A DNA stretch of 64,000 bases, taken from the NCBI GenBank assembly GCA_017520545.1, contig JAFXFM010000023.1, positions 34,653 through 98,652 of the forward strand. The letters are read 5' to 3'. Shown piece by piece: positions 1 to 64,000 of this stretch. The notes under the pieces are model-generated. The model made no database searches, was not told where the DNA came from, and saw only the letters and a program-made list of their open reading frames with translations. The translations under genes were made by a program, and so were the position numbers. This DNA is from Alistipes sp. Lineage in GTDB: Bacteria; Bacteroidota; Bacteroidia; Bacteroidales; Rikenellaceae. Position 1 is the first letter of the stretch. Every line of letters begins with the position of its first letter.

Positions 1-159
1 CGCGACGAACGCAACCTCCGCCTCAAAGAGATTGGTAAGGAGAACGCCTTGGTACGACAGATAATTGATTTGGCACTCCTCTCGAACGGAATGTTGAAGG
101 GCAAGAATCTTTCGGACTTTATACAACGCTCAATCTCGCTGATAGAGAGCAAAGAGTAA
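1..159 (+). CDS. htpG: Molecular chaperone HtpG (Hsp90), C-terminal end only
   Basis: The frame is open from the window edge and gives the last 52 residues before TAA. The helix containing DLALLSNGMLKG followed by a short polar tail is what I recognise as the C-terminal dimerisation end of bacterial Hsp90 (HtpG), an ATP-dependent cytosolic chaperone. The N-terminal ATPase and middle domains lie outside the window. The downstream gene converges on it with only about 30 bp between stops; a GC-rich palindromic stretch (GCGGTGCAGAGATGCACCGC, 169-188) followed by TTTTT could terminate transcription. Family identity rests on a short fragment, so it is good but not certain. Confidence 0.8.
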   Translation, partial: RDERNLRLKEIGKENALVRQIIDLALLSNGMLKGKNLSDFIQRSISLIESKE

Positions 160-168
160 GAAGAAAGC

Positions 169-193
169 GGTGCAGAGATGCACCGCTTTTTCT
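169..193 (+). terminator. Hairpin terminator behind htpG
   Basis: GCGGTGCA and TGCACCGC pair perfectly around a 4-nt loop (GAGA) and are followed directly by TTTTTCT. This is a textbook intrinsic terminator for the rightward htpG transcript. It lies between two convergent stop codons. Confidence 0.75.
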
Positions 194-602
194 ATTCCAA
201 CCCTAATGCCTTCATCTTTTCGACCACATACTGTGGTACTCGGCACGGACGACGGGTCTCGCCATTTAGGAAGCCAAGCCACGTATGACCTGTATTAATC
301 AACACACCCTCCTCGTTATACAACTCGTATCGCACTTTTAGGCGCACCATAGGCATCTCCTCGACAATCACTCGCACAATAATCTCCTCGTCGAAATGAG
401 CCGGAAGAATATACTTGGAGCCTACCTCCAAAATCGGCGATATGATACCGTTCTTCTCCATCTCGTCGTATGGCATACCCCACGCACGTAACGCTGCAAC
501 ACGAGCTGCCTCGTAATAGACTATATAGTTTGAGTGGTGCACAATACCCATCTGGTCGGTATCCTTGTAGCGCACCCTTATCTTCTCATCGTGAAAAATC
601 AT
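192..602 (-). CDS. Acyl-CoA thioesterase, YbgC/FadM-type hotdog fold
   Basis: A 136-residue single-domain 4HBT hotdog protein, the normal length for the YbgC/FadM group. The signature DTDQMGIVHHSNY (residues 14-26) contains the catalytic Asp16 and the GIVHH substrate loop. Such enzymes hydrolyse acyl-CoA or acyl-ACP thioesters in the cytosol; the chain length cannot be read from the sequence. The start ATG overlaps the stop of the upstream FAD synthetase gene (ATGA), so the two are translationally coupled at the end of a leftward operon that also holds rex. Confidence 0.85.
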   Translation of the reverse strand: MIFHDEKIRVRYKDTDQMGIVHHSNYIVYYEAARVAALRAWGMPYDEMEKNGIISPILEVGSKYILPAHFDEEIIVRVIVEEMPMVRLKVRYELYNEEGVLINTGHTWLGFLNGETRRPCRVPQYVVEKMKALGLE

Positions 603-1327
603 AACGCTATCTCTATCTTCTGTGAAAACTTACTCTTCTGCTCCACCACGCCACCGCATATCCGGCAACGTCCCTTCTCTCCGTCAATCAGGCAGTCGTA
701 CTCGCCATCGGTAGGTAGCAGTTTGTATTGCGAGGTTGCTACTCTACCCTGCTCGTCCGCCTCGCCTATTATAATATAGGTATGACCGAGCAACTGACGC
801 GCAAGTGCCACATCGCCCTTGGCAAGAGCCTTGCGTATGGTGGTCGAGGATATCTTATTGCCATTGTCGGTGTATTGCGCTATCTCGACAACCTCCAATG
901 CTCCGTGTCGCAACAAAAACGAATGGTCGCCCTCCTTATTGTGTCCGAAATGGTGGTTATAGCCCACAATAAGTCGCTTTATTCGGAGTTTACCTATCAG
1001 GTAGTCGTCGATAAACTCCTCACGCGAAAGGCGACTAAACGCCTCGTCAAATGGTATAACAACGACATAATCCACACCCGCCTGCTCCAATAGCGCACAC
1101 TTCTCCTCGAACGACGTGAGCAGTCGTAGCCCCTCATCGTTACCGAGGGTGATGCGCGGATGGGGTTCGAAGGTCAGCACAACGCTCTCGCCACCGCACG
1201 CCTTGGCTTGGCGCACTACCTCATCGAGCAAAATTCGGTGTCCGCGATGCACCCCATCATAGGAGCCTACCGTAGCCACACCATTGCTGAGTGCAGGAGG
1301 ATTGTCGAAACCCCAAACGACCTTCAT
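599..1327 (-). CDS. ribF: FAD synthetase (RibF adenylyltransferase half); riboflavin-kinase domain degenerate
   Basis: Residues 1-182 form the nucleotidyltransferase domain of RibF that converts FMN and ATP to FAD: GSYDGVHRGH at 21-30 is the HxGH-type nucleotide site and ISSTTIR at 159-165 is the second conserved motif. A bifunctional RibF has about 300 residues with a C-terminal riboflavin kinase carrying GFPTAN. Here only about 60 residues follow, with no GFPTAN, so the kinase domain looks decayed to a remnant. A free-standing riboflavin kinase is present at 25433-25801, which explains how the function could be kept. The gene starts 3 bp after the rex stop and overlaps the thioesterase gene. 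Confidence 0.87.
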   Translation of the reverse strand: MKVVWGFDNPPALSNGVATVGSYDGVHRGHRILLDEVVRQAKACGGESVVLTFEPHPRITLGNDEGLRLLTSFEEKCALLEQAGVDYVVVIPFDEAFSRLSREEFIDDYLIGKLRIKRLIVGYNHHFGHNKEGDHSFLLRHGALEVVEIAQYTDNGNKISSTTIRKALAKGDVALARQLLGHTYIIIGEADEQGRVATSQYKLLPTDGEYDCLIDGEKGRCRICGGVVEQKSKFSQKIEIAL

Positions 1328-1329
1328 CG

Positions 1330-1980
1330 CTATTGATTGTTATTCTCCTCGGCAGCCTTCACAAAGTAGGCAACCTTTTCGAGAATGGTTGTAATATCGT
1401 AGTTCTCCACCACAATTCCCTGTGGGAAGTTCATCGGCACCGAGGTAAAGTTCAGCACACCCTTGATACCCGCATTGATAATTGGCACGGTATATTGAGC
1501 AGCCAACGACGACGGCAACGAGATAATCACAATACTGATATCGTTATTCTCGACCACCTCCTCGAAGTCGTTTATGTGGTAGCACGGGATATCCATAATG
1601 GTCTGCCCCACTTTCGCCTCATCAACATCAAAGGAGGCTGTGATGCGTATATTCAACTGCTTTGAATTGAAGTACTTGGTAATCGCCTGACCGAGGTGGC
1701 CCATACCCATAACCGCCACCTTCATTGTATTCTCGCTATATAGTATCGAGTCGATAAAGTCAATAAGCACCTTCACGTCGTAGCCCTTCTTCGTATCGCT
1801 CGAAAAGCCTATGAGCATCAAGTCGCGACGCACCTGCACAGCCGTAATGCCGTGCATACCCGCCAAGATATGCGAAAACACGTGGGTTATACCTCGGCGA
1901 TGACACGCCAAGAGTGTACGGCGATACTCACTAAGTCGCTCGATGGTCTTCTCCGGTATCGGGGTTTGGATATTTGGCAT
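1330..1980 (-). CDS. rex: Redox-sensing transcriptional repressor Rex
   Basis: At 216 residues it has the usual Rex length. The first 80 residues are a winged helix (VQVRRDLMLIG, about residues 48-58, is the DNA-recognition region), followed by a Rossmann fold with the dinucleotide loop GMGHLG at 92-97 (many Rex proteins have GxGNLG) and a C-terminal swap helix. Rex represses fermentation and respiration genes and leaves DNA when NADH is high. It sits 8 bp behind the LysM gene and 3 bp before the FAD synthetase gene, a suggestive pairing of redox sensing with flavin supply, though the link is inferred. Confidence 0.93.
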   Translation of the reverse strand: MPNIQTPIPEKTIERLSEYRRTLLACHRRGITHVFSHILAGMHGITAVQVRRDLMLIGFSSDTKKGYDVKVLIDFIDSILYSENTMKVAVMGMGHLGQAITKYFNSKQLNIRITASFDVDEAKVGQTIMDIPCYHINDFEEVVENNDISIVIISLPSSLAAQYTVPIINAGIKGVLNFTSVPMNFPQGIVVENYDITTILEKVAYFVKAAEENNNQ

Positions 1981-1988
1981 ATAAACTC

Positions 1989-3515
1989 TTATTCGAAAGT
2001 TACGGTATAGTCCTTATTGTAGCTCTGCTTCACCCACTCTTGATTTACATAGATGCCCGTTTCGCTATCCTTTTTGAAGCGGTATGGCGTACACAAAGGC
2101 ACAAAATACTCTCCCACCAAGCCCTCTGACAACTTATCGTTGTAGAGCGCTCGTATAAACAATGTAGCGGCATCGTAGCCACGGAATGCAAAGAGTGAAG
2201 GTATCATACCATACGAGCGGATAAAACGCTTCTCGAAGGTTCTAATCGTCGGATTTATGGTGTGCGAGAAGTAGTTTGACACCATTGTTACACCACTCTT
2301 GTAGAGAGATATCTTCTCCAAACTTGCAAATCGGGTCCAGCTATGGCTTCCAAGAAGAATAAACGGCTGTGCACCATTGTAGCGAGTGAGAGATTGACGT
2401 ACCGTATGCAAAGCGTTCAAAAGACGGTCCACCTCGACCTCGTTGTTGGAGGTAACAACAACTACAGGTTGGTCGTTACCACGTATCAACGCCACCAACT
2501 CGTTCACATTTCGTCCCACTTGGTGCGGCTGCTCGGTGAGGTAGCGCTTCTCCACCACCTTCGAACTATCGGGCAACATCGCACGTATAGCCTTATCGAA
2601 CTTTTCATCCACATTCTGTGTCGAGATGATAATCACCCTTCTATCTCCGTTGAACAACTCGCGCAGTTTCGTCATTCTGGTATCCGGCGTAGGTGCCATT
2701 TGGAAGAGCGAATTGCTCTTCGTATCGGTAAGAGTAGCCAATGGCGACACCACCGGAATACCCTTGCCCTCCAATGCGGCAAGCACAGGTTTCATATCCT
2801 CCTCATAGACAGGTCCCACAACCAAGTCGGCTTTGTCGAGTGCGCCCGACGCAATAATCTCGGCTATGCGCACCGAATCACGCGCAGTATTATAAACATC
2901 GAGATTGACCGAGTGCCCCGAAAGGCGCACACTATCCACGCCCATCAGGAAACCGCGATAGAAGTCGATATAGTTCTTCGCAGGTCTATCCTCTGCGCCA
3001 AATGGCAACATCAGCACGACGTTGGCTCTCTCACCACGCTTCAACGTGCGAAGTTTCACCTGTAAAGGTACCGGGTTATTTGCCGATGCAGGGAGTTTGT
3101 TCTCGGTGATGAATTGCTCCAAAATTCGGGTAGCCTTCTCAACCATTGTCGCCAGCTTCCGCTCCTCGGCAACACTCTCGGCGGTAGAGGCAACAACTAC
3201 CTCCTCCGACCTCTCTGCCTTGTTCTCAGCCTTATCCACATTTGCACGTCGCTCACGTCGCTCCTCAGCTACTCGCTCCGTCTTTGGTATTCGGAGTTTC
3301 TGACCCACCGAGAGGATATCCGAAAGGTCGTCATTTGCTGCTCTCAACTCCTCCACAGTGATTCCGTTCTCACGAGCCAACGAGTAGATTGTATCGCCCT
3401 TCTCCACTTTGTAGGTGAAATATCGCTTTCCGTCAGTGTGAACAGTACTCTCTGCCGAGGCCGGTACCACAGCTGTAACGAGCAAGAACATTAGGGTTAT
3501 TATCAAACTGCGCAT
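1989..3515 (-). CDS. Secreted LysM protein with a type 1 periplasmic-binding-protein fold
   Basis: 508 residues. A signal peptide (1-21, ending ASA-E) is followed by one LysM domain (about 33-76, YKVEKGDTIYSLARENG), which binds peptidoglycan. A charged linker rich in Glu, Arg and Ala (about 80-125) follows, then about 350 residues resembling the Leu/Ile/Val-binding periplasmic fold (GPVYEEDMKPVL, PVVSPLAT, FRGYDAATLFIRAL). Proteins of this layout are common in Bacteroidota and usually annotated only as LysM or ABC-binding-like. No ABC transporter genes are near, so a role as a wall-anchored binding or sensor protein is more likely than transport. Function unknown. Confidence 0.8.
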   Translation of the reverse strand: MRSLIITLMFLLVTAVVPASAESTVHTDGKRYFTYKVEKGDTIYSLARENGITVEELRAANDDLSDILSVGQKLRIPKTERVAEERRERRANVDKAENKAERSEEVVVASTAESVAEERKLATMVEKATRILEQFITENKLPASANNPVPLQVKLRTLKRGERANVVLMLPFGAEDRPAKNYIDFYRGFLMGVDSVRLSGHSVNLDVYNTARDSVRIAEIIASGALDKADLVVGPVYEEDMKPVLAALEGKGIPVVSPLATLTDTKSNSLFQMAPTPDTRMTKLRELFNGDRRVIIISTQNVDEKFDKAIRAMLPDSSKVVEKRYLTEQPHQVGRNVNELVALIRGNDQPVVVVTSNNEVEVDRLLNALHTVRQSLTRYNGAQPFILLGSHSWTRFASLEKISLYKSGVTMVSNYFSHTINPTIRTFEKRFIRSYGMIPSLFAFRGYDAATLFIRALYNDKLSEGLVGEYFVPLCTPYRFKKDSETGIYVNQEWVKQSYNKDYTVTFE

Positions 3516-3532
3516 CTTCTTGTAGTGTAAAT

Positions 3533-4318
3533 CTATTTAAGTCGTAACTTTATCTCGGTAAAAATCTTTTTGGTATAGTTTGGAAAATCTCCATTCATAA
3601 TCCAATCGTAGTAACTCGGCTCTCGGCGAAAGATATCCTCCACCGCCTGTCCCTTGTACTTGCCAAAGGTAAAGAGCTCTCTCCCCTTCTCGTCGTAACC
3701 TATGCGACCTGCAAAGTCTGCCGTCTTGCCACGCGAGGAGAACTCCGAGAGGAAATCCACGCTATTTTCGAGGTCGCCATAGCGGTCCAACTGCGAACAC
3801 AGCACCTCGTATGTTGCCATCGTGTCGGCATCGGCGCTATGTGCCGCCTCCAACTCCTTACCACAGTAGAAGCGATAGGCTGCAACCAACGTGCGCTCCT
3901 CCTTCTTGTGGAAGATGTTCTGCACATCGACATACTTCGCCCTCTTGAAGAAATCGACATCTACTCCTGCTCGCATAAACTCCTCCGCCAACATTGGAAG
4001 GTCGAAGCGGTTGGAGTTGAAGCCGCAGAAGTCGCAACCCTCCAAGTATGCCCTCAACGACTTGGCATATTGACGGAACGTCGGGCAATCCTTCACATCA
4101 TCATCGGTGATGTGATGCACCGCAGTAGCCTCCGCCGGAATAGGCATCTCGGGATTTATACGCTTGGTCTTCGCCTCGCCACCATCTATCGAACCATCGG
4201 GCATAACCTTTACAACCGATATCTCGACAATGCGGTCTGTGGATATATTGGTGCCCGTGGTCTCCAAGTCGAAGAAGACCATCGGGCGCTTCAAATTTAG
4301 TTTCATATTGTTAGCCAT
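3533..4318 (-). CDS. DnaQ-like 3'-5' exonuclease with C-terminal DUF3820-like domain
   Basis: A DEDDh exonuclease: FDLETTG at 16-22 gives Asp17 and Glu19, NRFDLPML around 103-110 gives Asp106, and HSADAD at 160-165 gives the catalytic His and last Asp. The final 50 residues (FTFGKYKGQAVEDI... DWIMNGDFP) resemble the DUF3820 module often joined to such nucleases. It may proofread or trim DNA/RNA ends; adjacency to dnaN supports a replication role. Two starts are possible: ATG at 4318, which lies inside a TTAGCCA repeat and encodes MANN, or ATG at 4306 (MKLNLKRP). The second may be the ancestral one. Confidence 0.85.
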   Translation of the reverse strand: MANNMKLNLKRPMVFFDLETTGTNISTDRIVEISVVKVMPDGSIDGGEAKTKRINPEMPIPAEATAVHHITDDDVKDCPTFRQYAKSLRAYLEGCDFCGFNSNRFDLPMLAEEFMRAGVDVDFFKRAKYVDVQNIFHKKEERTLVAAYRFYCGKELEAAHSADADTMATYEVLCSQLDRYGDLENSVDFLSEFSSRGKTADFAGRIGYDEKGRELFTFGKYKGQAVEDIFRREPSYYDWIMNGDFPNYTKKIFTEIKLRLK

Positions 4319-4347
4319 TAGCTATTAGCCATTAGCCATTAGCTTTT
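4308..4347. repeat. TTAGCCA simple-repeat array
   Basis: Tandem copies of TTAGCCA alternating with TTAGCTA. The array overlaps the longer possible start codon of the neighbouring exonuclease gene. The same short repeat recurs at 13126-13160, 21078-21105, 24385-24410, 25426-25450, 41738-41766 and, weakly, 54331-54350, always at gene ends. Confidence 0.8.
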
Positions 4348-4481
4348 TAGTTTTCCGCTTTCAGTTTTCCGTTTTAATCCTGCTTCGCAGGCTTTTCCTC
4401 CTCGCGGCTCGGCATAGTGCAAACAAGTTTGCCCTCTGCTCTCGCTCCGCAGCGTCGGTTCCGTTTTCCGTTTTCCGTTTT
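4348..4481 (-). repeat. Dispersed structured repeat, copy A (CGGAAAAC-framed)
   Basis: Read on the minus strand: CGGAAAAC units, a core starting GGAACCGACG, an inner hairpin GCAAAC-TT-GTTTGC, a second hairpin CCTGC-GAA-GCAGG preceded by GGAGGAAAA, then more CGGAAAAC units. Four other copies are at 8332, 12107, 46205 and 55082. It begins 1-2 nt behind the dnaN stop codon and has the same orientation as dnaN, so it would be part of the dnaN 3' transcript. Confidence 0.85.
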
Positions 4482-5606
4482 TTATGCATTAATCATCATC
4501 GGCATCAGCAACATCAATGTCGAAGAGCTCTGAACGTCATCGTATACAGGCTTGTAGACACCTGCACGGCTCGAATCTGCCAACTCTACGAGAATTGTAG
4601 GGGTTTCGATGTTCGAGAGAATCTCCACGAGGAATGTCGATTTGAAGCCGATTGTGATAGGGTCGCCCTCGTAGCTGCACGACAACGACTCGTTAGCCGA
4701 AATCGAGAAGTTTACATCCTGCGCTGCAAGCACAACCTTGTTATTCTTAATATCCAAGCGGATAAGGTTGGTGCTTGGGTTCGAGCAGACAGCCACACGC
4801 TTGATTGCGTTCAACAATCCTACACGGTCCACCAACAACTTGTTAGGGTTCTCCTGCGGTATAACTACGTTGTAGTTAGGGTATGCTCCCTCGATAAGGC
4901 GGCAAACCAAAGTGCTCGACGACAACTCGAATACTACATTCTTCTGGTCGAAGGTCATCTTCACCTCGCCCTCCTCCTTCAAGAGGATATTCTTCAACAA
5001 GTTTGCAGGCTTCTTTGGCAAGATAAACGCAGCCTTAACGCCACAAGCGCACTCTACGGTGTGCTTAACCAACTTGTGAGCATCGGTAGCCACACAGGTA
5101 AGTTCAGTCTCGTCGAGGTTGAAATATACACCATTCATCACCGGACGCAACTCATCGTCTGCCGTCGCGAAGATGGTCTTGTTGATACCGTTTACCAAAA
5201 CATCTACATCGAGCGATACCTCGGTCTTCTCCTCCGACAACTCGTGAGTCTGAGGGTAGCTTACCGGGTTTGCTCCCGGAACCGACGACTGACCGCTGTT
5301 CCAAGCGATGCAAATCTCCCAATTCTCCTCGTTCACCTCAAACGTAAGAGGCATCTCCGAACACTCCTTCAACACGTCGAGCATCAACTTTGCAGGTGCT
5401 GCCACAGTGCCCTCTTTCTCGACATTATCGACATTGATGGTGCCTACGAGTGTTGTTTCGAGGTCCGATGTGGTAACCTTCAAAACATCACCCTCCAACT
5501 CCATCAAGAAGTAGTCGAGAATCGGAAGTGTGTTCTTGCTGTTGATAACCTTGCCGGTTGTCGCCAATAACGACAACAAAGCCGAACTTGATACTGTAAA
5601 TTTCAT
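4482..5606 (-). CDS. dnaN: DNA polymerase III sliding clamp, beta subunit
   Basis: 374 residues, the normal size for the three-domain bacterial clamp. Conserved stretches include the N-terminal MKFTVSSSALL, a VAAPAKLMLDVLKE segment, and the C-terminal MLLMPM that closes the peptide-binding pocket (consensus LMPMR/L). The dimeric ring tethers the polymerase to DNA. Here it heads a leftward run with the DnaQ-like exonuclease next; it is not adjacent to dnaA or recF, as is common in Bacteroidota. Confidence 0.95.
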   Translation of the reverse strand: MKFTVSSSALLSLLATTGKVINSKNTLPILDYFLMELEGDVLKVTTSDLETTLVGTINVDNVEKEGTVAAPAKLMLDVLKECSEMPLTFEVNEENWEICIAWNSGQSSVPGANPVSYPQTHELSEEKTEVSLDVDVLVNGINKTIFATADDELRPVMNGVYFNLDETELTCVATDAHKLVKHTVECACGVKAAFILPKKPANLLKNILLKEEGEVKMTFDQKNVVFELSSSTLVCRLIEGAYPNYNVVIPQENPNKLLVDRVGLLNAIKRVAVCSNPSTNLIRLDIKNNKVVLAAQDVNFSISANESLSCSYEGDPITIGFKSTFLVEILSNIETPTILVELADSSRAGVYKPVYDDVQSSSTLMLLMPMMINA

Positions 5607-5945
5607 AATTTCTGTTACTTTTTATGTTTGTTAATAATACTTTAAGTTTCTGGTTACCTACAATCTCTTACAGAGTGGGAGGAATTATGAAATTATTCCA
5701 TCTTGACATTCCCCCTAAATCCCCCTTTGGCAAAGGGGGACTTGTCGTTCGGTGTCCCTCACTCCGTTAAGATTTCTGCTATTTTTTATGTTTGTACTAT
5801 TTTGTTTGTGTTTGCTTTTTTTATAGGGGTTACTGGGGATTACTGGGGGCGGGCGTTCCGCCCTTTATGGGGGCGCTCACTCCGTTCGCTTTATAGGGAG
5901 CGTTTTCCGCTTTCAGTTTTCCGCTTTCCGTTTTCCGTTTTCCGT
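5607..5945. repeat. Gene-free spacer: hairpin plus CCAGTAA-type and CGGAAAAC repeats
   Basis: No gene is supported; the open frame 5703-5960 is made of repeats. Contents: a perfect hairpin CCCCCTTTG/CAAAGGGGG (5721-5739); a cluster reading GGGGTTACTGGGGATTACTG (5825-5850), the reverse of the CCCCAGTAA decamers found at 8514, 12271 and 46414; the hairpin GGGCG-TTC-CGCCC next to it; and a minus-orientation CGGAAAAC array (5901-5948) that runs into the stop codon of the following gene. I could not find a convincing promoter for dnaN here. Confidence 0.7.
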
Positions 5946-6830
5946 TTAAATCGTTGCTAACTTGTTAAGGGCATCGACCACCATCTCGCGGACGAATGGC
6001 TTGTAGTCGGTGCAGGCGTCCTTCGCAATGCGCTGGGCGATTATAGTGCAAATCGTACCCGCCTTGTGGCCCATAAGCGCTGCCAAGCCTGCCAATGCCG
6101 ACGACTCCATCTCGAAGTTCGTGATACGTCGTCCTTCGAAGCGGAACGACTCAATCTTCTCGTTCAACTTCAAATCCTGCGGTTGAAGGCGCACCCAACG
6201 TCCCTGCGGAGCATAGAAGCCCGGTGCTGCAATGGTAATACCCTCGCGTGTAACGTCTTTAAAGAGCTCAAATAACGACTCGTCAGCGTCGATGAAGTAT
6301 GGTGCTGTGAGTTGCGGATTCCAACCCGTATGCGCCACAAAAGCCTTCTCAATGGCGAGGTCGCACACATCGTTACGTCCTGCGTAGTAGTTGAGCAAGC
6401 CGTCGAAGCCCACCGAAGTGCGGGCAAATACTCGCTCGCCAACATTTATATCCTCCTGCAACGCTCCCGAAGTACCGAGGCGCACGAGTGTAAGCTGCTT
6501 AAACTCCTCCTTGACCTGACGTGTGGCAAAGTCGATATTCGCCAAGGCGTCCAACTCGGTAACCACGATGTCGATATTGTCGGTACCGATACCCGTAGAG
6601 AGCGCAGTCATACGACGACCCTTGTAGGTTCCCGTTATAGTCTTGAACTCGCGGCTTGCCACGTCGCACTCGATATTATCGAAGAACGAGGCTATCAGCT
6701 CTACACGTCCGGGGTCGCCCACCAAAATCACAATATCCGAAATTTGCTCGGGGCGAAGATGAAGATGGAATATCGAACCGTCCTCATTTATAATAAGTTC
6801 CGATGCCGGAATAACTCTCTTTTCGCTCAT
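5946..6830 (-). CDS. Nucleoside phosphorylase, uridine phosphorylase-like
   Basis: 294 residues of the PNP/UDP phosphorylase fold. GDPGR at 38-42 is the phosphate-binding loop, RLGTSGALQ (about 116-124) is the second phosphate/ribose motif and NFEMESSAL (about 239-247) is the nucleoside-binding loop. It would split a pyrimidine (most likely uridine) nucleoside to free base and ribose 1-phosphate in salvage. The protein is longer than E. coli Udp (253), as in other Bacteroidota members. The TAA stop is the first part of a CGGAAAAC repeat array. Confidence 0.85.
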   Translation of the reverse strand: MSEKRVIPASELIINEDGSIFHLHLRPEQISDIVILVGDPGRVELIASFFDNIECDVASREFKTITGTYKGRRMTALSTGIGTDNIDIVVTELDALANIDFATRQVKEEFKQLTLVRLGTSGALQEDINVGERVFARTSVGFDGLLNYYAGRNDVCDLAIEKAFVAHTGWNPQLTAPYFIDADESLFELFKDVTREGITIAAPGFYAPQGRWVRLQPQDLKLNEKIESFRFEGRRITNFEMESSALAGLAALMGHKAGTICTIIAQRIAKDACTDYKPFVREMVVDALNKLATI

Positions 6831-6856
6831 AATTTTTCTTTTTAGCAGTTATACTC

Positions 6857-6887
6857 TTGGATATTTGGCATAAAAATAGTATATTTA
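6857..6887 (+). promoter_or_regulatory. Probable promoter of the glmM-type mutase gene
   Basis: TTGG at 6857-6860, a 19-bp gap and TATATTTA at 6880-6887 resemble the Bacteroidota -33/-7 pair, with A in place of the final G. The predicted transcript would start near 6894, about 50 nt before the start codon. Weakish match. Confidence 0.5.
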
Positions 6888-6942
6888 CATCGATTTTCAA
6901 AACAAAACAACAATTTTTTTATTAAAAATAAAAACTACTACT

Positions 6943-8331
6943 ATGACACTCATTAAATCTATCTCCGGTATTCGCGGAACGATAGGCGGCGAAGTGGGTG
7001 AGAACCTAACCCCTATCGACATCGTAAAATTCACTATTGCCTACACCCGTTTTATTGCAGGCAAGAATAGCGCCAAACGTTTGCGCATCGTCGTAGGTCG
7101 CGACGCCCGCATCTCGGGCGAGATGGTGAACGATATCATCGAAGGAACGCTCCTCGGCTGTGGTGTCGATGTTATCAATGTTGGTCTTTGCACCACCCCG
7201 GGTACCGAAATGGCGGTTATCACTCACAAGGCTGACGGCGGTATCATCATCACCGCATCGCACAATCCAAAGCAGTGGAACGCATTGAAGCTCCTCAACG
7301 AGAAGGGCGAGTTCCTCAACGCTGCCGAGGGTCAGCAGGTGCTCGCTTTGGCAGAGCAGGAGGACTTCATCTTCCCTGACGTAGAGAACATCGGAAAGGT
7401 GATTTCGCGCGAGGACTTCAACCCTACGCATATCGACCAAGTACTTGCTCTTAACCTCGTTGATGTTGAGAAGGTTAAGGCACGCAAGTTCAAGGTCGTA
7501 GTAGACGCCGTAAATTCGATTGGCGGTGTTGTAATTCCCGCACTCTTGGAGAAGCTCGGTTGCGAGGTTGTAAAGCTCAACTGCGAGCCTAACGGACAAT
7601 TTGCACACAACCCTGAGCCACTTCCGCAAAACCTCACCGAGATTTCGGAGGTTATCGTTCGCGAGAAGGCTGACCTCGGTGTCGTAGTCGATCCTGACGT
7701 GGACCGCTTGGCACTTGTAAATGAGGACGGCACAATGTTTGGTGAGGAGTACACTTTGGTTGCGGTTGCGGACTATATCCTCACCCACACCAAGGGTAAC
7801 ACCTGCTCGAACCTCTCCTCTTCGCGTGCGTTGTGCGACGTTACCGTAGCGCACGGTGCTTCGTATGCGGCTTCGGCTGTGGGCGAGGTGAACGTGGTTA
7901 CCAAGATGAAGGAGACAGGCGCAGTTATCGGTGGCGAGGGCAATGGCGGAGTTATCTACCCTGAATTGCACTACGGTCGCGATGCGTTGGTTGGCGTAGC
8001 ATTGTTCCTCACCTACCTTGCCGACTTGGGTTGCACGATGACTCAGTTGCGTTTGCGCTACCCTGCATACTTCGCTTCGAAGAATAAGATTGAGCTTACA
8101 CCTGCGATTGACGTGGACAAGGTGCTGGCTACAATCAAGGAGCGTTACGCACACGAGCGCGTGAATGATATTGATGGTGTGAAGATTGACTTCCTCCCAT
8201 ATTGGGTGCACCTTCGCAAGTCGAACACCGAGCCTATTATCCGCATCTACACCGAGGCAAAGACTCAGGAGATAGCCGACGAGGTAGCCGAGAAGTTCAT
8301 TGCCGAGATTAAGGAGATTTGCAATCTCTAA
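6943..8331 (+). CDS. glmM: Phosphoglucosamine mutase-type phosphohexomutase
   Basis: 462 residues with all four phosphohexomutase landmarks: the active-site phosphoserine loop TASHNPKQWN (Ser106), the metal loop DPDVDR at 250-255, the sugar loop GEGNGG (about 334-339) and the C-terminal phosphate-binding segment RKSNTEPIIRIY. Bacteroidota proteins of this length and type are usually assigned as GlmM (glucosamine 6-phosphate to glucosamine 1-phosphate, for peptidoglycan and LPS), but phosphomannomutase activity cannot be excluded. It is monocistronic; repeat copy B starts right at its stop codon. Confidence 0.85.
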   Translation: MTLIKSISGIRGTIGGEVGENLTPIDIVKFTIAYTRFIAGKNSAKRLRIVVGRDARISGEMVNDIIEGTLLGCGVDVINVGLCTTPGTEMAVITHKADGGIIITASHNPKQWNALKLLNEKGEFLNAAEGQQVLALAEQEDFIFPDVENIGKVISREDFNPTHIDQVLALNLVDVEKVKARKFKVVVDAVNSIGGVVIPALLEKLGCEVVKLNCEPNGQFAHNPEPLPQNLTEISEVIVREKADLGVVVDPDVDRLALVNEDGTMFGEEYTLVAVADYILTHTKGNTCSNLSSSRALCDVTVAHGASYAASAVGEVNVVTKMKETGAVIGGEGNGGVIYPELHYGRDALVGVALFLTYLADLGCTMTQLRLRYPAYFASKNKIELTPAIDVDKVLATIKERYAHERVNDIDGVKIDFLPYWVHLRKSNTEPIIRIYTEAKTQEIADEVAEKFIAEIKEICNL

Positions 8332-8475
8332 AACGGAAAACTGAAAACGGAAAACGGAAAACTGAAAACGGAACCGACGCTGCGGAGCGAGAGCAGAGGG
8401 CAAGCTTGTTTGCACTATGCCGAGCCGCGAGGAGGAAAAGCCTGCGAAGCAGGATTAAAACGGAAAACTTTTTTT
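8332..8475 (+). repeat. Dispersed structured repeat, copy B
   Basis: CGGAAAAC/CTGAAAAC units (8332-8370), core GGAACCGACGC, inner hairpin GCAAGC-TT-GTTTGC (8400-8413, one G-T wobble relative to copy A), hairpin CCTGC-GAA-GCAGG and a closing CGGAAAAC. It begins directly behind the TAA of the upstream gene and in the same orientation. Its core is nearly identical to copy A. Confidence 0.85.
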
Positions 8476-8509
8476 GATAGAGTACAGAGAGCGACACAAA
8501 ATAAGTTGG

Positions 8510-8668
8510 TAGCGCACCCCAGTAAAGGGCGGAACGCCCGCCCCCAGTAAGCACCGAAGGTGCACCCCCAGTAAACCCCAGAATAGCCTGCGCCTTGACA
8601 AGGGTTGGAGTTCGGGGTGCGCAAAAACTAATTCTCAATTTTTAATTCTTAATTTTTAATTTTTAATT
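8510..8668. repeat. CCAGTAA decamers, GAA-loop hairpins and AATTCTTAATTTTT tract
   Basis: Three CCCCAGTAA units are separated by two different perfect hairpins with the same GAA loop, GGGCG-GAA-CGCCC and GCACC-GAA-GGTGC. A module TGCGCCTTGACAAGGGT (8589-8605) is shared with 13090-13106. An A/T tract built from AATTCTTAATTTTT (8630-8668) runs to the start of the next gene, where a promoter or ribosome site might otherwise be expected. Confidence 0.75.
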
Positions 8669-10030
8669 GTGAAACGCGTTCAAGACTATATTTCAAAGAA
8701 TAGAGATCGATTTCTCGACGAGTTATTCGAGGTGTTGCGTATCCCCTCGATAAGTGCGCAATCGTCGCACAAGGAGGATATGATTAGGTGTGCCGAGCAT
8801 CTCGCCAAGGCGTTGGCTGTGGCAGGTGCTGACTCTACCGAGGTTATTCCTACCGAGGGTAACCCCGTTGTATATGCCGAGAAAATCATCTCGCCCGAGG
8901 CAAAGACCGTACTCGTTTATGGCCACTACGACGTTATGCCTGTGGACCCTCGCGAGGAGTGGAACACCGACCCTTTCGAGCCTACAATCATCAACAACCG
9001 CATCTACGGACGTGGTGCCGACGACGACAAAGGTCAGTCGTTTATGCACATCAAGGCCTTCGAGGCGATGTGTGCCACCGACTCCCTCCCTTGCAACGTC
9101 AAGTTTATGCTCGAAGGCGAGGAGGAGATTGGCTCCCCTTCACTCTACGGCTTCTGCGAGGAGTACAAGGAGAAGTTGAAGGCGGATATTATCCTTGTAT
9201 CGGATACCTCGATGATTTCGCTCGATACGCCATCTATAACGTGCGGATTGCGCGGTTTGACCTATATGGAGGTGGAGGTCATAGGACCTAACAAAGACCT
9301 CCATTCGGGCCTTTTTGGCGGTGCTGTGGCTAACCCTGCCAACGTGCTGACTCTCCTTGTGGCGTCGCTCGTCGATGAGGAGGGACACATCACCATACCC
9401 CACTTCTACGACAAGGTGCGCGAGCTTACTGCCGAGGAGCGCAAGGCGTTCAACGAGGCTCCATTCTCGCTCGACAGCTACAAGCAAGCCCTCGATATTG
9501 ACGACGTTGAGGGCGAGGCTGGTTACACCACCATTGAGCGTACGGGTATCCGCCCATCGCTCGACGTGAATGGCATTTGGGGCGGCTACACCGAGGAGGG
9601 CACAAAGACCGTTATCCCGTCGCGTGCCTACGCCAAAATCTCGATGCGCCTTGTTCCCGACCAAGATTTCGAGGAGATTGGACGCCTGTTCGAGGAGCAT
9701 TTCCGCAACATCGCACCAAAGAGCGTGAAGGTGAATGTGAAGTTCCTGCACGGTGGTGCGCCTTACGTTTCGCCTACCGATATGGAGGCGTATAAGGCTG
9801 CCGAAAAGGCTGTTGAGGAGTCGTTCGGACGCAAGCCGTTGCCGTTCTATTCGGGTGGCTCTATCCCTATCGTAAGCGGCTTTGAGCGCATCTTGGGCAC
9901 GAAGTCTATCCTTATCGGCTTTGGACTTTCGGAGGACGCAATCCACTCACCAAACGAGAGTTACGGTCTCGACCAATTCGACAAAGGCTTACAGACGATA
10001 CCTTTATTCTATAAGTATTTTGCGGAGTAG
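8669..10030 (+). CDS. M20 family dipeptidase
   Basis: 453 residues of the dizinc M20 peptidase family. Metal and catalytic residues are in place: His86 and Asp88 in YGHYDVMP, bridging Asp119 in GADDDKGQ, catalytic Glu151 in LEGEEEIG, and a late His in EDAIHSPNE. A dimerisation (lid) domain lies between about 190 and 330. The closest functional class is cytosolic dipeptidases that split X-His or broad dipeptides. The start is GTG at 8669, preceded by an A/T repeat tract instead of a Shine-Dalgarno site; a longer N-terminus is not available because the upstream sequence is repeat. Confidence 0.9.
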   Translation: MKRVQDYISKNRDRFLDELFEVLRIPSISAQSSHKEDMIRCAEHLAKALAVAGADSTEVIPTEGNPVVYAEKIISPEAKTVLVYGHYDVMPVDPREEWNTDPFEPTIINNRIYGRGADDDKGQSFMHIKAFEAMCATDSLPCNVKFMLEGEEEIGSPSLYGFCEEYKEKLKADIILVSDTSMISLDTPSITCGLRGLTYMEVEVIGPNKDLHSGLFGGAVANPANVLTLLVASLVDEEGHITIPHFYDKVRELTAEERKAFNEAPFSLDSYKQALDIDDVEGEAGYTTIERTGIRPSLDVNGIWGGYTEEGTKTVIPSRAYAKISMRLVPDQDFEEIGRLFEEHFRNIAPKSVKVNVKFLHGGAPYVSPTDMEAYKAAEKAVEESFGRKPLPFYSGGSIPIVSGFERILGTKSILIGFGLSEDAIHSPNESYGLDQFDKGLQTIPLFYKYFAE

Positions 10031-10237
10031 CGGCTAGTAACGGCTAGTAAGGGCTATTAAGGGCTAGTAAAGAAAGCGCGCACCCTTACTGGCCTTTACT
10101 GGCCTTTACTGGGGGCGCACCTTCGGTGCTTACTGGGGGTTACTGGGGTAATTCTCCATTTTGCATTCCTATATACTCTCGGCTAAAAAAAAATAAAAGT
10201 TTTCCGCTTTCCGCTTTCCGTTTTCCGTTTTTTTTAC
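10031..10237. repeat. Mosaic of GGCTAGTAA, GGCCTTTACT and CGGAAAAC repeats
   Basis: Behind the dipeptidase gene come GGCTAGTAA/GGCTATTAA units, then GGCCTTTACT units and GGGGGTTACTGGGG, with the hairpin GCACC-TTC-GGTGC between them. A minus-orientation CGGAAAAC array (10200-10234) leads straight into the promoter of the next operon. No gene. Confidence 0.75.
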
Positions 10238-10245
10238 TATCTTTG
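10238..10245 (+). promoter_or_regulatory. -7 element of the NifU-like/GGGtGRT operon
   Basis: TATCTTTG is an exact match to the Bacteroidota -7 consensus TAnnTTTG. The -33 position falls inside the adjoining TTTTCCG array (TTTC at 10215-10218, 19 bp upstream). The predicted leader is about 50 nt. Confidence 0.65.
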
Positions 10246-10301
10246 GTGCGAAAAGTGTAACTATATCTATAAACAGATACATTAAAACAAACTAAACAAC
10301 T

Positions 10302-10994
10302 ATGATTTATTCACACGAAGTGCAGCAAATGTGCTGCGTTAAGAAGGGTGCGAATCACGAGTCTGCTCCAATTCCTGAGGAGGGCAAGTGGGTGCGTGCC
10401 AAGGAGATTAAGGATATCTCCGGTCTTACTCACGGTATTGGTTGGTGCGCTCCACAGCAGGGTGCGTGCAAACTTACTCTCAACGTTAAGGAGGGTATCA
10501 TTCAGGAGGCTTTGGTCGAGACTATCGGTTGCTCGGGTATGACTCACTCGGCAGCTATGGCTTCGGAAATTCTCCCCGGCAAGACTATCTTGGAGGCGTT
10601 GAACACCGACCTCGTTTGCGACGCTATCAACACCGCAATGCGCGAGTTGTTCAAGCAGATTGTTTACGGTCGTACACAGTCGGCTTTCTCGGAGGGTGGT
10701 CTCGTTATCGGTGCTTCGCTCGAAGACCTCGGTAAGGGCTTGCGTTCGCAGGTAGGTACTATGTTCGGTACTTTGGCTAAGGGTACTCGCTACCTCGAAA
10801 TGGCTGAGGGTTACTGTACTCGTATGGGCCTCGACGCTAACGACGAGGTTATCGGCTACGAGTTTGTTCACCTCGGCAAGTTTATGGACTTCGTAAAGAA
10901 GGGCGTAGAGCCTGTTGAGGCTTTGGAGAAGGCTAAGGGTTCGTATGGCCGCTTCAAGGACGCAGTTAAGTACATTGACCCACGCCACGAGTAA
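10302..10994 (+). CDS. NifU/IscU-like iron-sulfur scaffold-type protein
   Basis: 230 residues related to the NifU N-terminal scaffold family: GCSGMTHSAAMASEI (76-90) followed by GKTILEAL matches the scaffold core G-C-(x)-ASS-ATE plus GKTxEEAL. Cysteines at 11, 12, 49, 56, 77 and 106 could bind a cluster or metal, and differ from the three-Cys spacing of IscU. About 80 residues beyond the core have no assignment. It is 38 bp upstream of the GGGtGRT gene, the pair ends in a strong terminator, and no cysteine desulfurase is adjacent. The role is probably Fe-S or sulfur handling, not proven. Confidence 0.75.
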   Translation: MIYSHEVQQMCCVKKGANHESAPIPEEGKWVRAKEIKDISGLTHGIGWCAPQQGACKLTLNVKEGIIQEALVETIGCSGMTHSAAMASEILPGKTILEALNTDLVCDAINTAMRELFKQIVYGRTQSAFSEGGLVIGASLEDLGKGLRSQVGTMFGTLAKGTRYLEMAEGYCTRMGLDANDEVIGYEFVHLGKFMDFVKKGVEPVEALEKAKGSYGRFKDAVKYIDPRHE

Positions 10995-11032
10995 TAAACC
11001 ATATTGTTAAACCTATAAAATCAGAGAAGATT

Positions 11033-12031
11033 ATGGCATTATTTGAGAGCTATGAGCGCAGAATTGATAAAATTAACGCTGTGCTTGCACAATATGGTAT
11101 CAAGAGCATCGAGGAGGCAAAGGCTATCTGCGATGAGAAGGGTTTGGATCCTTACAAGATGTGTGAGGAGACTCAGCCAATCTGTTTCGAGAATGCAAAG
11201 TGGGCTTACGTAGTAGGCGCTGCTATCGCAATTAAGAAGGGTTGCACCGTTGCAGCCGACGCAGCCGAGGCTATCGGCGAGGGCTTGCAGGCATTCTGCA
11301 TCAATGGTTCAGTAGCCGAGGACCGCAAGGTAGGTATCGGCCACGGTAACTTGGCAGCACGTTTGCTCCGCGAGGAGACACAGTGCTTCGCATTCTTGGC
11401 AGGCCACGAGTCGTTCGCTGCTGCCGAGGGCGCAATCAAAATCGCAGAGATGGCAAACAAGGTTCGTAAGAACCCACTCCGCGTTATTTTGAATGGTTTG
11501 GGTAAGGACGCAGCGAAGATTATCTCGCGTATCAACGGCTTTACCTATGTTCAGACACAGTTCGACTACTACACAGGCGAGGTACACGAGGTATCGGCAA
11601 CTCCATATTCGGACGGTCTTCGTGCAAAGGTACGTTGCTATGGTGTTGATGACGTTCGCGAGGGCGTAGCAGTGATGTGGCGTGAGGATGTTGACGTATC
11701 GATTACCGGTAACTCGACAAACCCAACCCGTTTCCAGCACCCGGTAGCAGGAACATACAAGAAGGAGCGCGTATTGGCAGGTAAGAAGTACTTCTCGGTA
11801 GCTTCGGGAGGTGGTACAGGTCGTACATTGCACCCAGATAATATGGGCGCAGGTCCTGCATCGTATGGTATGACCGATACCCTTGGTCGTATGCACTCTG
11901 ACGCTCAGTTCGCAGGTTCGTCGTCAGTACCGGCACACGTTGAGATGATGGGCTTCCTCGGTATGGGTAACAACCCAATGGTAGGTGCTACTGTTGCAGT
12001 TGCCGTTGCTGTCGAGCAGGCGATGAAATAG
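11033..12031 (+). CDS. GGGtGRT family protein (function unknown)
   Basis: 332 residues; SGGGTGRT at residues 258-265 is the motif that names this uncharacterised family (PF14057 as I remember it). The C-terminal third is rich in Gly, Ala and Met (DNMGAGPASYGM, FLGMGNNPMVGAT). There is no signal peptide or membrane segment, so it is cytosolic. A hydrophobic Gly/Ala-rich end and a run of Cys in the first third (C28, C38, C47 region) could suit cofactor binding, but no reaction is known. Constant company with the NifU-like gene implies a joint function; see findings. Confidence 0.85.
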   Translation: MALFESYERRIDKINAVLAQYGIKSIEEAKAICDEKGLDPYKMCEETQPICFENAKWAYVVGAAIAIKKGCTVAADAAEAIGEGLQAFCINGSVAEDRKVGIGHGNLAARLLREETQCFAFLAGHESFAAAEGAIKIAEMANKVRKNPLRVILNGLGKDAAKIISRINGFTYVQTQFDYYTGEVHEVSATPYSDGLRAKVRCYGVDDVREGVAVMWREDVDVSITGNSTNPTRFQHPVAGTYKKERVLAGKKYFSVASGGGTGRTLHPDNMGAGPASYGMTDTLGRMHSDAQFAGSSSVPAHVEMMGFLGMGNNPMVGATVAVAVAVEQAMK

Positions 12032-12051
12032 TATTTCGCAATTTGATAACC

Positions 12052-12086
12052 AAGCACGATTCGATTACGGGTCGTGCTTTTTTTTT
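12052..12086 (+). terminator. Intrinsic terminator of the GGGtGRT operon
   Basis: AAGCACGA (12052-12059) pairs with TCGTGCTT (12072-12079), followed by a run of eight more T. It is 20 nt behind the GGGtGRT stop codon. Confidence 0.9.
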
Positions 12087-12106
12087 GTTAGTGAGTACAG
12101 AATGCA

Positions 12107-12222
12107 AAACGGAAAACGGAACCGACGCCAAGTCTAGCGCAGAGGCTGCTTGCAGACTCTGCCTTGACGCGAAGGAGGAAAAGCCTGCGAAGCAGGATTA
12201 AAACGGAAAACGGAAAACTTTT
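12107..12222 (+). repeat. Dispersed structured repeat, copy C
   Basis: CGGAAAAC units, core GGAACCGACGCC, outer stem GCAGAG/CTCTGC, inner hairpin CTGC-TT-GCAG, then GGAGGAAAAGCCTGC-GAA-GCAGG and CGGAAAAC units. Compared with the other copies, both stems differ in sequence yet remain paired. Confidence 0.85.
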
Positions 12223-12597
12223 GTTTAGATAGTAGTTAGTAGAGAGTAGAGAGTAGTTAAAGATATACCGCGCACCCCAGTAATCCCCAGTAATCCCCAG
12301 TAACCCCCTATTGCGCACCACAGCAATACGATTCACCATAGCAATACGATTCGACCGGTCGTAGCAGGTTTGAGCAGAGCAAGATATGTGAGCGTGGGCG
12401 GACAACTTTGTTGCGAGGATGTGGCTGATAGATAAAAGGATATTTATATACTTTTATTTGTCAGCAACAGGCTCGATATTGCGCAGCAATACGCCTACGC
12501 GCACTATCGCAGACTACTCTGCCACACCGCCACCGACTGAACGAAGCCCTCGATTGAAGCGAAAAAAGAGAAGCGAATAATCGCTTCTCTCTTGGAG
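12223..12597. repeat. Gene-free spacer with TTAGTAG and CCCCAGTAAT arrays
   Basis: A TTAGTAG/AGAGTAG array (12229-12258) and four CCCCAGTAA(T/C) units (12273-12310) follow copy C. From about 12311 to 12597 I see no gene: the leftward open frame covering 12088-12405 is repeat-derived. A CAGCAATACGATTC segment occurs twice (about 12323 and 12342, differing at one or two positions). Sequence 12560-12597 contains AAGCGAATAATCGCTTCTCT, a hairpin that could end the tRNA transcript. Confidence 0.6.
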
Positions 12598-12682
12598 CGG
12601 AAAGAGAGGGATTCGAACCCCCGGACCCTCTCAGGTCATCGGTTTTCAAGACCGGCGCATTCGACCACTCTGCCATCTTTCC
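12598..12682 (-). tRNA. tRNA-Ser, anticodon TGA
   Basis: 85 nt on the minus strand. GGAAAGA pairs with TCTTTCC in the acceptor stem, with G as discriminator base, as in serine tRNAs. The anticodon loop reads CTTGAAA (anticodon TGA, decoding UCN) on the stem CCGGT/ACCGG-like arm, a long variable arm (class II) is present, and the T loop is GGTTCGAATC. CCA is not encoded in place: CTCCA follows the discriminator. A conceptual translation here ([10 protein letters not shown]...) is a familiar artefact of this tRNA. Confidence 0.96.
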
Positions 12683-12687
12683 GAGCG

Positions 12688-12718
12688 CAAAGGTACGACC
12701 TTTTTTCTATTTTGCAAA
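12688..12718 (-). promoter_or_regulatory. Promoter of tRNA-Ser
   Basis: On the minus strand TTTG (12715-12718), a 19-bp gap and TACCTTTG (12688-12695): a perfect Bacteroidota -33/-7 pair. The predicted start falls right at the mature tRNA 5' end. Confidence 0.88.
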
Positions 12719-12733
12719 ATTTTTCTCGAAAAG

Positions 12734-12764
12734 TTGAATTTTAGAGCGATATTTTATAACTTTG
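12734..12764 (+). promoter_or_regulatory. Rightward promoter without an adjacent gene
   Basis: TTG (12734-12736), a 20-bp gap and TAACTTTG (12757-12764) match the Bacteroidota promoter pattern. The next gene, yebC, starts 460 bp further on. About 10 nt behind the predicted start is a perfect hairpin GGTGAAAT-GTA-ATTTCACC (12775-12793). It may drive a small RNA or a long yebC leader. Confidence 0.6.
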
Positions 12765-12793
12765 TAGGTTGGAAGGTGAAATGTAATTTCACC

Positions 12794-13226
12794 ACGCCCA
12801 AAAAGCGGAGGGCAGAGAACTGAATTTTAGACGAGAGAACAATTAAACGGAAAACGGAAAGCGGAAAGCGGAAAACTTTTATTTTTTCAATTTTCAGTTT
12901 TTTCACTTTTTACACCACTGAAAATGTGAAAATGTGAAAATAATGAAAATTTAGACGAGAGTCGAGAGTTGGCGCGAGAGATAAGGGTGAGTAAAGGCAA
13001 GTAAAGGCCAGTAAGGGCCAGTAAGGGTGCGCGCTTTCTTTACTAGCCGTTATTAGCCCTTAATAGCCGTTACTAGCCGTTATTAATGCTTGCGCCTTGA
13101 CAAGGGTCGGAGTTCGCACAACTAAAAAGGCTAATGGCTAATAGCTAATGGCTAATAGCCCCAAAAATCGGAACGATTTACAGAACAGGAAGCAATAAGT
13201 TTACAAACAAAATAAAAGAAAAAAGT
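12794..13226. repeat. Gene-free spacer: CGGAAAAC, CCAGTAA and TTAGCCA repeats
   Basis: Contains a plus-orientation CGGAAAAC array without the structured core (12846-12877), GTAAAGGCCA/GTAAGGGCCA units (12990-13026), GCCGTTA(C/T)TA units (13045-13085), the module TGCGCCTTGACAAGGGT (13090-13106, also at 8589) and a TTAGCCA/TTAGCTA array on the minus strand (13126-13160). No gene and no clear yebC promoter; TAAGTTTA at 13196-13203 is a weak -7 candidate. Confidence 0.65.
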
Positions 13227-13952
13227 ATGGGAAGAGCATTTGAGTATCGCAAAGCGAGAAAGATGAAGAGATGGGGTCATATGGCTCGTGTCTTTACGAA
13301 GATTGGAAAGGAGATTGAGATTGCGGTTAAGGCGGGTGGTAGCGACCCATCGGCTAATACACGATTGCGTATCTTAATGCAGAATGCCAAGGCAGAGAAT
13401 ATGCCGAAGGAGAATGTGGAGAGAGCAATTAAGCGTGCAACGGAGAAGGACGCAGCAGATTACAAGGAGGTAGTATATGAGGGATATGGCCCTAATGGTG
13501 TAGCATTCCTCGTGGAGACTGCCACCGACAACACAAACCGCACCGTAGCGAATATCCGTATGTACTACAACAAGTGCGGTGGTACGCTCGGCAACTCGGG
13601 CTCGGTAGGCTTTATGTTTGAGCACAAGTGTGTATTCAAGTTCAAGGCGGAGGGGGCAGACCCTGAGGAGTTGGAGCTCGAAATGATTGACCTTGGCGTA
13701 GATGAGTTCTACGTAGAGGAGGACGGCATCAACGTATACGCTCCATACGAGTCATTCGGTGCTATTCAGAAGTGGTTGGACGACCAAGGCTACGAGATTG
13801 TATCGGGAGAGTCGGTACGTATCCCAACCGATACCAAGGAGCTCGACGCTGAGGGTCGCGAGGCTGTTGAGAAGTTGGTTGAGAAGTTGGAGGAGGACGA
13901 CGACGTAGTAAATGTATATCACACTATGGCGGAGGCCGACGGCGAGGAGTAA
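13227..13952 (+). CDS. yebC: YebC/PmpR/TACO1-family protein
   Basis: 241 residues, full length. MGRAFEYRKARKMKRWG is the Bacteroidota form of the YebC N-terminus (MAGHSKWANIKHRK in E. coli), and EGYGPNGVAFLVE followed by NKCGGTLGNSGSVGFMF is the family core. Members were described as transcriptional regulators, while recent work on relatives points to translation of proline-rich or otherwise stalling messages. It is 35 bp upstream of the NagB fusion gene and may be the first gene of the amino-sugar operon. Confidence 0.93.
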   Translation: MGRAFEYRKARKMKRWGHMARVFTKIGKEIEIAVKAGGSDPSANTRLRILMQNAKAENMPKENVERAIKRATEKDAADYKEVVYEGYGPNGVAFLVETATDNTNRTVANIRMYYNKCGGTLGNSGSVGFMFEHKCVFKFKAEGADPEELELEMIDLGVDEFYVEEDGINVYAPYESFGAIQKWLDDQGYEIVSGESVRIPTDTKELDAEGREAVEKLVEKLEEDDDVVNVYHTMAEADGEE

Positions 13953-13987
13953 GAGATAGAGAAACAGAAACCATAAAAACTATAACT

Positions 13988-15901
13988 ATGAACAACAAGT
14001 ATGCATTGCCAAAAGATGGCGGTTTGATCGCCGATGAGGCTTTCAAGGACCTTACACAGCGTTACGAGCGTATCGCAACACAAGCCTACGAGAGTGAGTA
14101 TGAGGGTGTGCAGTACATTGCCGACAATATCGTTGCCGCAATCAAGGCACACAAGGGCGACAAGCCTTTTGTACTCGGACTAACCACAGGAAAGACCCCT
14201 ATCGGCTTGTACCGCGAGTTGGTTAAGCGTTATAAGAATGGCGAGGTAAGTTTTGCAAATGTTGCAGTATACAGCCTCGACGAGTTCTACCCTATCAAGC
14301 CAACCGAGAAGCAGAGTCGCAACCACCGTATTCACGAGGAGTTACTCGACCACATCGACATTTGTCCCGAGAATATCAATTTCCCTGACGGAACACTTCC
14401 ACGCGAGAAGTTGTCGGCCTTCTGCGCCAACTATGGTAAGGCTCACATCGATTTGATGATTATCGGCGTAGGTAAGGACGGACAGATTGGCTTCAACGAG
14501 CCGGGCTCTCACGCCAAGTCGGGCACTCGTCTTGTGCAGTTGTCGTACCAGTCGCGCAAGGTGCAGTCGGGCGCATTCGGCAGCCTCGATTGCACTCCGA
14601 AGATGGCTATCACGATGGGTATAGATACCGTAATGAAGGCAGAGCGCATTATCGTGATGGCTTGGGGCGAGGATAAGGCAAATGTTGCCAAGCAGATTAT
14701 TGAGGGCGAGGTTTCGGAGTTGGTTCCGGCGTCGTACTTGCAGGCTCACAACAATATCGAGGTGGTTATCGACGAGGGTGCAGCATCGCAGCTCACTCGC
14801 GTACAGACTCCTTGGTTGGTAGGCTCGTGCCAATGGACACCAAAGTTCACCCGCAAGGCTGTGGTTTGGTTGTGCGGTGTTGTAAACAAGCCTATTTTGA
14901 AGCTTACACACAAGGATTATATCGAAAATTCGCTCGGCGAGCTGTTGGAGCAGGGTCGCACCTACGACCAGATTAACATCGACGTCTTCAACGACTTGCA
15001 GCACACCATCACCGGTTGGCCGGGTGGCAAGCCAAATGCAGACGACACGACACGTCCTGTAAAATCTACTCCATTCCCAAAGAATGTATTGATTTTCTCG
15101 CCACACCCTGATGATGACGTTATCTCGATGGGTGGAACATTTATCCGCCTCGTGCAGCAGGGACACAACGTCCACGTAGCATACGAGACTTCGGGTAACG
15201 TAGCAGTTCACGACGACGTGGTATTGCAGAATATCGACGCAGCACACGAGTTGGGCTTTGCCGATGAGTATGCAACTGTCGAGGCTATCATCAAGAGCAA
15301 GAAACCGGGTGAGCCTGAGCCACGTCCATTGCTCAATTTGAAGGGTGCATTGCGTCGCGCCGAGGCACGCGCGGCGGTGCGTTCATTCGGTTTGAATGCC
15401 GACACCAATGCCCACTTCCTCAACCTTCCATTCTACGAAACAGGAGGTATCAGCAAGAGCCCATTCACACAGGCTGATATCGACATCGTAGCGAAGTTGT
15501 TGCGCGAGGTTAAGCCTCATCAGATTTACGCTGCGGGCGACTTGTCGGACCCACACGGAACACACCGCACCTGCATCGAGATTGTGTTGGAGGCAATCGA
15601 GATGGTTCGCAACGACGAATGGTTCAAGGGTTGCCACTTGTGGCTCTATCGTGGTGCTTGGATGGAGTGGGATCTCGGCTCGGTGGATATGGCAGTGCCA
15701 CTCTCGCCAAACGAGATGATTGCAAAGCGCCACGCCATCTATCGCCACCTCTCGCAGAAGGATATCGTACCATTCCCTGGCGAGGACCCACGCGAGTTCT
15801 GGCAGCGTAGCGAGGATAGAACCCAAACCACCGCAAAGCAGTATGACGCTCTCGGAATGGCAGAGTATCAGGCTATTGAGGTGTTTGTACGAATGTTTTA
15901 A
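13988..15901 (+). CDS. nagB: NagB-like deaminase fused to a PIG-L/LmbE deacetylase
   Basis: 637 residues with two enzymes in one chain. Residues 1-270 are a glucosamine-6-phosphate deaminase/isomerase domain (LGLTTGKTPIGLY, the VYSLDEFYPI loop and GVGKDGQIGFNEP). From about 365 comes a PIG-L zinc deacetylase domain: SPHPDDD at 371-377 holds the metal ligands His373 and Asp376, with a later DPHGTHR. Together they could remove an acetyl group and the amino group of an amino sugar. Such fusions are typical of Bacteroidota. The next gene is a single-domain NagB, so one of the two probably handles a different substrate. Confidence 0.88.
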   Translation: MNNKYALPKDGGLIADEAFKDLTQRYERIATQAYESEYEGVQYIADNIVAAIKAHKGDKPFVLGLTTGKTPIGLYRELVKRYKNGEVSFANVAVYSLDEFYPIKPTEKQSRNHRIHEELLDHIDICPENINFPDGTLPREKLSAFCANYGKAHIDLMIIGVGKDGQIGFNEPGSHAKSGTRLVQLSYQSRKVQSGAFGSLDCTPKMAITMGIDTVMKAERIIVMAWGEDKANVAKQIIEGEVSELVPASYLQAHNNIEVVIDEGAASQLTRVQTPWLVGSCQWTPKFTRKAVVWLCGVVNKPILKLTHKDYIENSLGELLEQGRTYDQINIDVFNDLQHTITGWPGGKPNADDTTRPVKSTPFPKNVLIFSPHPDDDVISMGGTFIRLVQQGHNVHVAYETSGNVAVHDDVVLQNIDAAHELGFADEYATVEAIIKSKKPGEPEPRPLLNLKGALRRAEARAAVRSFGLNADTNAHFLNLPFYETGGISKSPFTQADIDIVAKLLREVKPHQIYAAGDLSDPHGTHRTCIEIVLEAIEMVRNDEWFKGCHLWLYRGAWMEWDLGSVDMAVPLSPNEMIAKRHAIYRHLSQKDIVPFPGEDPREFWQRSEDRTQTTAKQYDALGMAEYQAIEVFVRMF

Positions 15902-15928
15902 CAAGTAACAAAGTAAAATGAAGATATT

Positions 15929-16717
15929 ATGAGACTTATTATTCAGGATAACGCACAGACAGCAGGTCGTTGGGCTGCGGAGTACATCGTAAAGCGCATC
16001 AATGAGAAGGAGGCGGCAGGCGGTCGCTTTGTTCTCGGTTTGCCAACCGGCTCTACCCCACTTATCACCTACGCACGACTCATCGAGTTGTACAAGGAGG
16101 GTAAGGTATCGTTCAAGAATGTTGTAACATTCAATATGGACGAGTATGTAGGTTTGCCACAGGAGCACCCTGAGAGCTACCATTCGTTTATGTGTAACAA
16201 CTTCTTCAAGCACATCGACATCAACCCAGCAAACGTAAATATCCTCAACGGCAACGCAGCCGATTTGGCAAAGGAGTGCGAGGAGTACGAGGCGAAGATT
16301 GTAGCCGCAGGCGGTATTGATTTGTTCTTGGGCGGTATTGGCGAGGACGGACATTTGGCATTCAACGAGCCATTCTCGTCGCTCCACTCGCGCACACGTA
16401 TCAAGACTTTGACCTACGACACCCTGCTCGTAAATTCGCGCTTCTTCGACAACGACGTGAATAAGGTTCCGAAGTTGGCTTTGACCGTTGGTATCGGCAC
16501 CGTTCTCTCGGCTAAGGAGGTTATTATCCTCGCGTTTGGCCACAAGAAGGCTGTTGCATTGCACAATGCAGTAGAGGGTGCTTATTCGCACACCTGCACA
16601 GCTTCGGCTATCCAGACTCACCCTCACGGAATGATTGTCTGCGACGAGGCTGCAACCGTAGAGTTGAAGGTGGGCACCTACCGCTACTTCAAAGATATCG
16701 AGAAGGATAATTTGTAA
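15929..16717 (+). CDS. nagB: Glucosamine-6-phosphate deaminase
   Basis: 262 residues, the classical NagB size. [15 protein letters not shown] binds the phosphate, [16 protein letters not shown] holds the catalytic Asp and lid residues, and [14 protein letters not shown] is the second active-site loop. It converts glucosamine 6-phosphate to fructose 6-phosphate plus ammonia, feeding amino sugars into glycolysis. It lies between the NagB-PIG-L fusion and a NahK-like kinase with gaps of under 30 bp, so the genes should be cotranscribed. Confidence 0.95.
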
Positions 16718-16734
16718 AAAAAACAGATACTACT

Positions 16735-17835
16735 ATGACCGAAAAACTTCTTAAAATTGCCTCTGAGTTCGTTCTCGAAGGCGCAATCAAAGAGATTACT
16801 CCGCTGGGACAGGGTTTCATCAACGATACCTTTATTATCCACACCGAGGGTGATGCTCCGAACTACATTTTGCAGCGCAAGAATCAGATTGTATTCCCTG
16901 ACGTGCCTGCAATGATGGACAACATCGACCGCGTAACTGCACACATTCGCAAGAAGGTGGCAGCCGAGGGAGGCGACGTTCGTCGCGAGGTTATGACTAT
17001 CAACCACACCCACGATGGCAAGTTCTACCACATCGACGAGGATGGCGAGTATTGGGCAGTTTGCGAGTTTATCGCCGACACTATCGCCTACGATGCGGCA
17101 AATAGCGAGGCTTTGGCACGTATGGGCGGTATGGGTATCGGTAAGTTCCAGTCGCAGTTGGCAGACTTCACCGAGCCATTGGCAGAGGTTATCAAGGGCT
17201 TCCACAACATCAAGCACCGTTTCGTACAGTGGGACGAGGCTTTGGCACAGGACTTGGCAGGTCGCAAGGCCTCTATTGCGGAGGAGATTTCGTGGATTGA
17301 GTCGCGTCGTGAGGAGATGCTCGCATTTTGGGCAAAGGTTGAGAGTGGCGAGATTCCAATGCGCGTAACTCACAACGACACCAAAATTAACAATATCCTC
17401 TTCGACAAGCAGGGCAATGTGCTTTGCGTTATCGACTTGGATACCGTGATGTCGGCACCTGCATTGAACGACTTTGGCGATGCTATCCGCACCTATGCAA
17501 ACACAGGCGCAGAGGACGCAGAGGATCTCTCTACCGTATCGCTCTCGTTGCCTATGTTTGCCGCTTATGCCGATGGCTACCTCTCGCAGCAGGCAAAGAC
17601 TCTTACACAGGCAGAGTTGGATCACCTCGCATTCTCGGCTCGTTACATCACATTCGAGCAGGTGTTGCGATTCTTGATGGACTACATCAATGGTGATACC
17701 TATTATAAAATTAAGTCGCCTAACCACAACCTCGTACGTACCCACGCTCAGTATGCATTGTTGCAGAGCATCGAGTCGCAGTACGCAGAGATGTGCGAGG
17801 TGATTAAGGCTACAACTGCTAAATATCGCGCTTAA
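16735..17835 (+). CDS. nahK: Aminoglycoside-phosphotransferase-fold kinase, N-acetylhexosamine 1-kinase (NahK)-like
   Basis: 366 residues, close to the NahK of bifidobacteria (about 359). THNDTKINN places the catalytic Asp215 and Asn220, and IDLDT at 233-237 gives the metal-binding Asp234. From memory, the pattern RVTHNDTK-NNIL, DLDT-M, DFGD-IR, FL-DY--GD-Y and HNLVRT is shared with NahK over the whole length, so phosphorylation of GlcNAc or GalNAc at C1 is the best guess. Context with two NagB domains fits host-glycan amino-sugar use. A general APH-fold kinase of other specificity remains possible. Confidence 0.75.
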   Translation: MTEKLLKIASEFVLEGAIKEITPLGQGFINDTFIIHTEGDAPNYILQRKNQIVFPDVPAMMDNIDRVTAHIRKKVAAEGGDVRREVMTINHTHDGKFYHIDEDGEYWAVCEFIADTIAYDAANSEALARMGGMGIGKFQSQLADFTEPLAEVIKGFHNIKHRFVQWDEALAQDLAGRKASIAEEISWIESRREEMLAFWAKVESGEIPMRVTHNDTKINNILFDKQGNVLCVIDLDTVMSAPALNDFGDAIRTYANTGAEDAEDLSTVSLSLPMFAAYADGYLSQQAKTLTQAELDHLAFSARYITFEQVLRFLMDYINGDTYYKIKSPNHNLVRTHAQYALLQSIESQYAEMCEVIKATTAKYRA

Positions 17836-17836
17836 T

Positions 17837-18463
17837 ATGAAAATTGCGAAGATAGATTTGTCGGGACACACCCTCGAAGAGATTTTCGAGGGTATCGCTC
17901 CCGAGAGGATTGCCTGCTGTAATTGGGCCGAGGAGTACCCTTACGCGCCAAATGTATCGTTTAAGATGTTCCATACGGGCGAGAAGTTGTACGTTCGCTT
18001 CGATGTCGAGGAGGGCTATACGGCGGCTCGTGTAGCCGAGGATAATGGCGAGGTTTGGACCGACTCGTGCTGCGAGTTCTTCCTATCGTTGGACGGCGAG
18101 GCATACTACAACGTCGAGACTACCTGCATTGGCAAGATGTTGATTGGCTATCGAGCAAAGGGTCAGGATGTTATTCACGCCGACGACACTGTACTTTCGC
18201 AAGTTGAGCGCATCACTTCACTCGGCTCGGAGCCTTTCGAGGAGCGCGTGGGCGAGAATAAGTGGTCGTTGATGTTGGGACTTCCAACCTCGATTATGCA
18301 CCAGCACAAGGTTGAGAGTTGGGACGGCTTGAAGTTGAAGGTTAATCTCTACAAATGTGGCGATAACCTCTCGAAACCACACTTCCTCTCGTGGCAACCA
18401 ATCGCACTTCCGCAACCTTGCTTCCACTGCCCTGAGTTCTTCACGGCAATCGAGTTGGAGTAA
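17837..18463 (+). CDS. Carbohydrate-binding family 9-like protein
   Basis: 208 residues without signal peptide. YVRFDVEEG, followed by VWTDSCCEFFLSLDGEAYYNVETTCIG broken over residues about 64-93, resembles the beta-sandwich of the CBM9-like family. In Bacteroidota such small intracellular proteins are often next to sugar-phosphate genes. It starts 1 bp after the kinase stop, so it belongs to the amino-sugar operon. Whether it binds sugar is unknown. Confidence 0.7.
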   Translation: MKIAKIDLSGHTLEEIFEGIAPERIACCNWAEEYPYAPNVSFKMFHTGEKLYVRFDVEEGYTAARVAEDNGEVWTDSCCEFFLSLDGEAYYNVETTCIGKMLIGYRAKGQDVIHADDTVLSQVERITSLGSEPFEERVGENKWSLMLGLPTSIMHQHKVESWDGLKLKVNLYKCGDNLSKPHFLSWQPIALPQPCFHCPEFFTAIELE

Positions 18464-18470
18464 AAAATAT

Positions 18471-18540
18471 CGTCAATTATTGAGGGTATTTTGTGCCAAG
18501 AAAGGTAGCGAAAAGGGATAAAATGCAGAATCAGAAAAGC
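18471..18540 (+). repeat. Truncated copy of the 125-nt nested-hairpin repeat
   Basis: ATCGTCAATTATTGAGGGTA followed by TTTTGTGCCAAGAAAGGTAGCGAAAA and ending in AATCAGAA: same order of blocks as the complete units at 18603 and 18728, but the central hairpin is missing. Confidence 0.6.
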
Positions 18541-18554
18541 TAAGGGCTAAAAGC

Positions 18555-18590
18555 AACAAGATGGGTATCGTTTTCGATACCCATCTTGTT
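18555..18590. terminator. Perfect 16-bp hairpin with TTTT loop
   Basis: AACAAGATGGGTATCG (18555-18570), loop TTTT, and its exact complement (18575-18590). It would form on either strand between convergent genes, so it may stop both; there is no long T run. The core TATCG-TTTT-CGATA recurs at 52493 and, with five T, twice at 46460-46519. Confidence 0.7.
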
Positions 18591-18599
18591 TATAGAAGT

Positions 18600-18849
18600 T
18601 CATAAATGATTGAGGGTGTTTTGTGCGAGGCAAGGTAGCGAAAGTGCAGCATATAAACCTATGTGAGCATTTCGGTTATTAAAGATTGGTGCAAAATTTA
18701 CCAATCAGAACCCTGCCTACAAAAAAAAATCGCTTATGAGCGAGCAGATTTTGTGCGAGGCAAGGTAGCGAAAGCGCAGCATAGTAAACCTATGTGAGCA
18801 TTTCGCTATCCGACGTTATCGTGCAAAATATGCCGCTCAGAACGATTTT
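18600..18849. repeat. Two copies of a 125-nt nested-hairpin repeat
   Basis: Unit 1 (about 18603-18715) and unit 2 (about 18728-18849) share GTGCGAGGCAAGGTAGCGAAA, GCAGCATA--AAACCTATGTG with a gap, and GAGCATTTCG. In unit 1 the outer stem is TGATTG/CAATCA; in unit 2 it is GAGCG/CGCTC plus AATCG/CGATT, and ATTTTGTGCGA pairs with TCGTGCAAAAT. The array fills the gap between convergent genes and ends at the stop codon of the leftward one. Three more units lie at 24455-24823. Confidence 0.82.
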
Positions 18850-19788
18850 TTACTTGGAGTAATTCGAATTAAGATACTCTCTAATGGTAAATTCCGTCTG
18901 ACACGGCTCGATACCATCGGCGAGGAACTCGTTGGTGTGCTGAATGTGCTCCTTATTGAGGACACAACGATTGAGGAAAGAGAATATCTCATCGTAGTTG
19001 TCGTACATCGGCGAGACGGCAAGAATATGGTCGCGATAGTGCGCAGAGTGGAAATAGTAGGTTGCACCCTTCTTATGGAGTTGGTCGGCAATGAAGTCCG
19101 AGCCATAAAATCCGGTTGAGAGAATGGTCGCCTTGCGATATGGAACATTACGGTCGGCGTTGCCGTGAAAGAGCATTATTGGACACGGTTTATTGTGCCA
19201 ATGAGGTTTACTAAGCACCGAGTATATCGCACCTGCAAAGGCTACAACGCCTGCAAAATTGAAATTTTTGGGGAGAATCTTGGCATATTTCGAGTGGTTT
19301 GCCAAGTAGTTTTCCGCCTGCAACACCGCTATCGCTCCGGCACTCGAACCACTCGCCACAATAAGCGACGGGTTGATACCCAACTTTTCGGCGTTATCAA
19401 GCAGGAATTTTGTTGCACGCAACACATCCTCGGCAGCGAAATTCACTGCGCGATACATCATTCGTGCCCCCTCCAAAGTGCCGACCTCCTTATCGCTACC
19501 CTCCGTATACGCCATACCGAGGCGGTAATCTATCGATACCACGTCGAAGCCACTCGACATCAACTTCTCGAAATATGGAATATACCACTCGTGGGCTCGA
19601 TCTCCGTGCGAAAAACCACCTCCAAAGGCGAATAACAAGCAAGGGTGTGCGCCCTCGCCCTCGGCGCGATAGTGGTCGAGATATAGCGGCTCTGCGCCCT
19701 CTACAAAGCAATAGGTTGTTGGTTTTGTCTGTGCAGAGAGTGTCGCCATAGCCAAAATAAAAATTGTAGATAGTAAAATTTTTTTCAT
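18850..19788 (-). CDS. Secreted alpha/beta-hydrolase (esterase)
   Basis: 312 residues. A signal peptide (1-19, LSA-Q) is followed by an alpha/beta-hydrolase fold: oxyanion segment FGGGF at 55-59, DYRLG at 88-92, nucleophile elbow GSSAG at 147-151 with Ser149, and a late HGNADRNVPY and HYRDH giving candidate Asp and His. The layout resembles acetyl-xylan or carboxyl esterases of the BD-FAE/Aes type. It is transcribed 2 bp behind rarA, so it depends on that transcript. The substrate is not evident. Confidence 0.8.
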   Translation of the reverse strand: MKKILLSTIFILAMATLSAQTKPTTYCFVEGAEPLYLDHYRAEGEGAHPCLLFAFGGGFSHGDRAHEWYIPYFEKLMSSGFDVVSIDYRLGMAYTEGSDKEVGTLEGARMMYRAVNFAAEDVLRATKFLLDNAEKLGINPSLIVASGSSAGAIAVLQAENYLANHSKYAKILPKNFNFAGVVAFAGAIYSVLSKPHWHNKPCPIMLFHGNADRNVPYRKATILSTGFYGSDFIADQLHKKGATYYFHSAHYRDHILAVSPMYDNYDEIFSFLNRCVLNKEHIQHTNEFLADGIEPCQTEFTIREYLNSNYSK

Positions 19789-19789
19789 C

Positions 19790-21064
19790 CTACTTATATT
19801 TATCGTTCCAGAGTTGCTGCATACGTTCAGCTATGCGCTGTTCGGTCTGGTTTCCGGTGTTCGGGCGATAAAACTGCGTGCCTTTGAGCGACTCGGGCAG
19901 GAACTCTTGCTCGACAAAGTTGCCCTCGTAGTCGTGAGCATATTTGTAGCCATCGCCATACCCTTCGTCCTTCATCAGCTCGGTTACGGCATTGCGCAGA
20001 TGCAACGGCACAGGGCGCAGATTGGTATCCTTTTGCACAAAGGCAAGTGCCTCGTTTATAGCCATATATGCCGAATTGCTCTTCTGCGAGGTGGCGAGAT
20101 ATATGGTCGTCTCGGCGAGCGTAATACGCGCCTCGGGCATACCGATTTTATGTACAGTATCGAAGCAGGCATTTGCCAACAACAGCGCGTTAGGGTTTGC
20201 CAAGCCGATATCCTCAGATGCAAGAATCACCAGGCGTCGCGCAATAAATCTCGGCTCCTCACCTCCTGCCAACATTCGTGCCAAATAGTAGATTGCAGCA
20301 TTTGGGTCGCTACCTCGCACGCTCTTTATGAAGGCGGATATGACGTCGTAATGTTGTTCGCCATTCTTGTCGTAGAGCGCGATATTCTGCTGCAACACCT
20401 CCGTTACGAGGTCGTCGGTAATCGTCAAATCGCCCTCACGCGAGGAGGTTATAATATCGAGGATATTTAACAATTTTCGGGCGTCGCCACCTGCAAAGCG
20501 GAATAATGCGGCACTCTCCTCAACCTCGATTTTTCGCTGTTTTAACTCCTCGTCGGAGGTTAGCGCACGGTCGAGTAACTTCTGTAAATCTTCGTCCTGC
20601 ATTGGTCGCAGTGTATAGACCTGACAGCGGCTCAAAAGTGGCGAGATAACCTCGAATGACGGATTCTCGGTCGTCGCGCCTATAAGGGTTATAACGCCCT
20701 GTTCTACCGCGCCGAGCAGAGAATCTTGCTGCGACTTGTTGAAACGGTGAATCTCGTCGATAAATAGCAACGGAGTCTTTGCCGAGAAGAATTTTTGGTT
20801 CTTCGCAGACTCAATAACTTCGCGCACCTCCTTCACACCGGAAGTTACGGCCGAGAGCGTGTAGAAAGGTCGGTCGAGGGTATTTGCTACAATACGGGCA
20901 AGTGTAGTCTTACCCACCCCCGGAGGTCCCCACAAGATGAACGACGGCACATTTCCCGCCTCAATAAAGCGACGGAACACGCCACCCTCCCCGACCAGAT
21001 GTTGCTGGCCGATATAATCTTCGAGTGTCTGAGGACGAAGCCTCTCTGCTAACGGTGCAGACAT
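19790..21064 (-). CDS. rarA: Replication-associated recombination protein A (MgsA/RarA)
   Basis: 424-residue AAA+ ATPase. Walker A GPPGVGKT at 46-53, Walker B FIDEIHRFNK around 103-112, sensor 1 ATTENPS and an arginine finger in LLSRCQVY are visible, followed by the C-terminal tetramerisation domain (YLARMLAGGEEPRFIARRL). RarA acts at stalled replication forks and at single-strand/double-strand junctions. It lies behind the aminotransferase gene with a 44-bp gap containing a TTAGCCA array. Confidence 0.95.
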   Translation of the reverse strand: MSAPLAERLRPQTLEDYIGQQHLVGEGGVFRRFIEAGNVPSFILWGPPGVGKTTLARIVANTLDRPFYTLSAVTSGVKEVREVIESAKNQKFFSAKTPLLFIDEIHRFNKSQQDSLLGAVEQGVITLIGATTENPSFEVISPLLSRCQVYTLRPMQDEDLQKLLDRALTSDEELKQRKIEVEESAALFRFAGGDARKLLNILDIITSSREGDLTITDDLVTEVLQQNIALYDKNGEQHYDVISAFIKSVRGSDPNAAIYYLARMLAGGEEPRFIARRLVILASEDIGLANPNALLLANACFDTVHKIGMPEARITLAETTIYLATSQKSNSAYMAINEALAFVQKDTNLRPVPLHLRNAVTELMKDEGYGDGYKYAHDYEGNFVEQEFLPESLKGTQFYRPNTGNQTEQRIAERMQQLWNDKYK

Positions 21065-21108
21065 AAATTCATTTGCTTTTAGCCATTAGCCAATGGCCAT
21101 TGGCTCTC

Positions 21109-22308
21109 TTATTTCTTAATTTTATTGTACTCTTCGATTGCTTTTCCCAAAATGCGGATTGCTTTTCGGAGTTCCTCCTTTTCGAGAATGTAGGCGATGC
21201 GGACCTCGTTCTTACCCAAGCCCTCCTCGGAATAAAATCCCGATGCAGGAGCCAACATTACGGTTGCGCCCTCGTACTCAAATTCACGCAAGCACCACTC
21301 GCAGAACTTATCGCTGTCGTCTATCGGCAAACGGGCAATGGTGTAGAATGCGCCCATAGGAATTGGCGAGTAGACACCTTCGATTTTATTCAACTCATCG
21401 ACCAGACAGTTACGGCGCTCGATGTACTCCTCGTAGGTGTGGATGGCGTACTCGCGTGGAGCGTCCAACGACGCCTCCGCCGCAATTTGTCCGAGCAATG
21501 GTGGCGAAAGTCGCGCCTGACAGAACTTCATCACCGCAGCACGCAGAGCCTTATTCTTTGTGATGAATGCACCGATACGGATACCACACTCCGAGTATCG
21601 CTTCGACACCGAGTCGATCAACACCACGTTCTCCTCGATACCCTCCAAGTGGCACGCCGAGATATATGGCGAGCCGGTATAGATAAACTCGCGATAGACC
21701 TCGTCCGAGAAGAGGAACAGATCGTATTTCTTCACCAAGTCGCGAATACGATTCATCTCCTTACGAGTGTAAAGGTAACCCGTTGGGTTATTAGGATTGC
21801 ATATCAGAATGCCTCGCGTACGTTCATTTATCAACGCCTCGAACTGCTCTATCGAAGGCAATGCAAAGCCATTCTCGATGGTCGATGTTATAGGACGAAT
21901 CACAGCACCTGCCGATACCGCAAAAGCCATATAGTTGGCATACGCAGGCTCGGGAACGATAATTTCGTCGCCCGGATTCAGACACGACATAAAGGCGAAC
22001 AACACAGCCTCCGAACCTCCTGCTGTAACGATAATATCGTCGGGTGAGAGTTTAATTTGGTATTGGTCGTAGTAGCCGACCAACTTCTCGCGCAAAGAGA
22101 GAAATCCATCGCTCGGGCTATACTCCAAAATCTCGCGATCTATATTGCGAATGGCATCGAGTGCCACCTGCGGAGTCTTGATATCGGGCTGACCGATATT
22201 GAGATGATAGACCTTTGTACCTCGTTTTTTTGCCTCTTCGGCAAGCGGAGCCAATCGGCGTATCGGCGATGCCGGCATCAGCACGGCGCGTTCTGAAATT
22301 TTTGGCAT
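21109..22308 (-). CDS. PLP-dependent class I/II aminotransferase
   Basis: 399 residues from the ATG at 22308 (MPKISERAVLMPASP); an upstream in-frame ATG at 22371 would add a hydrophobic stretch overlapping the promoter and is less likely. Fold type I landmarks: ICNPNNPTGYLY, SDEVYREF and the PLP-lysine segment VSKRYSECGIRIG. The set LNIGQPD, YSPSDGFLSLRE resembles aspartate/alanine aminotransferases of Bacteroidota. The exact amino-acid pair cannot be read from the sequence. Confidence 0.85.
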   Translation of the reverse strand: MPKISERAVLMPASPIRRLAPLAEEAKKRGTKVYHLNIGQPDIKTPQVALDAIRNIDREILEYSPSDGFLSLREKLVGYYDQYQIKLSPDDIIVTAGGSEAVLFAFMSCLNPGDEIIVPEPAYANYMAFAVSAGAVIRPITSTIENGFALPSIEQFEALINERTRGILICNPNNPTGYLYTRKEMNRIRDLVKKYDLFLFSDEVYREFIYTGSPYISACHLEGIEENVVLIDSVSKRYSECGIRIGAFITKNKALRAAVMKFCQARLSPPLLGQIAAEASLDAPREYAIHTYEEYIERRNCLVDELNKIEGVYSPIPMGAFYTIARLPIDDSDKFCEWCLREFEYEGATVMLAPASGFYSEEGLGKNEVRIAYILEKEELRKAIRILGKAIEEYNKIKK

Positions 22309-22334
22309 AATAAGTATTGATAATATATTCCACG

Positions 22335-22342
22335 CAAATATA
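22335..22342 (-). promoter_or_regulatory. -7 element of the aminotransferase-rarA-esterase operon
   Basis: TATATTTG on the minus strand matches TAnnTTTG exactly and lies 27 bp upstream of the preferred start codon at 22308. No good -33 match is present. Confidence 0.55.
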
Positions 22343-22394
22343 CGAAAATAAATTGATAACATAGTTATCACTCACCCCTCTTTTCGCATATTTT

Positions 22395-22402
22395 TATCTT
22401 TG
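22395..22402 (+). promoter_or_regulatory. Second (distal) -7 element before the acyltransferase gene
   Basis: TATCTTTG, an exact TAnnTTTG match, about 95 bp before the start codon. No -33 partner was found, so it may be inactive. Confidence 0.4.
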
Positions 22403-22444
22403 CATCAAATTAATAGGTATTTATACCCAAATACAACATTTCTA

Positions 22445-22474
22445 TTGTCATATAGAATATTTTTACTACTTTTG
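22445..22474 (+). promoter_or_regulatory. Promoter of the acyltransferase-phosphodiesterase operon
   Basis: TTG (22445-22447), a 19-bp gap and TACTTTTG (22467-22474) match the Bacteroidota promoter. Start codon at 22497; predicted leader about 15 nt. Confidence 0.75.
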
Positions 22475-22496
22475 TGTTGAAAACATTTACATTTTT

Positions 22497-23858
22497 ATGA
22501 AAAAAGAAGGTAAACCAAGAGATCACAACCTCTTATTGAAGGCATTTCGTGTCTATCTACAATTCGTAAATTCAGGTCTATATTTCCGTAGGGAGCATAT
22601 GGTAGGTGTCGAGAAGGTGCCTATTGATGGTACGCCACTCGTAATTGTCTCGAATCACCAGAACTGTATGAACGACCCTCTTTCGGTTGCAATGAATTTG
22701 ACCGACCGTCGCATCAACTTCATCGCTCGTGCCAACGTATTCAAGAACCCTATCGCAGGCCGTTTCTTGCGCAAGTTGGGCCTCCTACCTGCTTATCGTA
22801 TGTCTTACGATGGCTATGCTTCGGTAGCAAAGAACCGCGCAACCCTCGATGCTGCGGGTCAGGCGTTGTGCGACGGCGAGAGCGTAATGCTCTTCCCTGA
22901 GGCGGGACACCAAGATAAGCGTTGGCTCGGAACATTCAAAATTGCATATCTGAAAATCGCTTTCGATGCTGCCGAGAAGTTTAATTTCGAGCACGACGTG
23001 ATGATTCTGCCTTCGTGCAACCACTACTCGAACTACTTCCACGCGCGTACCGATATGTTAATTCGCTTCGGCGACCCTATTTCGTTGAAGCCTTTCTACG
23101 AGGAGTATAAGGCAGAGCCACGTGTTACAATGTTGAAAATCAACGAGATTGTGCGCGAGAAGATTAAGGAGTTGATGCTTCATATCGACGATTTGGAACA
23201 CTACGACCAAATCGACTTCCTCCGCGAGACGGGCTATGGTCGCAAGTACGCTATCGAGCACGGCTTCAATTTCAACTACCTCCCTTCGCGATTGCTCTCC
23301 GACCAGAAGTTGGTATCGGCATTGCAGGAGGCAACAAAGGAGCACCCCGAGGAGATGGAGCAGGTGTATGCCGATACTGCCGAGTACGCTGATGGCTTGA
23401 AGAAGTTGCATATCCGCGACTGGCTCTTTATTCGCAAGACACGTTGGACTTCGGCACTCCTCCGTGCTTTGGGCCTTTTGATTTTGCTGCCACTATTCAT
23501 CGTTTCGATTATACCGACAGGACTGTTGTTCCTCATACCGAAAATTTTCCTCAAAGCGTGGATTAAGGACGAGATGTTCTACTCTTCGTTCCACGTTGGC
23601 GTGAGCGTATTCGTATCGGTGCCTATATGCTTCATTCTTCCAACCATTCTGTTGTGGGTATTCCTCAACTTCTGGTGGGCTTTGGGCTATATGGTAGCCT
23701 TCCCATTTATGTTCGTACTGGCTTGGAACTATATGCGTCTGTTCTGGAAATTCATCGGAACCTGCATCTATCTCGACCGTCGCAACCGACCTGTTATCAA
23801 CAAGTTGCGCGACCTTCGTACCAGCATCTACGAGCGTTTGGACAATTTGTTGAAATAG
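22497..23858 (+). CDS. PlsC-type 1-acylglycerol-3-phosphate acyltransferase with C-terminal membrane segments
   Basis: 453 residues, longer than plain PlsC (about 240). The catalytic HX4D motif is NHQNCMND (His54, Asp60), and LFPEAG (about 131-136) is the glycerol-phosphate-binding motif. After a soluble middle part come at least three hydrophobic helices (about 325-345, 360-385, 390-420). Proteins of this layout occur across Bacteroidota and are assigned to glycerophospholipid acylation, with the precise acceptor untested. A phosphodiesterase gene follows after 6 bp. Confidence 0.82.
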   Translation: MKKEGKPRDHNLLLKAFRVYLQFVNSGLYFRREHMVGVEKVPIDGTPLVIVSNHQNCMNDPLSVAMNLTDRRINFIARANVFKNPIAGRFLRKLGLLPAYRMSYDGYASVAKNRATLDAAGQALCDGESVMLFPEAGHQDKRWLGTFKIAYLKIAFDAAEKFNFEHDVMILPSCNHYSNYFHARTDMLIRFGDPISLKPFYEEYKAEPRVTMLKINEIVREKIKELMLHIDDLEHYDQIDFLRETGYGRKYAIEHGFNFNYLPSRLLSDQKLVSALQEATKEHPEEMEQVYADTAEYADGLKKLHIRDWLFIRKTRWTSALLRALGLLILLPLFIVSIIPTGLLFLIPKIFLKAWIKDEMFYSSFHVGVSVFVSVPICFILPTILLWVFLNFWWALGYMVAFPFMFVLAWNYMRLFWKFIGTCIYLDRRNRPVINKLRDLRTSIYERLDNLLK

Positions 23859-23864
23859 TCTTCA

Positions 23865-24368
23865 ATGCGTAGAATTGGAGTTATATCTGACACGCACGGC
23901 ACCTTCGATGAGGTGCTGTGCGATTTTTTACGCGACGTTGATGAGATTTGGCACGCGGGCGATATCGGTTCAATCGAGTTGGCGGACAAAATTGCGCAAT
24001 TCAAACCTCTGCGTGCCGTCTATGGCAATATCGACGGTGGCGATACCCGCTACACCTATCAGCCCTTTGCGCACTTCAAGGTCGAGGGCGTCGAGGTACT
24101 GATGACCCATATCGGCGGATATCCTCGCCACTACTCACCGCAGGCATTGGCAAAGATTCAGGCTTGCCGGCCAAAGATATTCGTTTCGGGACATTCTCAC
24201 ATCTTGCGTGTTGAGTACGACAAGGTCTACAACCTACTCCACCTCAACCCGGGTGCTGCGGGGTGCTACGGCTTCCACAAAGTTCGCACAGCACTGCGCT
24301 TCACCATCGATGGCGACGACATCAAAGATATGGAACTCGGCGAATGGCCACGAGTTGGACACAAATAG
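23865..24368 (+). CDS. YfcE/MJ0936-type metallophosphoesterase
   Basis: 167 residues, typical for the small calcineurin-like phosphodiesterases. Metal-binding motifs appear in order: DTHG (Asp8, His10), HAGDIGS, GNIDGG, MTHIGGYP and GHSH. Such enzymes cleave phosphodiesters (often tested with bis-pNPP) in the cytosol; the natural substrate is unknown. It is cotranscribed with the acyltransferase gene. Confidence 0.88.
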   Translation: MRRIGVISDTHGTFDEVLCDFLRDVDEIWHAGDIGSIELADKIAQFKPLRAVYGNIDGGDTRYTYQPFAHFKVEGVEVLMTHIGGYPRHYSPQALAKIQACRPKIFVSGHSHILRVEYDKVYNLLHLNPGAAGCYGFHKVRTALRFTIDGDDIKDMELGEWPRVGHK

Positions 24369-24384
24369 ATAGAGCAGTTATTCC

Positions 24385-24434
24385 TTGGCTATTAGCCATT
24401 GGCTTTTTTTAGTTAGTAGTTAGTAGTTAGTAGA
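24385..24434. repeat. TTAGCCA and TTAGTAG arrays
   Basis: TTGGCTATTAGCCATTGGC followed by TTAGTAG repeated four times. The same two arrays stand side by side at 41738-41800. Confidence 0.75.
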
Positions 24435-24454
24435 TATTAAAATACTAACGGCAC

Positions 24455-24823
24455 TAACGACATTTGTGCTAAACGAGGCGACGAAAGCGCAGCATAGTAA
24501 ACCTATATGAGCATTTTGGCGACCGACACACTCGTGCAAAAAGAACTCATCAGAACTCTGCCTACTTAAAAAATCGTAAATGATGAGATTATTTTTGTGC
24601 CAAGCGAGTAGACGAAAGCGCAGCATAGTAAAATGTATGTGAGCATTTCGTTACCGAGGTGCGGTGCAATAAGAACTCATCAGAACTCTGCCAACACGAA
24701 AATCGTCAATGATGAGATTATTTTTGTGCGATGTTAGGCGACAGAAGCGCAGCATAGTAAACCTATGTGAGCATTTTGGCGACCGACACACTCGTGCAAA
24801 AAGAACTCATCAGAACGATTTTT
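24455..24823. repeat. Three tandem copies of the 125-nt nested-hairpin repeat
   Basis: Units at about 24455-24570 (5' side degraded), 24571-24699 and 24700-24823, with a period of 129 bp between the last two. Pairing in the last unit: AATCGT/ACGATT, TGATGAG/CTCATCA, TTTTTGTGCGA/TCGTGCAAAAA (two G-T wobbles) and the inner hairpin CATAG-TAAAC-CTATG. The final arm supplies the last codons (KSF-stop) of the leftward nucleosidase gene. Between convergent genes, as at 18600. Confidence 0.85.
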
Positions 24824-25409
24824 CCACCTTGTCCAAGATTGGCGTAAAATCAGTCCAAGTATTTGCGAACTCGTCGTAGGAAAGTTCGGTGTGTCCATCT
24901 TCCGGAACGTCGGAGATAACCTTTACAGCAACGAGAGGAGTGTTTCCGCACATCTCGCAAGCGATTGCAATAGCACCTATCTCCATATCGAAAATCGCCT
25001 TTTCGACACCAAAACGAGCCTTAATATCGGCTACGGAGCGAGCATTTACAAAGGAGTCGCCGGTGAAGACTGTGATATTGTCGGTGCCAAGAAGGTTGCG
25101 AGGGTCAGATATCTCGGGAATAAAGCCCTCGGGGATATCGGCATCGTGGTATTGCACACGGTTGGGCATAACAACCTCGCCCTGCTTGAAGCCGAGTGTT
25201 CCAGCCGCATAGCCTATAACTGCCACAAGGTCGTAAGGCTGCTCTGCCTGCATCAGATGTCGCGTAAGTGTTGCAGCAGCGGCAGCTTTGCCGATACCGC
25301 TAAACGCCACAGTATAGCGATTTCTCAACTGCTCGCCCTTGCGCTCAATGGCAAGGCGTATATTCTTATTCTCGCGCTCGGTTGGCGCAACTATCAGGAT
25401 ATTCTTCAT
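24810..25409 (-). CDS. Phosphorylase-superfamily nucleosidase (MTA/SAH nucleosidase-like)
   Basis: 199 residues from ATG 25409 (MKNILIVAPTERE); the ATG at 25433 lies in a TTAGCCA repeat and would add only repeat-coded residues. GIGKAAAAATLTRHL and VIGYAAGTL are the core beta-strand/loop motifs, and FDMEIGAIAIAC is the nucleoside-binding loop with catalytic Glu. VISD followed by a late FAN completes the fold. It may split methylthioadenosine, adenosylhomocysteine or a related nucleoside. Start overlap with the repeat and the stop codon inside another repeat show how close repeats press on this gene. Confidence 0.78.
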   Translation of the reverse strand: MKNILIVAPTERENKNIRLAIERKGEQLRNRYTVAFSGIGKAAAAATLTRHLMQAEQPYDLVAVIGYAAGTLGFKQGEVVMPNRVQYHDADIPEGFIPEISDPRNLLGTDNITVFTGDSFVNARSVADIKARFGVEKAIFDMEIGAIAIACEMCGNTPLVAVKVISDVPEDGHTELSYDEFANTWTDFTPILDKVEKSF

Positions 25410-25432
25410 ATTGGAAATAGGGCTTTTAGCCA

Positions 25433-25801
25433 TTAGCCATTAGCCATTAGTTCTTTTATTTTCTTGGAATCTTGTTCTATCTGTTGGCGCAACTCCTCAA
25501 CCGAGTCAAAGCGTTTTTCGTCGCGAATTTTCTCGTAGAGTTCCACTCTCAACTTCAAACCATAGAGCAGACCTTTGAAGCCAAAGAGGTGAGTTTCGAG
25601 CAAGCGCTTCGAGCCATCAACCGATGGACGAACGCCCACATTTGTCATTGCTGAGTACTCCTCTCCCTCGACATAGACCTTCGAGCAATAGACACCGTTA
25701 TCGATGGTTAGATTGTCATCAATAGCTATATTGGCTGTCGGAAAGCCCAATCTGCGTCCCAACCTATTACCACCTATAACGACACCCTCGATAATATCCA
25801 T
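25433..25801 (-). CDS. ribF: Stand-alone riboflavin kinase (RibF C-terminal domain)
   Basis: 122 residues from ATG 25801 (MDIIEGVVIGG). The whole protein equals the riboflavin kinase domain of RibF: GFPTAN at 19-24 binds ATP/Mg, TNVGVRPSVDG and ETHLF (catalytic Glu) bind riboflavin, and EKIRDEKRFDS is the usual C-terminal signature. The N-terminal adenylyltransferase half is absent and found instead at 599-1327. It would make FMN from riboflavin. It starts 5 bp after the permease gene. The last four residues, MANG, and the stop are encoded by a TTAGCCA repeat. Confidence 0.88.
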   Translation of the reverse strand: MDIIEGVVIGGNRLGRRLGFPTANIAIDDNLTIDNGVYCSKVYVEGEEYSAMTNVGVRPSVDGSKRLLETHLFGFKGLLYGLKLRVELYEKIRDEKRFDSVEELRQQIEQDSKKIKELMANG

Positions 25802-25805
25802 ACAC

Positions 25806-26942
25806 CTATATCTTATCTGTGAGTTTGCGCACCAACGACACCTCTGAGAAGAACTCCTTGGCAAAAACTCGGAATACGGTGTACGATGGCACCGCGATAA
25901 GCAAACCGAGAACGCCCCCTATGGAGCCCGCCATAAGTATCACAATAAATATCTCGAGAGGGTGAGCCTGCACCTTCGAAGAGTAGATAAATGGCTGCAA
26001 AATAAAGTCGTCCATCAACTTCACCAAGCCCAATGTTCCAACAATCACGCCAAGAGTGTAGGATATGGTACAACCCTCGATTGGCGACACGATGCCCACA
26101 AACAACGACACCAAAGCACCCACCGCAGGTCCCGCATAAGGCACTACGTTGAACAAGCCCATTATGGTTGCGATAAAGCAGGCATCTTTGAGGTCCATAC
26201 CGAAGAGCATCAACACCACCGAAATAATCGTTGCGATAATAACACTCTCGGTAAGCAGACCTGTGAAGTAGCGCGACAAGAGCATAGACACCTTCTCAAT
26301 TGCCCTATGAACATTATCGGTGTATTTGTCGGGGAAGAGAGCCGAAACCATCTTCGAGAAGAGTCCATCCTCCTTCAAGAAGAAGAATGTGATGAACGAT
26401 ACCGAAAACAATACGATAACGATAGACATCACACTATTAACCATAGACGACACCATCGAATTTGTCGCATAGTCGCTCAAGAACTTCTGCATAAACTCCA
26501 CTATCTGTTCCGATATCGAAGTGTGGCTCTCGGGCAGTGCAAAAATCGTCGCTATATAGTTTTGCAGCGAAGCAAAAATCTTCTCTACACTCTGCATAGC
26601 GGCGCTCAAATCGAGCGACAACAGCTCCTGAACCTTACCCGCTACAAGTGGCAAAATCAACGATAACAGACCTCCGAATACCAACCACAGTAACATTAAC
26701 GTAACCGCTGCACCCAACCAGCGCGGCACTGCGCACTCCTTGATTTTAATCCGACAAAAGAGCGTTACCAACGGTCTACCAATAATGGCAAGTACTGCCG
26801 AGATAAGGATATACGCCACAACCTCGCGAAAGTACCACAACAAAGCACCCACTGCCACCGTAACAGCGAGTCCTACAACCCAATGCAATACATTCTGAAC
26901 GGTCAGATTGCTATTTGCTCCACTATTTCCCATACTCGTCAA
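25806..26942 (-). CDS. AI-2E family transporter (YdiK/PerM type)
   Basis: 378 residues with about seven to eight hydrophobic helices: two near the N-terminus (about 18-60), one at 75-95, and a block from about 180 to 360. Family features include the long amphipathic segment between helices 3 and 4 and a C-terminal GLLIAVPSYTVFRVF. Despite the family name, members carry different substrates, including Na+/H+ exchange in some. The start may be 26942 or the ATG at 26933. It sits between psd and the riboflavin kinase gene in a leftward operon. Confidence 0.85.
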   Translation of the reverse strand: MTSMGNSGANSNLTVQNVLHWVVGLAVTVAVGALLWYFREVVAYILISAVLAIIGRPLVTLFCRIKIKECAVPRWLGAAVTLMLLWLVFGGLLSLILPLVAGKVQELLSLDLSAAMQSVEKIFASLQNYIATIFALPESHTSISEQIVEFMQKFLSDYATNSMVSSMVNSVMSIVIVLFSVSFITFFFLKEDGLFSKMVSALFPDKYTDNVHRAIEKVSMLLSRYFTGLLTESVIIATIISVVLMLFGMDLKDACFIATIMGLFNVVPYAGPAVGALVSLFVGIVSPIEGCTISYTLGVIVGTLGLVKLMDDFILQPFIYSSKVQAHPLEIFIVILMAGSIGGVLGLLIAVPSYTVFRVFAKEFFSEVSLVRKLTDKI

Positions 26943-26959
26943 AATATATTTACGGCTTA

Positions 26960-27694
26960 CTACTGCTGCTCCTCCGGAATTTCGAGCGACTCCTCCTCCG
27001 GCGTTTCGAGCGACTCCTCTGCCTCGCCACCAATACGAGCAATAGGTGTCTGCGTTCCTACAACCGAGTCGCCAATCTCAACGAGGAGTTTAGAATCTTT
27101 GGGTAGCAATATATCAATACGCGAGCCAAACTTGATAAATCCGCAGATACTATTCTGCTCCACCTGCTCGCCAACCTTCATATACGAAACGATGCGTCGT
27201 GCCACCGCACCCGCAATCTGGCGAAAGAGAATCTCCTTGCCGTCAGCGGTCTCTACTACGGTAGTTGTGCGCTCGTTATCGGTCGATGATTTAGGGTGCC
27301 AAGCGACCAAAAAGCGTCCCGGGTGATACTTGAAGTACTTCACAAGACCGCCCACCGGAAACCAATTGATATGTACGTTGGTTACCGACATAAATATCGA
27401 CACCTGCATAACCTCCTCACCGTCGAAATACTCGTCGTCTTTCACAATCTCGGTAACAACCACTCTGCCATCGCAAGGCGAGAATACGAGGTTGTCATCG
27501 TGGATACGCACACGGCGTGGAGCACGGAAGAACGAGATTATAAATATCCAGAACAGTAGCAACACCACCGCCAACGAGATATGTAGCCAAAGCATATCCT
27601 CCGCCTTCAACAGGTAGAATATAAGGAGCCAAATCGCCAACATCGTCGCGCCCGACACTCCGATAATCTTGAAACCCTCTCTGCTAATCTTCAT
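26960..27694 (-). CDS. psd: Phosphatidylserine decarboxylase
   Basis: 244 residues. Two hydrophobic segments (11-30 and 37-56) anchor the protein; the catalytic part follows. Gly190-Ser191 in FIKFGSRIDI is the self-cleavage site that makes the pyruvoyl cofactor, and VHINWFPV carries the conserved His. It makes phosphatidylethanolamine, the main Bacteroidota phospholipid. The C-terminal 20 residues are Glu-rich with repeated EESLE.PEE. Directly behind cdsA, so two steps of lipid synthesis are linked in one transcript. Confidence 0.93.
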   Translation of the reverse strand: MKISREGFKIIGVSGATMLAIWLLIFYLLKAEDMLWLHISLAVVLLLFWIFIISFFRAPRRVRIHDDNLVFSPCDGRVVVTEIVKDDEYFDGEEVMQVSIFMSVTNVHINWFPVGGLVKYFKYHPGRFLVAWHPKSSTDNERTTTVVETADGKEILFRQIAGAVARRIVSYMKVGEQVEQNSICGFIKFGSRIDILLPKDSKLLVEIGDSVVGTQTPIARIGGEAEESLETPEEESLEIPEEQQ

Positions 27695-27737
27695 TTTATT
27701 TCTGTATTTTAAGGTTCTATTCTTGTAATTTATGCGC

Positions 27738-28610
27738 CTACGCCGCCTCTACTGCAACTTCTACGAATTTTGCAATTATCAGATATATCATAACGAATGG
27801 CACCGAAATATAGAGTGCATCGAAGCGGTCGAGGAAACCTCCGTGCCCGGGCATCATCTTGCCCGAATCCTTCACATCGGCCTCGCGCTTCATCAACGAC
27901 TCCACCAAGTCGCCCGCAACACCTGCAAGTGCTGTAACAAGTCCCAAACCTCCCCAGATGTAGAGATTACCCTTGAAGAGATATCCGAAGAGAATGGCGA
28001 TGCCGATTGCACCAACCAAACCACCAACAAAACCTTCCCACGATTTCTTTGGCGAGATACGCTCGCACAAGCGATGCTTACCAATCGACACCCCTACAAG
28101 GTAGGCAAAGACGTCGTTCGCCCAAATAATAGCCATAAACGCCAACATCGCCCAAGCATTCCACTCTCCGACCAGCGCCTCTGGAATATAATAGACAATA
28201 GCCATCGGTAAGGCGAGATATATCACGCCCATAAATGTTGTTGCCATATTCTCAATCGGCGTAGGGCTCTTGTGCCACAACTCCAAAACGAATGTCGTAG
28301 GAATCATCACAACAATGTATAGCAGGCACATTGCTGCAATGAGAAATGCCGTATCCGACAGCACATCGTCTATAAACAGCGAAAATACACCCACAAATAT
28401 CGCGAGCGAGGTCGAGATACCTACCCAACACATCGGTTTATATCCACGTTTTTGGCAGAGTTTGTAGAACTCCACCAAGCCGCCGAGCATAATCACCGCA
28501 AAGAGTGCTCCTGCGCTCCACTTCGACAACATAAGCGCACCGACGACAACAAGCAACATTACAGCTCCACTTGCGGTGCGAATTATCAATTCCTTCACTT
28601 TATTAGTCAT
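27738..28610 (-). CDS. cdsA: Phosphatidate cytidylyltransferase
   Basis: 290-residue integral membrane enzyme with about eight helices. The C-terminal family signature is clear: SPKKSWEGFVGG in the middle and DVKDSGKMMPGHGGFLDRFDAL near residue 240-262 (Asp-rich metal site). It makes CDP-diacylglycerol, the precursor of phosphatidylserine and so of the product of the next gene, psd. It is 52 bp behind ftsH. Confidence 0.95.
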   Translation of the reverse strand: MTNKVKELIIRTASGAVMLLVVVGALMLSKWSAGALFAVIMLGGLVEFYKLCQKRGYKPMCWVGISTSLAIFVGVFSLFIDDVLSDTAFLIAAMCLLYIVVMIPTTFVLELWHKSPTPIENMATTFMGVIYLALPMAIVYYIPEALVGEWNAWAMLAFMAIIWANDVFAYLVGVSIGKHRLCERISPKKSWEGFVGGLVGAIGIAILFGYLFKGNLYIWGGLGLVTALAGVAGDLVESLMKREADVKDSGKMMPGHGGFLDRFDALYISVPFVMIYLIIAKFVEVAVEAA

Positions 28611-28662
28611 CTCCTTCAGGTTAGTTTATTCTCTTCACAAAGCAATCATCGGCATCTTTTCG

Positions 28663-30561
28663 CTACTCTTTCTTCTCTCGCGGTCCAAAGATATTCTCCA
28701 CGTCCTCGGTAAAGACAACCTCGCGCTCCAAGAGCAACTCCGCCAACTGCACAAGACCTTCACGGTGTTCATCAATGATATCCTCTGCCATCTTTCGAGC
28801 CTTCGCAATCAAGACGCGCACCTCGTCGTCAATCTGCTGTGCCGTGCGCTCCGAGTAAGGCTTAGTAAATGCCATATCGCTCTGACCGGTAGAGTCGTAG
28901 TAGCTCATCGAGCCCACCTCGTCGCTCATACCGTAGTACGCCACCATTGCGTAGCACTGCTTGGTTACTCGCTCCAAATCGTTCAATGCACCCGTCGATA
29001 GGTGTCCGAAGAACTTCTCCTCCGCCACACGTCCTGCCAATAACGAAGCCAACTCCTCCATCATCTGCTCACGAGTGGTTATTTGACGCTCCTCCGGCAA
29101 GTACCACGCAGCACCCAAAGCCTTGCCACGCGGAATAATCGTAACCTTAACGAGTGGATTGGCGTGCTTCAACAGCCAACTTACCGTAGCGTGTCCTGCC
29201 TCGTGGTAGGCGATAGTCTTCTTCTCCTGCGGAGTAATCACCTTATTCTTGCGCTCCAAGCCGCCGATAATTCTATCCACCGCTGCAAGGAAATCCTCCT
29301 TGCCTACAAAGTCCTTGTTATGACGTGCCGCGATAAGTGCCGCCTCGTTGCAGACATTGGCAATATCGGCACCCGAGAATCCCGGCGTCTGCTTTGCCAA
29401 GAAGTCGCGGTCCAAATCCTTATCCAACTTCAACTTGCGAAGATGCACTTCAAAAATCTCCTTGCGCTCGTTCAACTCCGGCAAACCCACCTCAATCTGG
29501 CGGTCGAAGCGACCGGCACGCATCAACGCCTTATCCAAAATATCGGCACGGTTTGTCGCTGCAAGAATTATAACACCTGCATTTGTCTGAAAACCGTCCA
29601 TCTCGGTAAGCAGCTGATTTAGGGTGTTTTCGCGCTCATCGTTGCCCGAGAAGCCTGCATTCTTTCCACGAGCACGACCAATGGCATCAATCTCGTCGAT
29701 AAAGACAATACACGGAGCCTTCTTCTTCGCTTGGTCGAACAAGTCTCGCACACGCGAAGCACCCACACCTACGAACATCTCTACAAAGTCTGAACCCGAA
29801 ATTGAGAGGAATGGGACATTCGCCTCTCCCGCAACGGCCTTTGCCAACAGCGTCTTACCCGTTCCCGGAGGGCCTACCAACAAAGCTCCCTTCGGAATTT
29901 TCGCTCCGAGTTCGCGATATTTAGGGGCATTTTTCAGAAAATCGACAATCTCCATAATCTCGACCTTCGCCTCCTCCAAGCCGGCAACATCTTTGAAAGT
30001 TACTCGCTTGTTGGGGTCGCTCTGGTCGAACTCCTGCGCACGCGCCTTTCCTACGTTCATTATGCCACCGCCTCCGGAGCCTCCCCCGGGCGACATTCCA
30101 CGCATAAGGAAGAACCATAATCCGAACATAACAAGCCACGGAAGCAGACCCACAAGCCACGAGTCGTACCACTCCTTCTCCTCGGCATTTATGAGTTTAG
30201 CCTGCTCGCCGCCCTCCTTGTTTGCCTTCTCGAAGTCGTTCTCGAACTTCTCCAACGAGCCGAGTCGGAACTGCAATTGATAACCGTGCTCGGGCACATT
30301 CAGATATCGCTTGTCGCTGCCTCGCAACGAATCTATCTTCTCCCCTTTGAGAACAACTCTCGCCTCCTTGTCGTTTACCACAACAATCTCCTTGACGTCG
30401 CCATTTCTAACCAGCTGCTCTACCGTAGCCTTATCGGTCGTTACAGGCTGCGCCTCTCCGTCGCTGAATATCCAATATCCGACAATCAGGAGCGTTATCG
30501 CCGTCCAAAACCACATTATGTTTGGACGCAACATACTCATATTCTTTCTCTCTTTTGCCAT
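28663..30561 (-). CDS. ftsH: ATP-dependent zinc metalloprotease FtsH
   Basis: 632 residues. Two membrane segments (about 13-32 and 137-154) flank a periplasmic domain; then the Gly-rich stretch, AAA+ ATPase with Walker A GPPGTGKT at 230-237, Walker B IVFIDEID (about 285-292) and the arginine fingers MRAGRFDRQ, and the protease with HEAGH at 453-457 and a later zinc Asp. It degrades membrane and some soluble proteins. It follows rsfS, a pairing common in Bacteroidota, and precedes cdsA. Confidence 0.97.
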
Positions 30562-30640
30562 ACTAAACTAAATTGTTACAGATAATTTTTCGTCGTATTA
30601 ACGAATTTTTACCGACGAAAAGTATATCCAAAACGGGACA

Positions 30641-30997
30641 TTAATCCTCGCTTTCGTAGCGAATCATAGGCGCATCAGCCCACAACTCCTCTAAACGGTA
30701 GTAGTCGCGCAACTCGCTCTGGAATATATGCACGATAACATCGACATAGTCGAGTGCCACCCACAGACCTGTCTGCTTTCCCTCCACGCGCCAAGGGCTC
30801 TCTTTCAGCACCTCATAGACCTTCTCCTCAATGCCGTCGGCAATAGCCGCAACCTGCGCCGTAGAGTCGGCGTTGCAAACTACAAAATGTGAGCAAATCG
30901 CTCCATCGAAGCCCGACAAATCGAGAGATACAATATCCTTACCTTTCTTATCCTGAATACCCTCAACGATGGTTTCAATAAGTTTTTCCATAGTCAA
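30641..30997 (-). CDS. rsfS: Ribosome silencing factor RsfS
   Basis: 118 residues, typical for RsfS/Iojap. The diagnostic core CNADSTAQVAAIADGIEE, then WRVEGKQTGLWVALDYVDVIVHIF split around residues 67-92, and RDYYRLEELWADA is complete. RsfS binds uL14 on the large subunit and blocks subunit joining in stationary phase or starvation. First gene of the leftward rsfS-ftsH-cdsA-psd run, with an excellent promoter 28 bp upstream. Confidence 0.96.
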   Translation of the reverse strand: MTMEKLIETIVEGIQDKKGKDIVSLDLSGFDGAICSHFVVCNADSTAQVAAIADGIEEKVYEVLKESPWRVEGKQTGLWVALDYVDVIVHIFQSELRDYYRLEELWADAPMIRYESED

Positions 30998-31024
30998 ATT
31001 TTAAGCAATATATATTTAATCGAG

Positions 31025-31055
31025 CAAATATAGCAAAAATAATGGATACTACAAA
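31025..31055 (-). promoter_or_regulatory. Promoter of the rsfS-ftsH-cdsA-psd operon
   Basis: Minus strand: TTTG (31052-31055), a 19-bp gap, TATATTTG (31025-31032). Perfect match to the Bacteroidota consensus; leader of about 20 nt before rsfS. Confidence 0.88.
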
Positions 31056-31168
31056 ATTAAAATTTTGTGTCATTAGCCATCAGCGATGAGTTATCAACTT
31101 TTTGCAACAAAAAGGAGTCTAAGAATTACCTCCCAAACTCCTTAATTTCACTAAATTCGCTACGTTTA

Positions 31169-32053
31169 TTACTTGTATTCCGAAATCGTGCTGCGCAGTG
31201 CATCGACAATAGATTTTTTCACATACGAGCGACGTGTTACAAGCGCAATTTTTCGCGATGATGCACCCTTGAAAAGGGTTTTAACCTGCCGCTTACGCTC
31301 CTCGGGCACAAAGTCGAGAGCCATCTTCGGAATGACGGTCATCAGCGAAGTGTTATCGACAATTCGCATCAACGTATCGAGTGAGCCGGACTCGAAAGTA
31401 TAGCGCGACGGCAACGAGTTTTTAGCCTGACAAAGTTCGATAACCTGATCGCGCATACAGTTGCCCGACGAGAGGAGCACCAACTCCGACATCTTCACAT
31501 CTTCGAAGCGCACGTTCGACTTGTTATAGAGCGAGTTACGAGGCGACACATAGGCGTAGAACTTATCGTCGAACAACTCATACTCGATAAAGCCGTCGCC
31601 ACAGGTTCCACCCGCCACCAAAGCCACATCTATCTGGTCGCGATTGAGTGCATCAATCACGTCGGCAGTCTTCATCTCGCGCACCTCGATTTCGACCTTC
31701 GGATAGCGCTGCACAAACTCCGGCACAAACCTATGCAGGAGGTAGGGCGCAATGGTCGGAATAACACCCAAGCGAATCTTTCCCGACACCTCTCCTTTGA
31801 GCTGCTGAACAACCTCTTTTATCGAGTGAAATTCGCGCAAAGTTTCGCGCACCTGCGCCAAAACCACCTCGCCCGCCTCGGTCGGCACAACAGGCTTTTT
31901 CGAGCGGTCTAGCAGCATTACGCCCAACTCCTCCTCCAACGCTTTAATTTGCATTGACAGAGAGGGTTGCGTAACAAAACAATGTTCCGAAGCGATAGAG
32001 AAACTACCGAAGTTGGCAACTGCCAAAAAATACTCCAATTGAATGATTGTCAT
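31169..32053 (-). CDS. oxyR: Hydrogen-peroxide sensor OxyR (LysR family)
   Basis: 294 residues from ATG 32053 (MTIIQLEYFLAVA); the longer frame from 32107 would run through the promoter. The N-terminal LysR helix-turn-helix (about 1-60) is followed by the sensory domain. GNCMRDQVIELC carries Cys199 and Cys208, the same numbers and spacing as the peroxide-sensing disulfide of E. coli OxyR, so this is a redox-active OxyR and not a generic LysR regulator. No catalase or peroxidase gene is adjacent; its own promoter is upstream. Confidence 0.94.
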   Translation of the reverse strand: MTIIQLEYFLAVANFGSFSIASEHCFVTQPSLSMQIKALEEELGVMLLDRSKKPVVPTEAGEVVLAQVRETLREFHSIKEVVQQLKGEVSGKIRLGVIPTIAPYLLHRFVPEFVQRYPKVEIEVREMKTADVIDALNRDQIDVALVAGGTCGDGFIEYELFDDKFYAYVSPRNSLYNKSNVRFEDVKMSELVLLSSGNCMRDQVIELCQAKNSLPSRYTFESGSLDTLMRIVDNTSLMTVIPKMALDFVPEERKRQVKTLFKGASSRKIALVTRRSYVKKSIVDALRSTISEYK

Positions 32054-32076
32054 AGGATTTCGCTTATTACTTACTG

Positions 32077-32108
32077 CAAAGATATAAAAATAATTGATAA
32101 TACACAAA
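32077..32108 (-). promoter_or_regulatory. Promoter of oxyR
   Basis: Minus strand: TTTG (32105-32108), a 20-bp gap, TATCTTTG (32077-32084). Leader about 17 nt. The -33 element is close to the terminator of the upstream gene. Confidence 0.85.
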
Positions 32109-32114
32109 CCACAA

Positions 32115-32156
32115 CAAAAAAGAGAGTGTGTCTAACTTTTTTTGGTCAGACACACC
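32115..32156 (-). terminator. Terminator between the secreted protein gene and oxyR
   Basis: On the minus strand GTGTGTCTGAC pairs with GTTAGACACAC (one G-T pair) around a loop of CAAAAAAA, followed by TCTCTTTTTT. It separates the upstream gene from the oxyR promoter. Confidence 0.85.
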
Positions 32157-32183
32157 CTTGTTATTAGAAGTTGTATAAAAATC

Positions 32184-33152
32184 CTATCGCTTGCGCATTC
32201 CTGCCAAAGAGATTGACGTTACGCCAAACTTGTGAGGATTTGAACGTCCACCGAGAACTGAGAGCAGGCCGTTGCGATAGACGTTGCCGTGGATATTGTG
32301 CTCAACAATCCAGTGTTGCGACTTTTGGTCGAAATAGAGCACTCCGACGTGAGTTCCGTAATTTCTTGTTCCTTGTCTTCGCGCAGCATAATAGAACTCC
32401 AACATATGAGGGCTTGTGCAATAATACATATTTACAACATAGCACGCTCTCTGGTCGAGAGTTTTGAGGTCGAGATGTTCCTTCACGTAGTCTGCTGCTC
32501 GACGGTGCGCACCCATAATTGCCGAGAAGTGCTTGCAGGAGTCGAGTTTTTTCAGATTTGGAAGTTTAATGTGCAAATAGCCATTGAGATGCGAGGTGAA
32601 GTGAGCCGGAATCTGGTATGCGTGTCCGCTCGATGCTATTCCAAATCGTGCCAAACGGTAGTTTGCGTGTGCAGCACACTCCTCGGAGAACTTTCCCCAT
32701 CTATTTCTGCCTCCGCCCCAAACGATATTGCTCTTATACGGCTTTGCAGGTGGCTCGTACGCACGCATAATTGCAAAGGCTATCGAGTCGGCTCTGCGCT
32801 TCTCCCTTGCCGCCAAAGTGTCTGCCTTGCGCTTTCTCACAATAGCACGCGCGATGGAGTCAGCCTTCATATCCTTTGGCTTATACAACGAAACGAAGGT
32901 TACGCCGTCGCCAAGTATCTCGAAAATTTCGGTACTGTCGTTCTTAATTGCCGAGTCGGACATTATGTAGCGCACGATAGCCAACTCCTTTTTTGTGCTA
33001 TCTTGCGGCATCTGAGGCTCAACAACAGCAATAGTCGTATCCACCACTGCCACAGTGTCTGTGCCCGATGCAACAGCATCGCTCATAACGCCATTGCCCT
33101 GCACGAAGAGCAACATCATCAATGCCGGAACAAGCAACAAAATTTTCTTCAT
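32184..33152 (-). CDS. Secreted protein, putative NlpC/CHAP-like cysteine amidase
   Basis: 322 residues with a signal peptide (1-19) and a low-complexity region rich in Ala, Asp and Lys/Arg (about 95-125). The C-terminal half has an arrangement reminiscent of papain-like amidases: a Cys in SEECAAHANYRLARFG (about residue 158), a His in GTHVGVLYFD and a polar residue in WIVEHNIHGN. No family could be named with confidence; peptidoglycan hydrolysis is inferred from this residue pattern only. It is monocistronic with its own promoter and terminator. Confidence 0.6.
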   Translation of the reverse strand: MKKILLLVPALMMLLFVQGNGVMSDAVASGTDTVAVVDTTIAVVEPQMPQDSTKKELAIVRYIMSDSAIKNDSTEIFEILGDGVTFVSLYKPKDMKADSIARAIVRKRKADTLAAREKRRADSIAFAIMRAYEPPAKPYKSNIVWGGGRNRWGKFSEECAAHANYRLARFGIASSGHAYQIPAHFTSHLNGYLHIKLPNLKKLDSCKHFSAIMGAHRRAADYVKEHLDLKTLDQRACYVVNMYYCTSPHMLEFYYAARRQGTRNYGTHVGVLYFDQKSQHWIVEHNIHGNVYRNGLLSVLGGRSNPHKFGVTSISLAGMRKR

Positions 33153-33215
33153 ATATACTCTCTATTCAAGCCTGTTAAACTGATTTGCAAAGTGTTAAAT
33201 TCTGCAAATTGACCG

Positions 33216-33246
33216 CAAATGTATAAATTTTTTCCGATAGAACAAA
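33216..33246 (-). promoter_or_regulatory. Promoter of the secreted amidase-like gene
   Basis: Minus strand: TTTG (33243-33246), a 19-bp gap, TACATTTG (33216-33223). Perfect consensus; leader about 57 nt. Confidence 0.87.
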
Positions 33247-33306
33247 AAATTTGATAAAATAGCCTTAATTGTACATTTTTGGTGGTCGATTATCAATTGT
33301 TTTTAC

Positions 33307-33314
33307 TATATTTG
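33307..33314 (+). promoter_or_regulatory. -7 element of trpS
   Basis: TATATTTG, an exact TAnnTTTG match, 29 bp before the trpS ATG. The -33 match is poor (TTTTTGG lies 24 bp away). Confidence 0.6.
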
Positions 33315-33343
33315 CGCGATTAAACACTTTTTTTGAAATAGGT

Positions 33344-34480
33344 ATGGGAAAAATTATACTTACGGGCGACAGACCTACGGGCCGTTTGCACTTGGGGCAT
33401 TATGTAGGCTCGCTGCGTCGTCGTGTCGAGTTGCAGAACTCGGGCGAGTTCGAGAAAATTTTCATTATGATCGCCGATGCACAGGCTCTGACCGACAACT
33501 TCGACAACCCGGAGAAGGTGCGTCAGAACATTATCGAGGTGGCGTTAGACTACCTTTCGTGCGGTCTTGACCCCGAGAAATCGACAATTTTCATTCAGTC
33601 GCAAGTGGCAGAATTGACCGAGTTGGCATTCTACTATATGAACCTTGTTACGGTGCAACGTTTGCAGCGCAACCCGACGGTAAAGGCCGAGATACAGATG
33701 CGTGGATTCTCGGAGAGCGCCATCGAGGGCGACACCACACAACGTCAGGGTATTCCGGTAGGTTTCTTCACCTACCCTATTTCGCAGGCATCGGACATCA
33801 CAGCCTTCCGTGCGACAACCGTACCCGCAGGTGCCGATCAAGAGCCTATGATTGAACAGACACGCGAGATAGTACATAAGTTCAACTCTACATACGGCAA
33901 GACGCTCGTTGAGCCTGAGATTCTTCTTCCGGAGAACTGCATCTGTATGCGCCTTCCTGGAACCGATGGCAAGGCGAAGATGTCCAAGTCGCTCGGCAAC
34001 TGCATCTACCTCTCGGACACCCCGAAGGAGCTCAAACAGAAGGTTATGTCGATGTATACCGACCCTGACCACCTCCGCATTGAGGACCCGGGCAAGGTCG
34101 AGGGTAACTGCGTGTTTATATACTTGGACGCATTCTGTCGCGACGAGCACTTCGAAAAGTACTTACCTGATTACAAAAACCTCGACGAGATGAAGGAGCA
34201 CTATCGTCGTGGAGGCTTGGGCGACGTAAAGTGCAAGAAGTTGTTAATTGCCGTTTTGGAGGAGATATTGGAGCCTATTCGCGCACGCCGCAAGGAGTGG
34301 GAGCAGAAGATTGAGGAGGTTTACGCCATTCTCGAAAAGGGCACAACCGAGGCTCGTGCCACAGCCGCAGCAACACTGAACGACGTTCGCGAGGCTATGC
34401 GAATCAACTACTTTGCCGATAAAGAACTCATCTCCGAGCAGGCTGCTCGCTACCGAGAAACATCGGCAAAGCAGAATTAA
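33344..34480 (+). CDS. trpS: Tryptophanyl-tRNA synthetase
   Basis: 378 residues from ATG 33344 ([13 protein letters not shown]); the longer frame from 33269 covers the promoter. Class I synthetase: HLGHYVGS (about 17-24) is the HIGH motif and KMSKS (about 212-216) the KMSKS loop. [11 protein letters not shown] is the TrpRS form of the ATP site. The protein is longer than E. coli TrpS (334), with an extra C-terminal helical part. A short AT-rich module follows behind its stop. Confidence 0.95.
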
Positions 34481-34482
34481 AG

Positions 34483-34506
34483 ATTAAAAATTAAGAATTA
34501 AAAATT
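34483..34506 (+). repeat. Left 24-bp inverted repeat around the S23 module
   Basis: ATTAAAAATTAAGAATTAAA plus AATT (24 bp) is exactly complementary to 35109-35132. It starts a few bases behind the trpS stop. Confidence 0.7.
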
Positions 34507-34520
34507 ACTTTTCCTGATTT

Positions 34521-34889
34521 ATGGGGATAAAGAGAGACAATATAGTTGAAATTAAGAGTTTTGATTTTGCTGTTCGTATTGTCAATCTATATAAACATAT
34601 GCTCAAAACTCATCACGAAGCCAACCTGTCAAAGCAGGTTTTGCGTAGTGGAACAGGTATCGGAGCGAATATATGTGAAGCAACTCGGGCTCAATCTCGA
34701 AAAGATTTCATTGCGAAGATGAATATTGCTCTCAAAGAGTCTTACGAGACAGAGTATTGGTTACGCCTACTATACAAAGCTGACTATATTACAGATGTAG
34801 AATTCAAAAGTATTTATACGGAAAATCAGGATATTTCAAATATCATCGCAAAAATTTTAATCACAAGCAAAAATACCCTTGATGAGTAA
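34521..34889 (+). CDS. S23-type four-helix-bundle protein
   Basis: 122 residues of the family first seen as the intervening-sequence-encoded 23S rRNA protein (IVP/S23). The pattern FDFAVRIVNLYK, LRSGTGIGANICEA and KDFIAKMNIALKESYETEYWL is complete. It forms a four-helix bundle pentamer in structures known for the family; biological role unknown. Codon use is visibly more AT-rich than in trpS or the ClC gene (many ATA, AAA, TAT), and it is framed by inverted repeats, which suggests acquisition. The start is ATG 34521 (MGIKRDNIVEIKS). Confidence 0.9.
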   Translation: MGIKRDNIVEIKSFDFAVRIVNLYKHMLKTHHEANLSKQVLRSGTGIGANICEATRAQSRKDFIAKMNIALKESYETEYWLRLLYKADYITDVEFKSIYTENQDISNIIAKILITSKNTLDE

Positions 34890-34910
34890 TACTGAATAAA
34901 AAAGATTATC

Positions 34911-35117
34911 TTGACCGAGCAAGAAGTGGAAGTTATACAACTTGAACTCAACAAACAAATAGACATTTGGAGTGAGCCTGAAAAGCTGACTATTGTATGC
35001 GATGTTATAAAGAGGGCAGAGGTACTTATGGAAGAACTTGATGCCTACGATGAGCTAAATGGCGATTTGCTTCGTTGGTTTTGGAACAAGTATCAAGAAG
35101 AACAAAACAATTTTTAA
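34911..35117 (+). CDS. Small acidic protein of unknown function
   Basis: 68 residues from a TTG start (no ATG available in frame): acidic, with LELNKQIDIWSEPEKLTIVCDVIKRAE, in pieces around residues 10-38, predicted mostly helical. It follows the S23 gene by 21 bp and shares its AT-rich codon use, inside the same inverted repeats. It resembles nothing I recognise. The start codon and hence coding status are moderately uncertain. Confidence 0.5.
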   Translation: MTEQEVEVIQLELNKQIDIWSEPEKLTIVCDVIKRAEVLMEELDAYDELNGDLLRWFWNKYQEEQNNF

Positions 35118-35132
35118 TTCTTAATTTTTAAT
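35109..35132 (-). repeat. Right 24-bp inverted repeat around the S23 module
   Basis: Exact reverse complement of 34483-34506; overlaps the last codons of the small acidic gene. Similar A/T tracts occur at 8630-8668 and 52591-52636, so the pairing could be by chance of a common repeat family. Confidence 0.65.
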
Positions 35133-35159
35133 TCTTAATTATCTTTTGAAAAAAAGGAT

Positions 35160-36962
35160 ATGATTGAGCACTCAAACTATATAAACAAGGCCAATCGAGA
35201 GAAGATATACAAATGGTTTCTCGACATCACACAGCGATTGACCGAGCGTCAAATGATGCTCATTCTCGCTGTGGTGGTTGGTGCTTTGGCGGGTATAGCA
35301 ACCTATCTCTTCGAGATGGTGTTACACCTCATAAAGAGTGGCTTGGTTAATTGGTTTGATGCCGACACATACCACCTCCTGTACCTCCTCTACCCCGCCA
35401 TCGGTATAGTCTTGGCGACACTCTTTGTACGATATATCGTCAAGGATAACATCTCGGAGGGCGTTACGCGAGTACTCTATGCGATGTCGCGCCGAGGTTC
35501 GCATATTGCAGGGCACAACTGCTGGACCTCTATGGCAGGAGGCGCAATCACCATCGGCTTCGGAGGTTCGGTGGGTCCCGAGGCTCCTATTGTACTTACG
35601 GGTGCAGCCCTCGGCTCAAATGTCGGAAAGTTGGCGAAACTCAACTACAAAAACATCACTCTGTTGCTCTGCTGCGGTGCAGGTGCTGCAGTTGCTTCTA
35701 TTTTCAAGGCTCCGATGACGGGTGTGGTCTTCGTATTGGAGATATTGATGCTCGACATCACCTCGGCCTCAATTATTCCATTGCTCGTATCTTCGGTTAC
35801 GGCTACAACCATAGCCCTTGTGCTGCGAGGTTTCGACCCGATTATATCGGTAACGCTTACGGAGGCTGACGTATTTCAAATCAAGCATATTCCACTCTTC
35901 ATCTTGCTCGGAGCTGTGTGTGGCGGCATATCCTACTACTTCACAAGCGTTAATGCACGAGTGGGCAAAATTGTGCGTTCGATAAAGAGTCAATATGCTC
36001 GTTGGGCAGTTGCAGGTGTAGTCTTGGGTGTATTGATTTTCGTATTCCCACCGCTGTATGGCGAGGGTTACGAGAGTTTTGTATCGTTGATGAAGGGCGA
36101 CAAACTCTCCATCTTCGAAAATTCGCTCTTCTATCCATTCCGCGAGATTGAATGGGTGGCTCTACTCTACATTATCGCAATTATCTTCTTCAAGGTTATC
36201 GCAATGGCCACAACCAACGCCGCAGGAGGTGTTGGCGGTACGTTTGCGCCATCGCTGTTTGTCGGTGCTTTCACAGGTGCAAGTATGGCTATCATCTGCA
36301 ATATGTGCGGTTTGGAGCTCTCGATTGCGACCTTCACCTTAGTAGGTATGGCAGGCGTTATGGCGGGAGTTATGAAGGCACCTTTAACCGCAATCTTCCT
36401 TATCGCGGAGTTATCGAACGGCTACGGATTATTTATTCCGCTGATGATTGTGGCTTGCATCGCCTTCGCGGTTGGGCGCTACCTCGACCCCGACTCGATA
36501 TATACCAAGCATCTGCGTCAGAAAGGCGAACTTCTCACCCACGACAAGGACCAATCTGTGTTGGTATTCCTTAACCTCGACGAGTTGATGGAGACCGACT
36601 TTGTACGCATTAGGGAGCACTTCACTTTGGGTGATATGTTGGATATTATCTCCACGGCTCGCCGCAACATATTCCCCGTTATCGACAACTTTGGACATCT
36701 GCTCGGTATCGTTCAACTCGACGATTTGCGCGAGGATATGTTCAAACCATCGAAGCGAGGAAACTCGATTATGAACTATATGATTCAGCCACCCGATAAA
36801 ATTCTCGAACACGAGATGATGCAGGAGGTTTTGCCACGCTTCGAGGCTAACCGTACTTGGATGTTGCCGGTGGTCGATAAGGAGAACCGATATCGCGGTT
36901 TCATCTCCAAATCTCGAATTTTGGACGCCTACCGCGAACAATTAGTAAATATAACACAGTAG
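35160..36962 (+). CDS. ClC-type chloride channel/antiporter with two CBS domains
   Basis: 600 residues. About 10-12 membrane helices span 30-440; GSVGPEAP (Glu141 in GPEAP at 139-143) corresponds to the GREGP filter with the gating glutamate, and GGTFAPSLFVGA is the second selectivity segment (GGxFxP). Two CBS domains follow (about 470-600), likely nucleotide-sensing. It may be a Cl-/H+ antiporter or a channel. The S23 module separates it from trpS; the HAD gene follows after 6 bp. Confidence 0.93.
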   Translation: MIEHSNYINKANREKIYKWFLDITQRLTERQMMLILAVVVGALAGIATYLFEMVLHLIKSGLVNWFDADTYHLLYLLYPAIGIVLATLFVRYIVKDNISEGVTRVLYAMSRRGSHIAGHNCWTSMAGGAITIGFGGSVGPEAPIVLTGAALGSNVGKLAKLNYKNITLLLCCGAGAAVASIFKAPMTGVVFVLEILMLDITSASIIPLLVSSVTATTIALVLRGFDPIISVTLTEADVFQIKHIPLFILLGAVCGGISYYFTSVNARVGKIVRSIKSQYARWAVAGVVLGVLIFVFPPLYGEGYESFVSLMKGDKLSIFENSLFYPFREIEWVALLYIIAIIFFKVIAMATTNAAGGVGGTFAPSLFVGAFTGASMAIICNMCGLELSIATFTLVGMAGVMAGVMKAPLTAIFLIAELSNGYGLFIPLMIVACIAFAVGRYLDPDSIYTKHLRQKGELLTHDKDQSVLVFLNLDELMETDFVRIREHFTLGDMLDIISTARRNIFPVIDNFGHLLGIVQLDDLREDMFKPSKRGNSIMNYMIQPPDKILEHEMMQEVLPRFEANRTWMLPVVDKENRYRGFISKSRILDAYREQLVNITQ

Positions 36963-36968
36963 AAATTT

Positions 36969-37631
36969 ATGCCAGAACCAAACTATAAAGTCGTAGCACT
37001 CGACTTCGATGGCACCACCGCTTGTACCGTACCCGCCATTTTCCACGCAGCACACAAAATGCTCGGAATGCACGGCTACGAGATTGAGAAGGAGGTCGTA
37101 TATAAAAACTTCGGTCTTGCCCTGCCGTTTGCATTTCGCTGTTTTGCGGGCGACGACACGATTGACGATGCTACAATCGAGCAGATGACAGCTGAGTACA
37201 ACGCCATCTACAAGGAGGAGGGTGAGCGCCTTATCGAGTTGTTCGACGGCGTAGTCGATACGCTCGACCGCCTCAAAAACGCAGGCATAAAAATCGTTAT
37301 CGCCTCGAACAATATACGCCCCGTACTCGACCGTCTGACCGCAAATCTCGGCATTGCCAAGTATATTGACGATATCGTGTCTGTGGAGGACGTAGAGGAG
37401 GTAAAGCCCGCCCCCGACATCGCTTTGGAGGTCATTCGTCGCTTCGGCGTCAAGGGCGAGGAGGTGCTGGTGGTTGGCGACTCCACCTTCGATATGGATA
37501 TGGGACGTGAGGCGGGTTGCCACCTTTGCGGTGTAACCTATGGCAGCCACTCGCCCGAGATGTTGCAAGAGAAGGGGGCACGCTATATAATTGAACACTT
37601 CGCTGAACTCGAAAAGATTGTTCTCGGATAA
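36969..37631 (+). CDS. HAD-family hydrolase, phosphoglycolate phosphatase-like
   Basis: 220 residues. Motif I LDFDGTT (Asp12 nucleophile, Asp14), motif II IVIASNN, motif III Lys in KPAPD and motif IV GDSTFDMDMG. The alpha-helical cap between motifs I and II (about 20-85) is the C1 type of phosphoglycolate phosphatase and beta-phosphoglucomutase relatives. The substrate is unknown. Tightly placed between the ClC and RNase HI genes. Confidence 0.88.
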   Translation: MPEPNYKVVALDFDGTTACTVPAIFHAAHKMLGMHGYEIEKEVVYKNFGLALPFAFRCFAGDDTIDDATIEQMTAEYNAIYKEEGERLIELFDGVVDTLDRLKNAGIKIVIASNNIRPVLDRLTANLGIAKYIDDIVSVEDVEEVKPAPDIALEVIRRFGVKGEEVLVVGDSTFDMDMGREAGCHLCGVTYGSHSPEMLQEKGARYIIEHFAELEKIVLG

Positions 37632-37634
37632 TAT

Positions 37635-38093
37635 ATGGCTCCTGTTATCACCATATACACAGATGGCTCTGCGCTCGGCAACCCCGGACCCGGAGGCTAT
37701 GGCGTAGTACTCATAAGTGGACCTCACCGCAAAGAGCTCTCGCAGGGTTACCGACTTACGACCAACAACCGTATGGAACTGACGGCAGTATGTGTAGCAC
37801 TCGAAGCATTGAAGTTTGATGGCTCGGAGGTTACAATCTACTCCGATTCGAAATATGTGGTCGATGCAGTATCGCAAGGCTGGGTGTTCGGCTGGGAGAA
37901 GAAGCGTTTTTCCGGCAAGAAAAATCCCGACCTATGGATACGTTTTTTGAGGGCCTACCGCCGCCACCACGTTCGCTTTATATGGGTTAAAGGACACGCC
38001 GATACGGTCGAGAACAACCGTTGCGACCAACTCGCCGTAGCTGCTGCCAACGGCTCTACCCTACTCGAAGATACGGGCTACCAGCCCGAATAA
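37635..38093 (+). CDS. rnhA: Ribonuclease HI
   Basis: 152 residues, full length. TIYTDGSALGNPGPGGYG carries the first catalytic Asp10; NNRMELTAV the Glu; IYSDSKYVVDAV the second Asp; and KGHADTVENNRCDQLA the last Asp. The basic segment GWEKKRFSGKKNPDLW is the handle region that binds the hybrid. It cleaves RNA in RNA-DNA hybrids. Starts 3 bp after the HAD stop. Confidence 0.96.
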   Translation: MAPVITIYTDGSALGNPGPGGYGVVLISGPHRKELSQGYRLTTNNRMELTAVCVALEALKFDGSEVTIYSDSKYVVDAVSQGWVFGWEKKRFSGKKNPDLWIRFLRAYRRHHVRFIWVKGHADTVENNRCDQLAVAAANGSTLLEDTGYQPE

Positions 38094-38108
38094 ACCACGC
38101 AAACAGCT

Positions 38109-39323
38109 ATGGGTAAGTTCGCATCAACAGGCAAAAAAATTGTTCGTGCCCTTATAAAAGGCGTGGTTACGCTCGTACTCGTAGTTTTCGTATATGCAAC
38201 TATAAGCAGCGTCAGTCCGATATACGACTTTGCGGCGCCGCACAAGTTTGTTGGTCCCGACATCTACAACCCCTACAAAAATCTCGATACAGCACACTGT
38301 TGGAAGCGAGCAAACTTTCACACTCACACACGAGTAGAGGGCTTATCCAACGAGTGCGACCACACACCCAACGAGGTATTGAAGGCGTATGAGAATTTGG
38401 GTTACAACATTGTAACCTTCTCGAACCATAACGAGCAGACCTCGCACCCAAAGGGTGAGGAGTATCAGTCGAATGGCTACGAGCACGGCTACAATCTCTT
38501 CAAATTCCACAAACTAACATTCGGCGCCGACGAGGTGGAGCATTTCGACCACCTTCTGCCTATTTGGGCATCGCAAAAGCAGTTTCAAATAGAGTTACTT
38601 ACCGACGATGGCGACATCGTTCAAATCAACCACCCTTTGCGCACTCCCACGCTCACAAAGAGTCAGTTGGAACAACTTTCGGGCTATAAACTCATAGAGT
38701 TGGATAGTGGCAAATCGACCGAAAACGAATACTGGGATTGGGCATTGAGCGCAGGTAGATATAGTTTTGGTGTAGCAAACGACGACCTACACTATCCCGA
38801 CCGTACAAGTAAAATTGCCGTACGTTGCAACTTCCTCTGCACCCCTTCGGCTCGCTACGAAGATATTTTGCAGACTCTAAGCGAGGGTTGTTTCTACTCG
38901 ATGCGTGTTCCCGACTACGGCAAGGGGGATTGGGAGGTGAAACGCGAAAAAAATCGCACACTACCCTACATCAAAGATATTCGCCTGCACGACGACGAGA
39001 TATTCATTCGCCTCTCCGAGCCTGCAAGCCATATCAAAATTACGGGACAAGGGGGCACAACACTTGCAGAGTGCAACGATAGCGACTTTATCGCCTATAA
39101 GATGACAGAGACGGACACCTACGCCCGAGCAACGGCATACTTTGCCGAAGGTGAGGTTATCTATACCAACCCATTTGCCCGATACGATGCATCGAAGCAG
39201 GCGAACCCTTTCTGCGTCGAGTCGCCGAAAATAGACATTTTTTTGACCATTCTTTTCAATTTTCTGCTCTTTGCTATATGTGTAGCAGAGTGCTACCTTA
39301 TATATAGAGTTATAAAGCGATGA
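38109..39323 (+). CDS. Membrane-anchored PHP-domain protein
   Basis: 404 residues. Helix at about 13-33, a soluble domain, and a second helix at about 377-400. NFHTHTR (His71, His73) and TFSNHNE (about 103-109) are the first metal-binding motifs of the PHP phosphoesterase family; QINHPLR and GVANDDLH give later ligands. A phosphoester substrate at the membrane is likely. Its 3' end overlaps the phosphoethanolamine transferase gene by 4 bp (ATGA), so the product probably works in the same pathway. Specific reaction unknown. Confidence 0.78.
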   Translation: MGKFASTGKKIVRALIKGVVTLVLVVFVYATISSVSPIYDFAAPHKFVGPDIYNPYKNLDTAHCWKRANFHTHTRVEGLSNECDHTPNEVLKAYENLGYNIVTFSNHNEQTSHPKGEEYQSNGYEHGYNLFKFHKLTFGADEVEHFDHLLPIWASQKQFQIELLTDDGDIVQINHPLRTPTLTKSQLEQLSGYKLIELDSGKSTENEYWDWALSAGRYSFGVANDDLHYPDRTSKIAVRCNFLCTPSARYEDILQTLSEGCFYSMRVPDYGKGDWEVKREKNRTLPYIKDIRLHDDEIFIRLSEPASHIKITGQGGTTLAECNDSDFIAYKMTETDTYARATAYFAEGEVIYTNPFARYDASKQANPFCVESPKIDIFLTILFNFLLFAICVAECYLIYRVIKR

Positions 39324-40870
39324 AAGGTTTCAAAGACATAGTGGTACGATGTACCGAGTTTCTCAACCGCAAACGTAGTTTGGCGTATGTCTGCGCACTG
39401 TTGAGCGCATATACGCTATTTGCTTTCCACTACCCGTTTTTCAGTTACGTGGCGGAGAACGTAAGCCACGACTTAAATGGTACGTGGATTGTGTGCAGTA
39501 TGTTCATACTGATGCTTGCACTCAACTATCTCGTCTTTTACCTACTCCTCTATATGGGTCGTGTTGTGGGTAGATATCTGCTTGCCATACTCACCACAGG
39601 CAACGCCGTAGTTCTCTACTTTATCAATACCTACAACGTATTGATTGATGCGAGTATGATGGGGAATGTGTTCAATACCCAATTCTCCGAGGCGTCGAGT
39701 TTCTTCTCGTGGAGCGCCGTAGCCTACGCGCTGATACTCGGAGTTGTGCCGAGCATACTACTCTGTCGCAAGCGGATTGATTACGGCTCGATACGACTCT
39801 TCCTGCGAAACCTTGCTATCTCGCTCGTAGTTGTGGGTAGCGTGGTCGCCGGCAACTACAAAAACACCTTTTGGGTGGATCGCCACGCCCCGATAATAGG
39901 CAGCAAACTCCTACCGTGGTCGTATATCGTAAACTCGGTGCGATACTACAATCAATGGAAACGAGCCAACCAAAAGGAGATTCTTTTGCCCGACGCCGAG
40001 GAAATTTCGGATAGCAAAGATATTTGCGTACTCATCATTGGAGAGTCGGCACGAAGCGCAAACTTTTCGCTCTATGGCTACTACCGCAACACCAATCCGT
40101 TGATGACGGAAGACGGAGTAACGGCACTCAAAGCACGTGCTTCGCACACCAACACACTAAATGCGGTGAGGGCAATTTTGCAGCATAAGCCAAGTCGCGA
40201 ATTGCACGAGATACTGCCTAACTACCTCGCACGCAACGGCGTCGATGTGATGTGGCGCAGCAGCAATTGGGGTACTCCTCCACTCCACTTCGAGAAGATA
40301 CTCTCGAAGGGCAAGTTGAAGGAGCTCTATCCCGAGGCGGACAACAACCACGACGGCATACTCTTTCACGGCTTGAAGGAGGAGATTTTGGAGAGTAAGA
40401 GCGACAAAATTTTCATCGGCATACACACCTACACCAGCCACGGCCCGGAGTATTACAGCAATACGCCCGACGAGTTCAAACGCTTTATGCCGGAGTGTCG
40501 CACCGTAGAGATGGCAAATGCAAAACGCGAGGAGTTGATAAACGCCTACGACAACACCATACTCTATACCGACCACCTTGTACACTCGGTTATCGAGGTG
40601 CTACGAGAGTTCCCCGACAGACGTGCGTGCGTGATTTTTATCTCCGACCACGGCGAATCATTGGGCGAGGGTGGCTTGTATATGCACGGCGTACCTATGA
40701 ATGTAGCCCCTGCCGAGCAGTTGGATATTCCGTTTATCGTATGGACTTCGGACAACGCTAAAATCAAGGAGATAGAGCAGGCAGACCACTACTATATATA
40801 TCATAGTGTGCTGAACTTCCTCGGAATAAAGAGTTCGTTCTACGACGAAACAAAAAATATCTTCGAATGA
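39320..40870 (+). CDS. Lipid A phosphoethanolamine transferase, EptA/sulfatase-fold family
   Basis: 516 residues. Five hydrophobic helices (about 20-45, 56-80, 85-105, 130-150, 163-180) precede a periplasmic sulfatase-like domain. GESARSANFSLYGYYRNTNP (241-260) holds the metal Glu242; SHTNTLNAV places Thr277 or Thr279 as the likely phosphoacceptor; SDHGESLGE holds metal Asp and His. It should move phosphoethanolamine from phosphatidylethanolamine to lipid A or another glycan, leaving diacylglycerol. It overlaps both neighbours by 4 bp. Bacteroides-type relatives are often annotated only as sulfatases. Confidence 0.87.
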   Translation: MKGFKDIVVRCTEFLNRKRSLAYVCALLSAYTLFAFHYPFFSYVAENVSHDLNGTWIVCSMFILMLALNYLVFYLLLYMGRVVGRYLLAILTTGNAVVLYFINTYNVLIDASMMGNVFNTQFSEASSFFSWSAVAYALILGVVPSILLCRKRIDYGSIRLFLRNLAISLVVVGSVVAGNYKNTFWVDRHAPIIGSKLLPWSYIVNSVRYYNQWKRANQKEILLPDAEEISDSKDICVLIIGESARSANFSLYGYYRNTNPLMTEDGVTALKARASHTNTLNAVRAILQHKPSRELHEILPNYLARNGVDVMWRSSNWGTPPLHFEKILSKGKLKELYPEADNNHDGILFHGLKEEILESKSDKIFIGIHTYTSHGPEYYSNTPDEFKRFMPECRTVEMANAKREELINAYDNTILYTDHLVHSVIEVLREFPDRRACVIFISDHGESLGEGGLYMHGVPMNVAPAEQLDIPFIVWTSDNAKIKEIEQADHYYIYHSVLNFLGIKSSFYDETKNIFE

Positions 40871-41712
40871 AAACGCTCTATATAATAAACCCAATATCGG
40901 GCAAGGGCAAGAAGCAGCGAATTGCCGAAATACTCCACGCAAGGGGGTGTAAAGTTGCCTTTACAAAGTATGCCGGACACGCCGAACTGCTTGCACGCGA
41001 AGCCGACGAGGATATCGTCGTAGCCGTTGGTGGCGACGGCACAGTAAACGAGGTAGCACGAGGCATTATAGGCTCGGAGAAGATTCTCGGCATTATCCCT
41101 TGTGGAAGTGGCGACGGCTTGGCACGCCATCTCGGACTCTCGCACAATATCCGAAAAGCTATACAGACTATCGAGCAGGGGGAGTGGCGAGCGATGGACG
41201 CCGCCGAGGTAAATGGTCGCCTCTTCTTCTCGGTATGCGGAGTGGGCTTCGATGCTGTGGTGAGTGAGCGATTTGCACAGAGCGGAAAACGCGGACTCTC
41301 AAACTACGTAAAGCAGGGGTTAAAAACGTGGAATACCTACTCGCCCGACCACTACAAGGTGGAGATTGACGGCAAGATATTTCAGACCGATGCGCTCTTT
41401 ATCACCGTCGGAAACTCCGACCAATGGGGCAACAACGCCAAAATCGCCCCTCTTGCCGACTGCTGCGACGGCATTCTCGACATCACCATAGTTGAGAGAT
41501 TCGGCATTTTGGAGTTGCCTTTCTTGGCGCTACGACTTATGACCGGCACACTCCACCGCAGTCGCAAGGTGCACTGTTACAAAGGCAAGGAGGTGCGTAT
41601 CACCCGCCAAAGCGAAGGTGCTGCACACGCCGATGGCGATTGGTTCATCGACTCGGAAAGACTACATATCAAGATTCTACCTTCGGCACTGAAAGTCATC
41701 GTAGCAAAATAA
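40867..41712 (+). CDS. Diacylglycerol/lipid kinase, YegS-DagK family
   Basis: 281 residues, typical for the DagK/YegS/BmrU family. NPISGKGK at 8-15, GGDGTVNEVARG at 55-66 (ATP site) and IPCGSGDGLAR (about 77-87) are complete, as is the C-terminal beta-sandwich ending HADGDWF. It would phosphorylate diacylglycerol to phosphatidate. Overlap by 4 bp with the phosphoethanolamine transferase, whose by-product is diacylglycerol, gives a direct reason for the pairing. A terminator follows at once. Confidence 0.9.
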   Translation: MKTLYIINPISGKGKKQRIAEILHARGCKVAFTKYAGHAELLAREADEDIVVAVGGDGTVNEVARGIIGSEKILGIIPCGSGDGLARHLGLSHNIRKAIQTIEQGEWRAMDAAEVNGRLFFSVCGVGFDAVVSERFAQSGKRGLSNYVKQGLKTWNTYSPDHYKVEIDGKIFQTDALFITVGNSDQWGNNAKIAPLADCCDGILDITIVERFGILELPFLALRLMTGTLHRSRKVHCYKGKEVRITRQSEGAAHADGDWFIDSERLHIKILPSALKVIVAK

Positions 41713-41739
41713 AAGAGGGTTCAACCCCTCTTTTTTTTG
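41711..41739 (+). terminator. Terminator behind the lipid kinase gene
   Basis: AAAAGAGGGTT/AACCCCTCTTTT with one bulge, followed by T8. Ends the PHP-transferase-kinase transcript. Confidence 0.85.
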
Positions 41740-42040
41740 CTATTGGCCATTAGCCATTGGCTTTTTTAGTTAGTAGTTAGTAGAGAGTAGAGAGTAGTTT
41801 TTTGCGCCATTTTTTATGGCATTGAATGGCATTCGGGCACAAGGCCCTGAATGGCATTGAATGACAGCGCACTCCATAGGAGTGCTTAATGACAGGCGCT
41901 TTGCCATTCAGCGAGTGCAACGAGCGATTGTCATTCTTTGCCATTAAGCGACCAACGGGAGCGAATGCCATTTTGCTTCGCAAAACAGACCTTCCAACTA
42001 AAAAACAAAAACGCATTTTAAGGAGGTAGTTGCAACGCTA
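41738..42040. repeat. Gene-free spacer: TTAGCCA, TTAGTAG and AATGGCATT/AATGACA hairpin array
   Basis: TTAGCCA (41738-41766) and TTAGTAG (41766-41800) arrays are followed by a REP-like block (about 41809-41975) in which AATGGCATT or AATGACA sequences alternate with small hairpins such as GGGC-ACAAG-GCCC-like and GCACTCC-ATA-GGAGTGC. No gene is seen. The remainder to 42046 is AT-rich. Confidence 0.65.
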
Positions 42041-42046
42041 TCAAAG

Positions 42047-42094
42047 AAAAATGAGATGGGCGCATACACGAGGTATGTAACCATCTCATTTTTT
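42047..42094. terminator. Bidirectional terminator with inner CATAC hairpin
   Basis: AAAATGAGATGG (42048-42059) pairs with CCATCTCATTTT (42081-42092), with A and T runs outside on both sides. Inside sits CATAC-ACGAG-GTATG (42063-42077). Between the lipid kinase gene and the oppositely transcribed mutase genes. Confidence 0.85.
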
Positions 42095-42133
42095 GAAGAT
42101 AAGGAAGCAAATGCCCCTTACAAATGCGTTTTA

Positions 42134-43321
42134 CTACTCGGAGAGGATCTCCAACAACTTAATCGCCGCATCAGGAATCTTGGTACCAGGACCGAAGATA
42201 GCTGCTGCACCATCTTTGTAGAGCTGATCGTAATCCTGTGCAGGGATAACGCCTCCTACTACTACGATGATATCCTCACGACCAAGTTTTGCGAGTTCCT
42301 CAATAATCTGCGGAACGAGAGTAAGGTGTCCGGCAGCAAGCGACGATACACCTACTGCGTGAACATCGTTCTCCACAGCCTGCTTTGCAGCCTCGGCAGG
42401 GGTCTGGAAGAGAGGTCCCATATCCACATCGAAGCCAATATCAGCATAACCTGTTGCTACAACCTTGGCACCACGGTCGTGTCCGTCCTGTCCAAGCTTC
42501 GCAATCATAATACGAGGCTGACGGCCCTCCTTCTTTGCAAAGTCGGCGCACATCTGCTTTGCCTTCTCGAAATTACCATCTTTCTTCATAGCCGAACTAT
42601 AAACTCCTGAAATTGAACGAATAACTGCCGAGTAACGACCTACCTCAACCTCGCAAGCATACGAAATCTCGCCAAGTGTAGCACGCACCTTTGCAGCCTC
42701 AACTGCGAGTTCGAGGAGGTTGCCCTTACCTGTCTTCACGCACTCTGTAATTGCTGCCAAAGCCTTATCCACGGCTGCCTGATCGCGGTTAGCCTTCAAC
42801 TCGTTAAGACGCTTAATCTGGCTCTCGCGAACTGCGGTGTTATCCACAGCGAGGATATCGATTGGAGCCTCCTTCGCAAGGCGGTACTCGTTCAAACCGA
42901 TAATCTTCTGCTCACCCGAGTCGATACGAGCCTGTGTACGAGCAGCAGCCTCCTCGATACGCATCTTTGGAATACCTGTCTCGATAGCCTTTGCCATACC
43001 ACCGAGTTTCTCAACCTCCTCGATAAGTGCCCACGCCTTGTGTGCAATCTCGTTGGTGAGGCTCTCAACGTAGTACGAACCTGCCCAAGGATCTACTGTA
43101 CGGCATACATTGGTCTCCTCCTGAATATATATCTGGGTGTTACGAGCAATTCGAGCCGAGAAGTCGGTTGGGAGGGCGATAGCCTCGTCGAGCGCATTGG
43201 TGTGAAGCGACTGGGTATGACCAAGTGCTGCACCCATAGCCTCGATTGCTGTACGGCCAACGTTGTTGAATGGATCCTGCTCGGTGAGCGACCAACCCGA
43301 AGTCTGCGAGTGAGTACGCAA
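42134..43321 (-). CDS. C-terminal fragment of methylmalonyl-CoA mutase large subunit
   Basis: Longest frame downstream of the TAG with an ATG: 395 residues from 43321, containing the second half of the barrel ([19 protein letters not shown]) and the whole cobalamin-binding domain ([13 protein letters not shown]). The ATG lies in the middle of the substrate region, in place of the expected Leu context, so it is unlikely to be a natural start. See the full-length entry. Confidence 0.7.
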
Positions 43322-43345
43322 TGCGAGCGACTTTGGATTCTTTGG

Positions 43346-44254
43346 CTAGAACTGCTTTACGATCTTCGCCCACAACATACGCGCTGCACGCATCTTGGCA
43401 ATCTCCATAAAGTGGTTCATACCGATAGCCCAGAAGAACGACAAACGTGGTGCGAAGGCGTCAATCGACATACCTGCATTGATACCTGCGCGGAGATACT
43501 CCAAACCGTCTGCCAAGGTGTAAGCCAACTCGATGTCGGCAGTTGCACCGGCCTCCTGCATATGGTAACCCGAGATAGAAATCGAGTTGAACTTCGGCAT
43601 ATTCTTCGAAGTGTACTCGAAGATGTCGGCAATAATCTTCATCGAGAACTTTGGAGGATAGATATAGGTGTTACGCACCATAAACTCCTTCAAGATGTCG
43701 TTCTGGATAGTACCTGCCAACTGGTCGAGTGTACAACCCTGCTCCAAACCGGTAACGATGTAGAACGCAAGGACTGGAAGTACAGCACCATTCATAGTCA
43801 TCGACACCGACATCTTGTCGAGTGGAATACCATTGAACAACACCTTCATATCCTCGACCGAGCAGATAGATACACCTGCCTTACCAACATCGCCCACTAC
43901 GCGAGGGTGGTCTGCATCGTAGCCACGGTGAGTAGCGAGGTCAAACGCTACCGAAAGACCCTTCTGACCCGCTGCGAGGTTACGACGATAGAATGCGTTC
44001 GACTCCTCGGCAGTCGAGAAACCTGCATACTGACGAATTGTCCAAGGACGCATTACATACATAGTAGAGTAAGGACCACGCAAGAATGGTGCAAGACCTG
44101 CTGCATAGTTCAGGTGCTCCATACCCTCCAAATCTGCCGCTGTATAGTTATCCTTTACGGGTATCTGCTCGGCAGTCAGCCAAGGCTCCTTAGCCTCGGC
44201 ATTGCAAGCAGCTGCGCCGCCTGCGTATTTCAAATCTGCAAATTTTGCTCTCAT
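43346..44254 (-). CDS. N-terminal fragment of methylmalonyl-CoA mutase large subunit
   Basis: 302 residues ending at the in-frame TAG. It covers the N-terminal dimer arm and about half the TIM barrel ([33 protein letters not shown]). On its own it lacks the cobalamin domain and would not be active. It starts 19 bp behind the small-subunit stop, so both are cotranscribed. Confidence 0.75.
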
Positions 44255-44273
44255 AATTTGTTCCTCCTACTCG

Positions 44274-46109
44274 TTAGATACCCATCTGTGCCAAGTAACC
44301 CTTCAATGTTTCGAGAACATTGCTCTTGACGCTGATAAAGTTGTTAATACCCTTCGACTGCAACTCCTCGGTGCAAGCAGGTGCGCCGGCAACCACAAGA
44401 ATAGCCTTGTCGCCGAGCAACTCCTTAACCTTTGGAGCTACCTCTGCGTAGTCGTCGTCCGAAGCACAAACAACTACGATTTCAGCCTTCGATGCGAGTG
44501 CTGCCTCAACACCCTCCTCAACCGACTTGAAGAAGTTGTTGTCGATTACGCGGATACCCGCGCAAGCGAAGAAGTTACAAGAGAACTGTGCGCGTGCGCG
44601 AGCCATAGCCAAGTTGCCACAAGTGAGCATAAATGCCTTTGGCTCCTTGCCGCTGCGATCTACACCCAAGCGCATAGCCTCGAATGCCATAGCACCACGG
44701 TATGGAGTGATTACATTCTCCTTCTCGACGCGGGTTACAGCCTCTGCAGTAACGGCAGCGTCGGCAACCTCGGTAAAGTTAGGATATTGGTTTGCACCGA
44801 GCAAAATCTGACGGCGTGTAGCCACTGCCTTATCCTTTGCAGCAGCCGAAGCCTTCACGCGCTCAACGATAAAGCCCGCTTTGAGAGCCTCCTCGTAACC
44901 GCCCTTCTCCTCAACTTCGAGGAAGAGTTTCCACGCCTCGTTAGCGATGCAGTTGGTCAAGTTCTCAATGTAGTACGAACCACCGGCAGGGTCGATAACC
45001 TGATCGAAGTGCGACTCGTGCTTCAAGAGGAGCGACTCGTTACGAGCAATACGATACGAGAACTCCGATGGCTCTGCGTACGAATGGTCGAACGGAAGCA
45101 CCTCCAACGAGTGAACACCTGCGATAGCAGCCGACATAGCCTCGGTTGTGCCACGCAACATATTTACATAAGGGTCATAGGCGGTCTGGTTCCACGCCGA
45201 AGTGCGAGCGTGAGCGTACAACTTGCACGAGCAGTTGCAAGCAGGCTCATACTTCTTCACGATGTTCGCCCACAAAAGACGAGCAGCACGGAACTTCGCC
45301 ATCTCCATAAAATAGTTCGAAGTAACGGCAAACGAGAAGCGAATCTTGCGAGCCACCTCATCAATTGTGCAACCCTCCTCCATCAACCACACGAGGTAGT
45401 CGTGAGCGGCAGCCAACGAGAATGCCAACTCCTCAACGATAGTAGAACCTCCGTCCGAGAAGTAGTGTCCCGAAACGGTGATTACGCGTACTTTCTTGTA
45501 CTCCTGAGTAGCCTTAACAAGCGAAACCAAAGCCTCGCAGTCGCAGCAAGCGCCATTCACGCTCATACCCTTAACGAGTGGGTCGAGTGCGATGTTAAGA
45601 CGAAGGTCGGCCTTCGCTACACCCTCCTTCTCAGCCTTAGCGATAATCAACTCGCCGGCCTTTGCAGCGTACTTACCGCAAACGGTAACATCAACTGCAG
45701 GAAGAACGATACCTGCCAAAAGAACATCAATGCTCTCCGCAGTTGGCTCAACCTCAGCCTCGCAGAAGCAGAAACCGAGCGAATCAACGCCCGAGTTGAG
45801 CATCGCAAGAGCGGTAGCGTTAGCCTCCTTAGGGCAAGCTACTTTGATAGTTTGGTGAGTGAGCCAAGTGTTGTCTGTGCACACACCACGCAAATAAGGG
45901 AACTCACCGGCACCTGTGCCAAGTGTTTCAAGACCTTCGAGGTTCTCGGCGCGATAGTATGGACGGAGGTTAAAACCCTCGTTTGTACGCCATACCAACT
46001 TACGCTCGTAATCGGCACCTTTGAGGTCGGCAGTTATCGCAGCCTCCCACGCCTCGGTCGAAACCGGTGGAAATTCGGCGAATAACTTTTCACGATTGTT
46101 TGTTGCCAT
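44274..46109 (-). CDS. mutA: Methylmalonyl-CoA mutase small subunit
   Basis: 611 residues, same TIM-barrel fold as the large subunit but with a degenerate cobalamin domain: no DxHxxG cobalt ligand, as is normal for the non-catalytic small chain. PYLRGVCTDNTWLTHQTI near residue 72, ITVSGHYFSDGG and DPYVNMLRGTTEAMSAAIAG are family segments. It stabilises the catalytic chain in the succinate-propionate pathway. Unlike the large subunit, this gene is intact. The promoter lies within 90 bp upstream. Confidence 0.95.
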   Translation of the reverse strand: MATNNREKLFAEFPPVSTEAWEAAITADLKGADYERKLVWRTNEGFNLRPYYRAENLEGLETLGTGAGEFPYLRGVCTDNTWLTHQTIKVACPKEANATALAMLNSGVDSLGFCFCEAEVEPTAESIDVLLAGIVLPAVDVTVCGKYAAKAGELIIAKAEKEGVAKADLRLNIALDPLVKGMSVNGACCDCEALVSLVKATQEYKKVRVITVSGHYFSDGGSTIVEELAFSLAAAHDYLVWLMEEGCTIDEVARKIRFSFAVTSNYFMEMAKFRAARLLWANIVKKYEPACNCSCKLYAHARTSAWNQTAYDPYVNMLRGTTEAMSAAIAGVHSLEVLPFDHSYAEPSEFSYRIARNESLLLKHESHFDQVIDPAGGSYYIENLTNCIANEAWKLFLEVEEKGGYEEALKAGFIVERVKASAAAKDKAVATRRQILLGANQYPNFTEVADAAVTAEAVTRVEKENVITPYRGAMAFEAMRLGVDRSGKEPKAFMLTCGNLAMARARAQFSCNFFACAGIRVIDNNFFKSVEEGVEAALASKAEIVVVCASDDDYAEVAPKVKELLGDKAILVVAGAPACTEELQSKGINNFISVKSNVLETLKGYLAQMGI

Positions 46110-46189
46110 AATGTTTTTGTTAGAATTTAGTTTAAGGTAAAAAATTGTATTTTTTAGTTACTTTTTGTTCTTCTCTATCTAAAATCGTG

Positions 46190-46197
46190 TAAAGATA
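46190..46197 (-). promoter_or_regulatory. -7 element of the mutA-mutB operon
   Basis: TATCTTTA on the minus strand, one base off TAnnTTTG, 80 bp before the mutA start. The -33 region falls in the TTTTCCG repeats of copy D (TTTC 19-20 bp away), the same layout as at 10238 and 46590. Confidence 0.5.
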
Positions 46198-46204
46198 GTA
46201 AAAA

Positions 46205-46374
46205 AAACGGAAAACGGAAAGCGGAAAGCGGAAAACTTTTGTTTTTTCGATTTTCGCTTGGAGTGGAAAACGGAACCGACGACAAACCGAGGGCAGAGGG
46301 CGCTTGCGCACTTTGCCGAGGTGCGAAGGAGGAAAAGCCTGCAAAGCAGGGTTAAAGCGGAAAACGGAAAACTT
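46205..46374 (+). repeat. Dispersed structured repeat, copy D
   Basis: CGGAAAAC/CGGAAAGC units, a short unrelated insert (46236-46262), core GGAACCGACG, outer stem GCAGAG/CTTTGC, inner hairpin GCGC-TT-GCGC, GGAGGAAAAGCCTGC-AAA-GCAGG and closing CGGAAAAC units. Lies between divergent operons, unlike copies A-C and E, which sit behind genes. Confidence 0.83.
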
Positions 46375-46378
46375 TCCA

Positions 46379-46437
46379 TTTAGTTAGTAGAGAGTAGTTA
46401 AAGGTATAGCGCGCACCCCAGTAAACCCCATAACCCC
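46379..46437. repeat. TTAGTAG and CCCCAGTAA repeats
   Basis: A short TTAGTAG/AGAGTAG tract and one to two CCCCAGTAA units, the same order as behind copy C (12229-12310). Confidence 0.65.
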
Positions 46438-46458
46438 TAATAGTCATCTTGCCATATT

Positions 46459-46519
46459 TTATCGTTTTTCGATAACCCAAATGGCGCCACTCAAAAATCA
46501 CCTTATCGTTTTTCGATAA
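46459..46519. promoter_or_regulatory. Twin palindromes upstream of glutamine synthetase III
   Basis: TTATCG-TTTTT-CGATAA occurs twice in identical form (46459-46475 and 46503-46519), starts 44 bp apart, about four helical turns. They lie about 70-130 bp upstream of the -7 element of the glutamine synthetase gene. The spacing and perfect repetition suggest an operator pair, but weak terminator hairpins are possible too. Confidence 0.45.
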
Positions 46520-46550
46520 TTTATCCAATTTTTAAGCAGTAGAAATGAAA

Positions 46551-46597
46551 ATTTTCCGTTTTCCGTTTTCCGTTTTCCGTTTTTATCCCTACCTTTG
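46551..46597 (+). promoter_or_regulatory. CGGAAAAC array and -7 element of glutamine synthetase III
   Basis: A minus-orientation CGGAAAAC array (46551-46584) leads into TACCTTTG (46590-46597), an exact TAnnTTTG match. TTTTC at 46566-46570 is at the -33 distance. Start codon 30 bp downstream. Confidence 0.68.
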
Positions 46598-46626
46598 CGT
46601 CATCACAAGCAAAACAGAAAAAAGGT

Positions 46627-48801
46627 ATGTCGTTACTACGATTTAAGATGTTCGAGAAGGCACTCGACCACAAACCGGTCGAGGTAAAGGCCCCATCGCG
46701 TAATCCGTCGGACTACTTTGGCGAAATGGTATTCGGTCGTGTGCAGATGCGCAAATACCTCAACAAGCAGATTTACGAAGCGTTGCTCGACACCATCGAG
46801 AACAACACCCCACTCTCGGCAGATATTGCCGATGCTGTGGCCGCAGGTATGCGCCAATGGGCACTCGAAAATGGTGCCGATCACTACTGCCACTGGTTTC
46901 AGCCGCTTACGGGCGGCACCGCCGAGAAGCACGACTCCTTCTCCGAGCCCGATGGCACGGGAGGTATGTTGGAGGAGTTTTCGGGCAAGGTTTTGGTACA
47001 GCAGGAGCCTGATGCCTCATCATTCCCGAGCGGAGGTATCCGCAACACCTTCGAGGCACGAGGATACTCGGCGTGGGACCCCACATCTCCTGCATTTATC
47101 GTAGATACAACGCTCTGTGTCCCTACCGTATTTATATCGTACACGGGCGAAGCCCTCGACTATAAGACGCCTCTGCTCCGCTCCATAACTGCCGTATCGA
47201 AGGCTGCCACCGACGTATGCCACTACTTCGACCGCAGCGTTGAGCGAGTAAAAGTATTCCTCGGCTGGGAGCAGGAGTACTTCTTGGTTGATGACGCCCT
47301 TTGGTCGGCACGTCCCGACCTTGTGCAGACAGGTCGCACCCTGATGGGCCACGAATCGGCGAAAAATCAGCAATTGGACGACCACTACTTTGGTGCTATC
47401 CCACAGCGCGTACTCGCCTTTATGAAGGACTTGGAGTATGAGTGTCTGAAACTCGGAATTCCGCTCAAAACACGCCACAACGAGGTTGCGCCAAACCAAT
47501 ACGAGTTGGCTCCGATATACGAGGAGGCCAACCTTGCAAACGACCACAATCAGCTGTTAATGACCGTAATGGGTAAGGTGGCAACACGCCATCACTTCCG
47601 CGTACTTCTGCACGAGAAGCCATTCAAGGGCATCAACGGCTCGGGCAAGCACAACAACTGGTCGCTCGGAACAGATACGGGCATAAACCTCTTGAAGCCC
47701 GGACGTACCGCCTTCGAGAACTTGCAGTTTATGACCTTCCTCGTAAATGTTATTGCCGCCGTACATCGCCACAACGGCTTGCTGAAAGCGTCGGTAATGA
47801 GCGCATCGAATGAACACCGTTTGGGTGCCGGCGAGGCTCCTCCGACAATCATCTCGACCTTCCTCGGAACGCAGATTTCGGAGGTCCTTGACAAGATGGA
47901 ACAGTCGCTCACAGGCGAAGATATCCGTTTCGACTCGAAGAATGTGTTCCGTATGGGTGGTTTGACACAGATTCCGTCATTATTACTCGACAATACCGAC
48001 CGCAACCGCACCTCGCCTTTTGCCTTTACGGGTAACCGCTTTGAGTTCCGTGCAGTGGGTTCGTCGGACAACTGCGCCGACGCTATGATTGTGCTCAACA
48101 CTGCTGTAGCAGAGTCGCTTATCGACTTCCGCAAGAGGGTTGATGCACGTATCGCAAATGGCGAGAAGAAGGATAAAGCTATATACGATGTATTGCGCGA
48201 GTTGATTCGCGAATGTAAGGCTATACGCTTCGACGGCAACGGCTACTCGGAGGAGTGGCGCAAGGAGGCTGCCAAGCGTGGCTTGGACTGCGAAACGTCG
48301 GCACCACTTGTACTCGACCGTTACCTCGACGAGAAGAGCGTCAGCCTCTTCGACAAAATGGGCATATACACTGCCAAGGAGTTGGAGGCCCGTACAGAGA
48401 TTAAGTGGGAGACCTACGTCAAAAAAATTCAGATTGAGGCTCGCGTATTGGGCGAATTGGCGATGAATAACATCGTGCCTATCGCATCGCGCTACGAGGA
48501 TATTTTGCTGGATAAGGTTTGGAAGATGAAGCAACTCGGTATGCAGTCGAAAAGCGACACCGAACTTATCAAACTCATTCAGAAACGCACCGCAACAATT
48601 CAGCAGTTGGTAACCGAGATGATTGAGGCACGCAAAAAGGCAAATGTAATAGAGAATACACGCGAGAAGGCTATCACATACCACGACACTGTGGCAATCT
48701 ATTTCGACCGTATCCGCACCGAGATTGACAAACTCGAAGAGGTGGTCGATGACCAGATTTGGACGCTACCAAAATACAGAGAGATATTATTCGTAAAGTA
48801 G
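46627..48801 (+). CDS. glnN: Glutamine synthetase type III
   Basis: 724 residues, the size of GSIII (GlnN), the dodecameric glutamine synthetase typical of Bacteroidota and some cyanobacteria. MRQWALENGADHYCHWFQPLTGGTAEKHDS, over residues about 74-103, is the GSIII N-terminal signature; KHNNWS, NRTSPFAFTGNRFEFRAVGSS and KTRHNEVAPNQYELAP supply the ammonium, ATP and glutamate site. It joins ammonia to glutamate. The coding end forms one arm of a 14-bp inverted repeat with the downstream 101-bp repeat. Confidence 0.96.
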   Translation: MSLLRFKMFEKALDHKPVEVKAPSRNPSDYFGEMVFGRVQMRKYLNKQIYEALLDTIENNTPLSADIADAVAAGMRQWALENGADHYCHWFQPLTGGTAEKHDSFSEPDGTGGMLEEFSGKVLVQQEPDASSFPSGGIRNTFEARGYSAWDPTSPAFIVDTTLCVPTVFISYTGEALDYKTPLLRSITAVSKAATDVCHYFDRSVERVKVFLGWEQEYFLVDDALWSARPDLVQTGRTLMGHESAKNQQLDDHYFGAIPQRVLAFMKDLEYECLKLGIPLKTRHNEVAPNQYELAPIYEEANLANDHNQLLMTVMGKVATRHHFRVLLHEKPFKGINGSGKHNNWSLGTDTGINLLKPGRTAFENLQFMTFLVNVIAAVHRHNGLLKASVMSASNEHRLGAGEAPPTIISTFLGTQISEVLDKMEQSLTGEDIRFDSKNVFRMGGLTQIPSLLLDNTDRNRTSPFAFTGNRFEFRAVGSSDNCADAMIVLNTAVAESLIDFRKRVDARIANGEKKDKAIYDVLRELIRECKAIRFDGNGYSEEWRKEAAKRGLDCETSAPLVLDRYLDEKSVSLFDKMGIYTAKELEARTEIKWETYVKKIQIEARVLGELAMNNIVPIASRYEDILLDKVWKMKQLGMQSKSDTELIKLIQKRTATIQQLVTEMIEARKKANVIENTREKAITYHDTVAIYFDRIRTEIDKLEEVVDDQIWTLPKYREILFVK

Positions 48802-49025
48802 CGGTGGCTACCTTACGAATAATATCCAGGTGTTACCTATCCCCCAAGCCCCCTTTCTGTAAAGGGGGCTTTTCGCTTCGCTCAATTAAAAACGTTAAGT
48901 AGCGGTGGCTACCTTACGAATAATATCCAGGTGTTACCTATCCCCCAAACCCCCTTTCTGTAAAGGGGGCTTTTCGCTTCGCTCAATTAAAAACGTTAAG
49001 TAGCAGTGGCTACTTTACAAATAAT
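48783..49025 (+). repeat. 101-bp tandem repeat behind glutamine synthetase III
   Basis: Units 48797-48897 and 48898-48998 differ at only one or two bases; a third partial unit reaches 49025. Each holds the hairpin GTAGC-GGTG-GCTAC and a terminator-like hairpin CCCCCTTT-CTGT-AAAGGGGG with CTTTT (48849-48873; 48950-48974). In the first unit GATATTATTCGTAA inside the glnN coding end pairs exactly with TTACGAATAATATC (48783-48796 with 48813-48826), so the stop codon is inside a stem. Confidence 0.85.
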
Positions 49026-49414
49026 GGCGTTACTCCATACATCTCGAACAGTCGCGACGAGAGCGTAGTTTTATCCTCCAAGATATCGGTTACGGCGTGC
49101 AAGGTTGTAATCTGCTCGACCTTGCCAAATCGTTCGGCAAGGTGTGCCATATACGCCCTATAAAACTCGTCAGCAGCTTCCGTATCACGTCCCATACGAT
49201 AAGCAAATCGTTCCAAACGCAATCGGAGCTGCGAAAGTTGCCAGCCCTCCAATTGCGAGGCGAGTGCGCGGTAGCCCTTCGAGCCGGTTGCACCCAAAAT
49301 CTGCAACATCAGACAATCTTTCAACGAGCAACGTCCCTCCGCCTTCGATACATCGAATACCGCCTGCGCCATTGCCCCCTCCAACACTTTCGAAATAACA
49401 CTTTTCATCTTCAT
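49010..49414 (-). CDS. Small helical protein of unknown function
   Basis: 134 residues from ATG 49414 (MKMKSVISKVLEG); ATG 49408 and a longer frame to 49447 are also open. It is predicted all-helical, with LRLRLERFAYRMG and TTLHAVTDILEDKTTLSSRLFEMYGV; the last part recalls the repeat of Clp N-terminal domains (helical pair, ILEDxT), but the match is too weak to name it. It ends L-F-V-K-stop like the convergent glnN gene, whose last 15 bases it nearly shares. Confidence 0.55.
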   Translation of the reverse strand: MKMKSVISKVLEGAMAQAVFDVSKAEGRCSLKDCLMLQILGATGSKGYRALASQLEGWQLSQLRLRLERFAYRMGRDTEAADEFYRAYMAHLAERFGKVEQITTLHAVTDILEDKTTLSSRLFEMYGVTPLFVK

Positions 49415-49515
49415 TCTACAAAATTTCGGCAATAGAACGAATTTCAAAAATTCTTTATTATGTTAAAAAAGTAGTTTTTGCAGACGGTGCAGATACAACT
49501 ATACGGTTAATTTGC

Positions 49516-49523
49516 TATCTTTG
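49516..49523 (+). promoter_or_regulatory. -7 element of the MATE pump gene
   Basis: TATCTTTG, an exact consensus match, ends only 9 bp before the ATG at 49533. A start about 6-7 nt behind the element would leave almost no leader. No -33 match was found. Confidence 0.5.
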
Positions 49524-49532
49524 TGGCCATTT

Positions 49533-50891
49533 ATGGCTTTTGCACACAAATACACATCGAAAATCGGAGAGTTGTTACGACTCGCCCTGCCCGTGATGTT
49601 GGCACAACTCGGCTACATAGCCGTACAGGTTGCCGATAGCGCAATGGTTGGCGCATACGGTGGTGAAGATGCTGTACCACTGGCGGCCGTAGCCTTCGGA
49701 ACGAGCATTTCGTGGCTGTTTTTCTTTCTGTGTATAGGCCTGACTGTGGGCATTACCCCCGTTATTGGTGAGTTGTTTGTGCAAAATCGCAAACAGGAGA
49801 TGGCGCACTACCTGCAAACATCGCTGAGCCTCTACCCTATTTTGGGTTTGGTATTTATGGGGTTACAGATAGTGAGCGAACCTCTGCTCTACAAGTTGGG
49901 ACAGCCTGTTGAGGTGGTCGATATTGCACTGCCCTACTACCGACTGATGGCATACTGCCTACCATTTATAATGCTTTACGGCGCAATCAAGCAGTTCTTG
50001 GAGGGCGTAGGCAACACCAAGTCGGCAATGATTGTTACCGTCATCACGAATGTAGTAAATATCATTCTGAACTACATCTTCATCTTCGGCAAGTGCGGTT
50101 TCGAACCTATGGGTGCTTATGGTGCAGGTTTGGCGACCCTCATATCGCGAATACTCAACCCGATACTTCTCGGTGGCTATTTCATCTACTCGAAGCGCTA
50201 CCGCGAATACATAACGCTCTTCTCGCGCAAGGTCGAGAGGTGGCGCAACTCCGTCAGGTTGCTGAAATTGGGTTTCCCGATTGCCGGACAGATGGTGTTG
50301 GAGGCTTTGGCCTTTATCGTTACGGGCATTATGATGGGCTGGTTTGGTGCCGAAGCCATCAGCGCCAATCAGGTGGGCAACACCTACGGCAATTGCACGT
50401 TTATGCTTATCCTATCGCTCGGCTCGGCAACCACAATCTGCGTATCGCACGCCTTCGGCCGCCGCGATATCAATGAAATAGCCGACGTTGTACGTTCAGC
50501 ACTCGCTATGGCTGCAATTTGGGGTATAGGCGTTATTATAGCCTTTGTATCGCTGCGTCATATTATGCCGCTACTCTTCACTCAGAATATGGAGGTGGCT
50601 GCCCTCGCTTCGCAGATGCTTATAGCATATGCCACTTTCCAACTTTCCGATGCCATACAGTGTATATTGGTGGGTATTCTGCGTGGGTTGCAACAAGTTA
50701 CAAGCATCGCCATTATTTCGTTTATCGCCTACATCGTACTGAATATACCTGTTGGCTACCTCGTGGCCTTCCATTTTGGAATGGGGGCAACAGGACTTAT
50801 CGTGGGATATATAGTAGGTCTTACAACCGCTGCAATTTTGTATGGCGTGCAAGTTGCCCGCTATATGCGCTACCTGCGAAAAATATCGTAA
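49533..50891 (+). CDS. MATE family efflux transporter
   Basis: 452 residues from ATG 49533 (MAFAHKYTSKIGELLRLALP); the frame could also open at a TTG at 49512, but that would lie in the promoter. Twelve hydrophobic helices in two halves, with LALPVMLAQLGYIAVQVADSAMVGAYG broken around residues 17-43 and, in the second half, LKLGFPIAGQMVLEALAF. It is a NorM/DinF-like drug or metabolite/Na+ (or H+) antiporter; substrate unknown. A bidirectional terminator follows. Confidence 0.9.
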   Translation: MAFAHKYTSKIGELLRLALPVMLAQLGYIAVQVADSAMVGAYGGEDAVPLAAVAFGTSISWLFFFLCIGLTVGITPVIGELFVQNRKQEMAHYLQTSLSLYPILGLVFMGLQIVSEPLLYKLGQPVEVVDIALPYYRLMAYCLPFIMLYGAIKQFLEGVGNTKSAMIVTVITNVVNIILNYIFIFGKCGFEPMGAYGAGLATLISRILNPILLGGYFIYSKRYREYITLFSRKVERWRNSVRLLKLGFPIAGQMVLEALAFIVTGIMMGWFGAEAISANQVGNTYGNCTFMLILSLGSATTICVSHAFGRRDINEIADVVRSALAMAAIWGIGVIIAFVSLRHIMPLLFTQNMEVAALASQMLIAYATFQLSDAIQCILVGILRGLQQVTSIAIISFIAYIVLNIPVGYLVAFHFGMGATGLIVGYIVGLTTAAILYGVQVARYMRYLRKIS

Positions 50892-50902
50892 CAACATACC
50901 CA

Positions 50903-50940
50903 AAAAAAGAGTTGAGAATAGATTCCCAACTCTTTTTTTT
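50903..50940. terminator. Bidirectional terminator
   Basis: AAAAAAAGAGTTG (50903-50915) and CAACTCTTTTTTT (50928-50940) pair around GAGAATAGATTC-type loop; A and T runs on both sides serve convergent genes. Confidence 0.88.
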
Positions 50941-50957
50941 TGCAAATGAAGTATTTG

Positions 50958-51932
50958 CTACTTCTTTGTGATATTGGTCAAAGCACCCAGAGCACTCATC
51001 AGATTGCTCGACTCATAAGGGAGATATACTAACTTCGAGTCCTGACCCACAGCCATCTCCTTCAATGTTTCGATATAGCGACTCACCAACATATATGTTG
51101 CAGGGTCGGTCTTGGTCGAAGCGATAGCCTCAGCCACCTTGCGAATAGCCTCCGCCTCGGCAGTAGCCTCCAATACTCGGGCGTCTGCCTCGCCCTGCGC
51201 CTTCAAAATCTGCGTCTGACGCTCTGCCTCCGCCTGATTGATTTGCGACTCCTTCTCACCCTCCGATTTGAGAATCATCGCCTCCTTCTGACCACGAGCC
51301 TCCAATACCTTTGCACGACGCTCACGCTCCGCCTGCATCTGCTGCTCCATCGAGCGACGCACCGATTCAGGAGGTGTAATATCCTGCAACTCAACACGAT
51401 TAACCTTTACGCCCCACTTATTTGTAGCGTCGTCCAACACAGCACGCAACTTCGAGTTGATAGTATCGCGCGAGGTCAAAGTTTCGTCCAACTCCAACTC
51501 ACCGATAACGTTACGAAGAGTGGTCTGCGTAAGTTTCTCGATAGCGTTTGGAAGATTGTCAATCTCATATACCGCCTTCACAGGCTCTACGATTTGGAAG
51601 TAGAGCAAGGCGTTGATTGTTGTGGTTACGTTATCCTTTGTGATAACGCTCTGCTTCGGGAAGTCGTAAACCTGCTCACGAAGGTCAATCTTCTCCGATA
51701 GTTTTGTTACTACAATAGTGCCATTCATCGAGTTACGCTCGTAGCGAGAGTAGATCGGACGAGCGCGATCAACGATAGGCAAAATAAAGTTAATACCCGA
51801 CTGCAAGGTGCGGTGATACTTTCCGAGTCGCTCCACAACGCGGGTTTCAGACTGCTGTACGATGGTAAGACCCACCAACACATAGAGAATCGCAATACCT
51901 GCGATAATTCCAACAATAACCAATGTTCCCAT
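50958..51932 (-). CDS. SPFH/Band-7 membrane protein (QmcA/slipin-like)
   Basis: 324 residues: one N-terminal membrane helix (about 3-25), the SPFH domain (about 25-190, with VVERLGKYHRTLQSGINFILP) and a long Ala/Glu/Gln-rich coiled coil (about 200-280). Such proteins form microdomain rings at the inner membrane and act with FtsH in some bacteria. The NfeD gene lies 23 bp upstream; the SPFH-NfeD pair is a recurring operon. Confidence 0.92.
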   Translation of the reverse strand: MGTLVIVGIIAGIAILYVLVGLTIVQQSETRVVERLGKYHRTLQSGINFILPIVDRARPIYSRYERNSMNGTIVVTKLSEKIDLREQVYDFPKQSVITKDNVTTTINALLYFQIVEPVKAVYEIDNLPNAIEKLTQTTLRNVIGELELDETLTSRDTINSKLRAVLDDATNKWGVKVNRVELQDITPPESVRRSMEQQMQAERERRAKVLEARGQKEAMILKSEGEKESQINQAEAERQTQILKAQGEADARVLEATAEAEAIRKVAEAIASTKTDPATYMLVSRYIETLKEMAVGQDSKLVYLPYESSNLMSALGALTNITKK

Positions 51933-51955
51933 AGCCGTAATTATTTAATGATGAT

Positions 51956-52390
51956 TTATGCCTTTTTAACGGTCAATATAACGCTGTTTATGGCAACAAC
52001 CTCCACAGCCTCTCCCACTTCGATTGGCTCTACGTCAAGCGATATTGCCTTCCAATCATCGCCGTCAATCTTCACACGACCGGGGTACAACTCGCCCTCG
52101 ATACGCTCGGTAACCACCGCGCGACGACCAACCACAGCCTCGGCGTTAGTCTTCACTTCGTTCTCCTTCTTGTAGAAGAATTTATAGACCAACGGACGCA
52201 CCGTAACAAATGCCAAAACCGTACCCACGGCGAATGCCAAAATCTGCCACTTGATATCCCATTCGAGCAGCGACGCACCCGCTCCGAACAGACAGCCAAA
52301 CGAGATACACATCACCGCAAAACCGGTTGTAAACATCTCGACGATTACAAAAATGAGGGCAACTATCACCCAAATCTGCCAAGCCTCCAT
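51956..52390 (-). CDS. NfeD family membrane protein
   Basis: 144 residues. Two to three hydrophobic helices (about 5-25, 30-48, 50-65) and a C-terminal OB-fold (about 85-144, GRRAVVTERIEGELYPGRVKIDGDDW in parts) are the short NfeD form without a protease domain. It partners with SPFH proteins, here the next gene. Gene order NfeD then SPFH is as in many bacteria. Confidence 0.9.
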   Translation of the reverse strand: MEAWQIWVIVALIFVIVEMFTTGFAVMCISFGCLFGAGASLLEWDIKWQILAFAVGTVLAFVTVRPLVYKFFYKKENEVKTNAEAVVGRRAVVTERIEGELYPGRVKIDGDDWKAISLDVEPIEVGEAVEVVAINSVILTVKKA

Positions 52391-52437
52391 AGTTATAAAT
52401 TTATTTTGATTTGTAAATTTGCACTCTTACACCTCTA

Positions 52438-52445
52438 CAAAGTTA
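52438..52445 (-). promoter_or_regulatory. -7 element of the NfeD-SPFH operon
   Basis: TAACTTTG on the minus strand (TAnnTTTG exact), 48 bp upstream of the NfeD start. A TTG lies 22 bp further, a little too far for a good -33. Confidence 0.5.
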
Positions 52446-52490
52446 ATAAAACTTTCCAATAATAATGCAATAATGGCAGAATTTTTCTTG

Positions 52491-52652
52491 GGTATCGTTT
52501 TCGATACCTGTGAGGGCGAGGGCGGTAGCCATTGATTCTTTTTAGGGGCGTTAGAGGCGTTATGGATACTGGGGAATTTAGAGCATTTTGAGAAATAATT
52601 CTCAATTCTTAATTCTCAATTCTCAATTTTTCATTTTTTTGTACTATCTTTA
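52491..52652 (+). promoter_or_regulatory. Spacer before ricT: palindrome, A/T repeat and -7 element
   Basis: GGTATCG-TTTT-CGATACC (52491-52508) repeats the palindrome of 18565 and 46459. Then an AATTCTCAATTCTTAATT-type tract (52591-52636) and TATCTTTA (52645-52652), one base off the -7 consensus, 27 bp before the start codon. Confidence 0.5.
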
Positions 52653-52678
52653 CGCAAAATATGGACTTTTTGTAAATT

Positions 52679-53878
52679 ATGGATTACACAAAATATGACA
52701 AACCCGAAGTTGGACGTGGTTGCACCTTTGGTGTAAACGAGGCCGGTGAGCCCGTAGCAAAGGAGGCGCGTGGTTGCTTCCGTCTGCACGAAGAGCCGTG
52801 GCTCGGCAACTACCCCGACAACTTCCCTACCGACATTTTCGAGGTACGTTTCAAAAATACGCGACGTTCATTCTATCAGAATGTCAATAATTTGCCACTC
52901 GCTGTCGGCGATATCGTGGCAGTAGAGGCTTCGCCGGGACACGATATCGGCATCATCTCGCTTACGGGCGATATGGTGGCTCGACAGATGAAGCGATTGG
53001 GTTTCAACCCTCAGAATGGCGAGTTCAAAAAAATCTACCGCAAGGCGCGTCCTTACGACATCGAGAAGTGGCAGGAGGCTATCGCCCTCGAACACGAAAC
53101 GATGATTCGCTCACGCCAAATCGCTGCCGATATGGGGCTCGATATGAAAATTGGCGACGTAGAGTATCAGGGCGACAAAATAAAGGCCATATTCTACTAC
53201 ATCGCTGATGGCCGTGTCGATTTCCGCGAACTCATTAAGGTCTTTGCCGAGCAGTTCCATATCCGCATCGAGATGAAGCAGATTGGTGCTCGTCAGGAGG
53301 CGGGACGTATCGGCGGCATCGGAGCCTGCGGTCGTGAGTTGTGTTGTGCTTCGTGGGTATCGAGTTTTTCGAGCGTAACAACAGGTGCAGCACGCGTGCA
53401 GGACCTCTCACTCAACCCGTTAAAGTTGGCCGGTCAGTGCTCGAAGTTGAAGTGCTGTTTGACCTACGAATACGACGTCTATGCCGATGCACGTCGTTCA
53501 ATGCCACGTTTGCGTGAGCCATTGCAGGCGATAGATGGCGAATACTTCCTCGTCAAGAGCGATATTCTCGCTCACACGATGACCTTCTCGACAAGCAAGG
53601 ACTCGATGTCGAATCTTGTAACCATTCCTGTATCGCGCGTGCGTGAGATTTTGGCAGTAAATCGCAATGGAGGTAAAGTTGATTCAATACTTGGAGCCGA
53701 CTACGAGCCTACCGTCGAAGAGCCTACATATCGCACCGAGGAGGATAGCATCACACGCTTCGACAAGGCGAAGAAGCGCAAAAAGAGAAAGAACCGCAAC
53801 AACAGAGGCGATAAGGGTGGCGACAACCACAACAAGCAAGGCGACAACAAGAGCAACAACGAGGAGCAGAAGGCATAA
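52679..53878 (+). CDS. ricT: PSP1-domain protein, RicT-like
   Basis: 399 residues. The PSP1 domain lies at about 60-230; cysteines in GACGRELCCASW (217, 222, 223) and QCSKLKCC (254, 259, 260) match the Fe-S-binding pattern of RicT (YaaT), part of the Y-complex involved in RNA processing in Firmicutes. The C-terminal 40 residues are a basic/Asn-rich low-complexity tail. In Bacteroidota this gene is regularly followed by gldH, as here (TAATG overlap). What the Y-complex does in this phylum is unclear. Confidence 0.9.
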   Translation: MDYTKYDKPEVGRGCTFGVNEAGEPVAKEARGCFRLHEEPWLGNYPDNFPTDIFEVRFKNTRRSFYQNVNNLPLAVGDIVAVEASPGHDIGIISLTGDMVARQMKRLGFNPQNGEFKKIYRKARPYDIEKWQEAIALEHETMIRSRQIAADMGLDMKIGDVEYQGDKIKAIFYYIADGRVDFRELIKVFAEQFHIRIEMKQIGARQEAGRIGGIGACGRELCCASWVSSFSSVTTGAARVQDLSLNPLKLAGQCSKLKCCLTYEYDVYADARRSMPRLREPLQAIDGEYFLVKSDILAHTMTFSTSKDSMSNLVTIPVSRVREILAVNRNGGKVDSILGADYEPTVEEPTYRTEEDSITRFDKAKKRKKRKNRNNRGDKGGDNHNKQGDNKSNNEEQKA

Positions 53879-54306
53879 TGAGAGTTATAGCACGCATAAT
53901 GGCAGTGATATCGGTGGCGCTGGCAACATATAGTTGTCTGTCGCCGCAAAATGCTGTTATGGTGGGGGTGGATCTCAACTCGTGGGATAAGGTTAAAAGC
54001 GTAGTCTATGAGAATAGCGACACTCTCTCGTTGCGCAACCTCAATATCGCAATACGCTACAACAGCAATTTTGAGGAGGGTTCGCTACCTTTGAAGTTGG
54101 CGATTATGACACCCGACAACAGAATTTTTCAGGACACAATATCGTTACAACTCGAACGTTCTTCAGCGGCAGTTGCGATATCGACAACCGAGAGCCGACC
54201 ATATCGTACAGATGTCCTCCTCAACCAAAAAGGGTCCTACATCTTTGCATTCAAACCGCTAATCGAGGTACGTGGCGTGGAGGCAATAGGAATCGAATTG
54301 GAATAG
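53878..54306 (+). CDS. gldH: Gliding-motility-type lipoprotein GldH
   Basis: 142 residues; a lipoprotein signal with lipobox ending TYSC (Cys20). WDKVKSVVYE and LNIAIRYN then LPLKLAIMTPD fit the GldH family. In Flavobacterium GldH is needed for gliding; in non-motile Bacteroidales homologues are retained and may serve outer-membrane export or assembly. Position directly after ricT supports the call. The start codon overlaps the ricT stop. Confidence 0.82.
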   Translation: MRVIARIMAVISVALATYSCLSPQNAVMVGVDLNSWDKVKSVVYENSDTLSLRNLNIAIRYNSNFEEGSLPLKLAIMTPDNRIFQDTISLQLERSSAAVAISTTESRPYRTDVLLNQKGSYIFAFKPLIEVRGVEAIGIELE

Positions 54307-54348
54307 TTTCAAAAAAAGAATAAAACCAACGGCTAAAAGCTAATAGCA

Positions 54349-55182
54349 ATGGGAAAAGATAAACTCCGTAAATTTGCAGAAAACTTGACTTTCGAGTGTT
54401 TCGTACAGCCGGCATTCGAGGAGATGTTCCGCACCGACCACCCACTTAAAGGCAATTGGCGCAAGGAGTTCTTCCACAACGACAACCCGATAGTCCTCGA
54501 ACTCGGTTGCGGCAAGGGCGAATATACGGTAGCCCTCGCAGAGCGCAATCCCGACAAGAACTTTATAGGTGTCGATATCAAAGGTGCGCGTATTTGGCGT
54601 GGTGCAAAGACCGCAACAGAGCGCAAGATGAGCAATGTAGGTTTCCTTCGTGCACGCATCGAGTTTATAACATCGCTATTTGCCGAGGGCGAGGTCGATG
54701 AGATATGGATCACATTCCCCGACCCGCAACTCCGCACCAAGCGTGCGAAGAAGCGTCTAACAGCTCCTATCTTTTTGGAGTATTACGCCAAGTTGCTCCG
54801 CAAGGATGGTTGGATCAATCTGAAAACCGACTCGCAGCACCTATTTGCCTACACCTCGGCAGTAATCGAGAAGTTCGGTTTGAAGTGTGAGGTTGCAAAC
54901 AACGACATCTACGGCTCGGGCTATGCCGACGAGGTATTGTCGGTAAAGACCGCCTACGAGCAGATGTACCTCGAGCGAGGCTTACCAATAACCTACACCC
55001 GTTTCCAATTGGGCGAACGCAAAGAGTTCCCGATGTTCGATTGGGAGGGCGATGATATCCTCGAAAAAGATGGCGAAATAGAACGGAAAACGGAAAGCGG
55101 AACCGACGCACGAAGCAAGAGCAGAGGGTGCTTGCACACTATGCCTTGCAAGAAGGAGGAAAAGCCTGCGAAGCAGGATTAA
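54349..55182 (+). CDS. trmB: tRNA (guanine-46-N7)-methyltransferase with repeat-encoded tail
   Basis: 277 residues. SAM-binding LELGCGKGEYTVALAE (about 49-64), GVDIKGAR and WITFPDPQLRTKR (tRNA-binding motif) are clear; family length is about 210-250. The natural domain appears to end near residue 244. The last 33 residues (starting ERKTESGTDARS) are read out of dispersed repeat copy E, and the repeat provides the stop codon. The tail is basic and cysteine-containing, with no similarity expected in other TrmB proteins. Confidence 0.93.
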   Translation: MGKDKLRKFAENLTFECFVQPAFEEMFRTDHPLKGNWRKEFFHNDNPIVLELGCGKGEYTVALAERNPDKNFIGVDIKGARIWRGAKTATERKMSNVGFLRARIEFITSLFAEGEVDEIWITFPDPQLRTKRAKKRLTAPIFLEYYAKLLRKDGWINLKTDSQHLFAYTSAVIEKFGLKCEVANNDIYGSGYADEVLSVKTAYEQMYLERGLPITYTRFQLGERKEFPMFDWEGDDILEKDGEIERKTESGTDARSKSRGCLHTMPCKKEEKPAKQD

Positions 55183-55192
55183 AGCGGAAAAC
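55082..55192 (+). repeat. Dispersed structured repeat, copy E, inside the trmB reading frame
   Basis: CGGAAAAC and CGGAAAGC units, core GGAACCGACGCA, outer GCAAG/CTTGC, inner hairpin GTGC-TT-GCAC, GGAGGAAAAGCCTGC-GAA-GCAGG and GCGGAAAAC. It overlaps the last 33 codons of trmB in the same orientation. Confidence 0.85.
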
Positions 55193-55194
55193 TA

Positions 55195-55227
55195 AATAGG
55201 TTGAGAAAATTTCTCAACCTATTTTTT
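55195..55227 (+). terminator. Terminator of trmB
   Basis: AATAGGTTGAGAA (55195-55207) and TTCTCAACCTATT (55211-55223) pair perfectly with a 3-nt loop, followed by T4-5. It stands just behind repeat copy E. Confidence 0.88.
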
Positions 55228-55279
55228 ACTATTATCAACAGGAATAATAGGGATTTAATCTCTTGTAAGAAGTCGCAAT

Positions 55280-55336
55280 AAACCCTTCCTTATACTGCAA
55301 CATACTTAACGTATGTGAGTTTCAGGAAGGGTTTTT
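55280..55336. terminator. Hairpin terminator with inner CATAC-TTAAC-GTATG
   Basis: AAACCCTTCCT (55280-55290) pairs with AGGAAGGGTTT (55324-55334) plus TT. The inner hairpin CATAC-TTAAC-GTATG (55301-55315) followed by TGAGT matches the inner hairpin of the 125-nt repeats. It separates trmB from the convergent V-ATPase operon. Confidence 0.85.
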
Positions 55337-55368
55337 AGGGAAATAAATTACCCGCTATGTGCGATTTA

Positions 55369-55842
<474 letters not shown>

Positions 55843-55859
55843 TTATTAAATTTTGTTTA

Positions 55860-57713
55860 CTATTGTTCTTTTGTAAGTGGCTCGAATGTACGTGTTGTCA
55901 TCTCGAAGCCGGCATTTTTGTAAAATTCCACAAAAGTCAATCGCATAGGGTGAACGAATGACGATATGGTGGACATAAAGAGGTTGATAGCGTGTCCTAC
56001 AAGCAGAATTGCCGTAGCACCCAAAATCTGGAATATGGTACCTACTGTAAATTGCTCGATTCCTGCATCAAGACCTGTAAGACCCAACGCCAACGAGTTG
56101 AACACCTGCGCCAACACACCGCCCGACAAGCCGATAGCGAAGAGTCGGATATACGAAAGCACATCGCTCAACAATCCCGTTATATTATTATAGGTATCCC
56201 ACAAGCCCGAAGCAAAGTTCTTCAAGAAGCCGTAGAGCAAGATATACTCGATAGGCTTACGGCTCAAATCGTTCAGGAAGAGCATCATAAACATACCCAC
56301 ACCCATAGCGATATAGAATGCCAACGACGAGGTCGTAAAGCCCGGAATTACCCAACTCTCGTTCAATAACTGCAAGCCTCCTGCAAGGCAAGCCGACACA
56401 AGCACTATAAACCAGCCTAATATAGAGAAGGTCGATGTAATGCCAAAGGTACGAGCCTTGAAGATTATGTTAAGCAGCATACCGAACAATATCTGGAATA
56501 CTCCGAGAGCCAATGCCCACGAGAAGAACTCCGCCTGAAAATCGAACAGTGCAGTAGGTATCGACATACCGAAGAGCGAACCGGTAGCTAATCCGAAGAG
56601 TGTCGTTGCTCCTCCACAAATCATTGTGAGGTACGACATCTTACGCATCTTCTCACCCATCGCAAATCGCATCAAAAGACCGAGTGCAAGGATAATTGCA
56701 CCATAGCCGGCATCGTTCAAACAGATAGCGAAGAAGAGCATATAGAACGGTGCGAAGAATGGTGTCATATCCAAAGTTCCATACTTTGGAAGGGCATACA
56801 AGCCACCTATCAACTCGAACAAACGCGAGAATGGTCCATTCTTCAACTTAACCGGAGTGTCGTCCTCGGGAGTCGGATTCTCCTTGATATAGACAACATT
56901 CGGATATTCGTTGAGCATTGCATCCACCTTCTCCGATGTTGCCTTCTCGGCCCAGCCCTCCATAACGAGCAACAAGCCCTCGGCAGCCTTATCTGCCGTA
57001 GCCTCGATACGCACATCCTGCATCTGGCACTTCAACGCAGCCAACTCCGCCTCAACCTCCGTGCGAGCATCTGCCACAGCACTGATTACAGCGTTTTGAG
57101 CCTTTACGATAGCCTCATTCGCCTCGATTTGCGCCTTCAACTCCGAGGTATTCATCGTTGGAGCCTTCTGCTCCTGCGCGTCGATTGCTATCTCCTCCGT
57201 GCCATCACCAATAACGACAAAGCGAACCATCGCATCGTCCTCGCCTACAACAGCGATATTGAGGTTTGCACCCCACTCCTCGCTGCTCTTCTCGAATGTC
57301 GAGCGTTGTGCCGTGAAGTAGCGCAACACCAAACCGCTCTCTGCCAACTTGGCAAGTATCGAACAGTCGAAGTCTCCCCAAGCAATCCACTCGTCGAGTA
57401 TCTTCTCCAAACGTGCATTGTCAGCCTTTGCAGCAGCAATAGCCGCTTGTGCCGACTGGTACGACTCGAACACCTTACCCGCCTCAATCTTTGGAGCTTC
57501 GGCAGTGTATTCGTCGCCCGCAGCAAACTGCTCGAGCGCAGCGAGTGCCTTCACACGGCTCTCGATAGCTGTAACAAGTTCTCTATCCGCCTCGGTTGGC
57601 TCCCAACCCGAAGTGGTAATATCGACCATACCCAACTCACGCAAACGCTCGATAAAACGCTCACGCTCTGGCGAGAACAGCACGATATTGTATTTCATCA
57701 TCTTTACAATCAT
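55860..57713 (-). CDS. ntpI: V-type ATP synthase subunit I (stator, a-type)
   Basis: 617 residues: a cytosolic N-terminal half with coiled coils (about 90-250) and seven to eight membrane helices in the C-terminal half. LFFAICLNDAGYGAI, SYIRLFAIGLSGGVLAQVFN (with the essential Arg) and GHAINLFMSTISSFVHPMRL are family segments. It forms the ion half-channels against the K ring. Start ATG 57713 overlaps the subunit D stop (ATGA); ATG 57701 and 57698 are alternatives. Confidence 0.94.
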   Translation of the reverse strand: MIVKMMKYNIVLFSPERERFIERLRELGMVDITTSGWEPTEADRELVTAIESRVKALAALEQFAAGDEYTAEAPKIEAGKVFESYQSAQAAIAAAKADNARLEKILDEWIAWGDFDCSILAKLAESGLVLRYFTAQRSTFEKSSEEWGANLNIAVVGEDDAMVRFVVIGDGTEEIAIDAQEQKAPTMNTSELKAQIEANEAIVKAQNAVISAVADARTEVEAELAALKCQMQDVRIEATADKAAEGLLLVMEGWAEKATSEKVDAMLNEYPNVVYIKENPTPEDDTPVKLKNGPFSRLFELIGGLYALPKYGTLDMTPFFAPFYMLFFAICLNDAGYGAIILALGLLMRFAMGEKMRKMSYLTMICGGATTLFGLATGSLFGMSIPTALFDFQAEFFSWALALGVFQILFGMLLNIIFKARTFGITSTFSILGWFIVLVSACLAGGLQLLNESWVIPGFTTSSLAFYIAMGVGMFMMLFLNDLSRKPIEYILLYGFLKNFASGLWDTYNNITGLLSDVLSYIRLFAIGLSGGVLAQVFNSLALGLTGLDAGIEQFTVGTIFQILGATAILLVGHAINLFMSTISSFVHPMRLTFVEFYKNAGFEMTTRTFEPLTKEQ

Positions 57714-58321
57714 CTCTCTCCGCCCTCCTTCGCGGCAGCCTGCTGGCGAGTTTTGACGATTTTCTGTGCCGATTTAGAGAGATTTTCCTCGTCCTCCATA
57801 AATCGCTTAATTTTTCGTATAGCGTCCTCATACCCGGGTATCTGCACCTTTTCGTAGAGGTTCACCTTTTGAGTAGTCTTTCGGCGTGCATAGTCCAAAA
57901 GTGCGGTCTTGCGATTGTATACCTCGAACTCAATGCCCAAGTTTGCAATCCGCTTCAAGAGCTCCACTCCATCGCTGTACCACGCAGGCGAGGAGAAGAG
58001 ATCGAATGGCTTGCACTCGAACTTCACCTCGTTAAGTACAGGAATACGAACTCCCGCAATCTTTTGTGTTGTTAAATCGACATCTGCAACGCGAACAAGG
58101 GTACAATCAAACTCTCCCCACAGAGCCACCATATAGTCGTACTCGGCTACGAGTGCGTCCAAGCGCTCACGATACTCTGCTGCGGAGTCCTTCGCACGCT
58201 TAACCTCGGAGCGCAGAGCCGACTCCTTACTCTTAATGGTAGGGAGTGCCTTCTGGCGCATTTTCAGCTGTTTGCCGAGTTCGCCGAGCGAAGTCTTATT
58301 ATATTGAAATTTGATTGCCAT
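57710..58321 (-). CDS. ntpD: V-type ATP synthase subunit D (central stalk)
   Basis: 203 residues, two long helices with an extended middle, as the rotor shaft of V/A-type ATPases. YNKTSLGELGKQLKMRQKALP at the N-terminus (about 5-25) and EKVQIPGYEDAIRKIKRFMED near the end are recognisable. It turns inside the A3B3 head and contacts the ring. It overlaps the subunit I gene. Confidence 0.92.
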   Translation of the reverse strand: MAIKFQYNKTSLGELGKQLKMRQKALPTIKSKESALRSEVKRAKDSAAEYRERLDALVAEYDYMVALWGEFDCTLVRVADVDLTTQKIAGVRIPVLNEVKFECKPFDLFSSPAWYSDGVELLKRIANLGIEFEVYNRKTALLDYARRKTTQKVNLYEKVQIPGYEDAIRKIKRFMEDEENLSKSAQKIVKTRQQAAAKEGGER

Positions 58322-58328
58322 CGTCTAA

Positions 58329-59645
58329 TTATGCTTTCCAGTATTTCTCGATAAGTTCTGCCTTGATTGCAACCTCCTCCTTGGTGAAGTACTTGCCGAA
58401 CAAAGTCCACGCAGTATCGAGCATCTCGGTAATGTCGATATTTACGTCGATAGCAAGCAACTTCTCCGAGTAGTCCTTCGCAAACTGCAAAGCACGCTCA
58501 TCGTACTCCGACAAGTCGAAACCGTTCTCCAATTTGGTCTTCGCATTCGCAGCATCGGCATACAGACGTACGCAGGCATTCATCACCTGTGGGTGGTCCT
58601 CACGCGTCTTCTTGCCGATAACCAACTGCTTCAAACGCGACAACGAACGGAATGGGTCGATAATAACCTTTCCTGTATCGGAGTCGTTACGCAAGAAGAG
58701 CTGACCCTCAGTAATATAACCCGTATTATCCGGAATAGCGTGAGTAATATCGCCACCCGACAACGTGGTTACGGCGATAATGGTAATTGAACCACCATTA
58801 GGCAACTGTACCGCCTTCTCGTAAATCTTCGCCAAGTCCGAATAGAGTGAACCAGGCATAGAGTCCTTCGATGGAATCTGGTCCATACGGTTCGATACAA
58901 TAGCCAAGGCATCGGCATACAAGGTCATATCGGTCAAGAGCACCAACACCTTCTCGCCCTTATCCACCGCGAAGTACTCCGCTGCGGTCAAAGCCATATC
59001 CGGAACAAGGAGTCGCTCAACAGGAGGATTCTCCGTAGTATTTACGAACGAAACGATACGGTCCAACGCACCTGCATTCTCGAACACCTGCTTGAAGTAG
59101 AGGAAGTCGTCGTTTGTAAGACCCATACCTCCGAGGATAATTTTATCCGCCTTTGCCGACAGAGCCACATTTGCCATAACAGCGTTGTATGGCTGGTCCG
59201 AATCGGCGAAGAACGGAATCTTCTGACCGGTTACGATTGTATTGTTAAGGTCGATACCCGCAATACCGGTAGCGATAAGCTCCGAAGGCTGCAAACGGCG
59301 GAATGGATTTACGGTAGGACCACCAATCTCGCGTGCCTCACCCTCGATAGGCTCACCACCTTCGAGTGGCTCTCCATACGCATTGAAGAAGCGACCTGCC
59401 AAATTGTCCGAAACGCGTAACTTTGGTGGCTCACCCTGGAAGATTACCTCCGAGTTGGTAGCCAAACCCTCCGTTCCTGCAAACACCTGCAAGGTAACGT
59501 TGTCGCCCATAATTTTTACCACCTGTGCAAGGCGACCACCTACAGTAGCCAGCTCATCGTTACCTACGCCCGTAGCACGGAGCGTTACGGTAGCCTTGGT
59601 GATATTGTCAATCTTTGTATATATTTTCTGAAATGCTCGTGTCAT
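58329..59645 (-). CDS. ntpB: V-type ATP synthase subunit B
   Basis: 438 residues, non-catalytic head subunit. GEPLEGGEPIEGE and NTIVTGQKIPFFADSDQPYN (the degenerate P-loop region without GKT), VLVLLTDMTLYADAL and PSKDSMPGSLYSDLAKIYE are typical. The protein is a little shorter than Enterococcus NtpB (458). It alternates with subunit A in the hexamer. 15 bp behind subunit A. Confidence 0.96.
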   Translation of the reverse strand: MTRAFQKIYTKIDNITKATVTLRATGVGNDELATVGGRLAQVVKIMGDNVTLQVFAGTEGLATNSEVIFQGEPPKLRVSDNLAGRFFNAYGEPLEGGEPIEGEAREIGGPTVNPFRRLQPSELIATGIAGIDLNNTIVTGQKIPFFADSDQPYNAVMANVALSAKADKIILGGMGLTNDDFLYFKQVFENAGALDRIVSFVNTTENPPVERLLVPDMALTAAEYFAVDKGEKVLVLLTDMTLYADALAIVSNRMDQIPSKDSMPGSLYSDLAKIYEKAVQLPNGGSITIIAVTTLSGGDITHAIPDNTGYITEGQLFLRNDSDTGKVIIDPFRSLSRLKQLVIGKKTREDHPQVMNACVRLYADAANAKTKLENGFDLSEYDERALQFAKDYSEKLLAIDVNIDITEMLDTAWTLFGKYFTKEEVAIKAELIEKYWKA

Positions 59646-59660
59646 AACTTTTCTCTCGGT

Positions 59661-61409
59661 TTAGTGGTTAGCGATGTAAGCATCAATTTGTTTGTCGTAG
59701 TCGTAGAACTTCTCGCTCTTCCACTCCGCATAGTTCATCTGACGGAAGAGGTTGATAAGGCCCTTGAAGAACTTCGAGCACTCGTCAAAATCAACAAAGT
59801 CGAAATCGCGCTCGCAAATCGAAAGTACCTTCTTGTACATCATCTGCTGTCGCTCCATAGGGCAGTTAGCGTCGATATCGTCGAATGCGTCCTGCTGCAA
59901 GATTACGAAGTCTATCAACTCGCTCTTCCAGAAACGCTCGTGATAATCAACAGGTACACCGTCGTCGCCCAAGATATTAATCTGGTCGTTAGCCTCCTTA
60001 CCACGCTGAACGATAGTCTTTCCGCGATATACGAGCGATACCCAATCCTTCTCAATCTTCTCGCCGAGGTAAGCCTCAACCTCAGGATACTCCAAATACT
60101 TCGAGTACGAATCGAGTGGGTCGATTGCCGGATAACGCTTCGAGTCGGCACGGCCCTGCGACAATGCGTAGAAGCAACGTGCAGCCTTCTTGGTCGATTC
60201 GGTTACAGGCTCCTTCAAGTTACCACCCGCAGGCGATACTGTTCCGAGGAAGGTTACCGAACCTGTCTCGCCATTGTTCAACTTAACCAAACCGGCACGA
60301 GCGTAGAAACTCGAAATAATTGCCGAGAGGTCCATAGGGAAGGCGTCCTGACCAGGAAGCTCCTCCAAACGGTTCGACATCTCACGCAACGCCTGAGCCC
60401 AACGCGAAGTCGAGTCCGCCATTACGAGCACCTTCAATCCCATCGAACGATAGTACTCACCGATAGTCATACCTGTATATACCGATGCCTCACGTGCTGC
60501 AACCGGCATATTCGAGGTGTTACAGATGATGATGGTACGCTCCATAAGTTTGTGGCCTGTGTGTGGGTCGATAAGTTCAGGGAACTCCTTGAAAATCTCC
60601 ACCACCTCGTTTGCACGCTCACCACAAGCAACGATGATGATAATATCAGCCTCCGCCTGCTTCGAAATTGCGTGCTGCAACACGGTTTTACCTGCACCGA
60701 ACGGACCAGGAATAAAGCCTGTACCACCCTCTGCCAACGGATTGAAGGTGTCGATTGCACGCACACCCGTCTCCATTACACGCGAAGGACGTGGTTTCTC
60801 GGTGTAGCAGCGAATTGCCTGCTTAACAGGCCACTTCTGCACCATTGTAATTTTATACTCGTTACCATCGCCGTCGGCTACAACTGCGATAGTGTCGGTT
60901 ACCTTGTACTCACCAGCCTCCGCTACACTCTTTACAGTGTAGTTGCCGGTCATAATGAATGGCACCATAATTTTGTGGGCTACCCACTGCTCCTTTACCT
61001 CGCCGAGCCACGCTCCCGCAGTAACCTTATCGCCCACCTTTGCCAATGGTTTGAACTCCCAAAGCTTCTCGAAGTCCACAGGCTCGGTAATCGAACCGCG
61101 TGCGATAAACAGACCCTCCATCTTTTCGAGGTCGTTCTGCAAACCATCATAGTTACGCGACAACATACCCGGAGCCAATGTCGCCTCGAGCATATGTCCC
61201 TCAAACTCTACTTTATCGCCGATTTTCAAACCGCGTGTGCTGTCGAAAACCTGCACATAGGCATCATCGCCTACAACCTTGATGACCTCGGCCATCATCT
61301 TGGTCTCACCTGCATAAACATAGCAAATCTCGTTCTGTCCAACCGCTCCGTCGGCCTTCACGATAACGATGTTCGAGATGATACCATTTACTTTTCCCGT
61401 AGTTTTCAT
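59661..61409 (-). CDS. ntpA: V-type ATP synthase subunit A (catalytic)
   Basis: 582 residues. Walker A GPFGAGKT at 235-242, the A-subunit insertion (bulge, about 120-200), VVACGERANEVVEI and MADSTSRWAQALREMS identify the catalytic chain of V/A-ATPases. The long antisense frame opposite this gene is a codon-bias shadow. It couples ATP hydrolysis or synthesis to rotation. Sits between DUF2764 and subunit B. Confidence 0.97.
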   Translation of the reverse strand: MKTTGKVNGIISNIVIVKADGAVGQNEICYVYAGETKMMAEVIKVVGDDAYVQVFDSTRGLKIGDKVEFEGHMLEATLAPGMLSRNYDGLQNDLEKMEGLFIARGSITEPVDFEKLWEFKPLAKVGDKVTAGAWLGEVKEQWVAHKIMVPFIMTGNYTVKSVAEAGEYKVTDTIAVVADGDGNEYKITMVQKWPVKQAIRCYTEKPRPSRVMETGVRAIDTFNPLAEGGTGFIPGPFGAGKTVLQHAISKQAEADIIIIVACGERANEVVEIFKEFPELIDPHTGHKLMERTIIICNTSNMPVAAREASVYTGMTIGEYYRSMGLKVLVMADSTSRWAQALREMSNRLEELPGQDAFPMDLSAIISSFYARAGLVKLNNGETGSVTFLGTVSPAGGNLKEPVTESTKKAARCFYALSQGRADSKRYPAIDPLDSYSKYLEYPEVEAYLGEKIEKDWVSLVYRGKTIVQRGKEANDQINILGDDGVPVDYHERFWKSELIDFVILQQDAFDDIDANCPMERQQMMYKKVLSICERDFDFVDFDECSKFFKGLINLFRQMNYAEWKSEKFYDYDKQIDAYIANH

Positions 61410-61418
61410 TATGTATCG

Positions 61419-62252
61419 TTATAATTTATTTATCATTTCCTTGCCGTCGAGTTCTGCCACGAGGCGGTCGAACATCTCACGACCTACCGTCGCATCAAGT
61501 GCAACCCAACGTGCCACCATATTTGCCTTTACCAAGTATGCGATAACGGCATTCAAATCGAAGTAATCAAAGGTTGAAAGTTCCGACAACTCCGCCCAAC
61601 GGATATTGTCAATCTTACGCTCCTTCTCCAACATATTCTGCTCATCGGCAACGGCTGCAACCAACTGCTCAACAAATGGCAACTCTGCTCGCAATCCGAA
61701 GTCGGCAGCCGAACTGCGCGACAACGACTCCGTAACCGAATCCTCGCCCACAACAACAGACTCAATCGCTATACCCTGACGGCGAGCCAATGTCGCAGCC
61801 ACGATATTACGGATTGTGCGGTCCATTGCCGACCACTCTCTCAAAAGTCGCGAACCCGACGCCTCGCAAGCCTTGTAGTAGGCTGCCATAAGCGTCTTCG
61901 CAAACGGCTGCGCAAAATCCACATCCTCGGCATACTCACTCTCGGGAGCAGTATACGCGCGTATCACCTTTGCAATTGGTGCAACAAGGTGTTGTGGATT
62001 GCTCAACTCCTCCTCCACCTCCTCGCTCGAAAGGCGTCCGAGCGGATTGTAAGTCGAAGAGCCGTTGTGGCGACTAATAAGATTCTCGCAGTCGTAGTAG
62101 GCGTAGAGCAACTCCACCGTCTTCTTATCCTTAGACGAGAGCACCTCGAACACCTCCGACAAGATAGCCTCGATATCGAAACCCTTTGTTTCTCCATCAA
62201 GCGCGTACTCGCGGAAGCCCGCTACTAATGCGTAATACGAAGATGAAAACAT
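61419..62252 (-). CDS. DUF2764 protein, probable V-ATPase subunit C equivalent
   Basis: 277 residues, mainly helical: YYALVAGFREYALDGE at the N-terminus, then AYYDCENLISRHNG and, near the middle, LREWSAMDRTIRNIVAATLARRQG (in pieces). DUF2764 proteins occur at this position in Bacteroidota and spirochaete V-ATPase operons. The segment of 'YY..LR.WS..L.N...A' looks like the helical bundle of V-ATPase subunit C/d, which caps the rotor and joins it to the ring. No other C gene is here. Confidence 0.8.
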   Translation of the reverse strand: MFSSSYYALVAGFREYALDGETKGFDIEAILSEVFEVLSSKDKKTVELLYAYYDCENLISRHNGSSTYNPLGRLSSEEVEEELSNPQHLVAPIAKVIRAYTAPESEYAEDVDFAQPFAKTLMAAYYKACEASGSRLLREWSAMDRTIRNIVAATLARRQGIAIESVVVGEDSVTESLSRSSAADFGLRAELPFVEQLVAAVADEQNMLEKERKIDNIRWAELSELSTFDYFDLNAVIAYLVKANMVARWVALDATVGREMFDRLVAELDGKEMINKL

Positions 62253-62257
62253 AGGCT

Positions 62258-62866
62258 TTAAGCGAAGAGTAATTGTGAAACCTTCTCACGCAAATACTCG
62301 TCGAGCAAAGCCTCGAACGACTCATCGGTGAACGAGATGTAGTAACCACCGTCCTTCTCGCCTACCTTGAAGCCCGACTTAACCTCCTTAGAGTAGCCCA
62401 CCTCGACACCGGCAGCCAACAACTCCTTTGCCGAAGCCTCGAATACCTTTGCAAACTCAGCTTCGAGAGCAGCCGGAAGCAGAGCTTTAAGCGATACCTG
62501 CTCGGCAGCGCCCGACCAATTTTTGGCAACCTCCAAAAGTAACTTCTTAACGAACTCTGCATCTACGGTAGCAGCCTTAACAGCCTTGGTCGATGTCTGC
62601 GCTATGATAGCACCCGCCAACTCGCTCTTAATTTTGGCAACGGCCTGACGACCCGCCAACGAAATTTCGGTCATTGAGTTCTTCTCGGTATCGGCAGCCT
62701 TTGCCTCCGCCTTTTTAACGATTTGTTCAGCCTCGGACTTTGCCTCTGCCAAAATAGCAGCCGCTTTCTCCTTTGCCTCAGCTACCAAACGGTCAGCCTC
62801 CAAGCGACCCTTCTCCAAGCCCTCGCCGTAGAGGCGCTCGGTTAGCTCTTTTAGTTTATTCTCCAT
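62258..62866 (-). CDS. ntpE: V-type ATP synthase subunit E (peripheral stalk)
   Basis: 202 residues. A long N-terminal coiled coil rich in Ala, Lys and Glu (about 10-80, AKEKAAAILAEAKSEAEQIVKKAE in parts) and a C-terminal globular part (about 100-202) are the standard E-subunit plan. It forms the peripheral stalk that holds the head. First gene of the operon; no partner subunit G/H is encoded nearby. Confidence 0.92.
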   Translation of the reverse strand: MENKLKELTERLYGEGLEKGRLEADRLVAEAKEKAAAILAEAKSEAEQIVKKAEAKAADTEKNSMTEISLAGRQAVAKIKSELAGAIIAQTSTKAVKAATVDAEFVKKLLLEVAKNWSGAAEQVSLKALLPAALEAEFAKVFEASAKELLAAGVEVGYSKEVKSGFKVGEKDGGYYISFTDESFEALLDEYLREKVSQLLFA

Positions 62867-62955
62867 AGTTTTAGTAATTGATTTTATATATTTTGTGTTT
62901 GCGTTTTTCTATCGTACGCGCCCGCGCATATATGCACACACGCACAAATTCTTTG

Positions 62956-62985
62956 CAAAGATAATAAAAATTTCCTATCTACCAA
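62956..62985 (-). promoter_or_regulatory. Promoter of the V-type ATPase operon
   Basis: Minus strand: TTGG (62982-62985), an 18-19-bp gap and TATCTTTG (62956-62963). The predicted leader is about 80 nt and includes a GC-rich alternating purine-pyrimidine stretch (GCGCGGGCGCG type, about 62915-62935). Confidence 0.85.
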
Positions 62986-63138
62986 CTATTTAACACACAA
63001 TGTTACTAACAAAGATACACAAACGCTCCACCCTCTCGACACAATCGCAACTTTTGCAATATATGCAGGGCTTTTTGCACTATCGGTAAGGCAGTAAAGT
63101 ATATTTGGCTGAAGATTCAGCCTAGACCGGTCGAACGC
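62986..63138. other. Spacer between the secreted protein gene and the V-ATPase operon
   Basis: About 150 bp with no gene and none of the dispersed repeats found elsewhere. It should hold the 3' end of the leftward transcript from the right edge; CTGAAGATTCAG (63110-63121), a small palindrome, is the only hairpin I see. Confidence 0.4.
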
Positions 63139-63792
63139 CTATGGGAGCAACACGATATTCATTGTATTGGTGATAACAACCTCTCGACCATCACCCGAAA
63201 CGTACGATACTCGGCATCTAAGTTTCGTAAGTTCGTCCGTCCCCACATATTCGCGCAAACTCAAAAGCGGAAGCGTAAACCCCCGACTCGGTGTTATCTT
63301 TATCTCGATAGGAGTCTTTGTATTGAGCACTTTCAACTTAAAGTAGCAGGTATCGTTCTGTTGCAAATCCGACGCCACAAAGATACGCGATAGATTTTCA
63401 TCGCTGCACGATAGGTAGAAAGTTTGCGATAGGTAGTTATCCAACCCGCCGAGCAACTCATTCTCGGCAGCACGTGTCGAACAATTCTTTATGCTTATCA
63501 GAATATCTTTAATTCGCTCCAACAAGCCTACCGACTCGTCGGATTTAACCAACGAATTAGGTCGCAAAACTATTGAAGTTCCATCGGACAAATCATTGAC
63601 AATAATATAACCCTTTGGGCTCTTCCACTCGACATCATCGAGCGCATCTTTCTCGGAGTCGTAGATGTGATTTATCTCGACTTTATTGCCCTTAATACGA
63701 ATTACTGCATCGCGTATCGAGGATATTTTATACTGCTTGGCACTGCAAACTGCCACACAGAATAGTGCTATAATCAAAAGAAATCTCTTCAT
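63139..63792 (-). CDS. Secreted protein of unknown function next to a CHAT gene
   Basis: 217 residues with a clear signal peptide (1-18, VCSA-K). The mature part is predicted mainly beta (YKISSIRDAVIRIKGNKVEIN, in parts) with several Cys (about 103, 129, 148, 193). I do not recognise a family. It starts 6 bp behind the stop of the CHAT-domain gene and is surely cotranscribed with it. Its export while CHAT proteins are usually cytosolic or also exported in Bacteroidota is worth noting. Confidence 0.7.
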   Translation of the reverse strand: MKRFLLIIALFCVAVCSAKQYKISSIRDAVIRIKGNKVEINHIYDSEKDALDDVEWKSPKGYIIVNDLSDGTSIVLRPNSLVKSDESVGLLERIKDILISIKNCSTRAAENELLGGLDNYLSQTFYLSCSDENLSRIFVASDLQQNDTCYFKLKVLNTKTPIEIKITPSRGFTLPLLSLREYVGTDELTKLRCRVSYVSGDGREVVITNTMNIVLLP

Positions 63793-63798
63793 ATATCT

Positions 63799-64000
63799 CT
63801 ATTTTTGGTAGTCGTCCAACATCACAAAGGCTGCCCACGAGGAGGCGTCATTGTTGTAAGCGCGGGTTACCGCCTGTGCTGTGGCAAAGGCATCGCGCTT
63901 GCTCTTGCCTCCAAGCCACTCGCGGTAGAAGGTGCGCATAAAGAGCGAGGTCGCCGCATCTTCAACACTCCATAAACTCATTATTATAGTCTTAACGCCC
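63799..64000 (-). CDS. CHAT-domain protein (caspase-like), C-terminal end only
   Basis: The frame is open to the window edge (67 residues seen). GVKTIIMSLWSVEDAATSLF, then MRTFYREWLGG, KRDAFATAQ and SSWAAFVMLDDYQ are the last part of a CHAT domain, the caspase/separase-like peptidase fold that is often behind TPR repeats. The catalytic His and Cys would lie upstream, outside the window, so activity cannot be judged. An internal ATG at 63981 is inside the domain and not the real start. Confidence 0.85.
   Translation of the reverse strand, partial: GVKTIIMSLWSVEDAATSLFMRTFYREWLGGKSKRDAFATAQAVTRAYNNDASSWAAFVMLDDYQK

Follow-up and report, generated by a model that had tools for sequence, protein, structure and literature searches.

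Small dispersed repeats (SDR) of Nostoc and its relatives, which Elhai et al. are said to have described in 2008, are reportedly structured units of 21-27 nt that carry compensatory changes, often lie in tandem heptamers, nest in one another and encode no enzyme; for these cyanobacterial repeats, spread through an RNA intermediate and a reverse transcriptase has reportedly been proposed. Non-autonomous derivatives of IS200/IS605 elements carry strand-specific hairpins, generate no target duplication and insert 3′ of a short target resembling their right end. According to PMC3116915 and PMC3733652, REP and REPIN sequences are palindromes of 20-40 bp associated with a Y1 (RAYT) transposase, and comprise CGTC- and GTAG-tagged REPs. 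PMC4679880 places heptamer direct repeats of the TAACTGA type in Beggiatoaceae, cyanobacteria and some Bacteroidetes, and presents their mechanism as unknown.

Here we analyze a window of 64,000 nucleotides from an Alistipes genome (the host), in which a first-pass annotation had described a five-copy dispersed repeat belonging to no named family. Among known kinds, the cyanobacterial SDR come closest to it. Like these, the element is tiny, shows compensatory changes within a common fold and sits in tandem heptamers (105 of 129 contexts); unlike them, it measures 80-87 nt (against a reported 21-27), has two hairpin domains and a closing helix containing G.A pairs, belongs to another phylum, inserts after AA and shows a wobble pattern favoring DNA. 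With non-autonomous IS200/IS605 derivatives it shares strand-specific hairpins, the lack of target duplication and insertion 3′ of AA (123 of 129 contexts), AA being also its own right end, but its host has no Y1 transposase and no autonomous relative was found. The element resembles REP/REPIN sequences with RAYT in being intergenic, folded, multicopy and non-autonomous, and departs from them in not forming an inverted pair and in its genomic setting, with Y1 genes numbering 0 in the host and 2/180 in the genus; its CCGACG 5′ end does read CGTC on the other strand, the C residues being paired in the closing helix (P1) of the 80-87 nt unit. The TAACTGA repeats represent the same class of intergenic 7-bp arrays, but consist of arrays only, whereas here a distinct folded element lands in the arrays.

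The absence of a named family is borne out insofar as Rfam 15, at gathering score, matched only tRNA in the window, but mobile repeats of this general kind, small, structured and lying inside heptamer arrays, have reportedly been described before in cyanobacteria. A weak STnc240 match (30 bits, gathering 55, E 0.4) covers the last 19 bases of the copy at locus L244 (four loci, E<=5). No title or abstract in the open literature searched describes the family. A survey of candidate RNAs in human microbiomes mentions Alistipes and palindromic candidates (PMC8040213), and may already contain this element.

Extent and fold of the element

All five window copies were recovered with a covariance model (R2), their parts in the order first annotated (Table 1), and the sixth-ranked match in the window scored 15 bits (E 0.14). 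For nearly all cores the unit runs from CCGACG to RTTAA and spans 80-87 nt. Copies 1-4 are intergenic, and copy 5 forms the 3′ end of an ORF whose stop codon, as judged by translation, comes from the TTAA of the copy. A search with only the 3′ module across the host genome (1.93 Mb in 24 contigs) gave 35 places with up to two mismatches, against none for its reversed control; the family is counted there at at least 35 places. Thirty-three host copies represent 26 distinct cores, with identical cores recurring 4, 3, 2 and 2 times. Altogether, 150 places yielded 112 distinct cores, and merging duplicates and dropping flanks <28 bases gave 129 contexts.

Table 1. Element copies, heptamer arrays and empty sites in the window (positions from its first letter; R2, covariance model)
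Feature	Position	Strand	Remarks
Element copy 1	4374..4460	minus	87 nt; GCGG/CCGC outer stem; GCAAAC-TT-GTTTGC apex; R2 85.4 bits
Element copy 2	8372..8458	plus	87 nt; wobble in apex GCAAGC/GTTTGC; R2 86.1 bits
Element copy 3	12120..12201	plus	82 nt; GTC/GAC outer stem; CTGC-TT-GCAG apex; R2 101.4 bits
Element copy 4	46274..46355	plus	82 nt; ACC/GGT outer stem and tandem G.A; GCGC-TT-GCGC apex; R2 101.9 bits
Element copy 5	55101..55182	plus	82 nt; GCAAG/CTTGC outer stem; GTGC-TT-GCAC apex; R2 92.2 bits
CGGAAAAC-type heptamer array, 3′ side of copy 1	4348..4373	minus	
CGGAAAAC-type heptamer array, 5′ side of copy 1	4461..4481	minus	
CGGAAAAC-type heptamer array, 5′ side of copy 2	8330..8371	plus	begins at stop codon of upstream gene; period-7 array reaches 8373
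Short CGGAAAAC-type stretch, 3′ side of copy 2	8459..8469	plus	
CGGAAAAC-type array, 5′ side of copy 3	12108..12119	plus	
CGGAAAAC-type array, 3′ side of copy 3	12202..12219	plus	
CGGAAAAC-type heptamer array upstream of copy 4	46204..46236	plus	short recurrent spacer between array and copy 4
CGGAAAAC-type array, 3′ side of copy 4	46356..46373	plus	
Heptamer array, 5′ side of copy 5	55082..55100	plus	
Short CGGAAAAC-type stretch, 3′ side of copy 5	55183..55193	plus	
CGGAAAAC-type array without element (g2..g3)	5901..5947	minus	filled in G065 ortholog, R2-confirmed at L192:2808-2890
Uninterrupted TTTACCAATCAGAAC within another repeat family	18696..18711	plus	empty form of site occupied in L045

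The first-pass annotation had read the differences among hairpins as changes that preserve pairing rather than random decay, and had named a lack of covariation as its refuting outcome; in 39 aligned copies, hand-picked from 53 representatives at <94% identity, covariation is strong, and that reading is upheld. Sixteen of the 24 pairs are changed on both sides, a number equaled in 0/500 shuffles, and double-changed cells total 78 against 22.9 expected; none of the 500 shuffles equals the structure on any of the five measures, nor does any slid version, slid controls being far lower. The paired region as first drawn, a hairpin and its flanking stem, was correct but too small, since the closing helix and the 3′ hairpin covary as well. 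The resulting fold comprises P1, the closing helix absent from the earlier annotation, which pairs CC..C with G..GG around a tandem G.A; P2/P3, a long hairpin with bulges; and P4, a hairpin standing apart on the 3′ side. Similarly, the five window copies show the hairpin variants and C-TT-G apex first described, but the apex is not invariant, with CTAG, CAAG and A/T apices found elsewhere.

G.T pairs occupy 19 of 1354 paired cells (1.4%), or 35/1445 (2.4%) over all 22 pairs, compared with 29/308 (9.4%) in 14 tRNAs from these loci, and are thus about sevenfold rarer in the element; paired cells are non-independent in these counts, and the scarcity of wobble could stem in part from the copies sharing a recent ancestor and from the alignment having been fitted to the structure. 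DNA folding gave z values of -3.44, -2.49, -3.31, -2.22 and -4.07 on the element strand, and of -1.02, -0.17, -2.05, 0.09 and -2.50 on the opposite strand. RNA folding of the element was also good (z -1.25 to -2.94), and C-TT-G is a known RNA tetraloop, so that an RNA form may also exist. P4 is closed by GNA loops in 75 of the 112 distinct cores, and such loops are described as extraordinarily stable in DNA in PMC4686876. Because wobble is scarce, GNA triloops are present and DNA folding is strand-specific, a single-stranded form of DNA is favored.

Landing places and empty sites

Within the window CGGAAAAC occurs 30 times against 2.68 expected, a count that 0/100 shuffles reach. These arrays, initially taken as part of the repeat, do not belong to it: they are its usual landing place in the host, and in other species the element lies in other arrays (TGCAAAA, TTGTGAA, TTAAGAA, TTGAGAA, AGACGAG) or in other repeats. 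The 105 heptamer contexts place it in register after AA inside 7-bp arrays of many unrelated sequences, the comparison background being 195 of the window's 1557 intergenic AA sites; the remaining 24 of 129 show no heptamer match, and the AA of the 123 contexts cited above lies directly 5′ of the element. In the host, 32/33 contexts are of CGGAAAA type on at least one side and 28 on both, and other heptamer arrays exist, so this preference is not explained by a free choice of any array.

Empty sites in relatives, which the first-pass annotation had proposed to look for, were found. Three orthologous places exist in filled and empty forms, in both directions, with flanking genes 82-91% identical: the ortholog of the copy 1 site in genome G057 has the arrays without the element; at the copy 2 site, G057 and G065 keep the CGGAAAA array without it and G005 carries a different variant; the third is the g2..g3 array of Table 1. 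Counted over relatives, the element is present in 0/9 at g1..g2 and in 1/10 at g4..g5, there as a different variant. Repeat families provide further pairs, with a filled CTACGAA-element-AGGGGAG beside two empty copies of CTACGAA-AGGGGAG in L233, and empty and filled forms in two other families (ACCAA^TCAGAAC and GCGCAA^CATAG). Insertion in these empty/filled pairs is exact, and the only candidate for a target duplication is an AA that could belong to either side.

Distribution and candidate movers

A covariance-model search of other genomes, also proposed at first pass, traced the family across genus, family and order, with matches in 119/180, 104/200 and 13/374 genomes, respectively; per-genome copy numbers are lower bounds (at least), because only the best 25, 23 and 12 matches per genome were scored at these three levels. 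The exact 3′ module was found in 0 viral contigs, and positions 8370-8470 of the window matched no plasmid. Nitrospinota loci (28 of 104 with the exact 3′ module) were not counted as members, the 5′ domain being missing and the best score 26.1 bits, and the 3′-module loci of Sumerlaeota (L079) and Gemmiger (L123) appear to be coincidental matches in other sequence. Ten 3′ ends lack the usual 5′ part, most being contig-end cuts or diverged or truncated copies; at L039, L110 and L115 the 3′ end is present with other DNA upstream.

Y1_Tnp (PF01797) controls matched in 5/14; of the two genus genomes with the domain, one has no covariance-model match and the other a single distant one. A mover of the IS200/IS605 or RAYT type is disfavored because Y1 genes are absent from the host and almost absent from the genus. 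Y2_Tnp (PF04986), the transposase domain of IS91-type rolling-circle elements, was found in 0/46 genomes, and equally in 0 control genomes. Reverse transcriptase genes (PF00078) occur in 12 of 28 rich carriers (>=17 matches) and 6 of 18 genomes without matches, and thus do not track copy number; the cognate reverse transcriptase linked to carriers that a group II intron or retron-type retroelement would have is not seen in these genomes. A MITE of a DD(E/D) transposon would have terminal inverted repeats and a target duplication; here the ends read in the alignment (AA-CCGACG and GCAGGRTTAA) are not inverted copies, and no duplication is seen beyond the ambiguous AA. A larger autonomous element behind contig ends was considered and rejected: three small modules make up the sequence that contigs C3, C7, C10 and C16 share at their ends, and where C3 continues beyond it the next gene is chromosomal, with no transposase seen.

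Competing readings and significance

We consider it moderately probable that this 80-87 nt repeat is a miniature mobile element that is non-autonomous, depends on its structure and is moved as a folded strand by a trans-acting enzyme. Such an enzyme, for which no candidate was found, would recognize this folded form, probably single-stranded DNA, and join the two AA-bounded ends of the element to a target AA. What would make heptamer arrays, REP-like hairpins and hairpin loops suitable targets is their ability to present DNA as single strands; the main target in the genus would be arrays that predate the element. The fold, which is strand-specific and stable as RNA, might instead be under selection at the transcript level, with new copies arising from an RNA intermediate by reverse transcription. 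The element does lie in sense in 46 of 70 contexts with co-directional genes (10+36 vs 7+17, by crude gene calls), but the distribution of reverse transcriptase genes, the roughly sevenfold scarcity of G.T pairs relative to tRNAs and empty sites without target duplication speak against this reading, which we hold to be unlikely.

A passive route, in which gene conversion (homologous recombination) between dispersed heptamer arrays that happen to bear the element spreads it and the structure serves another role, appears somewhat less likely still. It would accommodate the recurrence of one array type around nearly all host copies, the fixed register, and the existence of orthologous arrays with and without the element, yet copies with exact ends are also found outside arrays (in a REP-like hairpin, hairpin loops and unrelated repeats), period-7 arrays in the window span just 25-47 bp, and different element variants share one array type within a single genome. 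That the copies are non-mobile cis-acting regulatory or mRNA-stability elements, akin to REP-like 3′ UTR hairpins and selected at each site, is very improbable: copies are nearly always intergenic (0/33 host and 3/96 other contexts fall within a called gene, by crude gene calls) and the array of copy 2 begins at a stop codon, but presence at g1..g2 and g4..g5 is not conserved among orthologs, and both orientations occur.

The element is very small, covaries clearly and has exact empty sites, and no mover is visible for it. More speculatively, and with considerable doubt, it might exemplify widespread minimal transposons of Bacteroidales, mobilized while folded as single-stranded DNA by an enzyme that falls outside the known Y1/RAYT class and joins AA ends to AA targets; repeated insertion and loss of such transposons would help explain why heptamer arrays fill these intergenic regions. 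The family ties structured mobile repeats to heptamer arrays of unexplained origin and, being frequent (119 of 180 genomes) in a gut Rikenellaceae genus that offers many sequenced species and natural empty and filled sites, makes the movement of repeats below 100 nt testable.

Anatomy, covariation and copies of the element

The five-copy repeat described in the first-pass annotation is real and its copies are mutually alike. With R2, a covariance model of the folded element aligned on 39 sequences chosen from 53 that represent 112 distinct cores, all five copies score above 80 bits, and the sixth-best match in the window reaches 15 bits (E 0.14). A model from aligned copies, as suggested there, recovers the window copies and also matches Bacteroidales genomes. 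The host assembly (1.93 Mb, 24 contigs, 92% complete) holds 35 places with the 3′ module alone (up to two mismatches), against 0 for a reversed control.

The unit reads CCGACG ... GGAGGAAAAG-hairpin-RTTAA, with AA directly before it. Its closing helix P1, absent from the earlier description, pairs columns 3, 4 and 7 (C, C, C) with 69, 68 and 65 (G, G, G), with positions reading as tandem G.A between the three pairs, and covaries (C-G to G-C at 3/69; C-G to U-A at 4/68). In the bulged hairpin P2/P3, the outer stem occurs in unrelated versions (GCGG/CCGC, ACC/GGT, GCAAG/CTTGC, GTC/GAC, GCC/GGC), with A-U pairs and tandem G.A alternating; inward follow a one-base bulge, GCAGAG/CTNTGC (or GAAAAA/TTTTTC, GTATAG/CTATAC) and the P3 apex, whose closure is mostly C-TT-G. 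The 3′ hairpin P4, CCTGC-NNN-GCAGG, has compensated versions (CCTCC/GGAGG, CCCTC/GAGGG, CCACC/GGTGG and others). The pairing-preserving changes claimed earlier for the small hairpin and its flanking stem extend over the whole structure: both sides have changed in 16 of 24 pairs (78 cells versus 22.9 expected; 0 of 500 shuffles, a control that ignores kinship), and the signal is lost when the partner is slid by 1-3 columns, which retains kinship.

A chimeric variant (GCCGCGATTAAG...GAAGCCCGAAGGGC; loci L002, L012, L019, L021 and L179:140-218) has the inner hairpin in common with the element and a different closing stem; it is joined to the main element via AA and gives partial R2 matches. A second module (CTTTTAGTTTTTCGGTTTTCGCTTGGAGTGG, with variants) recurs in the window and at L013, L014, L017, L026, L030 and L034; it lies within CGGAAAA arrays immediately upstream of several element copies.

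Positions of element copies and other features in the window
Feature	Position	Strand	Description
Copy 1	4374-4460	-	
Array alone	5901-5947		
Copy 2	8372-8458	+	
Mirrored arrays	10026-10231 and 12845-13085		decamer and heptamer arrays around intervening genes; inverted repeats of 83 bp at 94% and 43 bp at 100%
Copy 3	12120-12201	+	
Another dispersed repeat, ~130 bp	18461-18843 and 24439-24832		partly tandem (TTTGTGC...GCGCAGCATAGTAAACCTATG...); target for the element in other genomes
Second module	46204-46273		
Copy 4	46274-46355	+	
Tandem repeat	48792-49025		101-bp unit, 2.3 repeats, containing a hairpin-forming CCCCCAAACCCCCTTT stretch
TrmB-like methyltransferase ORF	54349-55182		continues through heptamer array and copy 5, which supply the last ~32 residues; stop codon from the element's TTAA
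Copy 5	55101-55182	+	

Insertion sites and heptamer arrays

Across 129 distinct contexts (insertion places with both flanks), AA precedes CCGACG in 123, and in 105 (30/33 in the host genome, 75/96 in others) the left seven bases match the bases after TTAA at five or more of seven positions, leaving 24 contexts without such a heptamer match. Cross-junction identity was 0.79 in exact register and 0.39-0.42 one base off; 200 re-dealt sets of right flanks gave a mean of 0.53 and a maximum of 0.58. As a yardstick, 195 of 1557 intergenic AA sites in the window (12.5%) lie in such heptamer contexts, a figure drawn from one window of one genome, with ~6.75 kb of intergenic DNA and a hand-drawn gene list. 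The arrays vary by species (TGCAAAA, TTGTGAA, TTAAGAA, TTGAGAA, AGACGAA, GGCCAAT and others); remaining contexts are composites, other repeats and hairpin loops. Because other species carry the element in different arrays, the CGGAAAAC frames that the first-pass annotation took as part of the repeat are instead its target in the host genome.

Arrays without the element, sought in relatives, do occur at orthologous places. At the copy 2 site, for which 10 of 11 relatives have sequence, genomes G057 and G065 show the heptamer array without the element, the array of G005 holds a different variant, and the remaining relatives have different intergenic DNA or next to none. Conversely, G065 has the element where the window shows an array alone. 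The copy 1 site lacks the element in all nine relatives covered (the other two of 11 have no sequence there); in G057 the arrays are present. Across the stretches of all 11 relatives, R2 found two elements only, in G005 and G065. L233, a locus from a different genus within the family, has the element splitting CTCCCCTACGAA/AGGGGAG next to two unsplit copies of that local repeat, and in two more repeat families filled sites have a matching empty counterpart (ACCAA/TCAGAAC; GCGCAA/CATAG). These pairs indicate that insertion is exact, any duplication being attributable to the shared AA; at any single array site, loss instead of gain may explain the difference. Array turnover itself seems rapid: in the orthologous intergenic regions (L192-L202), a given gap between genes holds different heptamer or decamer arrays per species, some inverted pairs, or almost nothing.

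Distribution and neighbouring genes

The exact 3′ module occurs in at least 104 public contig stretches among the matches listed: 72 from MAGs named Rikenellaceae or Alistipes (ruminant guts being the source of many), 28 Nitrospinota or Nitrospinaceae, 2 Bacteroidaceae, 1 Sumerlaeota and 1 Gemmiger. R2 matched 119 of 180 genomes in the genus (E up to 0.001), 104 of 200 in the family (11 of 22 genera; 1e-4) and 13 of 374 drawn from the order (1e-4), E-values being rough and per-genome match numbers lower bounds. Of the 13, eleven lie outside the family, in seven other families, with weak matches (34.8 to 55.4 bits) that mostly keep the order of parts. Distant copies occur at L244 and L251 (G489): at L244 directly downstream of a 5S rRNA gene and at L251, behind the same immediate upstream sequence, as two copies in tandem. 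In a Nitrospinota MAG (27 contig stretches) and a Nitrospinaceae MAG (e.g. L050, L052, L065, L091), hairpin chains linked by AGGAAAAG share the exact 3′ module GGAGGAAAAGCCTGCNNNGCAGG and not the 5′ domain; this may be a common module or coincidence.

By Pfam, the window copies are flanked by genes for DNA polymerase III beta, an exonuclease, phosphoglucomutase, an M20 peptidase, a GGGtGRT protein, methylmalonyl-CoA mutase, glutamine synthetase III and a methyltransferase whose name, TrmB-like, interprets the Pfam match. These are ordinary housekeeping genes, which gives no sign of a functional neighbour shared by the copies. Where neighbours share a direction, the element is in sense in 46 of 70 cases, a mild excess under crude gene calls that missed the neighbour of copy 5.

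Folded form, mover and kind of repeat

Regularly formed pairs in 80 distinct rows (4 of 22 pairs with at least 15% other cells set aside) comprise 1335 Watson-Crick, 19 G.T, 8 A.C and 18 other cells. When every one of the 22 pairs is counted, G.T makes up 35 of 1445, compared with 29 of 308 in 14 tRNAs of the same loci; two caveats are that cells are interdependent and that the alignment had been fitted to the model. The P4 loop is a GNA triloop in 75 of 112 cores and AAA in 24; DNA mini-hairpins with GNA loops are described as extraordinarily stable (PMC4686876). In each of the five window copies, DNA folding z-scores favour the element strand over the opposite strand. Scarce G.T, GNA loops and strand-specific DNA folding point to a single DNA strand, RNA folding of the element being favourable as well.

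In its behaviour the element is like IS200/IS605-derived or REP elements, but their enzyme, a Y1 transposase, is nearly absent from the genus. The host genome has no detected Y1 transposase, weak evidence alone because the assembly is incomplete; the near-absence across the genus is stronger, with two of 180 genomes bearing one, both without the 3′ module and one with a single distant R2 match. The presence of reverse transcriptases does not follow carriers of the element, and a Y2 transposase profile gave no match, but control genomes were silent too.

Closest in kind are the small dispersed repeats of cyanobacteria, reportedly likewise embedded in heptamers. The earlier statement that no named family fits is upheld in that no Rfam family reaches threshold, but must be qualified by this resemblance.
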